A program made the position numbers and the translations under genes. A stretch of 64,000 nt of DNA from Rufibacter sp. XAAS-G3-1 (GTDB lineage: Bacteria; Bacteroidota; Bacteroidia; Cytophagales; Hymenobacteraceae). Shown piece after piece: positions 1 through 64,000 of the stretch. How positions within the stretch are numbered: position 1 is the stretch's first letter; the number at the start of each line of letters is the position of its first letter. The notes under the pieces are model-generated. The model made no database searches. It was given only the letters and a program-made list of their open reading frames with translations, and was not told the DNA's origin. The stretch is taken from positions 186,001-250,000 of the forward strand of contig NZ_JABFAM010000004.1 of assembly GCF_013623775.1 (NCBI RefSeq), read 5' to 3'.

Positions 1-1334
1 CCGCCTTTGGCGTAGGAGTGGCTGTCAAACATATCTTCCTTGTCCAGATAATGGTACCTAATGAGCGGCTCTTGCTTGGTTCTGGCTTCGCCCAGATATT
101 CCAGCAAAGCAGATTGGTGCGTCAATGCAGCTTCATCGGGCCCATACCGGTGCTCGGCCCACAGGTATTCAGAATAATCGGCAAAAGACTCATTTAACGG
201 TAGATTCGCCCAAGACTCGGTGGTGACCAGATCGCCAAACCATTGATGAAAGAGCTCATGCGCAATGATGTGATCCCAGTTCTTGTCCAGCAGTTCGCGG
301 CGGTCTTGGTGCAAAGACTCCATAAACGTAGAGGCGGTGGTGTTCTCCATGGCCCCAGAGACAAAGTTCCTGACCACCACTTGCGCATATTTATCCCAGG
401 GAAAGGCCACGCCTAGTTTCTGGGAGAAAAATTCCAGCATGGCAGGCGTTCTGCCGAAGGTGGCCTTGGCGGTGGCGGCGTATTCCGGCTCTACCCAGTA
501 ACTCACCTCCATATTGCGCCACTTGTCTTTGACCACCGCATACTCCCCAATGGCCATCATCACCAAATAAGGGGCGTGCGGTTTGGTCATTCGCCAGTGA
601 TCCGTTTTCAGGCCGTTTTTCAGATTTCTGGACGAAACCAGCACCCCGTTTGACAGCGTTTTGAAACGGCTTTCCACGGTGATAAAAAGATCCTGGGTCA
701 TGCGCTCATTGGGCTTGTCAATGGTGGGGAACCAGGCCGAACTTGCCTCGGTCTCGCCCTGCGTCCAGATTTGCTGGGGCACGCCCTCCTCCGTTCCTAG
801 CGGATTGATAAAGTACAGGCCTTTGTCTGCCTGAATAGCGGCGCTGCCTTTGGCTTGCAGCTCATTGGGTTTGGCCGTGTAGGAGATGAGCAGTTGCAGG
901 GTGTCTGTTCGGGTATAGGCTTTATCTAGCCGCAGCGTTAGTGTTTGCTGGTCATAGTCATAGGTCAAAGGCACCTCCTGTTTCCCTTTGAGCAGCATTA
1001 CTTTGTGCACGTCAAACCCTTTGGCATCTAACACCACCTGGTTTTGCGGATAGAAATACGGCTTTAGGGTAAGCGTGGCTTCCCCTAACAAATGCTGCTT
1101 CGCCCAGTCAAACCGTACGTTCAGTTTGGTGTGCAACAGGTCTATCAGGCGCTCGGCGGCTGGCTGGTAAGGCCCCTTGCTGGTCACCGGAACCAGCTCT
1201 GTGACGGTTGTATCTAGGGCAGAACTGACTTCTTCTGAGGCCACCACGGGGGCAACCGGCTGCTTTACGGCGCACCCAGTAACAGTACCGCATAACAGAA
1301 AGAACAAGAAGCCACGGGAAACAATGTGATTCAT
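1..1334 (-). CDS. M1 family aminopeptidase lipoprotein, C-terminus cut by window edge
   Basis: Zinc metallopeptidase of the M1 (gluzincin) family, probably removing N-terminal residues from peptides at the cell envelope. The start ATG at 1334 begins a lipoprotein signal peptide with Cys at about residue 21 (TVTGC). Family motifs are visible: GAMEN, then the zinc site HELFH encoded by the complement of 246-260, followed by QWFGDLVT, and the second glutamate ligand in NESFADY. The frame runs off the left end of the window, so the C-terminal helical region is missing. No close partner gene is seen; the next gene diverges. Confident family call, substrate unknown. Confidence 0.88.
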   Translation of the reverse strand, partial: MNHIVSRGFLFFLLCGTVTGCAVKQPVAPVVASEEVSSALDTTVTELVPVTSKGPYQPAAERLIDLLHTKLNVRFDWAKQHLLGEATLTLKPYFYPQNQVVLDAKGFDVHKVMLLKGKQEVPLTYDYDQQTLTLRLDKAYTRTDTLQLLISYTAKPNELQAKGSAAIQADKGLYFINPLGTEEGVPQQIWTQGETEASSAWFPTIDKPNERMTQDLFITVESRFKTLSNGVLVSSRNLKNGLKTDHWRMTKPHAPYLVMMAIGEYAVVKDKWRNMEVSYWVEPEYAATAKATFGRTPAMLEFFSQKLGVAFPWDKYAQVVVRNFVSGAMENTTASTFMESLHQDRRELLDKNWDHIIAHELFHQWFGDLVTTESWANLPLNESFADYSEYLWAEHRYGPDEAALTHQSALLEYLGEARTKQEPLIRYHYLDKEDMFDSHSYAKG

Positions 1335-1415
1335 GTAATGATTTATTAACTTTGGGAACTCAAGTTGTGAATTTATTTCACATGTACGGTACTTACTGCT
1401 TCTAACCCTGCCCAC

Positions 1416-1910
1416 ATGCTACAGGTAAAATCGGCCACTTCCACCTGGCAAGTAGTCCTGGAGAAAAACCAGATTCTTCTCAACGATGCTCCTTTTACCT
1501 GGGATTTGCTTCCCCTCAGTCCTACTTCCTTCCATATCATAAAAGACGGCCGTTCCTATACCGCCGAGTTGCTGGAAACTGACCCAGAGACCAAAACCTT
1601 CCAGATCAAGATAAACGGCAATGTGCATACGTTGCAGGTGCAGGACAGGATGGATTTGCTTCTGGAGAGTTTGGGCATGGGCCAGGCACTAGCGCAGAAG
1701 ATAAACGATATCAAAGCGCCCATGCCCGGCCTTATTCTGGATATTAAGGTTGAACCCGGCCAGGAAGTAAAGAAAGGCGACCCCATTCTTATTCTGGAGG
1801 CCATGAAAATGGAGAACATCATCAAGTCTCCCGGCGACGGCGTAGTTTCTGCGGTAAAGGTAAATGTGAAGCAGAACGTAGAGAAAAACCAAGTATTGAT
1901 CGTGTTTTAA
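1416..1910 (+). CDS. Biotin carboxyl carrier-type protein (biotinyl domain)
   Basis: 164-residue carrier protein. The C-terminal ~70 residues form a biotinyl/lipoyl domain with the biotinylation motif EAMKMEN; the Lys of AMKM is the attachment site. The preceding APMPGLI is typical of biotin carriers of acyl-CoA carboxylases and decarboxylases. The N-terminal ~90 residues are a variable region seen in the small BCCP-like subunits of Bacteroidota propionyl/methylmalonyl-CoA carboxylase systems. The carboxylase subunits are not adjacent: upstream is the divergent peptidase and downstream is pyrH. Which carboxylase it serves cannot be told here. Confidence 0.85.
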   Translation: MLQVKSATSTWQVVLEKNQILLNDAPFTWDLLPLSPTSFHIIKDGRSYTAELLETDPETKTFQIKINGNVHTLQVQDRMDLLLESLGMGQALAQKINDIKAPMPGLILDIKVEPGQEVKKGDPILILEAMKMENIIKSPGDGVVSAVKVNVKQNVEKNQVLIVF

Positions 1911-1918
1911 ATGAATGC

Positions 1919-1956
1919 CGTTTAGGGCCTGTTTTCTGTAAAACAGGCCCTAAACG
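1919..1956. repeat. P38 palindromic repeat, perfect copy
   Basis: 38-bp palindrome starting 8 bases after the biotin carrier stop. The two 17-bp arms (CGTTTAGGGCCTGTTTT and its complement) match perfectly around CTGT. It could act as a transcription terminator or a 3'-end stabilising hairpin. Confidence 0.9.
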
Positions 1957-1997
1957 CGTATAGCCAAATGTCACTAACTATTACTATCTAAATAAGC

Positions 1998-2705
1998 ATG
2001 CGATTCAAAAGAATTCTATTGAAGCTCAGCGGAGAGTCCCTTATGGGCGAACAGCAGTATGGGATTGATACCAAGATGCTGGTGCAATACGCCCAGGAAA
2101 TCAAATCTGCCGTTGACATGGGGGCCGAGGTGGCCGTGGTCATTGGCGGCGGCAACATTTTCAGGGGCGTGCAGGCCGAGGCGGTAGGATTAGACCGTGT
2201 GCAGGGTGACTACATGGGCATGCTGGCCACCGTCATCAACAGCATGGCCTTGCAGAGCGCGCTGGAAAAAGTGGGCGTGTTCACCCGGCTTTTGTCCGGC
2301 ATCAACATCCAACAAGTATGCGAGCCGTATATCCGCCGGAGGGCGATGCGCCACCTGGAAAAAGGCCGCGTGGTCATCTTCGGGGCCGGTACCGGTAACC
2401 CGTATTTCACCACCGATTCTGCCGCCAGTTTACGTGCCATTGAGATTGAGGCCGATGTGGTGCTAAAAGGAACCCGCGTGGACGGCATCTATACCGCCGA
2501 CCCGGAGAAAGACCCCTCCGCCACCCGCTACACTGACATTACCTTTGAAGAAGTGTTTGAAAAAGGCCTGAACGTGATGGACATGACCGCCTTTACCCTC
2601 TGCAAAGAAAACAACTTACCCATTGTAGTGTTTGACATTAACAAGCGCGGCAACCTGGCCAGGCTAATTGACGGCGAGCGAGTAGGAACCCTGGTTTCTA
2701 TGTAA
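1998..2705 (+). CDS. pyrH: UMP kinase
   Basis: Phosphorylates UMP to UDP in pyrimidine nucleotide synthesis; a cytoplasmic hexamer of the amino acid kinase fold. The 235-residue length is normal for bacterial PyrH. Visible signatures are the N-terminal [11 protein letters not shown], the glycine-rich [11 protein letters not shown], and near the end [11 protein letters not shown] and [11 protein letters not shown]. The next gene is frr, and pyrH-frr is a very common bacterial pairing that supports both calls. The gap to frr is about 115 bp, and the pair is probably co-transcribed. Confidence 0.97.
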
Positions 2706-2821
2706 TTTAAAAGTGTCTGCTGCCCACAGTGGATTTTACGGAATAAAATCAGAAATTTGTGCCGCCTTTGGCTTTTGCTACGGCCGTACCATGTAGTCAT
2801 CTTTCTAAATCAGAAATCCCA

Positions 2822-3385
2822 ATGACCGAAGAAATTAATTTTTATTTGAGCGAAGCCGAGGAATCTATGCAGAAATCGGTGCAGCACACGAGTGTAGAAT
2901 TGACCAAAATCAGAGCCGGCAAAGCCTCACCGTCTATGGTAGAAGACCTGCGCGTAGACTACTACGGCACGCCTACTCCCATCTCGCAGGTAGCCAACGT
3001 CATGACCCCAGACGCCCGCACGCTTATGATCAAGCCCTGGGAGAAAAACATGGTAGCCGAAATTGGCAAAGCGATCAAAAACAGCGACCTGGGCCTGAAC
3101 CCCATGGTGGAAGCCGACGGAATCCGGTTGAACATTCCGGCCCTCACCGAAGAGCGCCGCCGGGATCTGGTGAAACAAGCCAAAAACGAAACCGAGAGCG
3201 GCAAAATCAGAGTGCGCAACATCCGCAAAGACGTAAATGACTCTTTGCGGAAACTGCAAAAGGAAGGTACTTCTGAAGACGCGGTGAAAGATGCCGAGGC
3301 CAAAGTGCAGAAACTGACAGATGCCTACATTGTAAAGCTGGACGAGCTTCTCTCCAAGAAAGAGGCCGAAATCATGACCATCTAA
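2822..3385 (+). CDS. frr: Ribosome recycling factor
   Basis: Splits post-termination ribosomes together with EF-G. I place the start at ATG 2822 (MTEEINFYL). This gives 187 residues, matching the family length of about 185; an earlier in-frame start at 2759 would add 21 unlikely residues. RRF signatures seen are TKIRAGKASPSM, DYYGTPTPISQVANV, IRLNIPALTEERR and the C-terminal helix with VRNIRKDVND. It lies downstream of pyrH and is followed by a strong hairpin. Confidence 0.96.
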   Translation: MTEEINFYLSEAEESMQKSVQHTSVELTKIRAGKASPSMVEDLRVDYYGTPTPISQVANVMTPDARTLMIKPWEKNMVAEIGKAIKNSDLGLNPMVEADGIRLNIPALTEERRRDLVKQAKNETESGKIRVRNIRKDVNDSLRKLQKEGTSEDAVKDAEAKVQKLTDAYIVKLDELLSKKEAEIMTI

Positions 3386-3392
3386 AAAACAT

Positions 3393-3430
3393 CGTTTTCT
3401 GCCTGGTTTTAGGAAAACAGCATATAAACA
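3393..3430. repeat. P38 palindromic repeat, degenerate copy
   Basis: Degenerate 38-bp copy starting 8 bases after the frr stop. It overlaps the left arm of the large terminator palindrome at 3419-3474. Confidence 0.6.
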
Positions 3431-3474
3431 GAAGGCCCCGCACTTGCAAGTGCGGGGCCTTCTGTTTATATGCT
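3419..3474. terminator. 56-bp perfect palindrome after frr
   Basis: Two 28-bp arms match exactly with no loop. The GC-rich core GGCCCCGCACTTG is flanked by AT-rich ends. It lies 33 bases after frr and probably terminates the pyrH-frr transcript. From 3475 to 3743 I see no gene or clear signal. Confidence 0.75.
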
Positions 3475-3743
3475 ACTACCAATATAGAATGATTTATGCG
3501 CCTTTGCAGGAAATGATGGAGCGTGGAACCTACCCCTCCCAAGAGAGGAATTCCTCTGCTGGAGTTCTGCCATTACTTCAACTCCAATGCGAACATATCA
3601 GCCGATGATGGTATAATAGTGATTCATTTCTGCGCTTTCGAATCTACCTAAAGCTTGCTTCTCTTACAGAGAAAGGGGTAGAGATGGGTTTAAGAGCTTG
3701 TTTAGGATAAGTAGGCAGACAAAATTAGTTTGACTTATTGTTC

Positions 3744-3837
3744 TTGTCATCCTCCTGGAAGGATCTCGGTGGCGAACGGCAATTGCGCCCCATCAAAGCT
3801 ATTCTAGTTTGCCCACGAGATCCTTCCAGGAGGACAA
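3744..3837. mobile_element. GGATCT-MITE copy 1
   Basis: About 94 bp with imperfect terminal inverted repeats of ~31 bp (left end TTGTCATCCTCCTGGAAGGA, right end complementary) around GGCGAACGGCAATTGCG. It has no coding capacity. Related copies lie at 5092-5179, 9194-9332, 33034-33124 and 39742-39830. Confidence 0.7.
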
Positions 3838-3932
3838 CCAAAGAGTATAATGTAATGCTGTCTCGGTACTTAGTTCGCTTAAAGCGTAGAAATCAGGTAA
3901 TGTTGGTAGTGTGCTCCAGGAACAGACCGGGT

Positions 3933-4337
3933 TTAAGTGGGAGTAGCCGCCAACCATGCTGTGGCTTCCTCCACGCTATCAAACACCTCAATGCCCGTGG
4001 TGTCATACGTAAAGCGCAAAGATTTATCAGCAGACAAGCGGCTGAACATACTGGGAGAGTACACCCAAGCAAAAGAAGCCATACCGGCCTGACGCATTCT
4101 GGGAAACCAGTCCGTTCCCACCCACTCGGCCGCGCTAGACCAGATCCCCTCCACGTGGGTATTGTCATTGATCACTTTGAAGCACTCCAAGTGCCCCATC
4201 GTTTCCAGTATGCGCTCACACCCCTCCTGCACCGATTGTTTCGTCTGGAAACCGATCCAGTCTGCATGGATAAAATGCTGCTCCTGGTTGTATATGATAG
4301 AAATATAGGTGTCTTGAAATATAACTTCGGTACGCAT
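3933..4337 (-). CDS. Small conserved protein of unknown function, possibly SpoIIAA/STAS-like
   Basis: 134 residues with no signal peptide or membrane segment. The pattern is amphipathic: short beta strands (VIFQDTYISIIYN), a helix with CERILETM, then FKVINDN, a tryptophan-containing central part and the C-terminal DSVEEATAWL. This layout resembles the SpoIIAA-like/STAS fold proteins annotated as hypothetical in Cytophagales, where strand-helix repeats end in such a helix. I recognise no catalytic motif. An overlapping plus-strand frame across 3738-4445 runs through a MITE and is treated as a shadow. Confidence 0.6.
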   Translation of the reverse strand: MRTEVIFQDTYISIIYNQEQHFIHADWIGFQTKQSVQEGCERILETMGHLECFKVINDNTHVEGIWSSAAEWVGTDWFPRMRQAGMASFAWVYSPSMFSRLSADKSLRFTYDTTGIEVFDSVEEATAWLAATPT

Positions 4338-5091
4338 TGCCTCAAGAAAGTCCCTCTGTTGTGTCTGTCTGAAAAGATGGCAAATTACGTTTCAAACCCC
4401 ATCTTACCAAGCTTTTGCACAGTAATTATTGGATTATTCAAATAAAATCACTGTCCAAACTACTTATAAACGCATTCACTTGTAAAAGGTTATTACTATT
4501 TGCTGAAAGTGCCTTAAATACCAATATTTCAATAGACTTTAACAAAAACACCTTCCCAAGACCGAATCTCTTCCCCCTGAACAAAGGTTGATCCATAGGC
4601 CATAGAGCAAGAAAATATTTTCCCTTGAAAGGCAAACTCCAATGAAAAAAATAAGTTAGCGCGTTGTGGCGCAGTAGAACTAAGGAGCTGACGTTCCGCA
4701 AAACTGCCGGTGGTTCCCGCCGAGTCTGGAGCCTCGCTTCATCCCATGGCACGAGGCTTCAGTCTCGCGCCAGTTGGTTCTAAACCTGTGAAGGTCTTGA
4801 AGACCTCACAGGTTTCCGTATTTCAGGCCTGTTTTCCGCGGTGCCGCCCGCTCCAATTGACCTCGTAGTGCGCGCAGCTCCTACGAGCGTCTGCGCCAAG
4901 GCCGTTTTGGGCCTATTTTCCGCAAAACAGCCTCTAAACGCATCAGCGGGGCCCCCCTCTTCGCGGGAGAGGGACTGCTCAGTGGTGGGGGGATTTCTGT
5001 TTTCAGCCTTGCTTCTGAAAAACAGGCTGAAAACAGAATCCGTGACCGGAAACGCGAGTAAGCATTGGACAGAAATAACCATCCCTTCTCC

Positions 5092-5179
5092 TTGTCCTCT
5101 GGAAGGATCTCGGTGACGAACGGCAATGGCGTTTATCTACCGCTTTTCCAGTTCACCCACAAGATCCCTTTAGGAAAAC
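5092..5179. mobile_element. GGATCT-MITE copy 2
   Basis: 88-bp copy with the left end TTGTCCTCTGGAAGGATCTC, the internal CGGCAATGGCGTTTAT shared with the copy at 33034-33124, and the complementary right end CAAGATCCCTTTAGG. It has no reading frame of its own. Confidence 0.65.
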
Positions 5180-5203
5180 AAAAGATCAATATCATTTATC
5201 CTG

Positions 5204-5269
5204 CTACTTTAAACGGGCGTTTTGGGCTCACTTTCGTAAAAGTGAGCCCAAAACGCCCGTTTAAAGTAG
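5204..5269. repeat. 66-bp perfect palindrome containing a P38
   Basis: Arms of 31 bp match exactly around CGTA. The inner 38 bp (5218-5255) are a P38 copy whose GGCCTG/CAGGCC is replaced by GGCTCAC/GTGAGCC. It lies 67 bp beyond the nadD stop and could terminate from either side. Confidence 0.85.
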
Positions 5270-5336
5270 CCTCCCTACAGAAGGTTAATTGATTACGGTT
5301 GTGTGTGACGTTCCTGCGGAAGGATGAAGCTATTCT

Positions 5337-5915
5337 TTACTGATAAAGCTTCTTGGCCTGGATATACTCTGCTACGGGCTCTGACAAGAGGTAGCGGGTA
5401 GATTTGCCTTCTTTGAGGCATTTCCGGATAAAGGTGGCAGAGATGTCCAGTAAAGGAGCCGGAACCACTGTTATCTTGGGGTGTTCTTTTACCGCATCAG
5501 GAATCTTGCCGCTTCCCGGCCTGGGGTACACCAACACCTCGTATTGCTCCAAAATCTGCTCATAGTTCTTCCACTTCGGCAAAGTGGCCAGGTTGTCTTC
5601 GCCCATAATGAGCACGAACTGGTAGGTAGGATATCTTCCTGTTAGATAGGTAAGCGTATCTATGGTGTAGCTGGGCTTGGGCATCCTGAACTCAATGTCG
5701 GTGACGCCCAGGTCTGCGTTATCGGCGATGGCCAGCCGTACCATGTGCAGGCGGTCAAACTCGTGCAGCAGGCTGCTGCTGGGCTTGAACGGGTTCTGCG
5801 GACTCACCACCAACCAGACCGTGTCCAGGGTAGTGTTGGCGGCCATGTAGTTCGCCAGGATCAGGTGCCCTACGTGGATGGGGTTAAAGGATCCAAACAA
5901 CAATCCTACCCGCAT
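5337..5915 (-). CDS. nadD: Nicotinate-nucleotide adenylyltransferase
   Basis: Adenylates nicotinate mononucleotide to deamido-NAD in NAD synthesis. It is a 192-residue cytoplasmic protein of usual length. The nucleotidyltransferase signature GSFNPIHVGH lies at residues ~8-17. The second motif is present as ISATFIRKCL near the C-terminus, a variant of the ISSTxIR motif. The start ATG at 5915 lies 2 bases after the gmk stop, so it is translated from the same transcript as gmk. This group also includes the upstream sigma/anti-sigma pair. Confidence 0.96.
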   Translation of the reverse strand: MRVGLLFGSFNPIHVGHLILANYMAANTTLDTVWLVVSPQNPFKPSSSLLHEFDRLHMVRLAIADNADLGVTDIEFRMPKPSYTIDTLTYLTGRYPTYQFVLIMGEDNLATLPKWKNYEQILEQYEVLVYPRPGSGKIPDAVKEHPKITVVPAPLLDISATFIRKCLKEGKSTRYLLSEPVAEYIQAKKLYQ

Positions 5916-5917
5916 GG

Positions 5918-6502
5918 CTACACGATTGGTTCTTCCGGATGGATGAAGTTCCGCACCAGTTTCTCTGCCTGGGCGAAGGCCTCCTCCAGATTCTCGTTCA
6001 CAATCACTTCATCAAACTGATCTTCAAAGCTCAGCTCAAACTTAGCCTTGAACACCCGGCTGGAAATGCTGGAGGCAGAGTCTGTGTTACGGGCCACCAA
6101 GCGCTTGGAAAGTTCTTCAATGGAAGGGGGCTTCACAAAGACGGCCAAGGCGCGGGCTCCGTAGAAATGCTTCACGCTCAAGCCGCCTTTCACATCTACA
6201 TCCAGAATAGCGTGTTTGCCTTCGGCCCAGATGCGTTCTATCTCAGATTTGAGGGTACCGTAAAAGGCGCCTTCGTATACTTCTTCCCACTCCACAAACT
6301 CCTCGTTCACGATTTTCTCACGGAACGCGTCTGGCGTGATGAAATAATAGTCTTTGCCGTTCACCTCAGAGCGCCCCCGGCGGTCGCGGGTGCAGGCTGA
6401 AATAGAGAAACTTAGCTCTGGGAGAACGTTTACTAAATGACGGACAATTGTTGTTTTACCGGCCCCGGAGGGGGCCGAAAAGATGATGATTTTACCTTGC
6501 AT
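5918..6502 (-). CDS. gmk: Guanylate kinase
   Basis: Converts GMP to GDP. It is 194 residues long, with the P-loop APSGAGKTT at residues ~10-18 and the guanylate kinase signature region [17 protein letters not shown], which binds GMP. VDVKGG and the lid region with [11 protein letters not shown] follow. It sits between the putative anti-sigma gene (21-bp gap) and nadD (2-bp gap), so it is very likely in one minus-strand operon. Confidence 0.97.
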
Positions 6503-6523
6503 CCGGGGTGGGAAAGCTTAAAA

Positions 6524-6817
6524 CTAAGCTAGTTGGTGGATTCTTGATTTGATGGTGTCTGCTAATGTGGCGGGGGCACCCGGGCGGCGCAATGACGCGT
6601 TCAGGAATTTCACAAATAGCTGTTGTTTGTCAATGCTTTCAAAACAGGGCGAACATTCGTCGGCCCGTTCGGCAAGAAAGGCTTCATCTTCGCTGGTGGC
6701 AACGCCTTCCAGCCATTTCTCAAACACGCCCTGTACCTTTTCGCAATCAGATTCACGGCTCTCCTCAGAGGCATTTGCCCCCATCAATTCATCAGTCATT
6801 GTAGTAGTCCCCATCAT
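6524..6817 (-). CDS. Putative anti-sigma factor (small, Cys-pair type)
   Basis: 97-residue acidic soluble protein directly behind an ECF sigma gene (11-bp gap), the usual place for an anti-sigma factor. It has one Cys in SDCEKVQG and the pair CSPC, spaced as in zinc-type anti-sigma (ZAS/RsrA-like) proteins. However, the usual His before the Cys pair is not in the exact HxxxCxxC arrangement (I see ERADECSPC), so zinc binding is uncertain. Start choice is also uncertain: MM at 6817/6814, or ATG 6799 (MTDELMG). Confidence 0.65.
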   Translation of the reverse strand: MMGTTTMTDELMGANASEESRESDCEKVQGVFEKWLEGVATSEDEAFLAERADECSPCFESIDKQQLFVKFLNASLRRPGAPATLADTIKSRIHQLA

Positions 6818-6828
6818 TTTAATTTCTT

Positions 6829-7425
6829 TTATCCATTATAACCCATTGACTTCGCATATTGCTCCAACTTCTCCTTGAGGAAATGCCGGGCCCGGTGCAG
6901 GCGGCTCCGTACCGTTCCTATGGGAATGTCCAGAATCTTGGCCATTTCCTCATAGGTGAACCCTTCCAAATCGCACAGGATGATCACGGTTCTGAAGTCT
7001 ACCGGCAATGAGTTGAGCGCTCCCGCCACCTCATCGCCAATCAGGTCCTGCACACTTTCCATGCGCAAGTCAGTAGTACCGCCAGAACTGTCGCCCTCTG
7101 CGTCCACGTCTTCAGAATTGTAGTAACCTTCCACCTCAGAGTAGTCTACTTTGGCAGGTTGTTTGCTCTTTTTCCGGAAGTCGTTTATGAACGAGTTCTT
7201 TAGGATGCGAAACAGCCAGGCTTTGGCATTAGTTCCGGGTTCAAAGTAATCGAAGAAGCGATACGCCTTGAGATAGGTCTCCTGTACCAAGTCATTGGCG
7301 TCATCTTCGTCCAGGGTTAGACGGAACGCGAAGTTGTAGAGAGGCGAGATAACTGGCATCAGTTCCGCCTCAAACCGGGCGTCTTTCTCCTCTTTCGTCA
7401 TGGAATTCGCTCTCTGTTCGCTCAT
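6829..7425 (-). CDS. ECF-type RNA polymerase sigma factor
   Basis: 198-residue sigma-70 family factor (start MSEQRANS, ATG at 7425). Region 2 is visible in YNFAFRLTLDEDDANDLVQE and KAYRFFDYF, with WLFRILKNSFIND for -10 recognition. After an acidic linker with DVDAEGDSS comes region 4, ending in YEEMAKILDIPIGTVRSRLH for -35 recognition. An in-frame ATG at 7476 is rejected because a TAnnTTTG promoter box lies at 7474-7481, which would leave no room for a leader. The downstream small Cys-pair protein probably controls its activity. Confidence 0.93.
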   Translation of the reverse strand: MSEQRANSMTKEEKDARFEAELMPVISPLYNFAFRLTLDEDDANDLVQETYLKAYRFFDYFEPGTNAKAWLFRILKNSFINDFRKKSKQPAKVDYSEVEGYYNSEDVDAEGDSSGGTTDLRMESVQDLIGDEVAGALNSLPVDFRTVIILCDLEGFTYEEMAKILDIPIGTVRSRLHRARHFLKEKLEQYAKSMGYNG

Positions 7426-7473
7426 TGGTCTTGATTTTGTACTTTTACACTTGGGGATAAAAATACCTATACG

Positions 7474-7481
7474 CAAATATA
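7474..7481 (-). promoter_or_regulatory. Bacteroidota -7 box for the sigma factor operon
   Basis: On the minus strand this reads TATATTTG, an exact TAnnTTTG match about 49 bp before the chosen sigma start. Confidence 0.5.
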
Positions 7482-7592
7482 GAAATTAAATATACATAGG
7501 TACATACGAATATTAGGGCATATGTTTACATTACCCAATCCAAAGCTTGTTATGAGGAATTTATCTCCCTCTCTTTTTTGTTTCTGCGCTGC

Positions 7593-9128
7593 ATGCCTCA
7601 ACCTATCTCAGTTACCATCCTCGCCAAAAACAGCCAGGAATTGCTGCCGCAATGCCTACGGGCGTTAGCCCAATTCCCGGAGGTGATTCTGCTGGACAAC
7701 GGCTCTACGGATGCCACCGTTTCCATCGCCAGTCAATTCCCCAACGTGAAGGTGTTCCACTCTCCGTTCATCGGGTTTGGGCCGCTCAAGAACCTGGCCG
7801 CCTCTTACGCCTCGCATGACTGGGTGCTTTCCATTGACAGCGATGAGGTCATCACGCCCCAATTAACCCAGACTATTCTAACCCACCCCTTAGATAACGC
7901 CAAAGCGTACCAGTTCTTGCGTCATAACTTTTACGGAAAACGGCTCATAAACGCCTGTGGTTGGGACAACGATTACGTGCTGCGGCTTTTTAACCGCAAA
8001 ACAACCCAATTCACCAACCGTGAGGTACACGAAGGGATTATGACCGATGCGGTTACGGTGGAAACCTTGCCCGGCCTCCTGAACCATTATTCCTTCAAGA
8101 ACGCCACAGAACTGCTGCAGAAACTCAACCAGTACACCACCCTCTTTGCCCAGGAAAACCGTTTCCAGAAAAAGTCCTCGGCCTTTAAGGCTACTTACAA
8201 AGCTGCCTGGACGTTTATCCGCAACTATTTCCTGAAACGGGGCTTTCTGTACGGGTTTGAGGGATTCCTCATTTCGGCCTGCAATGCGAACGGCGCTTTC
8301 TACAAGTACATGAAACTGCACGAGGCCAACCGTTCCATGACCACCAGCCTCATCATCTCCACCTACAATTGGCCCGAGGCTCTGGAAGTGGTTTTGAAAA
8401 GCGTAGCCCTGCAGCGTGAATTACCAGATGAGGTGATTATTGCCGATGACGGTTCCCGCGCTGAAACCAAAGCACTTATTGAGAAATTCCAGCAGAACTT
8501 TCCCGTCCCGCTTCGCCATTGCTGGCACGAAGACACCGGGTTTAGGCTGGCCGCTATCCGCAACAAAGCCATGGCCATGGCTACCGGCGAATACCTTCTC
8601 TCCATAGACGGCGACATGGTGCTGCACCCCGACTTTGTGCAGAGCCATAAACGCATGGCCCGGGCCAACACCTTCATCCAGGGCAAACGCGTGTTGCTGC
8701 AACCCCAGCTCACCCAGCAGATTCTGCAAACCAGACAGTGGCGCATTACGCCGTTCTCCTCGGGCATCATCAACCGTTTTAACGCTGTTTCCTCAGAAAC
8801 ACTGGCAAAACTCGGCTCCAAGAAACGGTCAGATATTAGAGCCATCAGGGGCTGCAACATGGCGTTCTGGCGCGCCGATGTGCTGCGCATCAACGGGTTC
8901 AACGAGAACATACAAGGTTGGGGCCGCGAGGACAGTGAATTCGCCATTAGAATGCTGAACGCCGGTATAGAGCGCCGCAACCTCCCCTTCGGAGGCGTGG
9001 GGTATCACCTGTACCACCCAGAAAACGCCCGCACCTCGCTCCCAGAGAACGACAAGATTCTAGCCGATGCCATTGAACAGAAAGCCAAATGGTGCGAGAA
9101 CGGCATCAGTAAGTATCTGCAGGTGTAG
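7593..9128 (+). CDS. Fused two-domain glycosyltransferase family 2 protein
   Basis: 511 residues with two GT2 (GT-A fold) catalytic domains in one chain. The N-terminal domain (~1-245) resembles WaaE/KdtX-type lipopolysaccharide core transferases: ISVTILAKN, LLDNGSTDAT, the DxD-like SIDSDEV, and NREVHEGI. The second domain (~250-511) restarts with TTSLIISTYNWPEAL and has ADDGSRAET, SIDGDMV and GWGREDSEFAIRM, as in separate Bacteroidota glycosyltransferases. The junction EANRSMTTSL looks like the end of one gene joined to the start of another. It probably acts in lipopolysaccharide or capsule synthesis. Start chosen at MPQPIS (7593). Confidence 0.88.
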   Translation: MPQPISVTILAKNSQELLPQCLRALAQFPEVILLDNGSTDATVSIASQFPNVKVFHSPFIGFGPLKNLAASYASHDWVLSIDSDEVITPQLTQTILTHPLDNAKAYQFLRHNFYGKRLINACGWDNDYVLRLFNRKTTQFTNREVHEGIMTDAVTVETLPGLLNHYSFKNATELLQKLNQYTTLFAQENRFQKKSSAFKATYKAAWTFIRNYFLKRGFLYGFEGFLISACNANGAFYKYMKLHEANRSMTTSLIISTYNWPEALEVVLKSVALQRELPDEVIIADDGSRAETKALIEKFQQNFPVPLRHCWHEDTGFRLAAIRNKAMAMATGEYLLSIDGDMVLHPDFVQSHKRMARANTFIQGKRVLLQPQLTQQILQTRQWRITPFSSGIINRFNAVSSETLAKLGSKKRSDIRAIRGCNMAFWRADVLRINGFNENIQGWGREDSEFAIRMLNAGIERRNLPFGGVGYHLYHPENARTSLPENDKILADAIEQKAKWCENGISKYLQV

Positions 9129-9193
9129 AGAGAAGCTCCTTCCTTAAACTTACTGCTTAAACATTACTGCATTTTCCAGAAGCTCCTCTCCTT

Positions 9194-9332
9194 CTTTGTC
9201 ATCTTGGAAAGATCTTGTGGGCAAACTAGAAAGGCCTCTTTGCCTTGAGAAGGCTTTTCCAAAAGAAAGCAGCATCAACAGGGAACAAGCGCTACTACCG
9301 TTCGCCCACAAGATCCTTTCAGGATGACAAAG
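9194..9332. mobile_element. GGATCT-MITE copy 3 (long version)
   Basis: About 139 bp. The terminal inverted repeats are CTTTGTCATCTTGGAAAGAT at the left and the complement of CTTTGTCATCCTGAAAGGAT at the right. The interior is longer than in the other copies and is inverted relative to copies 1, 2 and 4. Confidence 0.75.
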
Positions 9333-9350
9333 TGAAGGGATTCTAAAACA

Positions 9351-9384
9351 AAACGCCCGGCTTCGCTGCAGAAGCCGGGCGTTT
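9351..9384 (-). terminator. Hairpin terminator of ahcY
   Basis: Perfect 14-bp arms (AAACGCCCGGCTTC and complement) around GCTGCA, followed on the minus strand by a T-rich stretch. It lies 38 bp after the ahcY stop. Confidence 0.8.
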
Positions 9385-9417
9385 TTAGGGTATTTTCCGG
9401 AAAACGGGCCGGAAACG
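9380..9417. repeat. P38 palindromic repeat
   Basis: 38-bp copy with the centre ATTTTCCGGAAAA. It ends 5 bp beyond the ahcY stop codon, between the stop and the terminator hairpin it partly overlaps. Confidence 0.8.
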
Positions 9418-9422
9418 ATAGC

Positions 9423-10730
9423 TTAGTAACGGTAATACTCCGGTTTGAACGGGCCTTCTACCTCTACGCCAATGTACGCAGCTTGCTCAGCAGACAGTTC
9501 CTCCAGTTCAACCCCGATTTTGGCTAAGTGCAGACGGGCTACTTTCTCATCCAGGTGCTTAGGCAGGGTGTACACTTTGTTTTCGTAGGCATCAGCGTTC
9601 GTCCACAGTTCAATCTGAGCCAGCGTCTGATTGGAGAAGGAGTTGGACATCACAAAAGAAGGGTGACCCGTGGCGCAACCTAAGTTCACCAAACGGCCTT
9701 CGGCCAGGATAATGATGTCTTTGCCTTCCAGGGTATACAAATCCACCTGTGGTTTTACGGTGTCTTTGGTGTGGCCGTAGTTCTCATTCAACCAGGCCAT
9801 GTCAATCTCGTTGTCAAAGTGACCGATGTTGCAGACAATGGCTTTGTCTTTCAGGGCCAGGAAGTGCTCACGGCGGATGATGTTGAAGTTACCGGTGGCG
9901 GTTACCACAATGTCAGCCTCTTTGATGGCGTTCTCCATTTTACGAACGGCGAAACCGTCCATGGCAGCTTGCAAGGCGCAGATTGGGTCAATCTCCGTCA
10001 CGATCACGCGGGCACCGGCCCCACGCAACGAGGCGGCAGAACCTTTTCCTACGTCACCGTAACCAGCCACTACGGCTACTTTGCCGGCCATCATCACGTC
10101 CGTAGCGCGTCTGATGGAGTCTACCAAGGATTCTTTACAGCCGTATTTGTTATCGAACTTAGATTTGGTCACGGAGTCGTTCACGTTGATAGCCGGCATC
10201 AACAAAGTGCCGTTCTTCATACGCTCGTACAGGCGGTGAACACCCGTGGTCGTCTCCTCAGACAAACCTTTGATGCCGGCGGCCAACTCTGGGTATTTGT
10301 CAAACACCATGTTGGTCAGGTCACCACCATCGTCTAAGATCATGTTCAAGGGCTGGCGGTCTTCCCCGAAGAAAAGGGTCTGCTCAATGCACCAGTCAAA
10401 CTCCTCGGCGTTCATGCCTTTCCAGGCAAATACCGGGATACCAGCGGCAGCAATCGCAGCGGCAGCGTGGTCTTGGGTAGAGAAGATGTTGCAGGAAGAC
10501 CAGGTCACCTCGGCACCCAACGCCACCAATGTCTCAATCAACACGGCCGTCTGGATGGTCATGTGCAAGCAACCAGCAATGCGGGCACCGGCCAAGGGTT
10601 GGCTAGGGCCGTACTCCTCCCGGATGGCCATCAAACCCGGCATTTCGGCCTCGGCCAGTTTAATTTCTTTTCTTCCCCATTCGGCCAGGGAAATATCTTT
10701 TACTTTGTACTTCAGATACGTTTCTACCAT
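9423..10730 (-). CDS. ahcY: Adenosylhomocysteinase (S-adenosylhomocysteine hydrolase)
   Basis: Cleaves S-adenosylhomocysteine to adenosine and homocysteine, recycling methylation by-product. It is 435 residues from ATG 10730 ([10 protein letters not shown]); an earlier in-frame start at 10760 would overlap the promoter region. Family signatures are SRPLAGAR-like [36 protein letters not shown] with the NAD-contacting Lys/Asn, the Rossmann loop [11 protein letters not shown], and the C-terminal PFKPEYYRY. It is a single-gene unit with its own promoter and terminator. Confidence 0.97.
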
Positions 10731-10757
10731 TGTAGTTCTTTTTTTACAGAAGAACCG

Positions 10758-10765
10758 CAAAAGTA
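10758..10765 (-). promoter_or_regulatory. -7 promoter box of ahcY
   Basis: Minus-strand TACTTTTG, matching TAnnTTTG, 28 bp before the ahcY start. Confidence 0.5.
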
Positions 10766-10804
10766 CGCAATAAGTTTATCTTCTTCAATTACATGATTGA
10801 CAAG

Positions 10805-10842
10805 CGTTTTTGGCTTAGTTCCTGTAAAACGACCTAGAAACG
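10805..10842. repeat. P38 palindromic repeat, imperfect
   Basis: 38-bp imperfect copy between the divergent ahcY and methyltransferase genes, 51 bp before the latter's start. A reading-frame extension through it explains a spurious longer N-terminus. Confidence 0.65.
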
Positions 10843-10892
10843 GAATTCAGGTAAATCTTATTACGCAGCCCATCTTCTACCCATCCAAGCCC

Positions 10893-12080
10893 ATGCCTCT
10901 TCCGCTTTCCCCCGCTGAACGTGCCTTTGTTGCCGAACACCTGACCGCTGACCCGGCGCAACTTGTCTTGCAGGCTAAAAAGTGGCCCGCGTTGGACATT
11001 CCTAAACTAGCGCAACAGATACGAGCGCGACAAAAGGCGAAAAGCAAGATGCCCAGCTGGGTGGCTAACCTGGACTTGCTTTTCCCGGCGAACCTGTCGG
11101 TGGAGCAGAGTTCCTCTGAGGTGACGGCCACCTACAAAGCGAATCTGGTTTCGGGCGAGACGTTGGTGGATTTGACCGGGGGCTTCGGAATAGACTCTTT
11201 TGCTTTTTCAAGACGGTTCAGGCACGTTTCTTACGTGGAAAGACAACCGGAGCTGGCTTTGCTAGCCGGTTTCAACTTCACTCAGCTGGAGGCAAAAAAC
11301 ATTACGGTATACCCCACAGATGCCGAGGCTTTCCTAAGTACTTTGGAAGAGCCCGTTGATGTGCTTTTTCTAGATCCCGCCCGTCGCGGCCAAAGCCAGG
11401 AGCGGGTGCATCTGCTGCAGGACTGCGAACCGGACGTGCTGCGTCTGTTGCCGCTTCTTTTGCAGAAAAGCAAAGCCGTTTTGTTGAAAACCGCTCCCAT
11501 GTTGGACATCGACCTGGCGCTTCAGCAGTTGACCAACGTAGTGCAGGTGTGGGTGATCGCGGTGCAGAACGAATGCAAAGAGGTCTTGTATTTACTTAAA
11601 CCCGATGCCTTTGCTGCTCCTTTGATTACCGCCGTCAACCTGAAACCAGAACAACCCGAAGAACCCTTGACCTTCACCAAAGGCGCCGAAGAAAATGCCC
11701 GGGTTACTTTCTCTGAACCGCAGCGGTACCTATACGAACCCAACACGGCCTTGCTCAAAGCCGGCGCCTACAAATGGCTGTCAGAGGAATTTGGCGTAAA
11801 CAAACTGCATCGTAATAGCCATCTCTATACCTCCACTGAACTGCAAGCGGCGTTTCCGGGCCGTATTTTTGAAATCACGGCTCAACCGAAGGCCAACGCC
11901 AAAGAACTGTACCAACTTCTTCCCGCCAAAAAGGCCAACATCACCGTACGTAATTATCCGTTGACGGTGGCGCAATTACGGGAGAAAGTCAAATTGAAGG
12001 AAGGCGGAGACGATTACCTCTTTGCTACCACCGATTTGAACAACAAGCCTATTCTGCTGCTCTGCCGGAAGGTAGGTTAG
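10893..12080 (+). CDS. Class I SAM-dependent methyltransferase, PG_1098/THUMP-like family
   Basis: 395 residues from ATG 10893 (MPLPLSPAE); the frame is open upstream, but that part is repeat DNA. The Rossmann methyltransferase core has motif I DLTGGFGIDSF and DVLFLDPARRG, which is characteristic of the Bacteroidota PG_1098-type family. A C-terminal THUMP-like domain ends in NITVRNYPLTVAQLREK. The substrate is unknown; THUMP-like domains point to RNA. It is transcribed alone, with tandem GTTGTTAGTTGTCA repeats right after its stop. Confidence 0.82.
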   Translation: MPLPLSPAERAFVAEHLTADPAQLVLQAKKWPALDIPKLAQQIRARQKAKSKMPSWVANLDLLFPANLSVEQSSSEVTATYKANLVSGETLVDLTGGFGIDSFAFSRRFRHVSYVERQPELALLAGFNFTQLEAKNITVYPTDAEAFLSTLEEPVDVLFLDPARRGQSQERVHLLQDCEPDVLRLLPLLLQKSKAVLLKTAPMLDIDLALQQLTNVVQVWVIAVQNECKEVLYLLKPDAFAAPLITAVNLKPEQPEEPLTFTKGAEENARVTFSEPQRYLYEPNTALLKAGAYKWLSEEFGVNKLHRNSHLYTSTELQAAFPGRIFEITAQPKANAKELYQLLPAKKANITVRNYPLTVAQLREKVKLKEGGDDYLFATTDLNNKPILLLCRKVG

Positions 12081-12480
12081 TTGTTGGTTGTTAGTTGTCA
12101 GTTGTTAGTTGTTGGTTGTTAGTTGTCAGTTGTCAGTGTTCTCCCAAGTCGCGGGACTGTTGTTTCTAGCCTCACCGAAATAATATTGCTGTGCGTAGAG
12201 TTAGCGTAAGCGCTCTACGCACCAACGGGCAGCCAATCTCCTGATTGGCAAGTAATCGGCACAGACGCTACGAGGCTTTTTGAGCAACGCTATAGCGGCG
12301 GCTAGCAAAAACTCCCCTCCTAAAATAGGAGGGGTGCCCGAAGGGCGGGGTGGTAAAAAGCCGTAACCGGAGCAACAAGCACTGATTCTCAGCAATGCGT
12401 ACTGTCGCTGCGGGGCAGCGGGGGTAGTCTGGAGACTCGCGCCAGAGGGAATACTGACAACTGACAACTACCTGTGACAA
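12081..12480. repeat. Intergenic repeat region without genes
   Basis: 400 bp with no gene. It begins with short repeats of GTTAGTTGTCAGTTG type (12081-12135) and ends with the same words inverted (ACTGACAACTGACAACT, 12450-12470). Between them lie a hairpin GTGCGTAGAG...CTCTACGCAC (12192-12222), an AATAGGAGGGGTGCCCGAAGGG motif (12308-12355) and a GTCTGGAGACTCGCGCCAG block (12429-12446). This may be the decayed remains of an inverted-repeat element. Confidence 0.55.
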
Positions 12481-13101
12481 TCAATATTTCGGATTGGCTT
12501 TGCTCACCCAGCGGTTGCCTTTGAGGTTGAACCGCCAGGGCAAGAGGGCATCGGCGCCGGCGTAGGCGACTCCAACTCTGGGGCCCGCTACTATCTGGTC
12601 ATCGGAGATGGGCATGCCTCGGTCTTCAAACCAGATTTCGTTTCCCGTGACATTTGTGCCGTTGTGCTGGGTGGAGATGCCGAGGGCTTGCGTCAAGAGA
12701 CCGGGGCCAGCGGTGAGGCGGGTTTCTGCTTTGGCCAGACCTCGGCGGAGCTGCATTTCTTCTATTCCTTCAAGTGGTTCAATGGCTCTGATCAGGACGG
12801 CATCGGCAGTGCCTTCTGTGTTGGTCACGATGTTGAACAGCGAATAAATGCCGTAGATGAGGTACACGTACGCCACGCCGCCCTGCTGGTACATGATCTG
12901 GGTGCGCTTGGTGCGGCGGCCCAGGTGGGCGTGGCAGGCAGCATCATTCAGCCCCGAATAGGCTTCTGTTTCTACAATCCTGCCGCCGGTAAGAACGCCG
13001 TCAAAACTGGTGAAGAAGTACTTACCAAGCAGGTCGCGGGCAATGGTGACGGAATCTGGACGGGTAAAGAAATCTGCGGTGAGTTTCTGCTGGAGAGCCA
13101 T
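12481..13101 (-). CDS. 3-methyladenine DNA glycosylase (AAG/MPG family)
   Basis: Removes alkylated and deaminated purines from DNA in base excision repair. Its 206 residues are typical. Signatures: FFTRPDSVTIARDLLGK at the N-terminus; RIVETEAYSGLNDAACHA with the catalytic Glu; RTQIMYQQGGVAYVYLIYG; and the purine-pocket region AVLIRAIEPLEG, with AGPRVGV near the end. It is the last gene of a minus-strand run, 11 bp after a small lipoprotein gene. Confidence 0.95.
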   Translation of the reverse strand: MALQQKLTADFFTRPDSVTIARDLLGKYFFTSFDGVLTGGRIVETEAYSGLNDAACHAHLGRRTKRTQIMYQQGGVAYVYLIYGIYSLFNIVTNTEGTADAVLIRAIEPLEGIEEMQLRRGLAKAETRLTAGPGLLTQALGISTQHNGTNVTGNEIWFEDRGMPISDDQIVAGPRVGVAYAGADALLPWRFNLKGNRWVSKANPKY

Positions 13102-13112
13102 AGAGGAAGCCG

Positions 13113-13568
13113 TTATTGGCGGACGAAGACTTCGGTGGCCCCGTCGGCGATGACGTTGTTGATCACCAGCGTATTCTCGTCACAGAACCAGAATTGGTAG
13201 CCTACTGGGGTCAAGCTTTGGCCTACCAGGTTGTACCGTTGCCTCTCGCCCTGGAGTTTCCCGTTCACGCGTTCTTCGTACTCGCCATTTTCATAGAACG
13301 TGAGCGATTTGGTTTCGCCTAGCTGCGCACCGGTTAGAAACTCGTCTTCCTGTGCGCCCATGTAATTGGTTTGCAGGCCCCGCAACTCCCACTTGCCGGG
13401 TAACCTGGAAACAACCGTGGCCGAGTCTGTGGACGAGAACTCACAGAGCGTGACCCCCGCTCCGGCGCGTTCGCCCTGCCCCGAGGAAGTATCCGTAGGT
13501 TTTTCTCCGTTGGTCTGGCAGGAGGCGAAAAGTCCCGAGACCAGGGCCGCAGCAAGTAGTTTTTTCAT
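13113..13568 (-). CDS. Small lipoprotein of unknown function
   Basis: 151 residues. The signal peptide ends in the lipobox FASC with Cys at residue 17. The mature part contains LPGKWELRGLQ and a later run of short strands (KSLTFYENGEYEER, YQFWFCDENTLVINN), which resembles lipocalin-like or META-like small beta-barrels; this is only an impression. Four Cys residues in total. It is followed closely by the alkyl-purine glycosylase gene and is likely co-transcribed with it. Confidence 0.7.
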   Translation of the reverse strand: MKKLLAAALVSGLFASCQTNGEKPTDTSSGQGERAGAGVTLCEFSSTDSATVVSRLPGKWELRGLQTNYMGAQEDEFLTGAQLGETKSLTFYENGEYEERVNGKLQGERQRYNLVGQSLTPVGYQFWFCDENTLVINNVIADGATEVFVRQ

Positions 13569-13611
13569 AGACAGCGTACGTTTAGCGCATCAGCAAGAAC
13601 GCAAAAAGAAG

Positions 13612-13646
13612 AAGGGCGGCCAAATTGATTTCTTTTGGCCGCCCTT
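13612..13646 (-). terminator. Hairpin terminator downstream of the DUF4919 gene
   Basis: 13-bp arms AAGGGCGGCCAAA and complement around an AT-rich loop, between the DUF4919 stop (13675) and the next lipoprotein start (13568). Confidence 0.65.
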
Positions 13647-13674
13647 CCCTCGGTTTTCAATTCATTTACCGTCC

Positions 13675-14400
13675 TTAGCGTTTCTTCTCCACAGCCTTCT
13701 GGATGTTGAAGTACAGCTCCGTGAGGTTCAGTTTATTGGGGGTTTGCAGCGTCACCAGGTCATATTTGTTATCCACTAACTGCGGACGGCCTTTCTGCCG
13801 AAGCCCCACCACGGTCAAGAACATATATTCATCGCGGGGCGCATTTAACACAACAGCGGTTTCCTTGCTTCGGCCGTTGCCGCTGGCTTTAATGGCCGCC
13901 ATAAGTCCCTCAAACTTGGTGAGCCATTGCTGACTTTCCGCCTTTTTGTTCAGCTCGCCGTAGGCCATGTGCAGGAGGTACATCACGTCCAGGTTGAAGG
14001 GATCTGTGGCCAACAGTTTCTTGCCGGTGGTGATGATCTCAGGGAACCGCTCGTAGAGCAACATCTCATTGAGGGCATCGGACTGGTCATTGGGCCGATA
14101 GGGATTATACCCGGCCTGGGTAGTCCAGCCGTAGTACAGGTGTTTGTAGTCCTCCAGGGTAAGGTTAGGGTCGTTGGCTTGGTAACGTTTCAGCAAGGTG
14201 GGGTAATACATCTTGGACTTGGGGGAAGTCACCGCGGTTTTAATGGCCGTATAATCTATTTTGGAAACCGCCTGCGCCTGATTAGAGGCGGTGGTCTGCG
14301 GATGTTTAGAAACGGTCTTTGGTTGTTTGGAGCCAGTCTGCGCCTGACTTTGAAAGACGAAACTGAGGAACAGGATACTTGAAAATAAAATTTGTTTCAT
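13675..14400 (-). CDS. DUF4919 domain-containing secreted protein
   Basis: 241 residues. A Sec signal peptide (KQILFSSILFLSFVFQSQAQ) is followed by a low-complexity Thr/Gln/Ser stretch to about residue 45. The DUF4919 domain then runs to the C-terminus: DYTAIKTAV, LTLEDYKHLYYGW, a TPR-like middle with NLDVMYLLHMAYGELNK, and NKLNLTELYFNIQKAV. The function of DUF4919 is not known; it is frequent in Bacteroidota and probably periplasmic. It stands alone between a repeat island and a terminator. Confidence 0.85.
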   Translation of the reverse strand: MKQILFSSILFLSFVFQSQAQTGSKQPKTVSKHPQTTASNQAQAVSKIDYTAIKTAVTSPKSKMYYPTLLKRYQANDPNLTLEDYKHLYYGWTTQAGYNPYRPNDQSDALNEMLLYERFPEIITTGKKLLATDPFNLDVMYLLHMAYGELNKKAESQQWLTKFEGLMAAIKASGNGRSKETAVVLNAPRDEYMFLTVVGLRQKGRPQLVDNKYDLVTLQTPNKLNLTELYFNIQKAVEKKR

Positions 14401-15040
14401 GTAGAAATAAAGGGAAGTGGTACTAACAAGCCAATGGCAAATACAGTGCTAAAAACCTGCGGCCCCGCAAAAAAGTTGCGCCCCCCAGCGGCGGCCTTTT
14501 TATAAGGGAATCTGTTTTGAGCCTGTTTCTGGTAAAACAACGCAGAAACGGACGAATTATGCGGGGCAGACCAGTTTTAAAAACATGCTTTGTTTCCACA
14601 TTAAAATAGTGTGGCCTTATTAAGATAGGGTGGCTTTCTCCTGTAGAAGGCTTTTACGCAAAGTAACTTGCTAGGAATTTCATCCTGCCGCCTACTCTAA
14701 AGACCTTGTCGTGTGCATAGTTCCTCTGAGAGTCTGCGCCGAGGCCGTTTCAAGTCCGTTTACTGAGAAACGGTTCTAAACCTGTGAGGTCTTGGAGACC
14801 TCACAGGTTTTCGCATTTAGCACCCGTTTACCCGCAAACAGGCCATAAACGCCAAGACGAAGGACTGCTGTGCGCACCCGCAGAAAAACCAGCCGAAGAA
14901 AGCAATGCGTGAGCGGCAAGGCAGTGCCTGGTCTCTATAGGAATCTGATTTCTGTTTACAGCCTGTTTCTGATAAAACGGCTTAGAAACGAGTTTTGGTA
15001 ATTTTTCCCATCATGCATAGCACGCTTTCCAAACTTCCCG
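14401..15040. repeat. Intergenic repeat island upstream of the B12 locus
   Basis: 640 bp without a gene. P38 copies at 14513-14550, 14746-14783, 14814-14851 and 14953-14990; a CTCACAGG hairpin at 14778-14810 fused to the second P38; and a CTB-like block at 14706-14745 (GTGTGCATAGTTCCTCTGAG). A GCCTGGTCTCTATAG motif lies at 14927-14941. Confidence 0.7.
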
Positions 15041-15048
15041 TACCTTTG
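15041..15048 (+). promoter_or_regulatory. -7 promoter box of the B12 uptake operon
   Basis: TACCTTTG, an exact TAnnTTTG match, a few bases before the start of the cobalamin riboswitch. Confidence 0.65.
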
Positions 15049-15055
15049 CCCTGAT

Positions 15056-15226
15056 TTTGGTGACAGCCTCGGCCTTCTGCCGAAGATGTCTTAAAAGGGA
15101 ATCAGGTGAAAAACCTGAGCTGTTCCCGCAACTGTTATCTTCCTTTACGTTCTGCCCACCGCAGGCCACTGTCTGTTTTACAGATGGGAAGGCCGGGCCG
15201 AAGAAGAGAGCCAGGAGACCTGCCAA
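15056..15226 (+). promoter_or_regulatory. Cobalamin (B12) riboswitch
   Basis: The leader has the conserved parts of the cobalamin class in the right order: AAAAGGGAATCAGGTG, then AACCTGAGCTGTTCCCGCAA with its P3-P6 core, the GCCACTG segment, GGGAAGGCCGGGCCG, and the B12 box AGCCAGGAGACCTGCC (15209-15224). It sits between a -7 box and a TonB-dependent receptor gene and should repress the operon when adenosyl- or methylcobalamin is plentiful. Boundaries are approximate. Confidence 0.93.
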
Positions 15227-15346
15227 CGTCAAACTTTCACCTGGAGGCTTTCGGGAAAAAAAGCAGCAAGGATGGTGGCCCCGCGTGGGCTGGCGTTTTC
15301 GTGTATTTCTTTCGTTGGGGTCTCCTCTGCTTTAAAAGCCGAGGGT

Positions 15347-17293
15347 ATGTTCCGTTGTCTGTTTCTGTTTGCGTGGGTTCTGGTCAGCACGGAGTTTCTG
15401 GCTCCGCCGGAAAGCTATGCCCAACTGCAAGACACAGTACAGTTGGCCCCCGTTACTGTATCGGGTCATCGCTACACCAAGTATGCCGCTGGAGCCCGAG
15501 TGCAGACGGTAGACTCCCTGCTCCTGCAACGCAGGCCCGGCATCACGCTAGCCGATGTGCTGCAGCAACGCAGCCCGCTGTACCTCAAAAGCTATGGCAA
15601 TGGCATGACCGCCACCGTGGCGTTCAGGGGTACTTCCTCCAGCCATACCGCCGTGCTTTGGAACGGGTTCAACATTGCGCTTCCTACCCTGGGTTTGTCA
15701 GACTTCGCGTTACTTCCCCCACCTATCAATACGCAGGTGAGCCTTCAGCACGGCCCCAGCGGTGCGTTGCACGGCAGCGGGGCGGTGGGAGGAGCTGTTC
15801 TGCTGGAAAACCCGGTTTCCTTTGCCCCTCAGCAACAGGTACAGGGGCAGCAGGAAATAGGCAGTTTCGGGCAACGCCGCACCGCCGCCGCGGGTTCTTT
15901 CTCCAACGGCCGTCTTGCCCTCACCTCCTCTTTCACCCGAACCTCAGCCGACAATGATTTCCGGTTTGAGAACACCACCGCCTTCGGGTCGCCGCGGGAA
16001 ACGCAGCAGAATGCCGCCTTTGACCAGACCAGCCTGGCGCAGGAAGTACATTATCAGCTAAGTCCGGCGCAGCGGCTCTCGGTGCGGGGCTGGTACGTGA
16101 AAACGCATCGGCAGATACAACCTTCCATGGGCAGCGCCAACACCCACGCCCAGCAGGACGATGAAAACCTGCGCCTCATGGGCGAATGGCAAGGCCAGTT
16201 GGCCGGAGGTACCACCACCGTGAGAGCCGCCTACTTCAAAGACCGCCTGGATTACCAGGATGACGGTTCGCTTTCCCTTTCTACCGTTAATACCTACCAA
16301 ACCCAGGTAGAACACGAGCGCACGTTGCTGCCGAATCTTCTGCTACAGGTTGGGGCTGAGGGTCAGTTATTCAAAGCCAATGTGGGCGGTTACGGCGGAA
16401 AAGTAGACGAACAGCGGTTCTCCACGTACGGCTGGCTGCGCTATGACCCGCTACCGAAACTTCAGCTAAGCCTGAACGTGCGGCAAGCCTGGGTACAGGG
16501 CTTTAATCCGCCGCTTACGCCTACGCTGGGCGCGAACGTCAGAATACTGGAACAGAACGGGAACACACTTACCGCGAAGGCGAATGTATCGCGCAGCTAC
16601 CGCGTGCCTACCCTAAACGACCGTTACTGGCGTCCGGGCGGGAATCAGGCCTTAAAACCCGAAAGCAGCTGGGGCTACGAAGGTGGTTTGGAGCATCAAT
16701 ATAAAAAGGGGCAATTCAGCGGCACTTCAGAACTCACGGTTTATGCCGTACAGGTAAAAGACTGGATTCAGTGGCAACCTTCTTCAACAGGAAATTACTC
16801 TGAACCCGTCAACCTACAACACGTGCGCGGCCACGGGGCCGAGATGGACAGCCGGTGGCAGATTGCTTTAGAGAGAGACTGGTCTTTCGCCGGAGGCTTG
16901 GCGTACGCTTATACCATCTCGCAGCAGAAATTACCAGATGCCCGAGCGCAGCTACAGGAACGGCAGTTGTTCTACGTACCCAAACACAAAGCCGCTCTTT
17001 GGGCCGAAGCCCGTTACCGTACCTGGTGGCTCACGGGAGATGCCACCTTCACCGGCCGCCGGTTCACCGATAATGACAACAACAACTGGCTGCCTGGCTA
17101 CGCGCTCGTGAATGCCAGTCTGGGCAAAACCTTCCGGTGGAACTCCTTCGAGACCCAGATTCTGGCGCAGGTGCAGAACCTTTCCAATACCGTGTACCAA
17201 ACCATGGCCTACCGCGCCATGCCGCCGCGCAACTTCCGCCTGGCGGTTTCTTTGACGTGGGCTAAACCTCAAAACACTTCCGCTCACCCTTAA
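15347..17293 (+). CDS. btuB: TonB-dependent receptor, BtuB-like (B12 uptake)
   Basis: 648-residue outer membrane receptor that should import cobalamins with TonB energy. I start at ATG 15347 (MFRCLFLFAW), which gives a signal peptide ending near ESYAQ; the earlier frame start at 15272 lies in riboswitch leader sequence. The plug domain is visible: PVTVSGHR as a TonB-box-like start, LADVLQQRSPLYLKSYG, TVAFRGTSSSHTAVLWNGF and GPSGALHGSGAVGGAV. The beta-barrel follows, ending in RNFRLAVSLTW. The riboswitch and the following BtuG-like genes give the B12 assignment. Confidence 0.92.
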   Translation: MFRCLFLFAWVLVSTEFLAPPESYAQLQDTVQLAPVTVSGHRYTKYAAGARVQTVDSLLLQRRPGITLADVLQQRSPLYLKSYGNGMTATVAFRGTSSSHTAVLWNGFNIALPTLGLSDFALLPPPINTQVSLQHGPSGALHGSGAVGGAVLLENPVSFAPQQQVQGQQEIGSFGQRRTAAAGSFSNGRLALTSSFTRTSADNDFRFENTTAFGSPRETQQNAAFDQTSLAQEVHYQLSPAQRLSVRGWYVKTHRQIQPSMGSANTHAQQDDENLRLMGEWQGQLAGGTTTVRAAYFKDRLDYQDDGSLSLSTVNTYQTQVEHERTLLPNLLLQVGAEGQLFKANVGGYGGKVDEQRFSTYGWLRYDPLPKLQLSLNVRQAWVQGFNPPLTPTLGANVRILEQNGNTLTAKANVSRSYRVPTLNDRYWRPGGNQALKPESSWGYEGGLEHQYKKGQFSGTSELTVYAVQVKDWIQWQPSSTGNYSEPVNLQHVRGHGAEMDSRWQIALERDWSFAGGLAYAYTISQQKLPDARAQLQERQLFYVPKHKAALWAEARYRTWWLTGDATFTGRRFTDNDNNNWLPGYALVNASLGKTFRWNSFETQILAQVQNLSNTVYQTMAYRAMPPRNFRLAVSLTWAKPQNTSAHP

Positions 17294-17320
17294 TTAATTC
17301 ACTACACTTTTACCATTACT

Positions 17321-18376
17321 ATGAAAGTATCCCCATTTAAAAAGTACCTCCTGTATGTGCTGTTAGGCAGCAGTACCATTTTTGCCACCTCCTGTGACAG
17401 CGACAATGACGAAAATACGCCCAAAGGAGCTTACGAGCACGGTGTGTTTATTACTAACGAAGGCACCTTCACCTCACCCGACGCAGAAATCAGCTTTCTC
17501 TCTAGAGATACCAAAACCCTTACCCCAGATGTGTTTCAGCAGGTGAATAACCGTCCGCTCGGCAACGCCGCCCAGTCTACCACCTTTATTGGAGACCGAG
17601 CCTACATTGCCGTCAATGCCAGCGAGAAGATTGAAGTGGTCAATGCCAGTACTTTTGCCTCTGTGGGGGTCATCAACGGCTTGAAGATTCCCAGATACAT
17701 GGCGGCCCTCAGCAACAACAAAGCCTATGTGACCGAGTATGTGGGGTACGACTTTTTCGGGTACACCGGCACGGGTAGGGTATCTGTTTTGGATTTAACC
17801 ACCAACACCGTCACTAAAACCATCAACGTTGGCCTGCTGCCCGAAGGCTTATTGATTTACAACGGAAAACTGTACGTGGCCAACAGCAGTGAAAACACCA
17901 TTTCGGTGATCAATACCGCGACAGAGGTGGTAGAGTCTACTATTACCGTGGGCGAATCTCCGAAGCACCTGGTGCTGGATGCGAACAACAAAATCTGGGT
18001 ACTGCGGGGCGGCTACTCTTCACCCGGCGCTTTGGTGAAAATTGACCCGGCCAATAACAATGCCCTTACTTCCTATGATTTCGCGGCGGGAACCAGCGGC
18101 GCAGGCTTTTTAACCATCAACGGAGCCAAAAACACGCTGTACTATTCTTACGGCGGCAAAGTCTACGCCATGTCTACCACGGCCACCTCCGCCCCCGGCA
18201 CCGCCCTCATCAACCGCAGTCCGTATGGCCTGGGTGTTGACCCAGAAACCAACATCCTGTATCTGGGGATAGGCGGATTTACGTCTAATGGCTGGGCCGT
18301 CCGGTACCAACCTTCAGGCACTGTCATTGACTCCTTCCAGGTAAGGATTGCGCCCAACGGCTTCACCTTCAGGTAA
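17321..18376 (+). CDS. btuG: BtuG-like surface lipoprotein (DUF5074/YncE-type beta-propeller)
   Basis: 351 residues, 27 bp after the receptor. Lipobox FATSC with Cys25, followed by an acidic stretch DSDNDE that fits a Bacteroidota surface-export signal. The remainder is beta-propeller repeats: DRAYIAVNASEKIEVVNAST, AYVTEY, LYVANSSENTISVINT, and IWVLRGG. BtuG of Bacteroides is such a propeller; it binds B12 with very high affinity and caps BtuB. The linkage to a riboswitch-controlled BtuB supports that role; direct B12 binding is inferred. Confidence 0.85.
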   Translation: MKVSPFKKYLLYVLLGSSTIFATSCDSDNDENTPKGAYEHGVFITNEGTFTSPDAEISFLSRDTKTLTPDVFQQVNNRPLGNAAQSTTFIGDRAYIAVNASEKIEVVNASTFASVGVINGLKIPRYMAALSNNKAYVTEYVGYDFFGYTGTGRVSVLDLTTNTVTKTINVGLLPEGLLIYNGKLYVANSSENTISVINTATEVVESTITVGESPKHLVLDANNKIWVLRGGYSSPGALVKIDPANNNALTSYDFAAGTSGAGFLTINGAKNTLYYSYGGKVYAMSTTATSAPGTALINRSPYGLGVDPETNILYLGIGGFTSNGWAVRYQPSGTVIDSFQVRIAPNGFTFR

Positions 18377-18378
18377 TC

Positions 18379-18416
18379 CGTTTTAGACCCGTTTTTATAA
18401 AAATTAGCTTAAAACG
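18379..18416. repeat. P38 palindromic repeat, degenerate
   Basis: 38-bp copy 2 bp after the first btuG stop, with a weak centre (TTTTTATAAAAATT). It runs directly into the terminator hairpin. Confidence 0.7.
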
Positions 18417-18456
18417 CAACGAAGCCGGTCTTTTTGGGGCTGGCTTCGTTGCGTTT
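18412..18456 (+). terminator. Hairpin terminator between the two BtuG-like genes
   Basis: 15-bp arms AAACGCAACGAAGCC and complement around a T/G-rich loop. Its position suggests that the second BtuG-like gene is at least partly transcribed separately. Confidence 0.75.
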
Positions 18457-18550
18457 AACAGCATTATTATCGGTTCCCCCATGAACAAGGCATTTTTCTT
18501 CACACCCGTGCCGTTCCATGCAATTCCTGCTAATTTTCTACCTTAGCAGG

Positions 18551-19609
18551 ATGAAACGTCTTTCCCTCACCAAAAAAGTATTGGGTGGCCTGCTAGGTGC
18601 CGCTGCTTTCTTCCCCATTTCTTGCAAAGAGGAAGAAAAAGTAGTGCTACCGGTGTATGAGGCGGGGGTATTGATCTCTAACGGGAGCGCCACCAATACG
18701 CCGGGCGGAAGCGTCAGCTATTATGACCGAGCCACTGGCACCGTAGAGCCAGACCTTTTCAATAAAGTAAACGGCCGGTCTTTGGAGGGCAATGTCATGA
18801 CCATGGCCTCGGCGTTTGAGAAAACCTACCTCATCACCAGTAACCAAAAGATTGAAGTCCTGCACACCCGCACCTTTACCTCGGCGGGGGTTATCCAGGG
18901 CCTGACTGCGCCGCAAAGGTTTGTTGCGTTCAGCAACAGGCTCGGCTTTGTCTCAGAGGCGGGGGCGGCGTCAGCTACGTCGGGCAGGGTGATGGAGGTA
19001 AACCTGAGCACCTATCAGATAACCGACACCATTACTACGGGCAAGAACCCCGGGGCCATGGCGCTGGTAGGAACCCGCCTTTACGTGGCCAATGGCCACA
19101 ACAAGATCAGCGTCATCAATACCACCAACGACAGAACTGACACCACCCTCACCGTAGGAGACAACCCTAACAGTATGGTGGTAGACGCCTCCGGATTCCT
19201 TTGGGTTTTATGCGCCGGAAAAGTTGATGCCACCAATCCGGGGAACAACACCAGAGGCCGTTTGATAAGGATAACCACCACCAACCTCAGGGCCGCACCC
19301 AGAGTGTTTGAGTTTCCGGGTGCCGCTTTCCAACCCAGAAACCTGGCCTTAAGCATTACCAGGAACCGGCTTTATTTTGTGTATGACGGGGTGTACGTGA
19401 TGGAGACCGCCGCCACGGCCCTGCCAAAAGAACCCCTCATTCCCCGCAGGTTCCAGGCGTTAGGCCAAGACCCCACCGATGGGCTTCTGTACACTTCGCG
19501 GACAGATTCAGACGGAATCTCTGGTTGGGTTATCCGTTACCGCCCCACGGGGGCCGCAGTAGATTCCTTTCAGGTGCAGGGTATTCCAACCGGCTTCGGT
19601 TTCCGGTAG
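18551..19609 (+). CDS. Second BtuG-like surface lipoprotein (tandem paralogue)
   Basis: 352 residues from ATG 18551 (MKRLSLTKK); an upstream in-frame ATG at 18518 would place extra residues before a complete lipoprotein signal. The lipobox PISC has Cys25, as in the upstream paralogue, followed by KEEEK. Propeller blades match the first protein in order: QKIEVLHTRTFTSAGVI against EKIEVVNASTFASVGVI; RLYVANGHNKISVINTTND; and the shared ending GWVIRYRPTGAAVDSFQVQ. A tandem duplication is the simplest reading. It may bind another corrinoid, or another ligand of the same receptor. Confidence 0.82.
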   Translation: MKRLSLTKKVLGGLLGAAAFFPISCKEEEKVVLPVYEAGVLISNGSATNTPGGSVSYYDRATGTVEPDLFNKVNGRSLEGNVMTMASAFEKTYLITSNQKIEVLHTRTFTSAGVIQGLTAPQRFVAFSNRLGFVSEAGAASATSGRVMEVNLSTYQITDTITTGKNPGAMALVGTRLYVANGHNKISVINTTNDRTDTTLTVGDNPNSMVVDASGFLWVLCAGKVDATNPGNNTRGRLIRITTTNLRAAPRVFEFPGAAFQPRNLALSITRNRLYFVYDGVYVMETAATALPKEPLIPRRFQALGQDPTDGLLYTSRTDSDGISGWVIRYRPTGAAVDSFQVQGIPTGFGFR

Positions 19610-19612
19610 ACC

Positions 19613-19650
19613 TTTTTTAGCCTGTTTTCCTGAAAGAAGGCCTAAAACAG
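19613..19650. repeat. P38 palindromic repeat
   Basis: 38-bp copy 3 bp after the stop of the second BtuG-like gene (centre TTTTCCTGAAAG), overlapping the left arm of the next hairpin. Confidence 0.75.
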
Positions 19651-19688
19651 AAAAGCCTGCCTTATTTTGAGGCAGGCTTTCCTGTTTT
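19644..19688 (+). terminator. Hairpin terminator after the B12 locus
   Basis: Arms AAAACAG-AAAAGCCTGCCT and complement with one bulge, then a T-rich tail. Confidence 0.75.
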
Positions 19689-19865
19689 ATTCTTTTCCTG
19701 AGTTAGAGCTTTTTTGAATTTGAGGTTTGCCGGCTCAACTAACCAGAGAAAGGTTCTGCGGAAGCGTTTTTTGAGCAGCGCAGCAACCCTACGGGGCGAC
19801 GCAACCGTGAACGCAGGTTCTTTTTAGGATTGTTTGCAGCGCAAAACTCAAATGTAAACAAGCTC

Positions 19866-20195
19866 TCAATGATTGTCTCTGTTCTGCGTTCTTTCGGCCG
19901 CGCCGCCAACTCCTTGGTTGCTAGCCCCATTACGCGCTCTCATTTTGTCTTCCTGCTGGTCATAGATGGCCTGGTTAGCAGAATCCTGGGAAGTATTGCC
20001 TACGGGATCCTGTGTATTGTCTGACACTCCTCCAGGATTGTTCTCAGTGGGGCTTTTGTCTTTGAAGTCACTTTCCTCTACGTTCACTTCACCCTCGCTG
20101 GTGCCAGTGCTGCAGGCGGCGGTACCTACTAGTAATGCGCCTCCCAGAAACAAAGAACAGGAAACACGTTTTATGGGAATGAATAGCTTTCTCAT
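19866..20195 (-). CDS. Small hydrophilic lipoprotein of unknown function
   Basis: 109 residues. Basic N-terminus, hydrophobic segment LFLGGALLVGTAAC with lipobox Cys at about 28, then an acidic, Asn/Gln/Ser-rich, disordered tail (EGEVNVEESDFKDK, DNTQDP, RTQNRDNH). No domain is recognised. It lies divergent from, and about 240 bp before, a strongly hydrophilic soluble protein gene at 20434, and the two have a similar composition; a shared stress role is possible. Confidence 0.65.
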   Translation of the reverse strand: MRKLFIPIKRVSCSLFLGGALLVGTAACSTGTSEGEVNVEESDFKDKSPTENNPGGVSDNTQDPVGNTSQDSANQAIYDQQEDKMRARNGASNQGVGGAAERTQNRDNH

Positions 20196-20433
20196 AGATA
20201 TGGGTCAGTAGTTTAGCAATTAGGCGGGCCAGCCCGAATACCTGGGGCCTGCTCTAAGGATAGTACGCGCTTCATCGGCTTTGAGTTAACCCGGCCGTTC
20301 CTTTCCGCCACATTTTGCTTTCCCGTTCGCTTGGGCTAACCTTAATGAACCCTCTCTCCGTACAACAGAAAACTGGGGGCAACCCAACAGAATCATTTGT
20401 ATAAGTTTCACTTCAATTAAAGGAGAAGAAATC

Positions 20434-20979
20434 ATGACCAAAGGAAAAGGCGAGAATAGCCCAAAGCAGCATAGACCAGACCAAGACAGAAGCTACCGCG
20501 ACATCAACAGCCAGGACGACCAGCTCAACAACAGCAACCGGCACAACAACAACCCGCCCTACGAGGGCTCCCCCGAAACGCGCTCCAACCCCCAAGGCGA
20601 TAGCAGCGGAAACCAGAAATCCAGCAACAATGACCAAGGCGGCCTGGATACCGGGGCCGGCGTGAGCGGACAGCCCAACAACGAGCACAACCACAACCCA
20701 GACCAGGGCAACAACCCGCCAAACTTCCAGGACGGCCCCGTGGCTGGCGGCGCCGATAACACCCGGGGCGAGAACGTACCCTCCCGGGAAGGACACGGCG
20801 GCGGCGCTAAAAAAGGCAAGTTCGACCCTGAGCAACACTCCCCGCAGGGCTCCAACGCCAACCCCTCAGACACCCGCGGCGCAGATTCCTCAGACAAGGA
20901 GTTCCGGAACAACCAGCCCAACGCCAGCACCCTCAAAGGCCACAAAGACAAAGAAGGCCTGGGCAACGAGAAAGAATAG
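20434..20979 (+). CDS. Hydrophilin-like intrinsically disordered protein
   Basis: 181 residues with almost no hydrophobic residues. It is dominated by Asn, Gly, Asp, Gln, Ser, Pro and Lys, with short repeats such as NNNPP, GQPNNEHNHNP and NPQGDSSGN. There is no signal peptide, Cys or Trp. A strong Shine-Dalgarno (AAAGGAGAAG), unusual for this phylum, precedes the ATG. The composition matches hydrophilins and plant LEA-like stress proteins, which protect cells in drying or osmotic stress; the role here is inferred from composition only. It ends in a hairpin terminator. Confidence 0.75.
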   Translation: MTKGKGENSPKQHRPDQDRSYRDINSQDDQLNNSNRHNNNPPYEGSPETRSNPQGDSSGNQKSSNNDQGGLDTGAGVSGQPNNEHNHNPDQGNNPPNFQDGPVAGGADNTRGENVPSREGHGGGAKKGKFDPEQHSPQGSNANPSDTRGADSSDKEFRNNQPNASTLKGHKDKEGLGNEKE

Positions 20980-21007
20980 GCTCTTTTTTTGGCAGAAAGG
21001 CGGCAGG

Positions 21008-21045
21008 CGTTTTGGGCCTGTTTTCCGCAAAAGACCCGGAAAACG
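21008..21045. repeat. P38 palindromic repeat
   Basis: 38-bp copy 28 bp after the hydrophilin-like gene (centre TTTTCCGCAAAA). Its right half is also the left arm of the terminator at 21019-21065. Confidence 0.8.
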
Positions 21046-21065
21046 ACCGGGTCTTTTGTTTTTTC
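21019..21065 (+). terminator. Terminator of the hydrophilin-like gene
   Basis: 11-bp arms AAAAGACCCGG and complement, then GTTTTTTC. The hairpin shares sequence with P38, as though a terminator had grown from one. Confidence 0.75.
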
Positions 21066-21150
21066 TATGGGCGGGGTACGTTGGGCCGGAAACCAGCTTT
21101 GCCGTATCTTCGCGGTACCGTCTGTTCTGGCAGACTTTAACAATTCACGT

Positions 21151-21780
21151 ATGGAAGCACAACCCAATGACAATGTGATCACCCCCAGTGTAGTAGCGCA
21201 AAGCCTTTCTTTTGAGGGCTATATGGCTTTGGTTCGCGAGGCCGTAGCCCAAGGAAAAACCACCGGGGTAGACCAGTCCAATGCGCTGGCGAAGTACACC
21301 AAAGACAACCTGGTCATTATGGAGCGCACCTACCAAACCCCGCTCCTTCCGGAGTTGGTGGAAATGGTGCAAGCCTTAGAACAACCACAACTGTGGCTGG
21401 TGCTCACCGAAGGCTGGTGCGGCGATGCCGCCGTGCACTTGCCCGTGCTGGCGGCCTTGGCAGAGCAGTCGCCCGAGGTGGAGTTAAGGACAATTCTGCG
21501 CACCGAGCAGCCCACCGTCATGGACGCGTACCTCACCAACGGCGGCAAAAGCATTCCCAAACTGATTGCCCTCAACGCCCATACCCTGCAACCACTGGGT
21601 TCCTGGGGGCCCCGGCCACAGGTGCTGCAGGAGTATGTGCTCAACCTGAAAAAGCAGGAACTTCCCATGCCCGAGTTCATCAAGAAAGCCCTAGAATACT
21701 CAGCGGCCGACAACGGGCAGGCCCTGCAGGCCGAGCTCCTGCAACTGATTCCCCAATGGGTTAGAGTTTCGCCAGCGTAA
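21151..21780 (+). CDS. Thioredoxin-family protein with a single-Cys WCGDA site
   Basis: 209 residues from ATG 21151 (MEAQPND). The thioredoxin-like fold is suggested by QLWLVLTEGWCGDAAVHLPVLAAL, followed by a strand (VELRTILRTE) and a cis-Pro-like GKSIPKLIALN. The active site is WCGDA, with one Cys rather than CxxC, as in a Bacteroidota thioredoxin subfamily. It may act as a reductase through a mixed disulfide, or in another redox-related role. No signal peptide, so cytoplasmic. The start is 1 bp short of abutting the next membrane-protein gene's ATG (21782), so the two are co-translated. Confidence 0.8.
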   Translation: MEAQPNDNVITPSVVAQSLSFEGYMALVREAVAQGKTTGVDQSNALAKYTKDNLVIMERTYQTPLLPELVEMVQALEQPQLWLVLTEGWCGDAAVHLPVLAALAEQSPEVELRTILRTEQPTVMDAYLTNGGKSIPKLIALNAHTLQPLGSWGPRPQVLQEYVLNLKKQELPMPEFIKKALEYSAADNGQALQAELLQLIPQWVRVSPA

Positions 21781-21781
21781 C

Positions 21782-22096
21782 ATGGCCAAAGCAGTCAAAA
21801 GACATCCGTTCCAGCGGGACTGGCGCCGCGACCTGCTCATTGCCGCCCTCATCAGCATGCTGCTGGCCATGGCGCTGCTGCTCTACACGTTTGGGTTACC
21901 CCGTGATTTTATTTTCCGGCTGTTTAATGCCTTTTTTGGTATTTTTATTCTGATTACCGGAACCGCGTTTGTGATTGTGCCCTCCGTGAACTGGGTTTTC
22001 ATGCGGTTTTCTGGAAAACGACCCAAAAACGCCAAAGCAGTCCCCAAAGTAGCCGCCCCCAAACGCAACCTGCCAAAAAAGAGTCCTGAGTTCTGA
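21782..22096 (+). CDS. Small two-TM membrane protein with a repeat-derived tail
   Basis: 104 residues. A basic cytoplasmic start (AKAVKRHPFQRDWRRD) leads to two membrane helices (LLIAALISMLLAMALLLYTF and AFFGIFILITGTAFVIVP), then a basic Lys/Pro-rich tail. It starts 1 base after the stop of the thioredoxin-like gene. The tail from about residue 71 is encoded by a P38 copy (21994-22031), and the last residues by a GAGTCCTGAGTTCTGAG repeat. The original C-terminus may therefore have been extended or replaced by repeat DNA. Function unknown. Confidence 0.7.
   Translation: MAKAVKRHPFQRDWRRDLLIAALISMLLAMALLLYTFGLPRDFIFRLFNAFFGIFILITGTAFVIVPSVNWVFMRFSGKRPKNAKAVPKVAAPKRNLPKKSPEF
21994..22031. repeat. 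P38 palindromic repeat inside a coding region
   Basis: 38-bp copy (centre TTTTCTGGAAAAC) read in frame as VFMRFSGKRPKN in the tail of the small membrane protein. Confidence 0.65.
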
Positions 22097-22160
22097 GTCC
22101 TGAGTCTAGAGTCAGGATTTTCAAAACGCAGCACTCAGGACTCAAGACTCAGAACTCTTT
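22080..22160. repeat. GAGTCCTGAG/CTCAGGACTC short repeats
   Basis: A cluster of the 7-8 bp words GAGTCCTGAGTTCTGAG, followed by the inverted words ACTCAGGACTCAAGACTCAG; the two halves can pair. Similar words lie at 44958-44992 and 46239-46274. Confidence 0.6.
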
Positions 22161-22164
22161 CAAT

Positions 22165-22734
22165 ATGGAACATCGCCTCTACATCAAGAACATGGTTTGC
22201 CCCCGTTGCATTGCCACGGTTACGGAGGTACTGAGCCAGCAGGGCTGGGCGGTGCAGGAGGTAAAGCTCGGCGAAGCCGTCATCGCCGGAGACCAGGAGG
22301 CAGACACCTCGGTTCTTTCTGAGGCCTTGCAGGCGCACGGGTTTGAGCTGCTGCAGGAGAAAGACGAGCAGCTCACCGAGTTAATCAAAACCACCCTCCT
22401 GGAATACCAGCGCCATCTGGAGGAAGAATACCAACCCATCACCACCTCGGTGTATTTGGCCGAGAAACTGGGCATGTCTTACCAGCACCTGAGCAAGGTT
22501 TTCTCGCAGCACACCGGCACCACCATTGAGAAATACCTCATCCGGCTCAAGATTGAGCGCGTGAAAGAACTCATCTCCTACGGTGAGCTAACCCTGAGCG
22601 AAATCGCCTTCAAACTGCAGTACAGCAGCGTACAGCACCTTTCCAACCAGTTCAAGAAAGTGACCGGCCTCTCCGTCACCGACTATAAAAAGAACCCCTC
22701 CATTGACCGCACCGCGCTGGACAATCTGGCCTAG
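22165..22734 (+). CDS. AraC-family regulator fused to an HMA-like metal-binding domain
   Basis: 189 residues. The first ~70 resemble a heavy-metal-associated (HMA) domain with MVCPRC, Cys12 and Cys15, in the place of the usual GMTCxxC. A linker helix (LTELIKTTLLEYQRHLEEEY) leads to an AraC DNA-binding domain with two helix-turn-helices: SVYLAEKLGMSYQHLSKVF and SEIAFKLQYSSVQHLSNQF. It probably senses Cu(I) or another soft metal and controls metal genes nearby, such as the Csp-like gene 165 bp downstream. The sensing role is inferred from the domain fusion and position. Confidence 0.85.
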   Translation: MEHRLYIKNMVCPRCIATVTEVLSQQGWAVQEVKLGEAVIAGDQEADTSVLSEALQAHGFELLQEKDEQLTELIKTTLLEYQRHLEEEYQPITTSVYLAEKLGMSYQHLSKVFSQHTGTTIEKYLIRLKIERVKELISYGELTLSEIAFKLQYSSVQHLSNQFKKVTGLSVTDYKKNPSIDRTALDNLA

Positions 22735-22899
22735 ACGGTAATTGTACACATCTCAACGCTGAATTTTATAAGAACGCTGCTTGCCTGACGGCGTATGAAT
22801 GATGGTGACCCTGATCAACCAAGGGAATCAAACCTGGCAATTGAACAGGAATACAGAGTGCGAATGTGATTATACTTTGTTCCACCTAAAACCAATTCT

Positions 22900-23229
22900 A
22901 TGCACAACTCACACATCAGACCCGTCTTAGACGCCCTGCACGAATGTATTTTGGCCTGTGAGCACTGCGCCACTTCCTGTCTGCAGGAAGAACACGTGCA
23001 CATGATGGCCCGCTGCATCCAAACAGACCGCGACTGCGCCGATATTTGCCGCCTCACCCTTACCTTGCTGGCCCGAGGTTCGCAGCACGGCAAACACCTC
23101 TTACGCGAATGCATTGAGGTCTGCGAAGCCTGCGCCACCGAGTGCGAACAGCATGACCACGACCACTGCCAGCAATGCGCCGAAGCCTGCCGCCGCTGCG
23201 CCGAGGCTTGCCAGTCACTGGCCGCGTAA
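22900..23229 (+). CDS. Four-helix bundle copper-binding protein (Csp/DUF326-like)
   Basis: 109 residues with a dense Cys pattern in four predicted helices: CILACEHCATSC, MARCIQTDRDCADICRLT, CIEVCEACATECE and CQQCAEACRRCAEAC. Csp-type copper storage proteins hold many Cu(I) ions with Cys lining the inside of such a bundle. No signal peptide, so probably cytosolic storage. It lies directly after the HMA-AraC regulator. A second homologue is at 29719-30087. Confidence 0.9.
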   Translation: MHNSHIRPVLDALHECILACEHCATSCLQEEHVHMMARCIQTDRDCADICRLTLTLLARGSQHGKHLLRECIEVCEACATECEQHDHDHCQQCAEACRRCAEACQSLAA

Positions 23230-23250
23230 TCCATTCTCCCGTAAAAAGAC

Positions 23251-23279
23251 AAAACAGCCGGGCTTGTTCCGGCTGTTTT
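23251..23279 (+). terminator. Terminator of the first Csp-like gene
   Basis: 11-bp arms AAAACAGCCGG and complement around GCTTGTT, followed by GGTTTGGG. Confidence 0.7.
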
Positions 23280-23337
23280 GGTTTGGGTTCCCCTTCCATA
23301 GGCAAGGCACGGGTGAGAACCCAAAGCAGGGCTGGTC

Positions 23338-25779
23338 TTATTTTCTTCCTTTTTTGCCCGAAGGCGACAGGAGGGTGGTCTCTTTGGTGACACTTCTGAC
23401 TTTATCTTCTGAGTAATAGGCCGGGAAATAGCCGTCTTGGGCCCAAAGCTCAAAAAGGTTTTTGTAATACGGGCTGGTAGGGTCGCCTGACTGGCCGGGC
23501 GTATTGATCATGCGGGCAGAGTCCCAATCGCCTACATCCACTATCAGCCGGAAACTGGCCCCGCTGGACTGGTTATCATACCCGCCGGTAGAGTTAGGGG
23601 TGTGGCTGTTCCCGCCCCGGGGGGCGGGCCCAACGTCGGCCCTTTTCTTCCACTGGTCATTCGCCAGCCCGGGCAAGCGGTTGACCAAGGTTACGTGCTT
23701 GTACTTCTCCTGGCCGTACTGCCAGTTCTCCAGGGAATTCCCCAGTTTTTTCTGCAGTTCCGCCACGGCCATCCCAAATGTCTTCTTCAGGAAAGCGTCT
23801 CTGCCCGCCTGGGGAGTAGCCCCAAACCGCTGGTCAGGCTTTTGCAGCCAGCCAATCACCTTGGTCAACTGTAAGCCCACCAATCCTTTTAGTTCCTGGG
23901 GAATGAACTGCTGCCGGGCCTCCTGCATGATCTGCCGTTCCCACATAGCGTAAATGCCTGCGCTGATGGACTCCCCCTGCAGGATGAAATCCCATTCCAA
24001 GAGCCGGTTTTTGGCCTGCTGGGTTAATTTATCTTCAAAGGTAAAGGGCCGTAGCAGGGGCACCAGCGTTCTCCCCGGAATAGAGAAATAGTCTGCTTGC
24101 AGCGCCTCCATGTCTTGCATGGTTACGTTGGGGTTCTTCTCCAGCACCTCGTTGATGCGGTCTCCGCGGAAGGGGTCTGCCCAGGTATAGTTCACGGCCT
24201 CCCAATGTTGGTACGTTTCTGGGGTGACGTTCTGGTTTGCCGTGGCGAAGAACCCTTTCTGGGGGTTGAGCATATGCGGCCTCTCTTTGATGGGCAGATA
24301 GCCAGACCACTCATACCGGCCGTCACCGGGTACGGGCACCATGCCGCTGAAATTTTTCCTGACGGGCACAATGCCCACTACCTGCCAGCCAATGTTCCCT
24401 TTCTTATCGGCCCAGATCATGTTCTCACCCGGTATGTGGCTGTAACTGCAGGCTTCCCTGAACTCCTCCCAGTTTTTGGCTTGGTTCATCCGCAGGGAGG
24501 CCAGATAGGGGGCGCCGCCCGGCTCCAGCCAGGCGCATTTCACGGCGTAGGCTTTGTGGTTGATTGAGTCAATGAAAGTGACGGGCCCGTGCACGGTGTA
24601 CCGCAAGGTAGCGCTGACGGGCTGGGCATTCTTCACCGGAATGGATTCGGTCAGTTCCTCCATGGTCACCCACTTGCCTTTGTGGCGGTATTGCCTCAAG
24701 TTGGCCGGGTTCAGGTCGTAGACGTAGAGGTCTTCGCCGTCTGTCTCATAGATGGTGAGCCCCCAGGCGCCGTGCTCGTTGTGACCAATAGACACCCCCG
24801 GAATGACAGGTTCGCCGCCCCCGATCACGTTCCAGCCCGGGGCCACCAAATGCACCATGTACCGCAAAGAAGGAACGGCTATGCTGCGGTGCGGGTCATT
24901 GGCCAGCATGGGGTAGCCACTGGCGGTTCTGCTACCGCTCACAATCCAATTGTTGCTACCCAGGAGCCCGTGCTCAAAAGGTTCTTTCTTGGGGTTGGAC
25001 AACTGGCGGTTCAGCATGTCTGCCTGGCCCACCAGGTCTTTGGCGGCGGGGTTGAGGTGGGTGGACTTAAACACAATGTCTTTCTGATACGCCTCATACA
25101 GTTCCAGGATCTTTTCTGAGAGAAGCGCCCCCTTGATGCTGCTGTCCAGCGCCAAGTTAGGTTCTTTGGGATGGAACCACATGAGGTCTTTCACCTTGGC
25201 TTCCCCGGCTTTGGCCACGGCCATCCCTATGCTCAACTCTTCGGTGACGTTGCCCAACAGCCCCTGGTGCCGCGAGATGACTACGTCAGGCGTCCATTTG
25301 CCGGGCCGGATGGAGAGCAGTTTGAATTCTACGGGAAGCAGTTCCGGTTTCTGGGCCACTTCATCAATGTACGCGTTCACGCCCTTTACGTAGGCGTTGA
25401 TGATGGCTTCGCCCTGCGGATGATAGTGGTTGAGTTCCTTTTTCAGGTCTCCCCTGAACTTGAAGAGACGGGCCCCCATGTCTCTTTTCACCTCATCTGG
25501 CCCCAGCAGCTCCGCCACGGTGCCGGTGGCCTCGCGGCGCCACATCTCAAACTGGAACAGGCGGTCTTTGGCGGCGGCGTACCCTTGCGCGAAAAAAAGG
25601 TCATGCTGGTTAGCGGCATAGATGTGGTTAACCCCCCATTGATCCCGAAGGATCTCTACGGGGGCGTGCAGGCCAGCCGTGACAAGCTTTTTCTTGGTTT
25701 GGGCGGCGGCATCTCTGTTACAAAGCAACATTGACAACAGAAACACCCAGCAATAGAAGGAGTAAAACGAAAGGCGCAT
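23338..25779 (-). CDS. Penicillin acylase family protein (Ntn hydrolase)
   Basis: 813 residues. A signal peptide (SFYSFYCWVFLLSMLLC...AAAQ) sends it to the periplasm or outside. The alpha-chain part begins VEILRDQWGVNHIYA. The self-cleavage site LLGSNNWIVSGSRTASG lies near residue 275; the Ser after Gly becomes the N-terminal nucleophile of the beta chain. NDPHRS, VIPGVSIGHNEHGAWGLT and, near the end, NSTGGYDNQSSGASFRLIVDVGDWD also match the family. It may hydrolyse amides such as N-acyl-homoserine lactones or beta-lactams, but the substrate cannot be read from sequence. Confidence 0.93.
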   Translation of the reverse strand: MRLSFYSFYCWVFLLSMLLCNRDAAAQTKKKLVTAGLHAPVEILRDQWGVNHIYAANQHDLFFAQGYAAAKDRLFQFEMWRREATGTVAELLGPDEVKRDMGARLFKFRGDLKKELNHYHPQGEAIINAYVKGVNAYIDEVAQKPELLPVEFKLLSIRPGKWTPDVVISRHQGLLGNVTEELSIGMAVAKAGEAKVKDLMWFHPKEPNLALDSSIKGALLSEKILELYEAYQKDIVFKSTHLNPAAKDLVGQADMLNRQLSNPKKEPFEHGLLGSNNWIVSGSRTASGYPMLANDPHRSIAVPSLRYMVHLVAPGWNVIGGGEPVIPGVSIGHNEHGAWGLTIYETDGEDLYVYDLNPANLRQYRHKGKWVTMEELTESIPVKNAQPVSATLRYTVHGPVTFIDSINHKAYAVKCAWLEPGGAPYLASLRMNQAKNWEEFREACSYSHIPGENMIWADKKGNIGWQVVGIVPVRKNFSGMVPVPGDGRYEWSGYLPIKERPHMLNPQKGFFATANQNVTPETYQHWEAVNYTWADPFRGDRINEVLEKNPNVTMQDMEALQADYFSIPGRTLVPLLRPFTFEDKLTQQAKNRLLEWDFILQGESISAGIYAMWERQIMQEARQQFIPQELKGLVGLQLTKVIGWLQKPDQRFGATPQAGRDAFLKKTFGMAVAELQKKLGNSLENWQYGQEKYKHVTLVNRLPGLANDQWKKRADVGPAPRGGNSHTPNSTGGYDNQSSGASFRLIVDVGDWDSARMINTPGQSGDPTSPYYKNLFELWAQDGYFPAYYSEDKVRSVTKETTLLSPSGKKGRK

Positions 25780-26639
25780 GATGGAGAGGGTTTTACGGTG
25801 ACAAGGATGGAACGTGACAGTACAAGTATACAGGGAAATGTTCTCTTACTTCTACATCACCGCTTATTTTATAAGTAGTTCTCGGTAAGACCGCAAGCAA
25901 CCTGCCATTCTCCTTTCCCTACTCTCTGGATTACGGATCACCTTGGGGCGTATCAAACTGTTCTCCTTTCACCAAAACAGGCCAAAAACAGAAGGCCCTC
26001 CCAGCCAGAACCAACGCAAGCGGGTGCTGCGCCAGAGGTGAATGAATAGCAGGTTCATTACTCATCCACTCACGTTCGGCGCTCCTGCCCCTGGTTCCCG
26101 GCGAGGCCCGAGACCCGCCTCCTCACAAGGCACGAGACGAAAGTCCTGCGCCAGTTTACTTTCCAACTGCCTGCCTGCTTCCGCGATGCCGCCCGCTCCC
26201 AAGACCTCGTAGTGTGCGCAGCTCCTACGAGTGTCTGCGCCCATGCCGTTTCCGGCCTGTTTCCCGCAAAACAGCCCCGAAACACATCAGCAAAGCCCTT
26301 GCTGTTCGGGAGTTCTACTCCCGAACCTGCCTGCTGCCGAGTTCCCCTCCGCCGGGAGTCACGGGCAGGTGTTGCAGAAGAAGGGGAGTGGAACTCCCCG
26401 GCAGCTTGCTTCCGGAGGGGAACTCCGAAAGAGCGGTTGGGCGGTGTTTCACAGGTTTTCGCGTTTCGGGCCCGTTTTCCCTAAAACAGCCCTTAAACGC
26501 ATCAACGGGGCTCCCCTCTCCGTGGGAGAGGGGCTGGGGGTGAGGTCTCTTTCCTGCGGGAAGCACTACCCGTAATCCCCGGATGCAGCCAAGCTTCTAA
26601 GGGCAGGGCAAAGGGGTGAAAAGCACTTCGGCCCCCGTC
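25780..26639. repeat. Large intergenic repeat island without genes
   Basis: 860 bp, no credible gene. It contains a weak P38 (25955-25991), a GGTTCCCGGCGAGGC...GGCACGAGACGAAAG block (26091-26160), CTB (26201-26246) joined to P38 (26247-26284), a second P38 (26462-26499) preceded by TTTCACAGGTTTTCG, and the tail CTCCCCTCTCCGTGGGAGAG (26510-26530). Confidence 0.75.
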
Positions 26640-28334
26640 TTATTTCCGCTCGTACACCACTTTCCCGCCTACCACCGTCAGCACCACTTTCGCGCCTTTG
26701 ATGGCCTCCGGTGCCATGGTAGTGATGTCTTGGCTCAAGAGCACGAAATCGGCCAGCTTGCCGGGGGAAAGGGTTCCTTTCCGGTTTTCCTCAAACGAGG
26801 CGAAGGCGGCGCTGGCGGTGTAGGCGCGCAGGGCTTCCTCTACGGTTATCTTTTGTTCGGGCACCCAGCCGGTGGGGTTCTTCTCATCTATGGTGCGGCG
26901 GGTGACGGCGGCGTAAATGCCCTCCAACGGCGTGGCCGGGGCCACGTACCAGTCGCTTCCGAAGGTTATTCTGGCCTTGCTGTCCAATAGGCTCCTGAAG
27001 GGGTAGGTTGTTTTGCTGCGCTCCTCCCCAATGACCTCATCGGCCCAGCGGCCGTCATCTATGGCGTGGTAGGGCTGTACGCTGGCAATGACCTGCAGGG
27101 CATGGAACCGGGGAATGTCCTGGGGCGCTATGTGCTGGGCGTGCTCTATGCGGAAGCGGCGGTCGCGGGGGCCGTTCTCCTGGGCTACGCGCGCAAAGAT
27201 GTTCAGCTGCTCGTGGTTGGCCCGGTCGCCTATGGCGTGCACCATGACCTGCAGCCCCGCTTTGTCGGCCCCGGCCACCTGCTGGTACAGCTCGGCGGGC
27301 GGGGTCACGAAAAAGCCGCTGTCGGCGGGGGCGTCAGTGAAGGGTTGCAGGAAAGCGGCGGTGTGGGAGCCCAGGGAGCCGTCCACGAAGCCTTTGAGGC
27401 CGCCAATCTGCAGGTATTTATCGCCCCGGCCTTCTTTCTGCACCTCGTCGCGCAGCTCTTCCCAGGAGGCCAGCGGCACCACTGCGTAAATGCGGGTCTG
27501 GAGGCGGTTTTGCTTATTGTTGCGCCGGTATACCTCCAGATCTGCCCAGGTACCCATGCTGTGCACCGACGTGACCCCCTGCTCGGCTACGTAGCGCATG
27601 GCCGCCGCCAGGGCGCGGTCTTTCAACGGGGCCGGCGGGTCTGTGATGGCGCTGTAGAACGGATTCATGGCGTTGTCTTTGAAAACCCCGGCCGGCTCAC
27701 CGGCCGGGGTGCGCACGATGGTACCGCCGGGTACATCTTTGGTGTGGCGGGTGACCTTGGCCGCCTGCATGGCTTTGCGGTTGGCCAGGGCCATGTGCCC
27801 GTCCAGGCGCTGCAGGAATACCGGGTGCTCTGCCGTGACCGAGTCAATCCAGGCGCTTTGCGGCAGCTCGCCGCCCCAGTTGGTATGGTCCCAGTCGCCG
27901 CCGGTGATCCAGGTGCCGGGCGGCACCGTTTTGGCGAAGGCGGCTACCCGCGAAATGAACTCTTCTTTGTTCTTGGCGTCGCGGAGCTGCACCGACCCCA
28001 GGTTGAACCCTCCGTCAATAAAATGCACGTGGGTGTCTATGAAACCCGGGGTAACCAACTGCCCCCTCGCCTCTATGACCTGGGTGCTGTCGCCCACCAG
28101 GGCGCGCACCTGGGCCGTGGAACCTACCAGCAAGATGGAATCTCCCCCTATCGCCATGGCCTCGGCCCAAGGCTGCGCTTCGTTCCCGGTCCAGATTTTG
28201 CCGTTCAGCACGACCATCGCCGCTTTTTGGTTGGTGCTGTTCTCTCTTGAGCAACCCAGGGACAAGACGATGCCGACCCATAGGAAAAGTTGCCAAAGAC
28301 GTTTAGGCGGCGTTCGTGGTTCAGTTTGGTTCAT
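26640..28334 (-). CDS. Amidohydrolase family lipoprotein (YtcJ-like)
   Basis: 564 residues. An N-terminal hydrophobic segment ends in a lipobox (SLGC) at about residue 29. The amidohydrolase metal site appears as GFIDTHVHFIDGG (HxH), and further conserved parts are GGDWDHTNWGG, VMVHAIGD, RIEHAQHI and FGSDWYV. It belongs to the YtcJ-like amidohydrolase group, whose substrates are mostly unknown, and acts outside the cytoplasm. It stands alone, flanked by repeat-rich DNA. Confidence 0.9.
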   Translation of the reverse strand: MNQTEPRTPPKRLWQLFLWVGIVLSLGCSRENSTNQKAAMVVLNGKIWTGNEAQPWAEAMAIGGDSILLVGSTAQVRALVGDSTQVIEARGQLVTPGFIDTHVHFIDGGFNLGSVQLRDAKNKEEFISRVAAFAKTVPPGTWITGGDWDHTNWGGELPQSAWIDSVTAEHPVFLQRLDGHMALANRKAMQAAKVTRHTKDVPGGTIVRTPAGEPAGVFKDNAMNPFYSAITDPPAPLKDRALAAAMRYVAEQGVTSVHSMGTWADLEVYRRNNKQNRLQTRIYAVVPLASWEELRDEVQKEGRGDKYLQIGGLKGFVDGSLGSHTAAFLQPFTDAPADSGFFVTPPAELYQQVAGADKAGLQVMVHAIGDRANHEQLNIFARVAQENGPRDRRFRIEHAQHIAPQDIPRFHALQVIASVQPYHAIDDGRWADEVIGEERSKTTYPFRSLLDSKARITFGSDWYVAPATPLEGIYAAVTRRTIDEKNPTGWVPEQKITVEEALRAYTASAAFASFEENRKGTLSPGKLADFVLLSQDITTMAPEAIKGAKVVLTVVGGKVVYERK

Positions 28335-28678
28335 AAGGTTGCAGGGTATAAGGAAAGGGTCTCCGTTAGATCATCAATATAGAAAGGTTTCTATAGATTG
28401 CGCGCAGAACGAGCGATTTATGGAGCCCGTTTTAGCCTCTTTTTCTTGAAACAAGGCTAAGAGCCCGTTGGGATTCCATCTTTGGGCGGCAACCAATCCT
28501 AAAAAGAACCTGCGGAGGCGTTTTTGGCCTGTTTTCCGAAAAACAGGGTAAAAACGCCTTTCTAACGCCGGGCCGGAGAATCAAAATTCTGTAACGTATA
28601 CAGCAAATCATGTAAGATTTCCGCGTACTTCCGTATCTTTCTTTGCACCTTATCCGCCTCCCTTACCCGCAGATTCTT
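28335..28678. repeat. Intergenic region with two P38 copies
   Basis: Divergent promoter region of 344 bp. P38 copies lie at 28428-28465 (degenerate) and 28519-28556 (good; centre TTTTCCGAAAAA). A near-match to a -7 box, TATCTTTC, lies at 28634-28641, before the CDF exporter gene. Confidence 0.6.
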
Positions 28679-29614
28679 ATGGCGCATTCTCCCGGACACT
28701 CGCACGCCCACCACCCCGGGCATTCCCACGGCCACGGCTTACCCGCCTCTGGGCACCTGAACACAGCGTTTCTGCTGGGCATTACCCTGAACCTTCTGTA
28801 TGTGGCCGTGGAGGCCGGGGCCGGATGGTGGTACAATTCGCTCGCGCTGCTCACCGATGCCGGGCATAACTTCACCGATGTCATCAGCCTGCTGCTGGCC
28901 TTTTTCGCCCTCAAGATGGCCCAGCGCAAACCCACTGATAGGTTTACCTACGGCTATGGCAAAAGCACCACGCTGGTCTCGTTGCTCAACGCGGTGCTGT
29001 TGCTGCTGGCGGTGGGCGCTATCGGGTGGGAAGCCATTGAACGGCTGGGTACCGCGCCCGTTCTTAACGGAACGGCCATCTCCATCGTCTCCGGAGTTGG
29101 TATTCTCATCAACGCCGGCACCGCTCTCCTTTTCTTCCGCGACAAAGACCATGACATCAATGTGAAAGGCGCGTACCTGCACATGGCCGCCGATGCGTTG
29201 GTCAGTCTAGGCGTGGTGGTATCTGGCCTGGTCATGTATTACACCAATTGGTTCTGGGTAGATGCCGCCATGAGCCTAGTGATTGTGGTGGTGATTGTCT
29301 GGAGCACCTGGGGCTTGCTGGTAGAGTCGCTGCGCCTCAGTTTAGATGCCGTGCCGCAGGGAATTGACTTGGCCGCCATCAGGGCTTACCTGCTGGAAGT
29401 ACCCGGCGTGGCCGAGGTGCATGACCTGCACGTCTGGGCCATGAGCAGCACCGAAAACTCCCTCACCGCGCATTTGGTCGTAAAAGACGAGGCCTCAGAA
29501 CCCCAACTCTCTAAGATTACCGCCGGGCTGCGCGACCATTTCCATATTCCGCACGTGACTCTGCAGGTAGAACGCAGTGCCGCAAGCTGTACCGAGGCCG
29601 GGGTGTATCATTAA
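28679..29614 (+). CDS. Cation diffusion facilitator family metal exporter (CzcD/ZitB-like)
   Basis: 311 residues from ATG 28679 (MAHSPGHSHAHHPG), which exposes the His-rich N-terminus typical of zinc exporters. Six membrane helices follow. The metal-site motifs are LLTDAGHNFTDV in helix 2 and HMAADALVSLGVV in helix 5 (HxxxD type, the Zn/Cd signature). The C-terminal cytoplasmic domain contains VHDLHVWAMSS. It should export Zn, and perhaps Co or Cd, against a proton gradient. It lies between copper-related genes. Confidence 0.92.
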   Translation: MAHSPGHSHAHHPGHSHGHGLPASGHLNTAFLLGITLNLLYVAVEAGAGWWYNSLALLTDAGHNFTDVISLLLAFFALKMAQRKPTDRFTYGYGKSTTLVSLLNAVLLLLAVGAIGWEAIERLGTAPVLNGTAISIVSGVGILINAGTALLFFRDKDHDINVKGAYLHMAADALVSLGVVVSGLVMYYTNWFWVDAAMSLVIVVVIVWSTWGLLVESLRLSLDAVPQGIDLAAIRAYLLEVPGVAEVHDLHVWAMSSTENSLTAHLVVKDEASEPQLSKITAGLRDHFHIPHVTLQVERSAASCTEAGVYH

Positions 29615-29627
29615 GAAAGAACTATGC

Positions 29628-29665
29628 TGTTTTGGGGCTCTTTCCTAAAAAGGGTGCTCTAAACG
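29628..29665. repeat. P38 palindromic repeat
   Basis: 38-bp imperfect copy 14 bp after the CDF gene stop. Confidence 0.7.
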
Positions 29666-29718
29666 GTACCCCCAATTTTCTGAATCACGTATAAAAAGGT
29701 TCACCAAACGTCAAGCCT

Positions 29719-30087
29719 ATGCGTTCTGAGTATAAACCGGCCATAGATGCGTTGCTCGCGTGCATCGCGGCCTGCGACCACTGCGCCACCGCCTGCCTGC
29801 AGGAAGAAGAAGTGAAAAAGATAGCGCGCTGCATTCACCTGGATTTGGACTGCTCTGCGTATTGTAGTCTCACGGCTTCGTTCCTGTCCAAAGGTTCTGA
29901 GCACGCGCGCCTGGTGCTGCGACAGTGCGTGGAAATCTGCGAAGCCTGCGCCATCGAATGCGAACGCCATGCCCATGACCACTGTCAGGCCTGCGCCGAA
30001 GCCTGCCGCCGTTGCATTGAAGTCTGCCAGGAACTCATCCCTAAATCTGACCCCGTCGCTGACCTGCTGTACGCCTCAGCCTCTTAA
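29719..30087 (+). CDS. Second four-helix bundle copper-binding protein (Csp/DUF326-like)
   Basis: 122 residues, closely similar in layout to the protein at 22900-23229: CIAACDHCATACLQEEE, ARCIHLDLDCSAYCSLT, CVEICEACAIECE and CQACAEACRRCIEVCQ. The C-terminal ~17 residues (PKSDPVADLLYASAS) have no counterpart in the first protein. Probable cytosolic Cu(I) storage. It sits between the CDF exporter and the CopA ATPase, followed by its own terminator. Confidence 0.9.
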   Translation: MRSEYKPAIDALLACIAACDHCATACLQEEEVKKIARCIHLDLDCSAYCSLTASFLSKGSEHARLVLRQCVEICEACAIECERHAHDHCQACAEACRRCIEVCQELIPKSDPVADLLYASAS

Positions 30088-30099
30088 CCCTTGACCATC

Positions 30100-30137
30100 C
30101 GTTTCTAACCTGTTTCCAGGAAATAAGCCCTATAACG
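30100..30137. repeat. P38 palindromic repeat
   Basis: 38-bp copy 12 bp after the second Csp-like gene. It runs straight into the terminator hairpin. Confidence 0.7.
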
Positions 30138-30168
30138 AAGAAGCTCCTCTACAGTAGGAGCTTCTTCG
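30136..30168 (+). terminator. Terminator of the second Csp-like gene
   Basis: 13-bp arms CGAAGAAGCTCCT and complement around a 7-nt loop, then TTTTTG. Confidence 0.8.
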
Positions 30169-30173
30169 TTTTT

Positions 30174-30307
30174 GTACGGGCAATCCCTTGTGGTTGCCCT
30201 TAAACAGTAGCCGTATCAATAGGCAGAATAACAGGATTCACCCATCAATCTGGAACCTTTCTGGTGCGGGGAAACAGAAAAGGGCAACCACAAGGGATTA
30301 CCCCTAC
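30174..30307. mobile_element. MITE-like element with 28-bp terminal inverted repeats
   Basis: 134 bp. The left end GTACGGGCAATCCCTTGTGG... pairs with the right end through TTGCCC over about 28 bp with two mismatches. The ~78 bp interior has no reading frame. One copy in this window, upstream of copA. The GTAGGGG...CCTTGTGGTTGCCC ends resemble small elements seen widely in bacteria. Confidence 0.7.
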
Positions 30308-30374
30308 ATAGATACAATGGAATTTTATAACACCGCATACACAATGCTGTAACGCCCTCGCCGTCTGGTGCCCG

Positions 30375-30382
30375 TATCTTTG
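30375..30382 (+). promoter_or_regulatory. -7 promoter box of copA
   Basis: TATCTTTG, an exact TAnnTTTG match, 19 bp before the copA ATG, so the leader is very short. Confidence 0.6.
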
Positions 30383-30400
30383 TAGTATACTTTGAACCTA

Positions 30401-32656
30401 ATGAAAACCACCATGGCAACCCTCACCAAAGAAAAACCGACCTCTGCCATAAAAAATAGCTTTCCCATTGATGGCATGAGTTGTGCGGCCTGCGCCGTGA
30501 GCGTAGAATCTATGCTGCAGGCCCAGCCCGGCGTGCAGAGCGCCGCCGTGAACTACGCAAACAAAACCGCGCTGGTAGAATATGCTCCGGGCACTGACCT
30601 TCACTCTCTGCAGAAAGCCATCCAAGACATTGGCTATGACCTGCTGCTGGAGAAAGAGGAAGCCACCCAAGAAGCCCAACAGGCCCGCGAGCAGGAAGCT
30701 TACAGCCAAATAAAAACCAAAACCCTCTGGGCCGCCGCCTTGTCTTTGCCGGTGGCGGTCATTGGTATGTTTTTCCACCACATGCCCTACGGCAACTGGA
30801 TTATGCTGGCCCTCACCCTGCCGGTGGTGTTCTGGTTTGGGAGAAACTTCTACGCAAACGCCTTTAAACAGGCGCGCCACGGCAAAGCAAACATGGACAC
30901 GCTGGTGGCCCTGAGCACCGGCATCGCGTTTCTGTTCAGTGCCTTTAACACGTTTTACCCACAGTTTTTCCTTTCTAGGGGGCTGGAGCCGCACGTGTAT
31001 TATGAAGCCGCTACCGTCATCATCGCCTTCATTCTTTTAGGCAAACTGCTGGAGGAACGGGCCAAATCCCGCACCTCGGGAGCCATCAAAAAGCTGATGG
31101 GCTTGCAGCCGAAAACCGTGAAAGCGGTTCGGAACGGCCAGGAAATAGAACTGCCTGTGGAAGACGTGTTGGTGGGCGATGTGCTGGTGATTCGTCCGGG
31201 CGAGAAGATTCCGGTGGATGGCCGGGTGGTCAGCGGCTCCTCGTTTCTGGATGAGAGCATGATTAGCGGCGAGCCGATTCCGGTGGAGAAAAAAGCGGGC
31301 GACCAGGTGTTCACCGGCACCATCAACCAGAAAGGCAGTTTGCAGATTTCGGCGGAGAAAGTGGGCGCGCAGACGCTTTTGGCCCAGATTATCAAAATGG
31401 TGCAGGAAGCGCAAGGCTCCAAAGCCCCGGTACAGAAACTCACCGATAAGATCGCCGGCATCTTCGTGCCCATCGTGATAGGAATTGCCCTGCTCAGTTT
31501 CGTAGCCTGGTACTTCCTGGGCGGCGACAATAACGTGACGCATGCGCTCCTGGCTTTGATTACCGTGCTGATAATTGCCTGTCCGTGCGCACTTGGTTTG
31601 GCGACGCCAACCGCTATCATGGTGGGCGTGGGCCGCGGGGCTGAGAACGGAATCCTCATCAAAGACGCCGAAAGTCTGGAAACGGCCCATAAACTCACCG
31701 CCATCGTGCTGGACAAAACCGGCACCATCACCAAAGGCAAACCCGAGGTCACCGAACTGGTCTGGGCCGTGCCTGCCGAGGCCCAACAGGTTTTGGCTCC
31801 CGTCTTGCTGGCCATGGAAAACCAGTCAGAGCACCCGCTGGCCGAGGCAGTTTCCAAGCATCTTACTGAAAACGGCATAAAAGCGGCGGCGCTAGCGCAG
31901 TTTGAAAGCGTCACCGGGCGGGGCGTACGGGCGCAGCACCAAGGCCAGACTTATTGGCTGGGCAACGAGAAACTGATGCAGGAGAACAACCTTCGGTTTA
32001 CCCCTGATTTAGAAGAAACGGCTCAAAAACTCAAAGCCGAGGCCAAAACGGTGGTCTTCGCGGGAACCCAGGGGCAGGTAGTCGCCCTTATTGCCATCGC
32101 GGATGCGATTAAGGATACTTCGGCGCAAGCCATTCAAGAGTTGCAGCACCTTGGGCTACAAGTGTACATGCTTACCGGTGACAATACCCAAACTGCGGCG
32201 GCGGTGGCCAAGCAAGTAGGTTTGCAACACTTCAAAGCCGAGGTGATGCCGCAGGACAAAGCCGATTTCATCCAGGAACTGCAACGCCAGGGACACGTGG
32301 TGGGCATGGTAGGCGACGGTATCAACGACTCACAGGCCTTGGCGCTCGCCGATGTGGGCATTGCCATGGGCCGGGGAACCGACATTGCTATGGATGTGGC
32401 CAAAATCACGCTCATGCACTCAGACCTCAACGCCATTGCCAAAGCCATCAAACTGAGCAAAGCTACCGTGCGTACCATCCACCAAAACCTGTTCTGGGCA
32501 TTTATTTACAACGTCATCGGGATACCCGTAGCGGCCGGTTTGCTGTACCCCGTGTGGGGATTTCTGCTAGACCCTATGTTGGCGGGTGCGGCCATGGCGC
32601 TGAGTTCCGTCTCGGTGGTCACCAACAGTTTGCGCCTCCGGACGTTTAAATTGTAG
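30401..32656 (+). CDS. copA: Copper-exporting P1B-type ATPase
   Basis: 751 residues from ATG 30401 (MKTTMATLT); 30413 is a possible alternative. An N-terminal HMA domain has [12 protein letters not shown] (Cys28, Cys31). Eight membrane helices follow, with the ion-site motif CPC in [15 protein letters not shown], the phosphorylated Asp in [11 protein letters not shown], the A-domain [10 protein letters not shown], the HP motif SEHPLAEA, and [16 protein letters not shown]. It moves Cu(I) out of the cytoplasm using ATP. The CopZ-like gene follows 83 bp later, and the pair is probably regulated together by copper. Confidence 0.96.
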
Positions 32657-32739
32657 GATTACTGATGGTTACTTGTTGATTGCCCGCATTCCTGCCTGTT
32701 CCGATTCTTACTTGTTAATTTTTACTTCCTACTTAAAAT

Positions 32740-32952
32740 ATGAGCACTCAAAAATTCAAAACCAACATCAAGTGCGGCGGCTGTATCGAGGCCGTGACGC
32801 CTTCGCTGGACAACACGCCGGGTATTTACCAATGGCAGGTGGACACCGCTAATCCAGAGAAAATCTTAACCGTTGAAGGCGACGCTTCTTCTGACACGGT
32901 GATTCAGGCGGTGGAACTCGCGGGCTACACCGCCACCAAAATAGACGACTAA
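32740..32952 (+). CDS. Heavy-metal-associated domain protein (CopZ-like chaperone)
   Basis: 70 residues, a single HMA domain. The metal motif is KCGGCIEAV (Cys12, Cys15), a variant of GMTCxxC with GG between the cysteines and no Met, as in many Bacteroidota chaperones. It probably hands Cu(I) to CopA or to the Csp-like stores. It lies directly downstream of copA and ends at a strong terminator. Confidence 0.9.
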   Translation: MSTQKFKTNIKCGGCIEAVTPSLDNTPGIYQWQVDTANPEKILTVEGDASSDTVIQAVELAGYTATKIDD

Positions 32953-32959
32953 GTTGCTG

Positions 32960-33000
32960 AAAGCAGAACGGCCACTCAATTAGAGAGGCCGTTCTGCTTT
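32960..33000 (+). terminator. Terminator of the copA-chaperone unit
   Basis: 14-bp arms AAAGCAGAACGGCC and complement, followed by CATTTTC. Confidence 0.8.
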
Positions 33001-33033
33001 CATTTTCAATATAGTGAAAACATTAAAAATAGA

Positions 33034-33124
33034 TTGTCCTCCTGAAAGGAACTAGGTGGCGAACGGCAGTGGCGTTTATTCATGGTTTTTCTAGTTTGCC
33101 CACAAGATCCTTTCAGGATGACAA
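33034..33124. mobile_element. GGATCT-MITE copy 4
   Basis: 91-bp copy. The left end TTGTCCTCCTGAAAGGA pairs with the right end TCCTTTCAGGATGACAA; the interior has CGGCAGTGGCGTTTATT. Confidence 0.75.
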
Positions 33125-33250
33125 AGAAGGGAGAAGATGGCAAAGAAGAAAGAAGGGCCTAGGTTTTCCTGCCAAATAACTTAGCCGTAAGTGTGCGATT
33201 TATCATAAGTTTACCGGCGCATCGTTTACAGGTAAATTACTCCATTCGGC

Positions 33251-33805
33251 ATGTTCAAACATCTTCTGTTCGGGATTGTCCTTTTCTTCAGTTGTGCTTT
33301 TTCTTCTGCATGCCACGCCCAAACCACTGAACCAACTGCTACCACCTCGGGCAAATACCGCTACCTGCTCCTGTCTAAAACTGGCACTATTTCGCGTTTC
33401 CGGATTCAGATGGGGGAATCTATTACCTTCAAGCGTTTCCAGGACAAGAAACTGCAAACCCGGGTAGTGCTGGACATCCGGGGAAATTCTTTCTTTGTGG
33501 AAGGGCTGGAGGTGCCGCTGAAGGATGTAGAGAAAATCAGGCTCCGGAACCATACCGGCGGCCGGAAAGTAGCCAGCTTTGCGGGCGCTTTCCTGAAGAC
33601 GGCCGGCGTGGTCTTCACCACGGTGGGCGTCATCAATACCCTCACGAACCTAAAGGCAAAAGACAAACTAGACCGGGAAGATGGCCTGCAAACCACGGCC
33701 GCAGCCCTCGCGCTGTACGGCATCGGGGAAGGCTTGCACGTTCTCCGGAAGGGCACCTACAAAATCAATCAAAAATGGACGCTGAAAGTCATTGAGATGT
33801 ACTAA
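33251..33805 (+). CDS. Secreted protein of unknown function
   Basis: 184 residues. A signal peptide (FKHLLFGIVLFFSCAFSSACHAQ) is followed by TSGKYRYLLLSKTGTISRFR and a hydrophilic beta-rich part with FKRFQDKKLQTRVVLDIRG. It then has a more hydrophobic segment (VASFAGAFLKTAGVVFTTVGVI) that could be a membrane helix or amphipathic helix. No known domain recognised. Similar small periplasmic proteins are common in Cytophagales. It lies alone between two MITE-like elements. Confidence 0.7.
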   Translation: MFKHLLFGIVLFFSCAFSSACHAQTTEPTATTSGKYRYLLLSKTGTISRFRIQMGESITFKRFQDKKLQTRVVLDIRGNSFFVEGLEVPLKDVEKIRLRNHTGGRKVASFAGAFLKTAGVVFTTVGVINTLTNLKAKDKLDREDGLQTTAAALALYGIGEGLHVLRKGTYKINQKWTLKVIEMY

Positions 33806-33831
33806 CCTCTTCTGACCTCCGCGTCCATTTC

Positions 33832-33869
33832 TGTTTTAAGCCTCTTTTCCGAAAAACAGTCCCGAAACG
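33832..33869. repeat. P38 palindromic repeat
   Basis: 38-bp copy 27 bp after the secreted protein gene (centre TTTTCCGAAAAA). Confidence 0.75.
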
Positions 33870-33890
33870 CAATTCTTCTTACACTTATAT

Positions 33891-34034
33891 CGTCCCCCTT
33901 TGAAGGGGGTAGGGGGATGACAGGGCGGCAAAAAGAACCGACTGCTTTGAAAGTGCGGTTCAACTTTATGAAACTCGGGGAATGCCATTATCTGCATGAG
34001 AAATCATCCCCCTACCCCCTTCAAAGGGGGGACG
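33891..34034. mobile_element. MITE-like element with CCCCCTTTGAAGGGGG ends
   Basis: 144 bp. The left end CGTCCCCCTTTGAAGGGGGT... pairs almost perfectly with the right end over about 30 bp (one extra base on the right). Each end also holds a local palindrome. The ~84 bp interior has no gene. It lies just beyond the SelO stop. Confidence 0.75.
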
Positions 34035-34056
34035 GAATGCGTGAAGGCCTAACTAC

Positions 34057-35616
34057 TTATGAACTGCAAGACAGCATAGAGCAACCGGCTTTTTGGCTGG
34101 CCCAGTCTGGTCTTTTGGCGAAGAACTCATCAAAGTTGCGGGAATACGGGTCTTTCATGGCCGCTTGTAGTTTCAGGAACAGCGTGTTCTCCCCACGTTC
34201 CAGTTGTTCTATGGCTTGGTGCAAAAGATAATTCCGGAGGATAATTCTGGGGTTGGCCTTCTGCATCATCTGAACAGTTTCCTCGCGGGAGCTGGTGTTG
34301 GCTTGCAGGCGCGTCTGGTAATCGGTTAGCAAGGTATGCAGCGTCTGGCGTTCTCCTTTCTCCAAGGGGCGGTAGAAACTGTCCTGGAAATGGGCTTCCG
34401 TTTCTGCTTCGTTTTCCAGATTTTGAGGCAAATCTATGAGCAGTTGGAAGAAAATGGTCATGTCCAGGTTAAGAGTAGAGAGCGTATAGGTGAAGCGGGT
34501 GATGAGTTCCTGGTCGCCTTCCTTTACTTCGTCCAACCCTAATTTATTGGCCATCATCCGGTAATACTTCTCGTGGAAAATATCGCTGTAAGTTTCCAGG
34601 ATAGCTACTAATTCCTCGGTGCCCGGCAGCAAAGGCGCGATGGCGCTGGCCAGGCAACCCAGGTTCCAGTAGGCAATGGAGGCCTGTTTCCCGAAGGCGT
34701 AGCGGCGGCCCGGCAAATCGGTGGTGTTGGGCGTGAAATCGGGGTCGTAGTCGTCCAGGAAGGAGAAGGGGCCGTAGTCAATGGTGAGGCCCAGGATAGA
34801 CATGTTGTCAGTGTTCATGACGCCGTGCACAAAGCCTACGCGCATCCAGTCCACCATGAGGCTGGCGGTTCTTTCCATGATTTCCTGAAACCAGGCCAGA
34901 ATCCGGTTTTCGCCCTGCAAGTGCGGATAGTAACGGTCAATAGTCCAGTCCACCAGTTTCTGCAGGTTCTCGTTTTCGCGGCGCGCGGCAGGCATCTCAA
35001 AACTCCCGAAACGCAGCAAACTGGGTGCTACCCGCATGACAATGGCCCCAGGCTCATAGGCGGGGTTGCCGTTGTAGAACATATCGCGCAGCACCTTGTC
35101 GCCGGTAGAAACCAAACTCAGGGCTCGGGTAGTAGGTACGCCCAGAAAATGCATGGCCTCGCTCATGAGGTATTCCCGCACCGAGGAACGCAACACCGCC
35201 CTCCCATCGGCCCGGCGCGAGTACGGCGTGAGTCCTGCGCCTTTCAGCTGCAGTTCCCAGGACTTCCCGCTCGGCGCTTCCCATTCGCCCAGCGTAATGG
35301 CCCGGCCATCACCTAACTGACCAGCCCAATTCCCGAACTGGTGCCCGGCGTAGCAAGCGGCGTAGGGGTACATAGAAGGGGCCACGTGGTTTCCGCCCAG
35401 AATGTCAATGTCTTTCTGGTTGGTGGGCTTTTCAATACCGAGTTCCTGGGCTAGTTCCTCAGACCAGGCCAACAACTCGGGTTTCTTAACCGGGGTTGGT
35501 ATGGCTTTGCTGTACAAGACGCCGGGCGTCTGGCGCGGTTTGGTATTGCCGCTGTCATCGCCGGGGAAAGTGGCCACAAACTCGTTTTTATATTCTTTTT
35601 CGCTTAATGAGGGCAT
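34057..35616 (-). CDS. selO: SelO-type protein AMPylator (YdiU/SelO family)
   Basis: 519 residues from ATG 35616 (MPSLSEKEY). A TTG further upstream lies in a P38 copy and is rejected. SelO is a pseudokinase that transfers AMP to Ser/Thr/Tyr of target proteins and helps in oxidative stress. Seen here: YAACYAGHQFGNWAGQLGDGRA, ELQLKGAGLTPYSRRADGRAVLRSS with kinase-like residues, GFVHGVMNTDN and IDYGPFSFLDDYDPDF. The C-terminus ends CSS, the place where eukaryotic homologues carry selenocysteine. A P38 copy lies right before the gene. Confidence 0.94.
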   Translation of the reverse strand: MPSLSEKEYKNEFVATFPGDDSGNTKPRQTPGVLYSKAIPTPVKKPELLAWSEELAQELGIEKPTNQKDIDILGGNHVAPSMYPYAACYAGHQFGNWAGQLGDGRAITLGEWEAPSGKSWELQLKGAGLTPYSRRADGRAVLRSSVREYLMSEAMHFLGVPTTRALSLVSTGDKVLRDMFYNGNPAYEPGAIVMRVAPSLLRFGSFEMPAARRENENLQKLVDWTIDRYYPHLQGENRILAWFQEIMERTASLMVDWMRVGFVHGVMNTDNMSILGLTIDYGPFSFLDDYDPDFTPNTTDLPGRRYAFGKQASIAYWNLGCLASAIAPLLPGTEELVAILETYSDIFHEKYYRMMANKLGLDEVKEGDQELITRFTYTLSTLNLDMTIFFQLLIDLPQNLENEAETEAHFQDSFYRPLEKGERQTLHTLLTDYQTRLQANTSSREETVQMMQKANPRIILRNYLLHQAIEQLERGENTLFLKLQAAMKDPYSRNFDEFFAKRPDWASQKAGCSMLSCSS

Positions 35617-36427
35617 AGGTTTCTGGAGGTAAGTGCTCTCCGTTTTAGGGGTGTTTTTCAAAAAGGGCGCACGAACGGAGCATTCTTTTAACAGAAATAA
35701 AGCGAAAGTAGTTGAGTTTAGCCGCTATCTTTTTCTGTACCGCCTTCCGCAGGGAAGTCGCTTTGATACGTTTCGGGGCTGTTTTGCGGAAAACGGGCCT
35801 AAAACGCCAACACCGCTATCATAAAATTCCGGTAGAGTCCAGGCACTGCCTTGTCTCGGGCACGCATTGCTTTCTACGGTTAGTTTTCCCTGCGAGGGCA
35901 GACATCCTCCCTTCGTCTCGGCGTTTTGGGGCTGTTTTGCAGAAAACGGGCCTGAAACAGCATTGGCGCAGACATTCGTAGGAGCTGCGCGCACTACGAG
36001 GTCTTTAGAGCGAGCGGTACTACGGGAGCAGGCTTTGGAAAAAGTACTGGCGCGAGGCTTTAGTCTCGTGACTTAGGATGAAGCAAGTCTCCAGGCTCGC
36101 CGGGAACCACCGGAAGCAGGGCATACCGTCAGTCACCAGCTAAAAGGAACATTCCAAGTCCCTGAATTCCTGTTTTGCCATAAGCAACCGCTCTTCACCA
36201 GTAGAAGTTGCCGGTTGTAAAAGAGGCGAAATCATTTCTTCTGAACAAAAATGGGACTTTAAGTATTTAGCTTCCTCAAAAACATGAAGGTTGCGGTAAA
36301 TACTTACGTTACTCTTTCCTATCTTTATAAGCCATTAGAAGTCTTATTTACAATATTTTAACTAAAGCCAGTTTAGAATATCAATTTGTTTACAAGACGT
36401 ATCTACTGGCAGAAGGGAAGCTCTATT
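35617..36427. repeat. Intergenic repeat island between selO and the Anbu gene
   Basis: About 810 bp with no credible gene. P38 copies at 35641-35677, 35769-35806 and 35922-35959. A CTB block in reverse orientation follows (35960-36003), with GAGCGAGCGGTACTACGGG, then GGCGCGAGGCTTTAGTCTCG (36050-36069) and the CTCCAGGCTCGCCGGGAACC block (36090-36110). From 36120 to 36427 I see no repeats, only AT-rich DNA probably holding the Anbu promoter (TATCTTTA near 36320). Confidence 0.7.
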
Positions 36428-37171
36428 ATGACGTACTGTTTAGGAATAAAAGTGAAAGAAGGGCTGGTAGCCATAGCAGACACCAGAATTACCGCGGGCT
36501 CTGACACCACCGAGAAAAAGAAAATCTACATTCAGCAACACGGTGAGCATTCGCTCTTCATCATGACCAGCGGCCTGCGGTCTGTGCGGGACAAAGCGGT
36601 GTTATACTTTAAGGAACTGATTGAAGACGGGGCCGAGCACAACAAACTGTACAAAGCCGTCAATGACTTTGGGGCGCAGGTGAAGCGGGTAGCCAAGGAA
36701 GACCGGGAGGCCCTGGAACATGCCGGGCTCAAATTCAACCTGCACACCATCATTGGCGGACAGCTGCAAGACGACGAAGAGCATAAACTCTTTCTGCTGT
36801 ACCCCGAAGGCAATTGGGTGGAACTGGGCCAGGGCGCCCCGTTTGTGGTCATCGGGAACTCGGGGCACGGCAGAGCCATCCTCAACCGGGCCATCACCGA
36901 CGAATCTTCCCTGCAAATGGCGTTAAAAACCGGATTTTTATCTTTTGACTCTACCCGCGTAAGCGCCAATGACGTAGACTTTCCTATTGATGTAGTGCTC
37001 TACCGCGCCAACAGCTTTGAGATGGTAGAACACCGGTACACCAAAAAAGACCTGGAAAGCGTATCTGAGCAATGGGCCTCTGAACTGAAATCTGCCTTAA
37101 ACAAACTTCCGGACACCTGGATGGAGGCTGCTTTCAATAAGATTCCTGTGCCTACCCAAAACCACCTATGA
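36428..37171 (+). CDS. Proteasome-like protease of the Anbu type
   Basis: 247 residues from ATG 36428, which puts Thr directly after Met (MTYCLGIKV). Anbu-type proteasome homologues have exactly this Thr as N-terminal nucleophile once Met is removed. Other family parts: EGLVAIADTRITAG and GNSGHGRAILNRAI. Anbu proteins form open rings; their cellular role is still unclear. The next gene, a transglutaminase, overlaps by 4 bases. The usual partner genes (a circularly permuted ATP-grasp and an alpha-E helical protein) are not next to it. Confidence 0.9.
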   Translation: MTYCLGIKVKEGLVAIADTRITAGSDTTEKKKIYIQQHGEHSLFIMTSGLRSVRDKAVLYFKELIEDGAEHNKLYKAVNDFGAQVKRVAKEDREALEHAGLKFNLHTIIGGQLQDDEEHKLFLLYPEGNWVELGQGAPFVVIGNSGHGRAILNRAITDESSLQMALKTGFLSFDSTRVSANDVDFPIDVVLYRANSFEMVEHRYTKKDLESVSEQWASELKSALNKLPDTWMEAAFNKIPVPTQNHL

Positions 37172-38010
37172 AACTAGCGGTAACTGTCAAGATGAGGTAT
37201 GACATCATTTCCTCTTCCTCTGTCATCTTGAGCATACTGCCCTTCAAATCTAACAAGCAAAAAGTATGGGATGAAGCCTTTCAGGCCGTGCCTGGGGTAA
37301 CCATGCAAGAAGTACAGGCGGCGGCCGGCGAGAAGCGGATGAAGATTATTGACGTGCCAGACGCCGGTGATATCACGTTTGCTTTCTCGGCCAAGGTAGA
37401 AAACGAGATTCAGGCCATCCCCAGCGAACAGTTAGTGGATGTGGCTATTCCGTTGATGCCCGCCCCGGTGCTGCGGTACCTGCCCCCCAGCCGGTACTGC
37501 CAGTCAGACCGGTTGTACAAGTTCGCCCACCATAAGTTCGGGCACATTCCCCACGCGTTTGACAAAGTGATGGCCGTGCGCGACTGGGTTCATGAAAACG
37601 TGGAATACAGCGGCGGACGCACCAACTCGCACACCTCGGCGTTTGACACCATTACCGAACAGGTGGGCGTGTGCCGTGATTTTGCGCACCTGGGGGTTGC
37701 CCTGTGCCGGGCCCTCACCATTCCGGCCCGTTATTTCACTGGCTACTCTTACCAATTACAGCCCGCAGACTTCCACGCTTGCTTTGAGGCGTACCTGGGC
37801 GGGCACTGGGTTCTCTTTGACGCCACCAAGATGGTGCCCCTCAACGGCATGGCGAAAATAGCCACCGGCACCGATGCCGCCGAAACCGCTTTCGCCAGCA
37901 CCTTTGGCAACCTCCATTTTCAGGAACATGAGGTAAGCGTCAAACTGCTAGACCCCAATTTTGAAGCGGTAGACAGCACCAGCACTACGCAAGGGTATTC
38001 GTTTTTCTGA
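37168..38010 (+). CDS. Transglutaminase-like cysteine protease domain protein
   Basis: 280 residues. The N-terminal ~120 form a beta domain like the Bact_transglu_N region, then the transglutaminase core carries the catalytic Cys in VGVCRDFAHLGVALCRALTIPARY, the His in ADFHACFEAYLGGHW and the Asp in LFDATKM. ATG overlaps the TGA of the Anbu gene, so the two are translationally coupled. In other bacteria this pair belongs to an operon with an ATP-grasp and an alpha-E protein, which suggests peptide amide chemistry on shared substrates. Confidence 0.92.
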   Translation: MKLAVTVKMRYDIISSSSVILSILPFKSNKQKVWDEAFQAVPGVTMQEVQAAAGEKRMKIIDVPDAGDITFAFSAKVENEIQAIPSEQLVDVAIPLMPAPVLRYLPPSRYCQSDRLYKFAHHKFGHIPHAFDKVMAVRDWVHENVEYSGGRTNSHTSAFDTITEQVGVCRDFAHLGVALCRALTIPARYFTGYSYQLQPADFHACFEAYLGGHWVLFDATKMVPLNGMAKIATGTDAAETAFASTFGNLHFQEHEVSVKLLDPNFEAVDSTSTTQGYSFF

Positions 38011-38197
38011 CGTTTGTGTCCAGAGGTTAGTGCCACGGTACTGGTTGTCTATTCATTTCTACCGCTTTCGCCCAAGGTCAGCCTGCGGCCAACACCAGCA
38101 TTATTCCTCAGGAACCCTCCTATCCTGTACCCCGTAAGCAAGGGTTTAGGGCCGCCCCTTTGACCGTTTCATAGCCCTCTCTGTAAACCATCTATCT

Positions 38198-39637
38198 ATG
38201 AGTAGAGCCCCTTTCGCTTTTCTGTTCTTACTCCTGCCGCTGTTTCTATGGAGTTGCAACAAAACTAAACCAGAAACCGCCGCCCCCGCTGCTGTAATCA
38301 AAGAGAAGAAAGCCGATGATGACCGCTATACGCCCCACCCGTATGTAGAACTGCACCACCCCGAGTGGAGCAAAAATGCGACCATCTACGAGGTGAACCT
38401 GAGGCAGTACACGCCAGAGGGCACGTTCAAGGCGTTTGAGGCGCACTTACCCCGGCTAAAGGAAATGGGCGTAGACATTCTATGGCTCATGCCCATTCAC
38501 CCCATTGGGGGAAAGAACCGCAAAGGTACGTTGGGCAGCTACTACTCGGTGAAAGATTATTACGGCGTGAACCCCGAGTTTGGAACGAAGGAGGAGTTCA
38601 AGGAACTGGTGAACAAGATCCACGGCATGGGCATGTACGTCATCCTGGACTGGGTAGCCAACCACTCGGCCTGGGACAACCCGCTCACCCAGCAGCACCC
38701 CGAGTGGTACACCAAAACCACCGAAGGAAACTTTCAGCCTACCCCCTGGTATGACTGGGAAGACATCGTAGACTTTGATTACGAGCAACCCGGCATCAGG
38801 AAATACATGACCGAGGCCCTGGTCCATTGGGTGAAGGAAACAGACATTGATGGCTACCGGTGCGATGTGGCCGGCTTCATGCCCCTTGATTTCTGGGAGA
38901 ACGCCCGCGCCGAGCTGGACGCCGTCAAACCGGTTTTCATGCTGGCCGAGTGGGAGTCAAGAGACCTGCACAAACGCGCCTTCGACATGACCTATTCCTG
39001 GAGCCTTTGGAACCACCTGCATGAAGTCACTACGGGCAAGAAAAGCCTGGGCGGCCTGGTAGAGTATATGGCCCATGACGTGAACTCTTTCCCCAAAAAC
39101 GGTTACCGCATGACCTTCACCGAAAACCACGACAAGAATTCCTGGGGAGGCAACCAGTACACGAACTTCGGGCAAGGGCTGGAAACCGCCATGGTGATGG
39201 CTTCCACGGTCAGCGGCATGCCCTTGGTCTACAGCGGGCAGGAAGCGGGCCTCAACCGTTCTTTGAAGTTTTTTGAAAAAGACACCATTATCTGGAAGGA
39301 GCACCGCAACGCAGAAATCTACCGGAAACTGTTTGAACTGAAACACCAGAACCAAGCCCTCTGGAACGGTGCCTGGGGCGGCGAAATGGTACGGATTCAC
39401 AATGACAAGCCCGAACAAGTGATCTCCTTCTACCGTGAGAAAAACGGTGACAAAGTAATCCCTATCCTCAATTTCAGCAGCCAACCGGTAAAAGTAAAGC
39501 TGAACTCCAAACTGCAGGCAGGTAGATACAAAGAGCTTTTCACCGGTAACAGCTATCAGTTAAAAGGAGAGGATGTCCTTACCTTGGCCCCTTGGAAATA
39601 CCTGGTTCTGCACAGTGACAGCCCAGAACCCATTTAA
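38198..39637 (+). CDS. GH13 alpha-amylase family lipoprotein
   Basis: 479 residues. The lipobox LWSC places Cys20 as the lipid site; the acidic region EKKADDD follows. GH13 signatures in order: ILWLMPIHPIG, DWVANHSAW (region I), GYRCDVAGFMPLDFW (region II, nucleophile Asp), FMLAEWES (acid/base Glu) and FTENHDKNSW (third Asp). The C-terminal ~90 residues form a beta domain. It degrades alpha-glucans at the cell surface or in the periplasm. No susC/D-type or other polysaccharide-utilisation genes lie beside it. Confidence 0.94.
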   Translation: MSRAPFAFLFLLLPLFLWSCNKTKPETAAPAAVIKEKKADDDRYTPHPYVELHHPEWSKNATIYEVNLRQYTPEGTFKAFEAHLPRLKEMGVDILWLMPIHPIGGKNRKGTLGSYYSVKDYYGVNPEFGTKEEFKELVNKIHGMGMYVILDWVANHSAWDNPLTQQHPEWYTKTTEGNFQPTPWYDWEDIVDFDYEQPGIRKYMTEALVHWVKETDIDGYRCDVAGFMPLDFWENARAELDAVKPVFMLAEWESRDLHKRAFDMTYSWSLWNHLHEVTTGKKSLGGLVEYMAHDVNSFPKNGYRMTFTENHDKNSWGGNQYTNFGQGLETAMVMASTVSGMPLVYSGQEAGLNRSLKFFEKDTIIWKEHRNAEIYRKLFELKHQNQALWNGAWGGEMVRIHNDKPEQVISFYREKNGDKVIPILNFSSQPVKVKLNSKLQAGRYKELFTGNSYQLKGEDVLTLAPWKYLVLHSDSPEPI

Positions 39638-39741
39638 ATGTGCTTATCCTCTCGCTCGCTCGCCTCTCAGACGCGTGTGGCATACCCTCGCCTCTGCCCA
39701 ATTCTTGGCAAGTAGTAGAACGGATTAACACTAACCTATTC

Positions 39742-39830
39742 TGTCCTCCTGAAAGGATCTTACTGGCGAACCAGAAAAGCGCTTACGAAGCGTATTTGCC
39801 GTTCGCAATCAAAATTCTTACAGGAGGACA
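39742..39830. mobile_element. GGATCT-MITE copy 5 (inverted)
   Basis: 89-bp copy. The left end TGTCCTCCTGAAAGGATCTT pairs with the right end AAAATTCTTACAGGAGGACA; the interior is inverted relative to copies 1, 2 and 4. Confidence 0.7.
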
Positions 39831-39945
39831 CTTTCTAAGCAGTAACCGTAAGTCACGGAATGTAAATCCGCACCATAGTGGGGAAGCACCAAAACCCACC
39901 CCCTTCCCTTCCGAGGAGGGTAATACGCCTATAAAGGAGAAAAAA

Positions 39946-39983
39946 AACCCGTAGAGACCAGGCATGCCTGGTCTCTACGGGTT
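39946..39983. terminator. Perfect 38-bp hairpin downstream of the GH13 gene
   Basis: 19-bp arms AACCCGTAGAGACCAGGCA and complement, loopless, preceded by an A-run and followed by TCTCATC. It is more than 300 bp from the GH13 stop, so it may be part of a repeat rather than that gene's terminator. Confidence 0.55.
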
Positions 39984-40497
39984 CTCATCACCGCTACCTT
40001 TACTTTCCCCGTTTCCAGTCTTCCCCGAGCGCGCCTCGCTTTCGGCCCTGGACAGGCATCAGCTAAGAGCGAATACCTTCTCAGGCCGAAAGGGAAGTGC
40101 GAGAGGGGAAGACGGGGCCCCGCGGCCGTGAGCGCATACCGCCAAAGATGAAACAATACAGCACCTACACCCACGCAATGAACTGAAAAGCCAAGGGAAC
40201 AGCATAAGGCATGCACAAACTAATATCCAAGCTCTAAGCAGACAAGCCAGGGAACGCATAAAGCATGCACCAATCTCACCAAAGAAGCCACTTCCAGGCA
40301 GAGGCAAAAAGGAATCAAATACCCAAAGTGGCCAGACGCCGGAGTAGCCCACACGCGTCTGAGAGGCGAACGAGGGAGATCATATGCTTGTGCTAACCCG
40401 TAAAACAGCAAGTGGTTTTAGAGCTATTTTACCCAAAACAGCCCTAAAACGCCGCTGACGGAAATAGAGGTTTGCCCCAGATCAAGGTCAATTGGCA

Positions 40498-43149
40498 TCA
40501 GTTCGTTCCCTTCTTCCCCGAGGCCCAGGGCATCAACTTCCAGAGTTCCATCAAGATCACGGCTCCGAAGGCCAACCCGGCGGCTATCTTCCACTGATCC
40601 CAGCCGAAGTCTGCGGGAATGGTGAAGATTCCCCTAATACCCGGCAACACGGTAAGCCCATACAAGCCGAAGCACAGCATGACCGCTCCTATCACGTATT
40701 TGTTTTGAAAGAAACCGGCGCCAATGGACGTTTGGGTGTTAGAACGGGCCGCGAAGGTCTGCAGCGTACGGGCCAGAATCAAGGTGGTGAACGCCATCGC
40801 GATGCTCATTCCCTCAGAGTGCTGCAACCCGATGTACTGCGAGATAATCACCGCCACGCCAATCAGAATCCCGCGCATGATGACGCTCCGCAGGGTGCCG
40901 CCCGCGAAGATTCCTTCGTTAATGTCGCGGGGTTTGCGTTGCATCACGTTGGGCTCGGCTTTTTCCATGCCCAGCGCAATGGCGGGCAGCGAGTCATTGA
41001 GCAGGTTGATGAACAGCAGCTGGATGGGCGTGAACGGGTTCACCCAATCCAGCGCCAGGGCAAACAGAATGGCGATGATGGCTCCCAAGTTTCCGGCAAA
41101 CAAGTAGGCGATGGCTTTCTTGATGTTGTCAAACACGGTACGGCCCACGGCCACCGCGCTCACGATGGAGACAAAGTTATCATCGGTCAGAATCATGGCC
41201 GAGGCGTCTTTGGCCACATCGGTGCCGCTGCCCATGGCTACGCCGATGTCGGCTTGCTTAAGGGCCGGGGCGTCGTTCACGCCGTCGCCGGTCATGGCGG
41301 TAATCTTGCCTTTGCGCTGCCAGGCGCGCACAATCCTGATCTTATTCTCCGGCGAGACGCGAGCGTACACGGCAATGTCCTCCAACTTCCGGTCCAACTC
41401 CTCTTCTGACAAGGCGTCCAGTTCCTGGCCGGTTAAGGCGATATCGTTCTCATCCATGAGCCCTATGTCGCGGCCAATGGCCTGGGCGGTGGTTTTGTGG
41501 TCGCCGGTGATCATGACCGTCCGGATGCCCGCTTTCTTGGCTTCGGCGATGGAGCCGTACACTTCCTCGCGGGGCGGGTCAATCATGGCGTTCAGGCCCA
41601 CCAGCACCAGATCGTTCTCGTCGGCAAAGGAAACTCCGCCGGCGGCGGGAAGCGGCTTGTAGGCGAAGGCCAGCACGCGCAGGGCCCGGTCAGAGAAATC
41701 CTCGTTCTGGTTCTGGATGTCGTTTAACAGTTCTGCCGTGAGGGGTTTCTCCTCGCCTTCCACCAGCACGCGGGTGCAGCGGGAGAACACCACATCTGGC
41801 CCGCCTTTGGTGAGCAGCAGCCGTTGCCCGTCAATGGTGTGCACGGTAGACATGAGCTTGCGCTCTGAGTCAAAGGGCAGTTCGGCCTCGCGTTTGTACT
41901 GTTTGCGCAGTTCTTGGTACGGCTGCTTTTTCTGGTTGCTGTACGCGATGAGGGCCACCTCGGTGGGGTCGCCCAGTTGGGAGCCGTCTTCGTTTATCTG
42001 GGCATCGTTGCAGAGCACGGCCACCTGCAGGAGCCGCCGCTCAGAGACAGACCATTGGGCCGGGTCTTCGGTGAATTCCTCGGTGTTTTCGCCGGGCACG
42101 TAGAAATCCACCACGGTCATCTTGTTCTGGGTGAGCGTGCCAGTTTTGTCGGTGCAGATGACACTGGTGGAGCCCAGGGTCTCTACGGCGGGCAGTTTGC
42201 GGATGATGGCGTGGCGGCGGGCCATCTTGTTGGTGCCCATGGCCAGCACAATGGTCACGATGGAAGAAAGCGCCTCTGGGATGGCGGCCACGGCCACAGC
42301 CACGGCAAACATGAAAGCTTTGAGCAGCGCACCGGTCATGTCGCCAGTGTCAGTGCCTACCCAGACGCGGAAAGCCTCCACCCCGAAAATGACAACGCAC
42401 AGCGCCAGAATGAACCAGCCCAGTTTCTTGCTGAAATCGGCGAGTTTGCGCTGGAGCGGGGTCTGTTTGGCTTCGGCCGAGGCCAGTAAATCGGCTATTT
42501 TCCCTATCTCGGTTTTCTCGGCGGTGCCGGTGACCACGAATTTCCCGCGGCCGTACACCACCAGCGCGCCGCTGAACACCATGTTCTTGCGGTCGCCCAG
42601 GGCCACTTCCCCGTCAATGGTGTCAATGTGTTTTTCCACCGGCACCGACTCTCCGGTGAGCATGCCTTCTTCTATGCGCAGCGATTTGCTTTGCAGCAGG
42701 CGGCCGTCGGCCGAGACGAAGTCGCCCGCCTCCAGCACCACCACGTCGCCGGGCACCAGCTCGCGCGCGGCCATGGTGTGCGTGACGCCGTCGCGCAGCA
42801 CCTTGGCAGACGGCGCCGACATTTGCCGGAGCGCGTCTAAGGCACCCTCGGCCTTTTTGGTCTGCACCACGCCTACCACGGCGTTCAGGACAAGCACCGC
42901 GAAGATGATGACCGCCTCAATGACCTCACCCAAGACCAACTGCACCGCCGCCGCAATGAGCAGCACAATGACCATGGGGTCTTTGAAGGTCTCCAGAAAC
43001 AGCTTCCAGACGGGGACTTTGGCCGCCTCAGACAGTTCATTGTAGCCGTAGGTCTCCCGCCGCTGCTGCGCCTCGGCGCTGGTCAAGCCTTTGGCAGTTG
43101 TATTGAATTCTTCTAAAATTTGGTCTGCAGAACGCTGGTAAAATTCCAT
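40498..43149 (-). CDS. Calcium-type cation P-ATPase (P2A)
   Basis: 883 residues. N-terminal cation-ATPase domain (TTAKGLTSAEAQQRRETYGYN), A-domain TGESVPVEKH, the helix-4 motif AAIPEALSSIVTIVLA found in bacterial Ca-ATPases such as Listeria LMCA1, the phosphorylated Asp in CTDKTGTLTQNKM, GDGVNDAPALKQADIG, then the C-terminal helices with LLFINLLNDSLPAIALGMEK. It probably exports Ca2+. It stands alone between repeat-rich intergenic regions; the right-hand one contains three P38 copies. Confidence 0.93.
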   Translation of the reverse strand: MEFYQRSADQILEEFNTTAKGLTSAEAQQRRETYGYNELSEAAKVPVWKLFLETFKDPMVIVLLIAAAVQLVLGEVIEAVIIFAVLVLNAVVGVVQTKKAEGALDALRQMSAPSAKVLRDGVTHTMAARELVPGDVVVLEAGDFVSADGRLLQSKSLRIEEGMLTGESVPVEKHIDTIDGEVALGDRKNMVFSGALVVYGRGKFVVTGTAEKTEIGKIADLLASAEAKQTPLQRKLADFSKKLGWFILALCVVIFGVEAFRVWVGTDTGDMTGALLKAFMFAVAVAVAAIPEALSSIVTIVLAMGTNKMARRHAIIRKLPAVETLGSTSVICTDKTGTLTQNKMTVVDFYVPGENTEEFTEDPAQWSVSERRLLQVAVLCNDAQINEDGSQLGDPTEVALIAYSNQKKQPYQELRKQYKREAELPFDSERKLMSTVHTIDGQRLLLTKGGPDVVFSRCTRVLVEGEEKPLTAELLNDIQNQNEDFSDRALRVLAFAYKPLPAAGGVSFADENDLVLVGLNAMIDPPREEVYGSIAEAKKAGIRTVMITGDHKTTAQAIGRDIGLMDENDIALTGQELDALSEEELDRKLEDIAVYARVSPENKIRIVRAWQRKGKITAMTGDGVNDAPALKQADIGVAMGSGTDVAKDASAMILTDDNFVSIVSAVAVGRTVFDNIKKAIAYLFAGNLGAIIAILFALALDWVNPFTPIQLLFINLLNDSLPAIALGMEKAEPNVMQRKPRDINEGIFAGGTLRSVIMRGILIGVAVIISQYIGLQHSEGMSIAMAFTTLILARTLQTFAARSNTQTSIGAGFFQNKYVIGAVMLCFGLYGLTVLPGIRGIFTIPADFGWDQWKIAAGLAFGAVILMELWKLMPWASGKKGTN

Positions 43150-43582
43150 GGAACAACGGCTTGGCTAATGATTCCAGAAAGCACTTCAACTGAAGTCTCC
43201 CTTCTTGGCTTCTCTTTTTTGAACGTTACTGCTTCTACGAAGATTTTGGGCTTGTTTCTGAAAAACGCCCATAAAATTCTTTTGAGGTGCGATGCGCGTG
43301 CTTCCCTTTCTCTGTTTTGCACCTGTTTTCCTGAAAACAGCCGTAAAACGCGACTCAGGCCGCGGTTAGCCCCACCAGGAAAACCGCAGGCAGAGACAGC
43401 CTGGGGCGCAGACACTCGCAGGAGATGCACCCGGGCTGTTTCCAGGCTGTTTTCCGTAAAACAGCCTGGAAACGCATCAGCGGGGCCTCCCTCTCGCCGG
43501 GAGAGGGGGTGAGGCTTTCTGCGTATCGGCAGTTCCTAAATCTACGGCAAAAACCCGGTTTCTCCCTCTTTCGCCTTTACGT
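43150..43582. repeat. Intergenic repeat island before the Ca-type ATPase gene
   Basis: P38 copies at 43241-43278 (weak), 43313-43350 and 43437-43474. The last is followed by CAGCGGGGCCTCCCTCTCGC and GGGAGAGGGGG, the same tail seen at 4941 and 26500. A GGCGCAGACACTCGCAGGAG fragment of CTB lies at 43405-43424. The promoter of the ATPase must lie in the right-hand part; I cannot place it. Confidence 0.7.
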
Positions 43583-43634
43583 GAACACAGAAGCGGCTGC
43601 CAGGTTTTTGCACCTGGCAGCCGCTTCTGTGTTC
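43583..43634 (-). terminator. Terminator of the Mn catalase gene
   Basis: 23-bp perfect arms (GAACACAGAAGCGGCTGCCA and on) around TTTTGC, 23 bp beyond the catalase stop. Confidence 0.8.
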
Positions 43635-43656
43635 TACTGGGTCTGGAGAGGGTAGA

Positions 43657-44607
43657 CTAGCTTTTCTCCTGGCCGTTGCCGTCGTAGTTGCTCCACTGGG
43701 CTACTCCCTTGGGCTCGGCGCTGGTGATTTCGGCGCTTTTGATTTTGCTGAGCTCTTTGTTCATTTTCTCAGTGAGCTTCATTTCCTTCTCAATGCCTTT
43801 CTCGCGGTCTTGCAGACCTTGGGTTTCTTTCACGTGGGCAAGGGGCTCAGCGATGTAATCCCAGCTTTTGCCGGTGATGGGCATGTTGCCTTCGTTCCAA
43901 GGGCCGCGGGCGCTTTCGCCTTGCGACAGGTTGAAGTACTGGTTCGTGAAACGCGGGTCGGCCTGCAGCACTCCCGGGGGGTAGTTGGGCTCAATGGTGG
44001 CCAGGGCCGCCTGGAACATCTCAAAGTGGGCTACCTCGCGGGTCATCAGGAATGACAGCGTGTCTTTCACGTAAGGGTCGTCGGTGAACTGCATCAGGTA
44101 CTCGTACACCAGTTTCGCCCGCGACTCAGACGCGATGTTGGAGCGTAGATCAACCGTTAAATCACCATTGGAGTGAATATAAGAGGCACACCACGGCACG
44201 CCCTGGCTGTTGGTTAACCTTGGGCCACCACCGCTCAACACTCCGAACTGCGGGTTAGACATGGCTTGGTGGATGATGTTTTCTTTGGCGGCCTTTCCGT
44301 CCAGCACGCCCATGATTTCAGATTGGTCAGCGGCATCTTTTAACTCACCGTTCACGCCTTTCAAAAGCATCTGGATGGTGGCACCCACAATCTCCAGGTG
44401 ACTGAACTCCTCGGTGGCGATGTCCATGAGCAGGTCATACTTGTCTGGGAAGGGCTGCTTGGCGGCAAAGGCCTGGCTGAAATATTGCATGGCCGCGGCT
44501 AATTCACCGTTCTCGCCGCCAAACTGCTCTAGCAGCAACGTGGCAAAGCGAGGGTCTGGTTTAGACACCCGGGCATTAAACTGAAGGTCTTTTGAGTGAT
44601 GAAACAT
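43657..44607 (-). CDS. Manganese catalase
   Basis: Breaks down hydrogen peroxide with a di-manganese centre. 316 residues. The ferritin-like four-helix core shows the ligand pairs ExxH in ATEEFSHLEIVG and in TREVAHFEMFQ, with further Glu in FGGENGELAAAMQYF. The C-terminal ~70 residues form a charged helix tail (LQDREKGIEKEMKLTEKMNK). Manganese catalases with such tails are common in soil and desiccation-tolerant bacteria. It is single-gene, with a long promoter region upstream (44608-44993). Confidence 0.95.
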   Translation of the reverse strand: MFHHSKDLQFNARVSKPDPRFATLLLEQFGGENGELAAAMQYFSQAFAAKQPFPDKYDLLMDIATEEFSHLEIVGATIQMLLKGVNGELKDAADQSEIMGVLDGKAAKENIIHQAMSNPQFGVLSGGGPRLTNSQGVPWCASYIHSNGDLTVDLRSNIASESRAKLVYEYLMQFTDDPYVKDTLSFLMTREVAHFEMFQAALATIEPNYPPGVLQADPRFTNQYFNLSQGESARGPWNEGNMPITGKSWDYIAEPLAHVKETQGLQDREKGIEKEMKLTEKMNKELSKIKSAEITSAEPKGVAQWSNYDGNGQEKS

Positions 44608-44993
44608 GTTTCTAGGTTTAGGAGGTTAGACCATGCTTTGCTACGTATCTTCCACATAAAGAACAAGGCAAAACACAGTACTTTTCTCTATTCTGAAACG
44701 GTTTCTACTGAGGTATGTTCAAGTCAGATCCTTTCGTTTTGCCCTGCTATACACACGCGGCAAAGCGGTTACACACGCAAAATAAACCTATCCCTTTCTG
44801 CAGTAGCAGCTTACAAATGCATTCTTAACCTAAGCAATGCGCGAGCTTTTCTCCCCTTCTACGAAAGTTCCTATTCTTATCCTAAAGTCTTCCAGTATTC
44901 CTCCTAGTCTGAAATGCCTTTCGGAGCCATTTCACAGAAAACAGGCCCAAACCATTCCCCACTCAGGACTCAGAACCCAAGACTCAGCACTTA
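44608..44993. other. Intergenic region upstream of the Mn catalase gene
   Basis: 386 bp with no gene. A weak P38 lies at 44917-44954, and ACTCAGGACTCAGAACCCAA-type short repeats at 44958-44992, just after the DUF748 stop. No clear -7 box seen. Confidence 0.5.
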
Positions 44994-46046
44994 TTACAGA
45001 CTGTTTTCTATTCCTTTACTAAAGGCATTGATAAAGGCGTGCTTCAGCACATTGATAAACGTCTTCCAGCCGTTGGTTTGCGGGTTGCTGAGATCACCTT
45101 TGATGGGAACATGGGTGGCTATCTGGTCACGCTTCTGGTTTTCGGCGGCTTCTGCGAAGATCCCGATCACGGCTTCTTTCACAGCACTCAGCACCCCGCC
45201 TTCCTTCTTGTCTTTCTTCCAGTTCAGCACTTTCACTTCCTCGAAGAAAGGTTTGATGTAGCCGTCCAGTTTACCGTCCGTGGACTTCAGTTCGGCGTAC
45301 ATGTCCAGCTTACCGCGTTCCACGTCAAACTTGGCGTAGGCTTTGATGAAACTGTTCAGGCTGGTGAGGTCTACGCCCGTCAGTTGGAAATCTGAGTCGA
45401 AATCGGGGATTTCCTTGAGGGCGTTCACCTGCATCTTGCCCTTCAGCGTTCCGCCGCCAATGGACTTACCGGTCACCGTCACCGAGGATGGCAGTTTCTT
45501 GGCCACTTTCTCCACGTTGGCTAAGTTCAAGGCCACCAGTTCCATGGCGTGAATGTCCAGCTTCACGTCGGGCGAGGCGCTGAAATCCATGAAGGCCAGC
45601 TTTCCGTTATGCACGGCAAAGCGGTTGATGGTGATGGGCATCAGGTCTTTCACCACGTCCGTCCAGTGATCCATGGTAGGGTCTTCCTGTGAACCCGAGG
45701 AAGCGCCGGCCACCATGTTCAGCACGGGGCTGGCCATGACTACCTCGCCTACCAGTTTGCCCTTGAACAACGCTTTCCATTCAATAGACAAATCGGTTTC
45801 GGGGATGCTCAGGAACGGGTATTTGGGATTTCCTTTCTCTTCCCGCAAGATCAACCCGTCAATCTGGTACGCCCCCCTGATGAGGGCGATATCAATGTCT
45901 TCCACGTGCCCGGTATAGCCCGGCAACTCATCCAGCGTCTTGTTGACGTAATTCTTCACAATGTACGGGAGCGCAATCCGGAAGGCCAGCAGCAGTGCCA
46001 CTACCGTGAGCCCTATCTTCAATGGTTTTGTGAGTGTGATAGCCAT
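44994..46046 (-). CDS. DUF748 domain-containing membrane-anchored protein
   Basis: 350 residues. One N-terminal membrane helix (IGLTVVALLLAFRIALPYIV) and then a long periplasmic region rich in beta strands (GHVEDIDIALIRGAYQIDGL, LSIEWKALFKGKLVGEVVM). It matches DUF748, part of the AsmA-like group that spans the space between the membranes and takes part in lipid or protein handling. Short-repeat DNA follows the stop codon directly. Confidence 0.85.
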   Translation of the reverse strand: MAITLTKPLKIGLTVVALLLAFRIALPYIVKNYVNKTLDELPGYTGHVEDIDIALIRGAYQIDGLILREEKGNPKYPFLSIPETDLSIEWKALFKGKLVGEVVMASPVLNMVAGASSGSQEDPTMDHWTDVVKDLMPITINRFAVHNGKLAFMDFSASPDVKLDIHAMELVALNLANVEKVAKKLPSSVTVTGKSIGGGTLKGKMQVNALKEIPDFDSDFQLTGVDLTSLNSFIKAYAKFDVERGKLDMYAELKSTDGKLDGYIKPFFEEVKVLNWKKDKKEGGVLSAVKEAVIGIFAEAAENQKRDQIATHVPIKGDLSNPQTNGWKTFINVLKHAFINAFSKGIENSL

Positions 46047-46199
46047 AACAACCCATATAAATTTGGAACAGTCATTTTTCTTTTCCTGCCATCTTAATAC
46101 GCAAGGCTACTGCCACAGTTAGAATAGCCTATCGGCCGTCCTTCTCCCTACTGAACTCATCACCGGCAAAGGCTGTTTCTTCCTTACCATTTAGAGCTG

Positions 46200-46237
46200 C
46201 GTTTTGGGCCTGTTTTTTTAAAAACCCGCCCAAAACG
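46200..46237. repeat. P38 palindromic repeat
   Basis: 38-bp good copy in the divergent promoter region (centre TTTTTTTAAAAA), followed by CAAACTCAGAACTCTGGACT-type short repeats at 46239-46274. Confidence 0.75.
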
Positions 46238-46279
46238 CAAACTCAGAACTCTGGACTCAAGACTCAGAACTCCATTTAG

Positions 46280-46287
46280 TACCTTTG
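46280..46287 (+). promoter_or_regulatory. -7 promoter box of the radical SAM gene
   Basis: TACCTTTG, an exact TAnnTTTG match. The expected transcription start, about 7 bp on, is only some 10 bases before the TTG start codon. Confidence 0.6.
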
Positions 46288-46303
46288 CCCAAAACCGAAT
46301 CCT

Positions 46304-48511
46304 TTGAACACCGCGCCCAAAATCCTGCTCATTACCCCGCCGCTCACGCAGTTGAATACGCCTTATCCGGCCACGGCCTACCTCAAAGGTTTTCTATGCG
46401 GCCGAGGTTTTGACGTCACGCAGGCCGATTTCGGGCTGGAACTGGTTTTGCGTTTATTTTCAAGAAAAGGGTTAACTCAGGTGTTTCAGGCTATTCTGGA
46501 CGGCACCTATGAATTATCGGAGAACAGCCAACGGATGCTGCGCCTGCGCAAATCGTACCTGGACACCATTGAGCCGGTCATCAAGTTCCTGCAGGGCCGC
46601 GACAGCACCTTGGCGCACCCCATTGCCCTGGGTTCTTTTCTGCCGGAAGCCAGCCGGTTTCTACAGCTGGCAGATTTGGAGGAAGCCTTCGGTACCATGG
46701 GCATTTCTGACAAAGCACGTCACTTGGCTACTTTATATTTAGAGGATTTAGCCGATCTGATCAAGGAAACCGTGTGCCCGCACTTCGGCTTTAGCCGCTA
46801 CGCAGATAAACTGGCCATGAGTGCCACGTCTTTTGACCCGCTAGAAGAGGAACTGCAAACCAAGCCCAATCTGGTAGACCAGATATTGCTGGGTATTTTA
46901 AACCAGCGCCTGCAGGAAGCACAGCCCGAGGTGGTGGGTTTCACCGTGCCTTTCCCCGGCAACCTGTACGGGGCCTTGCGGCTGGCGCAGTTCATTAAGC
47001 AGAAGTACCCGCACGTGAAAACATTGATGGGCGGCGGCTACCCTAATACTGAGTTGAGGACTCTGCGCGAACCCCGCATTTTCAACTACATTGATTTTAT
47101 CACCTTAGATGACGGTGAAGGCCCGTGGTTGCGCCTCCTGGAATACTTCCAAGGCCAGCGCGAAGTAGCGCAACTGCAACGCACCTTCCTGCTGCTGAAC
47201 GGCGAAGTGCAATTCCTCAACGGCGCTGCCGATGCTAATATTCCGCACATCGAAGTGGGCACGCCCGACTATTCAGATTTAAAAATCCATGAGTACCTGA
47301 GCGTGGTGGAAGTGCTCAATCCCATGCACCGCCTCTGGTCTGACGGCCGCTGGAACAAGCTCACCGTGGCGCACGGTTGCTACTGGAAACGCTGCTCCTT
47401 CTGTGACATCACCTTAGATTACATTTCCCGCTACGAGACCGCGCCCGCCACCCTGCTGGTAGACCGCATTGAACAGATTATCGCACAGACCGGCCAGACC
47501 GGGTTCCACTTCGTGGATGAAGCCGCACCACCGCTGGCTTTGCGTGATTTGGCCATTGAACTGCTGCGCCGGGGCGTGAAGATTACCTGGTGGGGCAACA
47601 TCCGCTTTGAGAAAACCTTCTCCGCTGATTTATGCCGTCTGCTGGCGGCCAGCGGTTGCATTGCCGTGTCCGGCGGGTTGGAAGTGGCGTCTGACCGCCT
47701 GCTGGCGAAGATGGAGAAAGGCGTGAGCATTGCCCAGGTGGCAAGAGTGACCAGAGATTTCACCGCCGCCGGGGTCATGGTGCACGCGTACCTCATGTAC
47801 GGCTTCCCAACGCAGACGGCGCAGGAAACCATGGACTCCCTGGAAGTGGTACGGCAGTTGTTTGCCCAGAACGTGATCCAGTCTGGGTACTGGCACCGCT
47901 TCTCCATGACGGCGCACAGCCCGGTGGGCAAGAACCCGGAGAAATACGGCGTGGTGAAAACAGGCCCCGCACCCGGCCTTTTTGCCGATAATGATTTGTG
48001 GCACGACGACCCGCAAGGCGCTGACCATGAACTTTTCGGGGCTGGTTTGGCGAAGGCGCTGTACAACTACATGCACGGCATCGGGCTGGAAGAGCCGCTT
48101 TCGTTTTGGTTTGACTTCAAGGTGCCGCGCGTTTCGCTGCCCAAAAACCTGATCGCGCAAGCGGTAGAAGCCCTCGGGAAACCCGATTCTGAGAAACAGA
48201 ACCTGCGCGTTTTGTGGCTGGGCAATGCGCCGGAGGTAGAAGTGGTGACCAAAACCAAGAAAGGCCGCACGTTCCACAACGCCGTTCTCACTTTCACCGA
48301 GAAAACGGAGGAATACGAAATCAGAACCTCCCCGGAGGTAGGCCAATGGCTGCACACCTGGCTCACCCGCCTTTCAGAGGATTACGGCACCAAGTTCCTG
48401 CTCAAAGACATGGCCGCTGATTACCCCGAAAGCCAAATGTTCACCTTCCAGGAATTCCTGATTACCGATACGTGGCTGGATCTGCGGGAGCGGGGGTTGT
48501 TGGTGGTGTAA
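46304..48511 (+). CDS. B12-binding-type radical SAM protein, TTG start
   Basis: 735 residues. The N-terminal half looks like a cobalamin-binding Rossmann domain (KILLITPPLTQLNTPYPAT; VGFTVPFPGNLYGALRLAQF; GGGYPNTELR). The radical SAM core starts at HGCYWKRCSFCDIT, with Cys codons at 47378, 47393 and 47402; the spacing C-x4-C-x2-C is one longer than the textbook CxxxCxxC. FHFVDEAAPPLALRDLA and YLMYGFPTQTAQETMDSL follow. No ATG is in frame before the cysteines' domain, so TTG 46304 is the likely start. Substrate unknown. Confidence 0.85.
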   Translation: MNTAPKILLITPPLTQLNTPYPATAYLKGFLCGRGFDVTQADFGLELVLRLFSRKGLTQVFQAILDGTYELSENSQRMLRLRKSYLDTIEPVIKFLQGRDSTLAHPIALGSFLPEASRFLQLADLEEAFGTMGISDKARHLATLYLEDLADLIKETVCPHFGFSRYADKLAMSATSFDPLEEELQTKPNLVDQILLGILNQRLQEAQPEVVGFTVPFPGNLYGALRLAQFIKQKYPHVKTLMGGGYPNTELRTLREPRIFNYIDFITLDDGEGPWLRLLEYFQGQREVAQLQRTFLLLNGEVQFLNGAADANIPHIEVGTPDYSDLKIHEYLSVVEVLNPMHRLWSDGRWNKLTVAHGCYWKRCSFCDITLDYISRYETAPATLLVDRIEQIIAQTGQTGFHFVDEAAPPLALRDLAIELLRRGVKITWWGNIRFEKTFSADLCRLLAASGCIAVSGGLEVASDRLLAKMEKGVSIAQVARVTRDFTAAGVMVHAYLMYGFPTQTAQETMDSLEVVRQLFAQNVIQSGYWHRFSMTAHSPVGKNPEKYGVVKTGPAPGLFADNDLWHDDPQGADHELFGAGLAKALYNYMHGIGLEEPLSFWFDFKVPRVSLPKNLIAQAVEALGKPDSEKQNLRVLWLGNAPEVEVVTKTKKGRTFHNAVLTFTEKTEEYEIRTSPEVGQWLHTWLTRLSEDYGTKFLLKDMAADYPESQMFTFQEFLITDTWLDLRERGLLVV

Positions 48512-48824
48512 AAGCGTTTATGGGCTGTTTCGCAGAAAGCAGGTTAAAAGCGACCGTTGGCAGAGACACTCGCCGGTCTTGCAGGCACTACGAGGTCTTT
48601 TGAGTAAGCGGTATTGCTGCATTAAACCTCACAGGTTTTGGAAACCTGTGAGGTTTTTATTTGAATAAGAGACAGAACCTACCCTAGATGAAGTTAAGTC
48701 TATTATCAGTTTAGATTTACCATTGTCTGTTACTCAAAAGACCTCGTAGTGTGCGTAGCTCCTACCAGTGTCTGCGCCAATGCCGTTTCCAGCCCATTTT
48801 CTGGAAAACAGGCCTAAAACAGGC
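48512..48824. repeat. Intergenic repeat island
   Basis: 313 bp without a gene: P38 (48515-48552), reversed CTB (48553-48600) with AGTAAGCGGTATTGCTGC, a CTCACAGG hairpin (48624-48656), forward CTB (48737-48783) and P38 (48784-48821), which ends 4 bp from the acetyltransferase stop. The two CTB-P38 units are inverted around the hairpin. Confidence 0.8.
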
Positions 48825-49358
48825 TTAAACCTCCCGCTGCAGGTACAAATCGCGCTGCACGTCTTCGCCTAAGACAAAGGTCAACTCACCCGCTTCTCTA
48901 AAGCCGTACTTCTGGTAGAACCGAATGGCGCGTTCGTTGCTTTCCCACACGGTAAGCCACACCACGTCATGGCCGTTTTGCTTCGCGCGTTCCAGGCTCA
49001 TTTTCATCAACGTATCTCCTAACCCGCGGCCTGTACAAGCTTGGAGCAAATACAAACGGCTAATCTGGAAAGGCTTTTGACCGGTAATTTCGGCGGGAGC
49101 CGGGCTGGTGTTCCATTTCACGTAAGCCACCGCTTCCCCTGCTGCTTCCACAATGAGGAACTCCGTGTGGCGGTCGGCTAACTCGGCGGCTTGCAGGGCT
49201 GGGGTGTACATGGTGGGCTTGAAAGCGGCCATGTCCTCGGGGGTATTATAGGCGGCGAACGTCTCGTCAAAGGTGCGCCAGCCTAAATCGGCGAGTAATG
49301 CAGCATCAGCGGGAGTTCCCCGGCGGAAGGTGAATGTATCAGTGGCGAAAGCGGGCAT
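48825..49358 (-). CDS. GNAT-family N-acetyltransferase
   Basis: 177 residues from ATG 49358 (MPAFATDTF). The GNAT fold is visible: FRRGTPADAALLADL at the start, then RLYLLQACTGRGLGDTLMKM, the acetyl-CoA loop (variant of RxxGxG/A), and WESNERAIRFYQKYGFREAG, the C-terminal motif B. The acceptor substrate is unknown. An in-frame start further up would run over the -7 box at 49374-49381. Confidence 0.9.
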   Translation of the reverse strand: MPAFATDTFTFRRGTPADAALLADLGWRTFDETFAAYNTPEDMAAFKPTMYTPALQAAELADRHTEFLIVEAAGEAVAYVKWNTSPAPAEITGQKPFQISRLYLLQACTGRGLGDTLMKMSLERAKQNGHDVVWLTVWESNERAIRFYQKYGFREAGELTFVLGEDVQRDLYLQREV

Positions 49359-49373
49359 GCAGCGTTTTTGAAG

Positions 49374-49381
49374 CAAAGATA
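49374..49381 (-). promoter_or_regulatory. -7 promoter box of the acetyltransferase gene
   Basis: Minus-strand TATCTTTG, 16 bp before the ATG, again implying a very short leader. Confidence 0.55.
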
Positions 49382-49434
49382 CGAAGAAGAACCTCAGCCC
49401 TGGTTCTGGCCTCAACTAAACCTCCAAAGCAAAA

Positions 49435-49472
49435 CGTTTTATCCTTGTTTTTCTAAAATCAGCCCTTAAAAC
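49435..49472. repeat. P38 palindromic repeat, degenerate
   Basis: 38-bp copy (CGTTTTATCCTTGTTTTTC... with partner TTAAAAC) in the gap before the PaoABC-like operon. Confidence 0.6.
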
Positions 49473-49591
49473 CCAAAAAAGCAAAACTTCCTTTGCACGA
49501 TGAAACCCGAGGCTCCCCCCTTATTTAGATACTTTCTAATTGGGTATGTGCGTATACTAGTAGGTGAATCAGAAATCCAACGACCTTTTAT

Positions 49592-50245
49592 ATGTGTCAA
49601 AGTAAATTCCCCAACCCAGACCTTCCGGAAGAGAAGAGCGGCTCCTCGCATTCAGATGCGCGGCGCACCTTTCTAAAGCAGTCCTCGCTGTTAACGGCGT
49701 TGGCGTTGGCTCCCAGCGCGGCCCTCAAAGCCGCCGAGCTGAAATATGAGGAGAAAGTGGCGGCGGTGTTCGAGCAGGTGAAGGTCACCCTGGGCATCAA
49801 CGGCAAAAAGCAGAAGCTTTCCGTGGAGCCGCGTACCACGCTGCTGGATTTGCTGCGCGAACAACTGCACCTCACCGGTACCAAGAAAGGCTGCGACTAC
49901 GGCCAGTGCGGCGCTTGCACGGTACACGTAGACGGGCAGCGCGTGCTGTCCTGCCTCACCTTGGCAGCCATGGCAGACGGCAAAGAAGTGACCACCATTG
50001 AAGGCCTCGCCGACGGCGAAAAACTGCACCCCATGCAGGAAGCCTTCATCAAGCACGATGGGTTCCAGTGTGGGTACTGCACCCCGGGCCAGATTATGAG
50101 TGCGGTGGCGTGCATCAGAGAAGGCCACGCCGATTCTGAAGACGAAATCCGAGAATACATGAGCGGCAACATTTGCCGGTGCGGCGCCTACCCCAACATT
50201 GTGAACGCCATCAAAGAAGTTAAAAACGGAGGACAGCGCGTATGA
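49592..50245 (+). CDS. paoA: Aldehyde oxidoreductase 2Fe-2S subunit (PaoA-like, Tat signal)
   Basis: 217 residues. A Tat signal with RRTFLKQSS near residue 24 precedes two 2Fe-2S motifs: GCDYGQCGACTVHVDG...C (plant-ferredoxin type) and FQCGYCTPGQ with NICRCGAY. It carries electrons from the Mo subunit to the FAD subunit. It is the first gene of a three-gene operon, its stop overlapping the next ATG by 4 bases. The Tat signal indicates folding in the cytoplasm before export to the periplasm, as in E. coli PaoABC. Confidence 0.93.
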   Translation: MCQSKFPNPDLPEEKSGSSHSDARRTFLKQSSLLTALALAPSAALKAAELKYEEKVAAVFEQVKVTLGINGKKQKLSVEPRTTLLDLLREQLHLTGTKKGCDYGQCGACTVHVDGQRVLSCLTLAAMADGKEVTTIEGLADGEKLHPMQEAFIKHDGFQCGYCTPGQIMSAVACIREGHADSEDEIREYMSGNICRCGAYPNIVNAIKEVKNGGQRV

Positions 50246-51225
50246 TTCCCTTCCAATACGTAAAGCCCAGCAAACCCAAGGCCGCCATTGACACGGTAGC
50301 CAAAGACCAAACGGCCATGTTCATCGCCGGAGGCACCAACTTGGTAGACCTCATGAAGCGCGGCGTGATGACGCCCGAGAAGCTGGTGGATATTAACAAG
50401 CTTCCGCTCCGGAAAATAGAACGAGAAAACGGCAATGTCCGGATTGGCGCTTTGGCGTTGAACGGAGCCGTGGCGGAGGACAAGTTGGTCATGGAGAAAC
50501 ATCCGCTGCTGTCCCAGGCGTTGAACGCGGGGGCCAGTGCGCAACTGCGGAACATGGCCACGGTGGGCGGAAACATCATGCAGCGTGTGCGATGCCCTTA
50601 TTTCTATGACACCGCCATGCCCTGCAACAAACGTGAACCCGGCACCGGCTGCGGAGCGCTGCAAGGCTTCAACCGCATGCACGCCATCTTCGGGCACAGC
50701 GAAAAGTGCATTGCCGTGAACCCCAGCGACATGAACGTAGCCTTGGTGGCGCTGGATGCCGTAGTGCTGGTTTCCGGCCCTAAAGGCGACAGGAAAATCC
50801 CGTTTGCGGAGTTCCATAGGCTGCCCGGCGATACGCCGCAAATCCACACGAACCTGCAGCAAGGCGAGTTGATTATGGCGGTAGAGATTCCGGAGAATCC
50901 TTACACCAAACACGTCCATTACCTCAAAGTACGCGACCGGACTTCTTATGCCTTTGCCCTGGTTTCGGTGGCCGCGGCGCTGGATATGGACGGCAGTACC
51001 ATTAAATCGGCTAGATTAGCCATGGGTGGCGTGGCGCACAAACCGTGGCGTTTGAACGAAGCAGAGCAGTTCTTGGCTGGTAAAACTGCCAATGAAGCAA
51101 CATTTCGGCAGGCCGCCGAGATTGCCATGCGCGGCGCGAAAGCTTTTGAGCACAATAAATTTAAATTACAGATGGGCCCTAACACCATTGTGCAGGCCTT
51201 GAAAAACGCGGCAGGCGCCGTTTAA
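50242..51225 (+). CDS. paoB: Aldehyde oxidoreductase FAD-binding subunit (PaoB-like)
   Basis: 327 residues of the CO-dehydrogenase/xanthine dehydrogenase FAD-subunit family. FAD contacts are in FIAGGTNLVDLMK and in ATVGGNIMQRVRC. A Cys-rich insert RCPYFYDTAMPCNKREPGTG-CGA and, further on, SEKCIAVNP matches the extra 4Fe-4S cluster of E. coli PaoB. Start and stop overlap or abut the neighbours, so it is co-translated. Confidence 0.93.
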   Translation: MIPFQYVKPSKPKAAIDTVAKDQTAMFIAGGTNLVDLMKRGVMTPEKLVDINKLPLRKIERENGNVRIGALALNGAVAEDKLVMEKHPLLSQALNAGASAQLRNMATVGGNIMQRVRCPYFYDTAMPCNKREPGTGCGALQGFNRMHAIFGHSEKCIAVNPSDMNVALVALDAVVLVSGPKGDRKIPFAEFHRLPGDTPQIHTNLQQGELIMAVEIPENPYTKHVHYLKVRDRTSYAFALVSVAAALDMDGSTIKSARLAMGGVAHKPWRLNEAEQFLAGKTANEATFRQAAEIAMRGAKAFEHNKFKLQMGPNTIVQALKNAAGAV

Positions 51226-51237
51226 CCCTCCTTCCTT

Positions 51238-53493
51238 ATGAAAGATTATTTCTTCCAAGATACCGTTGGTAAGCCGATGGATCGGGTAGATAGCCGCCAG
51301 AAAGTGACGGGTGCCGCCAAATACTCTGCCGAGTACGAGTTACCCAACATGGCGCACGGCATATTGGTGGGCAGCACCATCGCCAAAGGCAGCATCAAAA
51401 GCATTGATACCAAAAGAGCCGAGAACGCCCCGGGTGTGTTGGCGGTGCTACATTACCAGAACTCACCCAAGGTGCCCGGCTATGCCCAAGAGGCGCACCC
51501 CACCGAGCCGAAACCGGCGGGCAAGCCCCTCCAGGTGTTCATTGATAACCAGATTCACTTCAACGACCAGCCCATTGCCATAGTAGTGGCCGATACCCTG
51601 GAGCGAGCCGTGTACGCGGCTCGTTTGGTGAAGGTGCAGTACAACGTAGACGAGCACGCCACCGACTTTGATAAGAATGTGCCCAAGGCTTTCCTTCCCA
51701 CGGCCGCCAAACGCAATCCCAAGCACGGACTGAATGACTACACTAGGGGCAAAGAAGACGCGTACAAAAACGAGGCGCTTAAGATTGAAAGCGAATACGT
51801 GATCCCTACGGAGTTCCACAACCCCATGGAGTTGCAGTCCATCATCGCGCACTGGGAAGCCGCTGACAAACTCACGGTTTATGACAAAACGCAGGCGGTA
51901 ATCGGAACCCAGAACGCTTTTGCCAAGGATTGGAAAATTCCGGTGGAGAACGTGAAGGTGATTGCCACGTTTGTGGGCGGCGCCTTTGGGAACGGGCTGC
52001 ACACCTGGCCCCACGAGACTGCCGCCATTATTGCCGCCAAGAAAGTGAACCGTCCCGTGAAGTTGATGCTGACGCGCGAGCAGATGTTTACCATGGTGGG
52101 CTACCGGCCGCACGCCTGGCAGAAAGTGGGCATGAGCGCCACCAAAGACGGAAAGATTACTGCCATCACGCACGAGGCCATTGGGCAGACGTCCACCTAC
52201 GAGGAGTTCACCGAGTCTACCTTGCAGCAGACGCGCATGATGTACACCAGCCCTAACGTGACCACCCGTTACCGCATTCTGCCCTTAGACGTAAGTACGC
52301 CCATCTGGATGCGCGGCCCCGGCGAGGCAACGGGTGCTTTTGCCCTGGAAAGTGCGATGGACGAAATGGCCTACGTACTAGGAATAGACCCGCTGGAGTT
52401 CCGCTTAATTAACCACACCGACAAAGACCCCGAGAAAAACCTGCCCTGGTCTACCAAGTATCTGAAGGAAGCCATGCAAATGGGCGCCGAACAGATTGGC
52501 TGGAGCAAACGCCAGTTGAAACCCGGACAGGTAAAGAACGGCGAGTGGCTGGTGGGCTACGGCATGGGCGTGGGAACCTTCGGGGCGAACCGCGGCCGCG
52601 CCAAGGTAAAAGCCACTCTGCACAAAGATGGTACACTGGTGATGCAAAGCGCCACTACAGATATTGGCCCCGGAACCGGGACGGCCATGGTGCAGATTGC
52701 GGCGCAGAACCTGGGCTTACCACCGGAAAAAATAGTATTTGAGCTGGGTAGCTCTTTGTATCCGCCTTCGCCCAGCCAAGGTGGTTCCGCTACGGTGGCT
52801 ACGGTGGGTTCGGCGGTGCATGCCGTGTGCCAGACATTGAAGCAACGGATAGCTGGCATGGTAGCGGGTAATGCAGACACCAGCTTTAAGGGTGCCACCG
52901 TGGAGAACCTGACGTTCAAAGACGGATATGTTTCCGTAACTGCCTCTCCTTCGGCTAGACTTTCTTTCGCTGATGTCCTGAAACAGCAGAATTTACCCGA
53001 ACTGGAAGTAACGGAAGAATCCTCTCCTGACGCCAGTCTCCGGTCTAAATACTCCATGTACTCTTTCTCAGTGCATTTTGCCGAGGTGCAGGTGCATCCG
53101 TTAACGGGTCAGGTTCGCGTGACCAACATGGTGGCGTGCGCCGATGCCGGCACCATCATCAACGCCAAGACCGCCGGTAACCAGATGATTGGCGGCGCGG
53201 TAGGTGGTCTAGGTATGGCTCTTACGGAAGGAGGCGTGATAGACCACCGGTTCGGGCGGTACGTGACCAAAGACTTCGCCGAATACCACGTGCCAGTTCA
53301 CGCCGATGCGCCAAATATTTCGGCTGCGTTCGTGAACAAACCCGATTTGATCAATAACCCGAACGGCACTAAAGGCATCGGGGAAATCGCGATCATCGGC
53401 GTAGCCCCGGCCATTGCCAACGCCATCTTCAACGCCACTGGTAAACGGATACGGGAATTACCGATTACGCCGGATAAGCTGATGATGGTGTAA
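51238..53493 (+). CDS. paoC: Aldehyde oxidoreductase molybdenum-binding subunit (PaoC-like)
   Basis: 751 residues. Xanthine dehydrogenase family large subunit: VDSRQKVTGAAKYSAEYELP at the start; EFHNPMELQ; VIATFVGGAFGNGLHTWPHE; WMRGPGEATGAFALESAMDE; and, at the C-terminus, GTKGIGEIAIIGVAPAIANA with the catalytic Glu. It holds the molybdopterin-cytosine cofactor and oxidises aldehydes. It has no signal peptide, so it should ride through Tat with the 2Fe-2S subunit. No PaoD-like maturation gene is adjacent. Confidence 0.94.
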   Translation: MKDYFFQDTVGKPMDRVDSRQKVTGAAKYSAEYELPNMAHGILVGSTIAKGSIKSIDTKRAENAPGVLAVLHYQNSPKVPGYAQEAHPTEPKPAGKPLQVFIDNQIHFNDQPIAIVVADTLERAVYAARLVKVQYNVDEHATDFDKNVPKAFLPTAAKRNPKHGLNDYTRGKEDAYKNEALKIESEYVIPTEFHNPMELQSIIAHWEAADKLTVYDKTQAVIGTQNAFAKDWKIPVENVKVIATFVGGAFGNGLHTWPHETAAIIAAKKVNRPVKLMLTREQMFTMVGYRPHAWQKVGMSATKDGKITAITHEAIGQTSTYEEFTESTLQQTRMMYTSPNVTTRYRILPLDVSTPIWMRGPGEATGAFALESAMDEMAYVLGIDPLEFRLINHTDKDPEKNLPWSTKYLKEAMQMGAEQIGWSKRQLKPGQVKNGEWLVGYGMGVGTFGANRGRAKVKATLHKDGTLVMQSATTDIGPGTGTAMVQIAAQNLGLPPEKIVFELGSSLYPPSPSQGGSATVATVGSAVHAVCQTLKQRIAGMVAGNADTSFKGATVENLTFKDGYVSVTASPSARLSFADVLKQQNLPELEVTEESSPDASLRSKYSMYSFSVHFAEVQVHPLTGQVRVTNMVACADAGTIINAKTAGNQMIGGAVGGLGMALTEGGVIDHRFGRYVTKDFAEYHVPVHADAPNISAAFVNKPDLINNPNGTKGIGEIAIIGVAPAIANAIFNATGKRIRELPITPDKLMMV

Positions 53494-53503
53494 ATCCTAG
53501 AAA

Positions 53504-53543
53504 ACAGAAAAGCCGTTCTACTGTGCAGAGCGGCTTTTCCGTT
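53504..53543 (+). terminator. Terminator of the PaoABC-like operon
   Basis: Arms GAAAAGCCG and complement with a few further pairs (TCT/AGA), 11 bp after the paoC stop. Confidence 0.7.
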
Positions 53544-53585
53544 TATGGGCTGTTTCCAGAGAAAGAGGCTGAAAATGGGGGACTA

Positions 53586-53616
53586 GACCTCACAGGTTTT
53601 GAAAACCTGTGAGGTC
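53586..53616 (+). terminator. CTCACAGG hairpin (HG) followed by T-run
   Basis: 15-bp arms GACCTCACAGGTTTT and complement around a single G, followed by TTTTTG; a copy of the HG block also present at 4792, 14778 and 48624. Confidence 0.75.
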
Positions 53617-53708
53617 TTTTTGTAGCTGTTGGCGGAGACACTCGTAGGAGCTGCCGATACCGTTTCTGAGCCGATTTCCAAATTTTGACTTTAAAACAGG
53701 CGCTTGCG

Positions 53709-55745
53709 TTAATCCTTCTTGCTCTTGAGCAACTTGCGCAGCTCGGCCAGCTCATCTCTGAACTTGGCGGCTTGCAGGAAGTCCAGTTCTTTGGCGGCGG
53801 CTTCCATCTGCTTCTCGGTTTTCTTGATGACTTTCTCCAGTTCGTCCTTCTTCATGTACTGCACCACGGGGTCGGCGGCGACGGACATGAGGCTCTCGTC
53901 TGGGCCGGCGTAGGCTTTCGGTTCTTTCGGGCGGTTAGAGTCGGCCACGGAGGTTTGCTCCATGATGGCTTCCTTGGACTTGAAGATGGTTTTAGGCGTG
54001 ATGCCGTGCTCCAGGTTATATTCCACTTGCGTGGCGCGGCGGCGGTTGGTCTCGTCAATGGCGCGCTGCATGGAACCGGTCATTCTATCGGCGTACATGA
54101 TGACCTTCCCTTTCTCGTTCCGGGCGGCGCGGCCGATGGTCTGGATGAGGGAACGCTGGTCGCGCAGGAAGCCTTCTTTGTCGGCATCCAGAATGGCTAC
54201 CAAGCTCACCTCGGGTAAGTCAAGCCCCTCGCGAAGCAAGTTTACGCCAATGAGCACGTCAATAATTCCCAGGCGCAGTTCCCGCAGAATCTCTACCCGG
54301 TCAAGGGTTTTCACCTCAGAGTGGATGTATTTGACCTTGATGTTGAGGCGCTCCATGTACTTGGTGAGTTCCTCGGCCATGCGTTTGGTGAGCGTGGTCA
54401 CCAGAATACGGTCGCCGGATTTGATGCGGTTGTCCACCTCGTCCAGCAAATCATCAATCTGGTTCTGGCTGGGCCTTACCTCAATCTCTGGGTCTAGCAA
54501 GCCGGTGGGCCGAATGATTTGCTCTACGATCACACCTTCAGATTTCTGAATCTCATAGTCGCCGGGCGTGGCGCTCACGAACAATACCTGGTGCATCACG
54601 CCCTCAAATTCGTTGAACGTAAGCGGGCGGTTGTCCATGGCCGCAGGTAACCGGAAACCATATTCCACCAGCGCGGTTTTACGCGAGCGGTCACCGCCCC
54701 ACATGGCGCGCACCTGCGGAAGAGTAGCGTGGCTCTCGTCAATGACCATCAGGAAATCATCGGGGAAATAGTCCAGCAGACAGAAGGGGCGGGCGCCGGG
54801 CTCACGGCGGTCAAAGTAACGGGAGTAGTTCTCAATACCGGAGCAGTAGCCCAGTTCCCGGATCATCTCCAGGTCAAACTCGGTGCGCTCCTTAATGCGT
54901 TTGGCTTCGTTGTCGCGGCCTTCTTTCAGGAAATACTCGTGCTGGGCCACCATGTCAAACTGAATCTCGTTAATGGCTTGGTTCAAAGTGTCTTTGCCCG
55001 TCACGAAGAGGTTGGCCGGGAACAGCGAAATGCCTTCCTCGTCGGCAATTTTTCTACCGGACTCCGGGTCGATGCGCTGGATGGATTCAATCTCATCGCC
55101 CCAGAAGTAGATGCGGTAAGCGAAATCGGCGTACGCCGGATAAATGTCCACGGTATCGCCCTTCACCCGGAACGTTCCACGTGTGAACTCCACCTCGGTG
55201 CGGCTGTAGAGAATGGATACGAACTGGTAGAGCAGGTTATTGCGGCTCACTTTCATGCCCGGGGCCAGCGGAATCACGTTCTTCCCGAACTCCTCGGGAT
55301 TCCCGATACCGTAAATACAACTCACCGAGGCCACCACAATCACATCACGTCGGCCCGAGAGCAGTGCTGAGGTACAGTGCAGCCGGAGCTTCTCAATTTC
55401 CTCGTTAATGGCCAAGTCTTTCTCAATGAACACGTCAGAAGAAGCAATGTAGGCCTCCGGCTGATAGTAGTCATAGTACGAGATAAAGTACTCCACCGCG
55501 TTGTTGGGGAAGAACTGCTTGAACTCGCCATAAAGCTGCGCGGCCAGGGTTTTATTGTGGCACAGCACCAGCGTAGGCTTTTTCACCTCCTGTATCACGT
55601 TGGCCACGGTGAAGGTCTTACCGGTACCGGTGGCCCCCAGCAACACCTGGGCGTGTTCCCCGGTTCTTATGCCGCGTACCAGTTCCTGGATGGCTTTGGG
55701 CTGGTCGCCGGTAGGTTGGAATTCTGAGGTTAATTGAAAATCCAT
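53709..55745 (-). CDS. uvrB: UvrABC system protein B
   Basis: Damage-verifying helicase of nucleotide excision repair. 678 residues from ATG 55745 (MDFQLTSEF), typical of UvrB; an upstream start at 55766 would overlap the promoter. Walker [15 protein letters not shown], the beta-hairpin region [14 protein letters not shown]-type helicase motifs with [22 protein letters not shown] and a C-terminal UVR domain ([20 protein letters not shown]) are all seen. Confidence 0.98.
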
Positions 55746-55763
55746 AGCGGAAATAAATACGAT

Positions 55764-55771
55764 CAAAGGTA
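55764..55771 (-). promoter_or_regulatory. -7 promoter box of uvrB
   Basis: Minus-strand TACCTTTG, an exact TAnnTTTG match, 19 bp before the ATG at 55745; the leader is expected to be about 12 nt. Confidence 0.6.
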
Positions 55772-55860
55772 ACGTATTATAACACCAAGCGGCGCAAGAG
55801 AGTTTAGCAAGCGGCTAAATATACTGGTGTTTTACGGCTACTTTACTAAAACAAAGCAAA

Positions 55861-55888
55861 AAACGCCGCTTGTAGCAAAGCGGCGTTT
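55861..55888 (-). terminator. Hairpin terminator downstream of the 55922 lipoprotein gene
   Basis: 10-bp arms AAACGCCGCT and complement, 33 bp beyond the lipoprotein stop. Confidence 0.65.
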
Positions 55889-55921
55889 CCGGATTTCATA
55901 GGATGCTGTACAATCTTCTGA

Positions 55922-56278
55922 TTACTGGCAAGGCGACTCACTTACCGAGAGCACTTTTATATGCGGATAAATGACGGGAATAAAGCCGGGGCAGTCTGGG
56001 GCTTCATTCTCAGGCACAGACTGCATGGTAATGTAGAGCTTCTTGCCGGGCACCTGGTAGACCGGGTGCAGGTTAAACGTGTTCACGTACACGGTGTCAT
56101 TGCTGGGTTTCGCATTTACAATGTTGGCGGCGGCGGTGTCCAACACAGCCAACACGGTGCCACAGCCTTGGTCTAACACTACGGCCTCCAGACAAGCACT
56201 TACTACTTCCTCGTCTTCACAACTGGTAAAAGCGAGTACACCAGCAAGCCCTAGAGAAACGAGCCTTCCGCTTTGCAT
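55922..56278 (-). CDS. Small lipoprotein of unknown function
   Basis: 118 residues from ATG 56278 (MQSGRLVSL); a GTG four codons earlier is also open. Lipobox FTSC with Cys20, followed by EDEE, which fits a Bacteroidota surface-export signal. The mature part has further Cys (SACLEAV, DQGCGTVL, APDCPGF, ESPCQ), probably two disulfide pairs, and strands with NTFNLHPVYQVPGKKLYITM. No known domain. Its location after the 56356 gene and before uvrB gives no functional hint. Confidence 0.7.
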   Translation of the reverse strand: MQSGRLVSLGLAGVLAFTSCEDEEVVSACLEAVVLDQGCGTVLAVLDTAAANIVNAKPSNDTVYVNTFNLHPVYQVPGKKLYITMQSVPENEAPDCPGFIPVIYPHIKVLSVSESPCQ

Positions 56279-56355
56279 GAATCCTATCACTTAGTGTTTG
56301 GAATAATGAAGTTACTATTTACCAGGAAAAAACAAGCAAGGGGAATACAAAAAAT

Positions 56356-56550
56356 TCACCTCATCTTATTGTTCGCCAGTGCGTTGCGCAACTGCTCTTT
56401 CATGGCGGCCATCATGTTTTCTTCCTTTTCGCTGACTACTTCCTTAATTTCTTCTTTGAGCCATAAGGCCGAAGTGCCAACGTACAACGGAATAGACAAC
56501 AGCAACGCCCATGTTCTTACTACTTTGGGGAGAGAGCACGTTTTGTTCAT
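56356..56550 (-). CDS. Small single-TM protein, possible
   Basis: 64 residues from ATG 56550 (MNKTCSLPK); an earlier in-frame start adds residues that look unrelated. One predicted membrane helix (WALLLSIPLYVGTSALWL) and then a charged helical tail (KEEIKEVVSEKEENMMAAMK). It lies 90 bp after the stop of the TM-barrel gene. No homology recognised; could be spurious, but the helix plus charged tail layout is protein-like. Confidence 0.5.
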   Translation of the reverse strand: MNKTCSLPKVVRTWALLLSIPLYVGTSALWLKEEIKEVVSEKEENMMAAMKEQLRNALANNKMR

Positions 56551-56640
56551 AATGGTAAACGAACAGGGTAAGAGGATGCCGAATAGAGAGACCGCTCCAC
56601 GCAGGCTTACCCCTATTCTCATTTGTAAAAAATAAGCTAT

Positions 56641-58239
56641 TTATTTAGTCAGGCGCCATCTGCCGCCTATACTCACGCCAAGTTGATAGGTATTCTCCTG
56701 GTGCTGTTCTTCCCGCAGTAGGGGCGAGAGTGAGTACGTGAACTCAGGGGCGACTAGAATGCTCATCTTGCTGGTCACGTGATAACCAACCCCAATAGAG
56801 GTAGTGGTGGCCCACTGCAACGTTCTGAAGGGAGAGTCTTTGTCATTGAGCCCGAACTTCACGGCCTGCACCTGGTTTGTCTCGGGCACAATGGCGTTCT
56901 GCACCAGAAAATTCATGTTCACTCCGCCGGAGAAAAGAGCGTACACCTTTCTCAGATCTAGACGGTACGCCAAGCGCAGCGGAAGGCCTATCTTCTGGTA
57001 CTTATACTTGGTGCTGTATTCGTTTGTCCTAACCACAGAGATAGCCTGCCCCGCAGCTTCGGCCACAAAGGCGTTGGCTACCAAGGGGGTACTCTTGCTA
57101 TATGCAAAGTTCACTGGTGCCCCTCCTGCCATGTAGCCATCATAAAACAGATAAGATTGCGTGGTAGTCGCTTCGTTCTGCGTGTACATGACCCCGCTTT
57201 CCAGTTGCCATTTATCGTTGATTTTATAACTGGCACCCACCGTGGCAGAATAGGAGTAAGCAGGCGCGTAACTGCTGTTGTATTCCTCTACCGCTTCCTG
57301 ATACTGCCGATACGCTTGTGGTGCCTGGCTCAGGGAGGCTCTTTCGTTCATGGCAGCATTGTTCCCTATTTTAACCGGCGCGTACGCGTACTGCGGGCTA
57401 TAGGCCATGGTCACACTCCACTTGCTCCCGTGAGCGGTTTCGCTTTCATGGCCTTTCTCAGTTGGCGGTGCCGGTGCCAGGGCTGGTTCGGCCTCTTTCT
57501 GCACCAGAATACTTCTTTTAGGTGCCGGCGGAAGAGAATCTAGCAGCGAGGGCAAACTTTGGGAGGCAGCCAAGCTATTGGCCAAGGACCCGGGAAAAGG
57601 TTTCGCCTCTATGTTCCCTGGAAAAACAGATTGACTTTCTACTGCCTCTCCGCCCGTCACTTTCTTTTCTTCCAACTTGGCAAGCGCAGCGGTGGATTCT
57701 GTATGGGAAGCCCCGGCCATGGGGTTTTGCTGCGCGATGCGTGCCTCCGGAGTTTCTTCATTCTGCGCCAAGTGCTGGTTTCTGGCCCTTGAAGAAGTAA
57801 TTTTCTGGTTTCTGTTTTCAGGCTGGTTTTCTGAAAACACCCTTGAAACGGCAGCGAGCGGGTCAGGTGCTTTCTCTTTGAACGGCTCTTTTTCCACAGA
57901 AGACGCTGCCGCAGGTTCTTTGGCCGCCAAACCGCCGGGCGCAGTTCTGCTGGTGGTCTCTTGCCGCGTAGCGAATCCGGTTTCCGGCGGCCCCACCAAA
58001 GCAGAATCCTGCCGCCACAGAATGATCCCCGCAGAAACCAACAGGAACAGGAAAGCCGCCGCCATAGAACGGTACCATTTCACTTGTCTGCGGTAACGGT
58101 GCAGTTCATGGTTTTCCAGTTCCAGGTTTACGTTCTCCCAGACACGGGGAGACGGGGTGCTCTCAGCCTCAGCAAAGCCATTCCGGAAGACATCTTCCAC
58201 AGACTGGCCTTGCTTTTTCTCAGCCGGTGACTTTTTCAT
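56641..58239 (-). CDS. TM-anchored protein with a C-terminal beta-barrel domain, sigma-linked
   Basis: 532 residues. A ~55-residue cytoplasmic part (with SPRVWENVNLELENHE, as in anti-sigma-like Bacteroidota proteins) is followed by a membrane helix (AAAFLFLLVSAGIILW). A long, low-complexity Ala/Pro/Glu-rich linker follows (to ~265). The C-terminal ~250 residues look like an outer-membrane beta-barrel (SVTMAYSPQYAYAPV, YSATVGASYKINDKWQLESG, YQLGVSIGGRWRLTK). Its first 20 bases overlap the upstream sigma gene. An anti-sigma role is inferred. A P38 copy lies in frame at 57813-57850. Confidence 0.8.
   Translation of the reverse strand: MKKSPAEKKQGQSVEDVFRNGFAEAESTPSPRVWENVNLELENHELHRYRRQVKWYRSMAAAFLFLLVSAGIILWRQDSALVGPPETGFATRQETTSRTAPGGLAAKEPAAASSVEKEPFKEKAPDPLAAVSRVFSENQPENRNQKITSSRARNQHLAQNEETPEARIAQQNPMAGASHTESTAALAKLEEKKVTGGEAVESQSVFPGNIEAKPFPGSLANSLAASQSLPSLLDSLPPAPKRSILVQKEAEPALAPAPPTEKGHESETAHGSKWSVTMAYSPQYAYAPVKIGNNAAMNERASLSQAPQAYRQYQEAVEEYNSSYAPAYSYSATVGASYKINDKWQLESGVMYTQNEATTTQSYLFYDGYMAGGAPVNFAYSKSTPLVANAFVAEAAGQAISVVRTNEYSTKYKYQKIGLPLRLAYRLDLRKVYALFSGGVNMNFLVQNAIVPETNQVQAVKFGLNDKDSPFRTLQWATTTSIGVGYHVTSKMSILVAPEFTYSLSPLLREEQHQENTYQLGVSIGGRWRLTK
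57813..57850. repeat. P38 palindromic repeat inside a coding region
   Basis: 38-bp copy (centre TTTTCTGAAAAC) inside the disordered linker of the TM-barrel protein. On the coding strand it is read as VSRVFSENQPEN. Confidence 0.8.
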
Positions 58240-58798
58240 GGTTCTGCTGTTTTAGCCGCAGCAACGCCTGCCGTAAGCTGGCGCGGGCGCGGGAATATTG
58301 TGATTTGGAGGTACTCTCGGTTATTTCCAGCATCTCGCCTATTTCTTTGTGGGAGAAGCCCTCAATGGCATACAAGTTGAAAACGGCCTGGTAGCGGGGC
58401 GGTAGCCCTCGAACCAGCTCCAGCAGTTCCTCATAGGCAAACTGGCTGTCCAGGTTATCCTGCTCAGAGACATCGTCTAACTCTTCGTCCTGGCCGGTGA
58501 CCATGAGGTGCCGGTTGGTGCGTTGGTACTTCAGGGCCGTATTGATGACAATGCGTTTCACCCAGAACTCCAGCGGACAGTCTCCTTTGAAGTTCTTCAG
58601 GTACAGGAACACCTTCACGAAAGAGTCCTGCAGAATATCCTCGGCCTCAAAATCCGTACGGGCATAGCGTTTACTCACGGCCAGCATCTTGCCTGCGTAC
58701 TGTTGGTACAGCAGTTGCTGGGCGTCCCGCTTCCCGTCAACAGCCCTTTTGACCAGGTCTGCCTCAGTGGGATTTTTAGGTTTCAGAATCTTCAACAA
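58220..58798 (-). CDS. ECF-type RNA polymerase sigma factor
   Basis: 192 residues. Sigma-70 region 2 (LLYQQYAGKMLAVSKRYA, TDFEAEDILQDSFVKVF, LEFWVKRIVINTALKYQR) and region 4 (LPPRYQAVFNLYAIEGFSHKE, EIGEMLEITESTSKSQYSRA). Its end overlaps the start of the TM-barrel gene by 20 bases, so the two are coupled. This sigma / membrane-protein pairing is frequent in Bacteroidota envelope-stress loci. Confidence 0.93.
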   Translation of the reverse strand: MLKILKPKNPTEADLVKRAVDGKRDAQQLLYQQYAGKMLAVSKRYARTDFEAEDILQDSFVKVFLYLKNFKGDCPLEFWVKRIVINTALKYQRTNRHLMVTGQDEELDDVSEQDNLDSQFAYEELLELVRGLPPRYQAVFNLYAIEGFSHKEIGEMLEITESTSKSQYSRARASLRQALLRLKQQNHEKVTG

Positions 58799-59186
58799 TG
58801 GGCCACTTGTATTATTTTCTACCGGTAAGAGCCTTGCCGTGCCACAAAGGTTGCATCGCCTTCCCCTAAGATGATAAAATTCTTTTCACCAACTTAGGCG
58901 CAGAAGAAAGATACCTGGAAAATCATCTGGATACTAGAAAGGAGGAGCCCTGTTTTAGGGCTGAAATTTGAAAAACAGGGGCAAAACAGAGAACTTGTTT
59001 CGTACTTGGAAAGTCCTTTCCTTGGCTTGTCCCCTGACAAGCCAACGTATATAAAGGGCAGGCTGAGACGCTTTTCTTCCGTCCTGTCTGGCAATAGGCC
59101 GGGGAAGCGGGAGTAAATACGGGAATAAATAGAGGAGTAGCCTTTTGATTTAAGGCTGAATTTCAGAAAACACGCCTAAAACGCGA
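58799..59186. repeat. Intergenic region with two P38 copies
   Basis: 388 bp, no gene. P38 copies at 58951-58988 and 59146-59183; the latter ends 4 bp from the aroE stop. Between them I see only AT/GC-mixed DNA with an ACTTTCC...GGGGACAAG tract and nothing recognisable. The promoter of the sigma gene should lie at 58800-58940. Confidence 0.6.
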
Positions 59187-59924
59187 TTAGCTGTGCCAGA
59201 TCTGCCAGGCTACTTCGGCCTGAAGGCAGAGCATTTCATAGCCGTTGATGGTCTTGGCCCCCATTTCTTTCCCGCGCTTCATGAAAAGGGTTTCGGCGGG
59301 GTTGTACACCAAATCATAGAGGTAATGGTGCGATGAAAGCCGCTCATAAGGGATTGGCGGGGCTTCGTCTTGCTTGGGGAAAGTGCCTACCGGCGTGGCA
59401 TTGATGATAAGGGAGACCGAGGACATGAAGTTGGGCGTGAGCTCCTGATAGGTCAGAAAACCCGGCTTTTTCTCTCTGGAAACTACCTTGAAGCCAATGT
59501 TCAGGTACTCCAGCGCCGCCATCACTGCCTTCGCCGCTCCGCCCGTTCCCAGCACCAACGCCTGCGACTGGGAGTAACAGGGATAGAAGTTCTGGAGCGA
59601 CTGCATGAACCCCTGGTAATCTGAGTTATGGCCCACAAGACGGCCATTCTCAAACTTAATCACGTTTACCGCCCCAATTTTAGCGGTCACCGGTTCCAGC
59701 TCATCCAGAAAAGGAATGACTACTTCTTTGTACGGAATAGTAACGTTTAACCCTTTCAGGTTAGGATGCGCCTGTAGCAGCGCGGGTAGTTCAGAAATAC
59801 TGTCCAACTCAAAAAGATGGTACACACTGTCCTTGATGCCGTCTGACAAAAATTTCTCTGTGAAGTATTTCTGAGAGAAAGAGTGGCTTAGTTTATAACC
59901 AACTAGTCCGTACACATTTTCCAT
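59187..59924 (-). CDS. aroE: Shikimate dehydrogenase
   Basis: Reduces 3-dehydroshikimate to shikimate with NADPH in aromatic amino acid synthesis. 245 residues. Shikimate-binding YKLSHSFSQ near residue 11, then GLNVTIPYKE with the catalytic Lys, NVIKFENGRLVGHNSDYQGFM, the NADP loop VLGTGGAAKAVM, and NATPVGTFPK. It is 32 bp downstream of the DedA gene, on the same strand. Confidence 0.96.
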   Translation of the reverse strand: MENVYGLVGYKLSHSFSQKYFTEKFLSDGIKDSVYHLFELDSISELPALLQAHPNLKGLNVTIPYKEVVIPFLDELEPVTAKIGAVNVIKFENGRLVGHNSDYQGFMQSLQNFYPCYSQSQALVLGTGGAAKAVMAALEYLNIGFKVVSREKKPGFLTYQELTPNFMSSVSLIINATPVGTFPKQDEAPPIPYERLSSHHYLYDLVYNPAETLFMKRGKEMGAKTINGYEMLCLQAEVAWQIWHS

Positions 59925-59956
59925 ATAGGCAGCTTGGGTTGGCTATGTTACTTCGT

Positions 59957-60601
59957 TTATTGCCCTTTAGGGGCCATCTTTTGCTTTACAATCTCAATGA
60001 TAGGCGGAATGATGGAAATCAGGATAATGCCGAAAATCACCAAGGAGAAGTTGCTCTTCACGGCCGGAATGTTCCCGAAGACAAAGCCCGCCACCACAAA
60101 GCCAACCACCCACAGAAGACCGCCTATGATGTTGTAAGACAGAAATTTACTGTACTTCATGGTTCCTACGCCCGCCACAAACGGGGCAAACGTACGGATG
60201 ATGGGAATGAACCGGGCAAAGATGATGGTTTTGCCGCCGTGTTTCTCATAGAAGCCCTGGGTTTTAAGCAGGTACTCCTTCTTCAGGAACCGGTAATCCC
60301 GTTTAAACACCTTGGGGCCGAAGTAATCGCCGATGAGGTAGTTGAGGGTGTCGCCCAGAAAAGCGGCTATGAAAAGTAAGACCAGCAAGACCCAGACATT
60401 CAGCACTCCGGTAGCGGCAAAGGCACCGGCGGCGAACAAAAGGGAATCTCCGGGCAGAAAAGGCATGACTACCACCCCCGTTTCCACAAAAATGATAAGG
60501 AAGAGGATGACGTAAGTCCAGGTACCGTAGTCAGAGATGATCTGGCTGAGGTGCTGGTCCAGGTGCAAGAATAAGTCGATGAACTGGCGGAGTAACTCCA
60601 T
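59957..60601 (-). CDS. DedA family membrane protein
   Basis: 214 residues with about five membrane segments. DedA signatures: ETGVVVMPFLPGDSLLFAAGA, GDTLNYLIGDYFG, and FARFIPIIRTFAPFVAGVGTM, which has the R-F-x-P-x-x-R type motif. DedA proteins affect membrane lipid turnover (undecaprenyl-phosphate flipping) and drug tolerance. It sits 26 bp from the ComA-like gene and before aroE, in one minus-strand run. Confidence 0.95.
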   Translation of the reverse strand: MELLRQFIDLFLHLDQHLSQIISDYGTWTYVILFLIIFVETGVVVMPFLPGDSLLFAAGAFAATGVLNVWVLLVLLFIAAFLGDTLNYLIGDYFGPKVFKRDYRFLKKEYLLKTQGFYEKHGGKTIIFARFIPIIRTFAPFVAGVGTMKYSKFLSYNIIGGLLWVVGFVVAGFVFGNIPAVKSNFSLVIFGIILISIIPPIIEIVKQKMAPKGQ

Positions 60602-60627
60602 GAAGTGTAACGTGTAGCTAAGGGAGG

Positions 60628-61410
60628 TTAGATCAGTTTGCCTAATAAATCTTTGTCAAGGAAGTGGGTGAAGGTATCCCCTCTCAGGCCCAGACGGATG
60701 GTTTCCAGCGGCACAATCTCATTAGGCGAGATGTTCCCCAGGTTCACATTGGCCCCTAGTAATTTAATGAAGAAAACCTGCTGTGATTTTTGGGGAGCCT
60801 CCCAGATGATTCGCTCAAACGGGATCTTGGTCAGGATTTCCTCTACCAGGCCGCTTCTCACTTCCCCGGTAGACCGGAACAGCCCCACGTTTCCGGCTTC
60901 TCTGGATTCGCCAATCACTTTCCAGGCTCCAGCATCCAATTCGGCCTGCATCAGGCTAATCCACTTGTAGGGCGGAATGATTTTCTGATCGTCCTTGGAT
61001 CCTACTTCAGAAAGTACGGTCACTTGCTCGGCCAGGGTGCGGATGTACTGGCACTTCAGGTCATGATCCATTTCAATAGACCCGTCAGAAATCTCGGCGT
61101 AGGTGAGTTGGTACTTATCCAGTAAGCGGCGGTAGTCGTCAAACTGACCACGCACGATAAAGGCCTCAAACAAGGTACCACCCAGGTACACCGGAATACC
61201 GGCGGCCCGGTAAATATCGATTTTCTTGTCTAGGTGCGGGGTCACGAAAGAGGTAGCCCAGCCCAACTTGACAATGTCTACGTACTCTCCGGCTACCTCC
61301 ACAAAATTTTCTGTTTCTCTTAAGCTCAGGCCTTTGTCCATGGCCATGGTGAAACCGCTCTCTCTAGGTTTAGAGGTGCGTTGGGGAAGGTGGGAAAGTT
61401 CGTAGTTCAT
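60628..61410 (-). CDS. Phosphosulfolactate synthase-like protein (ComA family)
   Basis: 260 residues from ATG 61410 (MNYELSHLP). TIM-barrel enzyme family that joins sulfite to phosphoenolpyruvate, the first step to coenzyme M in archaea. Family parts seen: GFTMAMDKGLSLRE, VDIVKLGWATSF, VYLGGTLFEAF, YAEISDGSIEM, DAGAWKVIGESREAGN and NLGNISPNEIVPLETIRLGL. Bacteria without CoM carry it too; in Bacteroidota a role in sulfonate (for example sulfonolipid) metabolism is a guess. It lies 7 bp after the TPR gene's stop. Confidence 0.85.
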   Translation of the reverse strand: MNYELSHLPQRTSKPRESGFTMAMDKGLSLRETENFVEVAGEYVDIVKLGWATSFVTPHLDKKIDIYRAAGIPVYLGGTLFEAFIVRGQFDDYRRLLDKYQLTYAEISDGSIEMDHDLKCQYIRTLAEQVTVLSEVGSKDDQKIIPPYKWISLMQAELDAGAWKVIGESREAGNVGLFRSTGEVRSGLVEEILTKIPFERIIWEAPQKSQQVFFIKLLGANVNLGNISPNEIVPLETIRLGLRGDTFTHFLDKDLLGKLI

Positions 61411-61417
61411 GAAATGG

Positions 61418-62818
61418 TTATTTGCGATACTGGTCAATGAGCCGGGCCAGTGCCCGCTGCGATTCCAGTTCAGGAAAGAAATCAAAGAGAAGCCTATGCT
61501 TATCGAAGTCCAAAATTAAGGCATTTTCTAAATAATTGTATGCCTGTTTATACTTTCCTGCCGCCAGGCTGTACGCGCAGAGCCGGTATTGGAGCTCTGC
61601 TTCGTCTGGCTGTAGCTCTAACGCATTCAGAAGAAGGTCGATAGCTCCTTCAAAATTGCCTTGCTCGTACAGAATAATAGACCAGTTCAGCCAGATATCT
61701 TTGTTCTCTGGGGCTAGCACGCTGGCCTGCTCATACGCCTCTACGCTGGAGATAATGTTTCCCATCTGGTATTCGGCGGCGGCCAGAGCCAACCAGTATT
61801 CTGAGTTATCGGCGTAAAACGAGATGGCTTTGCGGTAAAAATGAACGGCTTCCATCCATTTTTCCTGCAGGTCTAAGATCACGCCAATCCCAAACCACGC
61901 CTCATCCATTTCGGGAGAAAGATCAATGGCTTTCTGGTAGTACTTATGAGACAAGTCCCACTGCGAGAGCTTTTCATAGCACTCCCCTATGTTGCAAAGG
62001 ATGTCTGCATTAGGTTCTGTTTGCTCCAAAGCGGCCTGAAAAGACTCAATGGCTTTGGTGAATTCGCCTAAATACACATAGTTGTTGGCCAGGTTCACAT
62101 ACGCCGGGGCCAGGTCTGGCTGAATAAGCGTGGCATATTCATACGCTCCCACGGCCTTCTCGTGGTTACCCAGCCTGCTTTGGGCTAGCCCGAGGTTAAA
62201 CCAAGCCATGGCCGAATAGGGATCTTCGTCTACAAACCGTTGGAAGAAAGCAATGACATCGTCGCCCTCGCCGGTGATTTCCAGGCAATACAGCAGTTCC
62301 TGAAGCGCTAACTCGTTCTCCATGTTCAGGAGCAGGCTCTTCTTGTAGTACTTCATGGCCGCCTTGAACTTACCCCAACTCTGGTAAGAGAGACCTATGT
62401 TGAAATAGATGTCATCCTTTATCTCAGACTGGTCAACGGCCTGCTTGAAACAATCAATGGCTAAAGCGAAATCGCCTTTCTGGTTAAAGATAATGCCTTT
62501 GGTTAAGGGAATATCCTCATTGTCTGGCTCCATCTGGGCTACTTCCTCTACTAAATGCAGTGCCTCATCAAAGGCTCCCAGCATGGCCAATACCTGCGCC
62601 TTGTCAATCAACAGTTCGGTAGAGAAAGGATATTGCGTAATGCCTACATCACAGGCTTTCAGGGCTTGGCTGTAGTTAAAGCTATTGGCATAATAGTCAA
62701 TGATACTCTCGTAATCTGAGAGATCAAAAAATACGGTGGTATTAGCCTCCAGCATGCTTTCAAACCTTTGCACAAGGTCTAGGTCTTCGCTGGAGAAATC
62801 TTCAAAATTATCGTTCAT
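61418..62818 (-). CDS. Tetratricopeptide repeat protein
   Basis: 466 residues, almost entirely TPR units of 34 residues: I see about ten, such as AMAWFNLGLAQSRLGNHEKA, APAYVNLANNYVYLGEFTKA and DEAWFGIGVILDLQEKWMEA. No signal peptide or membrane helix, so it is a cytoplasmic scaffold. Its acidic N-terminus reads DNFEDFSSEDLD. It is placed between an SDR gene and the ComA-like gene, in one transcription direction; no specific partner is known. Confidence 0.93.
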   Translation of the reverse strand: MNDNFEDFSSEDLDLVQRFESMLEANTTVFFDLSDYESIIDYYANSFNYSQALKACDVGITQYPFSTELLIDKAQVLAMLGAFDEALHLVEEVAQMEPDNEDIPLTKGIIFNQKGDFALAIDCFKQAVDQSEIKDDIYFNIGLSYQSWGKFKAAMKYYKKSLLLNMENELALQELLYCLEITGEGDDVIAFFQRFVDEDPYSAMAWFNLGLAQSRLGNHEKAVGAYEYATLIQPDLAPAYVNLANNYVYLGEFTKAIESFQAALEQTEPNADILCNIGECYEKLSQWDLSHKYYQKAIDLSPEMDEAWFGIGVILDLQEKWMEAVHFYRKAISFYADNSEYWLALAAAEYQMGNIISSVEAYEQASVLAPENKDIWLNWSIILYEQGNFEGAIDLLLNALELQPDEAELQYRLCAYSLAAGKYKQAYNYLENALILDFDKHRLLFDFFPELESQRALARLIDQYRK

Positions 62819-62893
62819 CTACAAGTAAATCTCAACACGGGCTAAGCAAATAGCCCTTCTCTGTACAACACATTTACCCTGCCAAGAAGTGCC

Positions 62894-63868
62894 TTAGGTG
62901 GTTCTTGTCTTCGCAAGTCCTTCGCAGCTCCAACGCAGGGTATCTTCCAACGGCCGGAACATGATGCCAGTTGCCGCCTTTATTTTTGAATTGGAGTAAA
63001 AGTGTTCCTCTTTCGCAATTCTGGCGGTTTCTTTGGTTATCAACGGCTTCACCCCCGTTAGTTTGCCTCTCACACTTTCCAGCCGCCACACTATTTCGGC
63101 CACCCAGTACGGCACCTTGACAGAGGGGGCCTTTTTACCCATCAACACCGCTACACGCTGGAAGAATTGCTGGTAAGTGGTCTGGTGGGCGTTGATGATG
63201 AAACGTTCGCCCCAATGGTTTCCGTTCATTAAAAGCAGCATGGCCTCTACCACGTCCCGCACGTCTACGAAGTTAGCATACCCCTGCGTATAGAAAGCCC
63301 GCTCGTCTGCAATATATTTGAACAGTTGGGTGCTGCTCCGTCCCAGATCGCCGGGCCCCAGAATAACCGACGGGTTCACAATGACGGCTTGCAGTCCTTC
63401 AGAAATCCCTCTCCAAACCTCCATCTCGGCGTAATGTTTAGAGAACGCATACACTGACCTTTCCGCCGCCGGATCCCACTTCACCTCTTCCTGGATGCGT
63501 TTTTCGCCTCTTTTTCGGTTTATAGCCGCAATGGAGCTGACATGGCACAAACGCACTCCCGGTTTGGCTAGGCAGGCGTCTACTACGTTGGTGGTACCGT
63601 CTACGTTTATCTGCTGAAGCAATGCGGCATCCTGCGGCGCATAGGACACAAAACCGGCGCAATGGTAGACTTCCTCCACTTCCTGCACCAACGACCTGAG
63701 CAACAGCGTATCCAGGATGTCTCCGGCTACCCACTGTAAATTTGGATGGGCCAGTTCCGAAACAGTCTTTCTATAGATTGCCGTTACGGCGCAGCCTTCC
63801 TCCAGCAGACGCTGCAAAAGAAAATGGCCTAGAAGGCCACTACCACCGGTTACCAGTACGTGTTTCAA
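62894..63868 (-). CDS. NAD-dependent epimerase/dehydratase family protein (SDR), TTG start
   Basis: 324 residues. Extended short-chain dehydrogenase: NAD loop TGGSGLLGHFLL, catalytic Ser region HVSSIAAINRK, and YAFSKHYAE with the YxxxK pair. VNPSVILGPGD is typical of dihydroflavonol-reductase-like members. The start is TTG at 63868 (reads KHVLVTGG next), since no ATG lies upstream in frame before a stop codon. It lies 19 bp after the end of the probable CpsB-type gene and is followed by the TPR gene. It may modify sugars or lipids. Confidence 0.88.
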   Translation of the reverse strand: MKHVLVTGGSGLLGHFLLQRLLEEGCAVTAIYRKTVSELAHPNLQWVAGDILDTLLLRSLVQEVEEVYHCAGFVSYAPQDAALLQQINVDGTTNVVDACLAKPGVRLCHVSSIAAINRKRGEKRIQEEVKWDPAAERSVYAFSKHYAEMEVWRGISEGLQAVIVNPSVILGPGDLGRSSTQLFKYIADERAFYTQGYANFVDVRDVVEAMLLLMNGNHWGERFIINAHQTTYQQFFQRVAVLMGKKAPSVKVPYWVAEIVWRLESVRGKLTGVKPLITKETARIAKEEHFYSNSKIKAATGIMFRPLEDTLRWSCEGLAKTRTT

Positions 63869-63887
63869 AGGAGGTTTCTGCTTAGGA

Positions 63888-64000
63888 TTATAGGGTAGCG
63901 TTTAAAAGCGGCAATTTAAGTGCTTCCTGGAACAAAGGCTCTTTTACCACTTTCTCCAGCACCGCAATGTGCTTCATGGAGTGGGTATCGGTGCCCAGGA
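63888..64000 (-). CDS. C-terminus of a probable CpsB/YwqE-type protein-tyrosine phosphatase
   Basis: Only the last 36 residues lie in the window (LGTDTHSMKHIAVLEKVVKE and on to LLNATL). A GTDTHS motif followed by a helix of this kind is found at the end of PHP-domain tyrosine phosphatases of capsule loci, such as CpsB and YwqE. The rest lies off the right end, so the call is tentative. Confidence 0.5.
   Translation of the reverse strand, partial: LGTDTHSMKHIAVLEKVVKEPLFQEALKLPLLNATL

What the first reader, a model, noticed from the sequence alone, without database searches (positions are those of the whole stretch)
1919..59183. P38: a 38-bp palindromic repeat with about 40 copies in 64 kb
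One sequence family of nearly constant length (38 bp) recurs all across the window. Each arm reads about CGTTTTNGGCCTGTTTT, around a centre of CNGN, CCTG or similar. Copies that I located by eye start at 1919, 3393, 4903, 4992, 5218, 9380, 10805, 14513, 14746, 14814, 14953, 18379, 19613, 21008, 21994, 25955, 26247, 26462, 28428, 28519, 29628, 30100, 33832, 35641, 35769, 35922, 40414, 43241, 43313, 43437, 44917, 46200, 48515, 48784, 49435, 53540, 53661, 57813, 58951 and 59146. Many sit 2-30 bp after a stop codon, on either strand. The centre shows a preferred orientation. Such density, a fixed length and compensating arm changes (5218) suggest an actively spread REP-like element with a function such as transcription termination, mRNA 3' protection or nucleoid binding. 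I do not know a description of it. No RAYT transposase is seen here.
Basis: partly seen in the sequence, partly recalled or inferred. Interest (0 to 1): 0.82.

Follow-up and report, generated by a model that had tools for sequence, protein, structure and literature searches.

The report
Rufibacter's thousands of palindromic DNA marks
Species of the bacterial genus Rufibacter carry roughly two thousand copies of a 38-letter mirror-symmetric DNA mark, mostly held at the same places between species, rewritten in each species' own spelling and sometimes sitting inside genes, which looks like a kept DNA signal rather than a jumping repeat.

Summary
The family is confined to one genus (Rufibacter, inferred from record titles): all 16 genomes have it, roughly 1,500-3,000 copies each, while 134 genomes of five sister genera are at chance level. 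The REP reading is only partly right: no consistent GTAG/CGTC tag, no excess of RAYT genes flanked by it, and one single-contig genome with about 1,600 copies has no Y1-transposase match. Places are fixed: between two species 59 of 60 occupied gaps are occupied in both, and 72 of 76 copies survive where neutral decay would leave about 15. Constraint follows the GTTT...AAAC core; arm pairing is mostly not kept and there is no strand bias. Species have their own consensus ('dialect') at shared places. About 10% of sites lie inside genes; one sits in frame at the same codons in 10 of 10 species. Most likely P38 is a DNA recognition site for a lineage-restricted chromosome-organising protein, or a drive-maintained watermark like DNA uptake sequences. 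About 6% of copies form the apex of longer hairpins. Some copying in four species is possible. The protein is unknown.

The parts
603..640 (.). P38 site, inside predicted gene 3-1187(-) (peptidase M1)
   Evidence: 19.4 bits; gene domain
1919..1956 (.). P38 site, 8 nt after stop of 1416-1910(+)
   Evidence: 46.6 bits; 4-9 nt after the orthologous stop in the 8 genomes listed for this gap
3393..3430 (.). P38 site, 7 nt after stop
   Evidence: 37.3 bits
4903..4940 (.). P38 site, intergenic, in a longer composite repeat
   Evidence: 47.5 bits; repeat D6
4998..5035 (.).
   Evidence: 35.6 bits
5218..5255 (.). P38 site, near-perfect palindrome with an outer stem of score 15 (locus-specific hairpin)
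   Evidence: 31.7 bits; outer stem; compensated orthologs
8775..8812 (.). P38 site inside glycosyltransferase gene 7593-9128(+)
   Evidence: 25.0 bits; no gap in the alignment with three sister-genus orthologs, which lack the motif
9380..9417 (.). P38 site, 5 nt after stop of a (-) gene
   Evidence: 44.3 bits
10805..10842 (.). P38 site, divergent gap
   Evidence: 34.7 bits
11851..11888 (.). P38 site inside gene 11049-12080(+) (THUMP-like)
   Evidence: 23.0 bits; domain
14513..14550 (.). P38 site, intergenic
   Evidence: 39.4 bits
14746..14783 (.). P38 site, intergenic, weaker
   Evidence: 21.1 bits
14814..14851 (.). P38 site, intergenic, weaker
   Evidence: 23.8 bits
14953..14990 (.). P38 site, intergenic
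   Evidence: 36.2 bits
18379..18416 (.). P38 site, 2 nt after stop
   Evidence: 39.6 bits
19612..19649 (.). P38 site, 2 nt after stop
   Evidence: 41.4 bits
21008..21045 (.). P38 site, 28 nt after stop; one arm locus-specific across species
   Evidence: 42.7 bits
21994..22031 (.). P38 site inside predicted ORF 21782-22096(+)
   Evidence: 34.1 bits
26247..26284 (.). P38 site, in composite repeat
   Evidence: 43.9 bits
26462..26499 (.). P38 site, intergenic
   Evidence: 45.1 bits
28428..28465 (.). P38 site, weaker
   Evidence: 20.5 bits
28519..28556 (.). P38 site, best in window
   Evidence: 50.6 bits
29628..29665 (.). P38 site, 13 nt after stop
   Evidence: 30.3 bits
30100..30137 (.). P38 site, intergenic
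   Evidence: 33.3 bits
31994..32031 (.). P38 site inside P-type ATPase gene 30401-32656(+)
   Evidence: 25.9 bits; 24.8 bits in the G012 and G014 orthologs; domains
33832..33869 (.). P38 site, 26 nt after stop
   Evidence: 45.6 bits
34867..34904 (.). weak P38-like site inside gene 34057-35661(-)
   Evidence: 15.9 bits; absent from the G012 ortholog; doubtful
35641..35678 (.). P38 site overlapping a gene edge
   Evidence: 25.8 bits
35769..35806 (.). P38 site, intergenic
   Evidence: 48.6 bits
35922..35959 (.). P38 site, in inverted composite repeat
   Evidence: 47.2 bits
40414..40451 (.). P38 site, intergenic
   Evidence: 43.0 bits
43241..43278 (.). P38 site, weaker
   Evidence: 22.1 bits
43313..43350 (.). 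P38 site, intergenic
   Evidence: 45.1 bits
43437..43474 (.). P38 site, in composite repeat
   Evidence: 46.0 bits
44917..44954 (.). P38 site, intergenic
   Evidence: 31.0 bits
46200..46237 (.). P38 site, divergent gap
   Evidence: 44.1 bits
48515..48552 (.). P38 site, 3 nt after stop (+ gene)
   Evidence: 35.0 bits
48784..48821 (.). P38 site, 3 nt after stop (- gene)
   Evidence: 46.3 bits
49435..49472 (.). P38 site, divergent gap
   Evidence: 32.1 bits
53540..53577 (.). P38 site, convergent gap
   Evidence: 37.9 bits
53661..53698 (.). P38 site, weaker, 10 nt after stop of a (-) gene
   Evidence: 21.0 bits
55828..55865 (.). P38 site, intergenic
   Evidence: 31.6 bits
57813..57850 (.). P38 site inside outer-membrane beta-barrel gene 56641-58239(-)
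   Evidence: 43.8 bits; at the same codons and in the same frame in 10 of 10 genomes compared (26.2-56.0 bits); domain
58951..58988 (.). P38 site, intergenic
   Evidence: 32.0 bits
59146..59183 (.). P38 site, 3 nt after stop (- gene)
   Evidence: 37.7 bits

Best explanation
P38 is a DNA-level recognition site, not mainly an RNA element and not mainly a mobile one. It is a 38-bp dyad made of four phased half-sites: GTTTT at 2-6 and 13-17, and AAAAC at 22-26 and 33-37. The half-sites are 11 bp apart within each arm, which would suit a dimer or tetramer of a helix-tracking DNA-binding protein. I propose that a Rufibacter-restricted chromosome-organising (nucleoid or topology) protein binds it, often once per intergenic region, preferably just after gene ends and away from start regions, and that selection keeps each site in place. 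When the protein's specificity drifts in one lineage, the sites follow, which gives species dialects. Shown: genus restriction, position conservation, core constraint, dialects, lack of strand bias, and sites inside genes. Inferred: the existence and nature of the protein, and its role.
For: (1) Restriction: dialect-free core pattern, 14 of 14 Rufibacter genomes with 186-1,442 places and 46 sister-genus genomes with 0-3; half-pattern, 16 of 16 genus genomes with 39-2,755 hits (both strands summed) and 134 sister-genus genomes with 0-3. (2) Fixed places: G002 vs G007, 59 gaps occupied in both, 1 in one only (it looks like a gene start called later), 48 in neither; with both gaps at least 80 bp, 53 both, 0 discordant, 33 neither. 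G000 elements lie at the same distance (within 10 bp) from a gene end in 74 of 115 comparisons with occupied orthologous gaps, 0.18 for random placement. (3) Constraint: 72 of 76 kept against 14.6 (range 6-25) under simulated neutral decay. Substitution rate falls with information content (rho -0.86): 0.083 at strong positions and 0.30 at weak ones; 0.275 at fourfold sites. (4) Not pairing: between orthologs 132 single changes break a pair and 133 make one. (5) No strand polarity, 97:99. (6) Inside genes: 26 sites in 327 kb of G000 coding DNA against 0.1 for column-permuted profiles; one in frame at the same codons in 10 of 10 genomes. (7) Dialects: G014 has CTCATTTC...GAAATGAG in both arms of its consensus. 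(8) Spacing more even than random placement within gaps in G000 (CV 1.03 against 1.34 +- 0.09); weaker in G002 (1.06 against 1.25 +- 0.13) and G007 (1.05 against 1.23 +- 0.12).
Against: No binding protein was identified or searched for, and binding is not shown. Four genomes (G011, G014, G003, G000) have more near-identical copies than independent sites would give, even with arm pairs kept together (z 2.6 to 7); over all copies 8 of 11 genomes exceed the independent-column null. Near-perfect palindromes are in excess (24 of 287 in G000 against 0.8), and a 35-copy alignment exceeds all 500 shuffles in covariation score (0.217 against 0.177). Gains in gaps can come with larger inserted segments (G014). 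A dialect shift at many sites by point selection alone would need very many substitutions. In coding DNA the own-dialect profile does not find more sites than foreign ones in G014 (10 own, 11 with G000, 12 with G002) or G009 (4 own, 4 with G000), so in-gene rewriting rests on single examples.
Confidence: 0.45

Rival explanations
1. P38 is a self-recognition watermark maintained by molecular drive, like the DNA uptake sequences of Neisseriaceae and Pasteurellaceae: DNA carrying the current dialect is taken up or recombined preferentially, so sites accumulate in permissive places, including genes, and whole species drift to new dialects.
For: High copy number, species dialects at shared places, a site differing by substitutions only in a gene, presence in permissive coding stretches, fairly even spacing, a subset in terminator-like hairpins. 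The DUS paper PMC3630211 (passages seen) describes dialects, permissive regions and terminator-associated inverted pairs.
Against: No type IV pilin signature (Pfam N_methyl) in any of 16 genus genomes at E 0.001, while 8 of 14 control genomes ring; about 90% intergenic; far longer than a DUS; in-gene sites show no general preference for the own dialect; uptake not testable here.
Confidence: 0.22
2. P38 is a REP-like non-autonomous mobile element spread by a RAYT or other nuclease, with old copies kept by inertia or use.
For: Form, length and gene-end placement resemble REPs; near-identical copies without shared flanks in G011 (250 of 261 pairs share neither adjacent flank, before de-duplication); after de-duplication 17 of 161 G011 copies have an identical twin against 0.0; Y1 genes in 15 of 16 genomes; one G009 Y1 locus (L155) has near-consensus copies on both sides; GTAG near ends is somewhat above permuted tetramers in G011 (15 vs 9.1) and G009 (12 vs 6.8).
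Against: GTAG is not above permuted tetramers in G000, G014, G013 and G002, and CGTC is below them in all six genomes; 11 RAYT genes are not more often flanked (3 on both sides, 4 on one) than 37 control genes (9 and 20); single-contig genome G013 has no Y1_Tnp match at E 0.001, and Y1 counts do not follow hit numbers; places largely fixed between species; in-gene site without a gap; 72 of 76 kept against 14.6 under neutral decay.
Confidence: 0.15
3. P38 acts in RNA as a 3' hairpin (terminator or mRNA protector).
For: Enriched 0-10 nt after stops; 66 of 1,131 copies extend into locus-unique outer stems (offset 0,0 in 32 of 33 with stem score of at least 8), 23 of the 66 with a T-run; arm covariation at positions 1 and 6-8 in G000 and compensated orthologs of 5218; in G014 separate terminators are commoner at gene ends with P38 (15 of 42) than without (1 of 27).
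Against: Only 108 of 927 copies without an outer stem have a T-run on either strand, and the bulk do not keep pairing; no strand polarity; found inside genes; in the other six genome samples separate terminators are about as frequent with as without P38 (for example 25 of 131 vs 13 of 83 gene ends in G000).
Confidence: 0.1

Closest known systems
DNA uptake sequences (DUS/USS) of Neisseriaceae and Pasteurellaceae
   Same: High-copy motif, lineage dialects, presence in genes and gaps, a subset in terminator-like hairpins, permissive places (DUS points from passages of PMC3630211; phased AT tracts of USS are recalled).
   Different: P38 is 38 bp and dyad-symmetric, about 90% intergenic; its genus lacks the type IV pilin signature; uptake is untested.
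REP/REPIN elements with RAYT transposases
   Same: Short palindrome, high copy number, gene-end placement.
   Different: No consistent GTAG/CGTC tag, no excess of RAYT flanking, largely fixed places across species, copies inside genes, one shown to differ from sister genera by substitutions only.
Recognition sites of chromosome-organising proteins (for example parS or the Noc site; recalled)
   Same: Dyad symmetry with GTTT/AAAC-type half-sites (recalled); sites in genes and gaps.
   Different: Far more numerous, 38 bp with four half-sites, confined to one genus; protein unknown.

Membership tests
REP/REPIN-RAYT | 5' tetranucleotide tag GTAG/GTGG (or CGTC) | tested here: not met
   GTAG near an end in 25 of 287 G000 copies against 25.5 for permuted tetramers, CGTC 12 against 43.4; GTAG above permuted in G011 (15 of 161 vs 9.1) and G009 (12 of 96 vs 6.8), below in G014, G013, G002. 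GTGG not tested. Definition from passages of PMC3686654 and PMC3733652.
REP/REPIN-RAYT | cognate RAYT gene in the genome flanked by the repeat | tested here: not met
   Y1_Tnp in 15 of 16 genomes, none in G013 at E 0.001; 3 of 11 RAYT genes flanked on both sides against 9 of 37 control genes. 11 of the 18 Y1 loci examined were used; the others lacked a called full-length gene or (L160) are IS200-like; L155 among those dropped is flanked by near-consensus copies.
REP/REPIN-RAYT | extragenic palindrome, high copy number | tested here: met
   about 90% intergenic, 0.33-0.75 sites/kb.
REP/REPIN-RAYT | copies move to new places | tested here: inconclusive
   near-identical copies without shared flanks in some genomes; no clean 38-bp empty site seen in the alignments looked at.
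DNA uptake sequence | highly iterated motif with lineage dialects | tested here: met
DNA uptake sequence | preferential uptake of DNA bearing the motif | not testable with these tools
   needs transformation assays.
DNA uptake sequence | type IV pilus receptor (ComP/ComN type) | tested here: not met
   PF07963 in 0 of 16 genomes; 8 of 14 controls ring. Other uptake machines not searched.
Protein recognition site | base-level constraint in place, independent of arm pairing and strand | tested here: met
Protein recognition site | a protein that binds it | not testable with these tools
   no protein searched for or identified.
Intrinsic terminator | hairpin followed by a T-run on the transcript | tested here: not met
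   met only by a minority: 23 of 66 with an outer stem; 108 of 927 without one have a T-run on either strand.

The most novel reading that the evidence does not exclude
Rufibacter has an independently evolved genome-wide watermark: about two thousand 38-bp sites per genome whose spelling is rewritten species by species in place, in at least one case inside a coding gene, by a homogenising drive (preferential uptake, recombination or repair) or by co-evolution with a new nucleoid protein. It would be another lineage beside Neisseriaceae and Pasteurellaceae with dialect-forming genomic marks, this time in Bacteroidota and built on different machinery.
Probability: 0.3. Interest if true: 0.92.

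Novelty: new variant of a known kind. Interest (0 to 1): 0.8.

Why it matters
Repeats of this form are usually filed as REPs and read as products of a transposase. Here one can show, from sequence alone, that a great many sites are held at fixed places by constraint on DNA letters, that whole species shift to a new spelling, and that the signal is kept in a fast-changing gene linker. That makes an open question testable: whether highly iterated motifs are kept by a host function or by molecular drive. Finding the cognate factor would reveal either a new bacterial chromosome-organising protein or a new self-recognition system.

Tried and rejected
RNA hairpin as the general function: little pairing excess in the window, no pairing preservation between orthologs, no strand polarity; the covariation is reported as evidence against my reading. 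Rfam: only a cobalamin riboswitch and a marginal Thr_leader match. RAYT link: not supported. Insertion into terminator loops: unlikely for the outer-stem class, because stems abut P38 exactly (offset 0,0 in 32 of 33), leaving no loop residue. Hypervariability of elements relative to neutral rate: suspected from first alignments, rejected, since weak positions change at about the fourfold rate. Analogous dyads in sister genera: none stood out in 10 genomes of 40 kb each. Order-level search: of 109 genomes outside the family all have 0-2 hits except G252 with 7, which mostly belong to a different 27-28 bp palindrome. Literature: ten searches (two searches returned nothing) listed no paper that I recognised as describing this family; only listings and abstract starts were seen, plus passages in PMC3733652, PMC3686654, PMC8049555 and PMC3630211.

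Limits: genes were called by a simple script of my own (codon log-odds, greedy), so gap counts carry some error; in G015 it called the gene of site 57813 too short, which one search put right (the frame is open, the site in phase). Profile thresholds differ by genome because profiles were refined per genome. The near-identity counts included some loci fetched twice for G011; one search repeats them after removing duplicates. Copy numbers of about 1,500-3,000 are counts divided by sensitivities for nine genomes and are rough; the G013 figure is 607/0.38. The neutral simulation uses one rate and equal base choice. Retention of in-gene sites (17 of 22) was not compared with a coding-constraint null.

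Full report
OBSERVATION. The 38-bp palindrome is real. 39 of the 40 positions given match within 6 bp and 25955 does not; the profile adds six sites, one of them weak. Chance gives 0-1 sites in 64 kb. With the window-trained profile, 400 kb elsewhere in the same genome has 253 sites of at least 15 bits and 400 kb from sister genera has 1. 35 chosen copies align in 38 columns without a gap. Consensus: cGTTTTngGgCTGTTTTccggAAAACAGcCcnAAAACg (G000).

WHERE IT OCCURS. The half-pattern (up to 3 mismatches) hits all 16 genomes of the genus 39-2,755 times (both strands summed, so a good palindrome can count twice) and 134 genomes of five sister genera 0-3 times (23 of 134 have any), like its reversed control. 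A dialect-free core pattern gives 186-1,442 places in 14 of 14 Rufibacter genomes and 0-3 in 46 sister-genus genomes (6 of 46 have any). Divided by its sensitivity on sampled copies of nine genomes (0.12-0.76), this means about 1,500-3,000 copies per genome. An exact 32-letter pattern scanned against the collection of one genome per species was found in three species only, all Rufibacter; this strict test misses weak dialects and may leave out the window's own record. Sampled density is 0.33-0.75 per kb in each of the 16 genomes, from 20 to 400 kb each.

PLACEMENT. About 90% of sites are intergenic: 65 of 683 sites of seven samples lie in genes, but 22 of 111 in G002. In the 400 kb of G000, gaps hold a site in 38 of 44 convergent, 89 of 149 tandem and 17 of 44 divergent cases of at least 38 bp. 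In 630 sites from eight genomes, 67 lie 0-5 nt after a stop (22.9 expected) and 58 lie 5-10 nt after (22.9 expected); within 40 bp before starts there are 38 against 104.6. The centre has no polarity relative to transcription (97:99). Sites are more evenly spread than random placement in gaps, clearly in G000, weakly in G002 and G007.

FIXED PLACES. In 220 kb of G002 against G007, 59 gaps are occupied in both, 1 in one only (it looks like a gene start called later) and 48 in neither. Restricting to gaps of at least 80 bp in both gives 53 both, 0 discordant and 33 neither. Twelve further comparisons, down to 75% protein identity, give odds ratios from 14 to infinite (Fisher p from 0.028 to 1.5e-5), with discordant gaps present (for example G000/G014: 7 both, 5 discordant, 8 neither). 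The site at window 1919 lies 4-9 nt after the same stop in the eight genomes listed.

CONSTRAINT. 72 of 76 G002 copies align to a G007 copy; simulated neutral decay at the fourfold rate (0.275) would leave 14.6 (range 6-25). Rates fall with information content (rho -0.86; 0.083 at strong positions, 0.30 at weak ones, 70 of 72 pairs used). Single changes break pairs as often as they make them (132 vs 133), and of 22 double changes at positions paired in G002, 7 keep pairing. The letters of the core are therefore kept more than the hairpin. Within genomes there is some arm covariation (positions 1 and 6-8 in G000, 7 and 10 in G011) and an excess of near-perfect palindromes; part of this belongs to the outer-stem class below.

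DIALECTS. Consensus differs by species: G014 CGTTTTcGGgCTCATTTCcgGAAATGAGcCCgAAAACG, G003 CGTTTaGgGgCTgTTTTTnnAAAAAcAGcCcCtAAACG, G009 and G013 CGTTTTTGGCCTGTTTTCtaGAAAACAGGCCAAAAACG. Information content runs from 27.4 bits (G015) to 51.3 (G009). In comparisons with G014 (4 to 11 orthologous sites each), orthologous sites are about as alike as non-orthologous ones between species (23.7 vs 24.1 of 38 with G000; 24.3 vs 24.4 with G012; 26.1 vs 24.4 with G006), while copies within G014 agree at 27.7. Close pairs keep memory (29.9 vs 22.2 for G002/G007). Saturation of weak positions may account for the lost memory; the shifted consensus needs a directional cause.

INSIDE GENES. 26 sites of at least 15 bits lie in 327 kb of G000 coding DNA against 0.1 for column-permuted profiles, and 1 in 307 kb of sister-genus coding DNA. 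In G014 and G009 coding DNA the own-dialect profile does not find more sites than the G000 or G002 profile, so in-gene dialect is not shown in general. 17 of 22 in-gene sites are kept between G002 and G007; the window's in-gene sites are kept in 3 of 7 (G015), 6 of 7 (G012), 5 of 7 (G002), 2 of 6 (G003), 3 of 6 (G014), 4 of 6 (G006) and 3 of 6 (G009) orthologs. The site at 57813-57850 lies ahead of the barrel domain of an outer-membrane protein. It is present at the same codons, in the same frame, in 10 of 10 genomes (26.2-56.0 bits), although the proteins are as little as 37% identical, and G014 carries its own dialect there. The site at 8775 in a glycosyltransferase gene scores 25.0, 25.3, 22.1 and 14.2 bits in G000, G012, G002 and G007 and below 0 in G015, G006, G009 and three sister-genus orthologs, with no gap in this stretch of the alignment. 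It therefore came, or went, by substitution, not insertion.

COPYING. After removing duplicates, the better-scoring half of copies shows more near-identical neighbours than independent columns in G000, G011, G014 and G003, not in G002, G007, G015, G012, G009, G013 or G006; over all copies the excess is also seen in G006, G013, G009 and weakly G012. Keeping arm pairs together leaves z 7.0, 2.6, 6.0 and 6.0 for G000, G011, G014 and G003. Most near-identical pairs share no flanks in G011, G014, G009 and G013; in G000 5 of 9 pairs share one or both. Some copying or subfamily structure exists in those species. New places can come with larger inserts (G014). I saw no exact 38-bp insertion in the alignments printed.

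OUTER STEMS. 66 of 1,131 copies continue into locus-unique inverted flanks; where the stem scores at least 8 it abuts P38 exactly in 32 of 33. 23 of the 66 have a T-run beyond, against 108 of 927 copies without a stem, and the inner palindrome is better (15.45 vs 11.97 of 18). Shuffled partners give 1.7 such stems. These look like terminators or long hairpins using P38 as apex. The window copy at 5218 and its compensated orthologs belong here. Separate terminators are about as common with as without P38 in six of seven samples; in G014 they are commoner with it (15 of 42 vs 1 of 27).

EXPLANATION. A DNA recognition site kept in place fits constraint, place, dialects, strand symmetry and genes together. 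Which process keeps it, a chromosome-organising protein or a drive such as preferential uptake, is not settled; the pilin signature is absent (0 of 16), which lowers but does not exclude uptake. REP membership fails on tag and RAYT flanking, with the exceptions told above. I found no description in print (searches, in a library that lacks most subscription journals).

Noticed in passing
window 3750-3837, 5094-5181, 9190-9331, 33037-33124, 39744-39831: A second dispersed repeat of about 88 bp with inverted ends (TCCTCCTG...CAGGAGGACAA type), in both orientations, some copies partial.
   Followed up: no
window 14777-14812, 48623-48658, 53584-53619: A 36-bp palindrome TAAACCTCACAGGTTTTGGAAACCTGTGAGGTTTTT in three related copies (D14).
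   Followed up: no
window 4859-4954, 26203-26298, 43393-43488, 48740-48835; inverted near 35921-36033: P38 copies embedded in longer composite intergenic repeats with other small palindromes (D6, I1-I3).
   Followed up: partly
window 15041-15241: Cobalamin riboswitch upstream of the gene at about 15272-17293.
   Followed up: no
window 3348-3466: Marginal Rfam Thr_leader match (56.2 bits, cut-off 55) that overlaps the P38 copy at 3393; possibly a chance hairpin match.
   Followed up: no
L210 and L213 (genome G252, same order, another family): A different 27-28 bp palindrome CGTTTTRGGCAAAATTTGCCYAAAACG sharing the outer arms of P38, in a 72% complete genome; L212 has one P38-like site of 38.9 bits.
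   Followed up: partly
L013 about 4583-6214 (R. ruber): Stretches of this R. ruber contig recur at dozens of places in the same genome (about 70-93% identity), a large dispersed repeat family.
   Followed up: no
window 12076-12137: Tandem array of GTTAGTT-type heptamers at a gene end.
   Followed up: no
L151-L169: RAYT-like Y1 proteins of about 182 aa in most Rufibacter genomes, seemingly several subfamilies, without preferential P38 flanking; what repeat, if any, they serve is unknown.
   Followed up: partly
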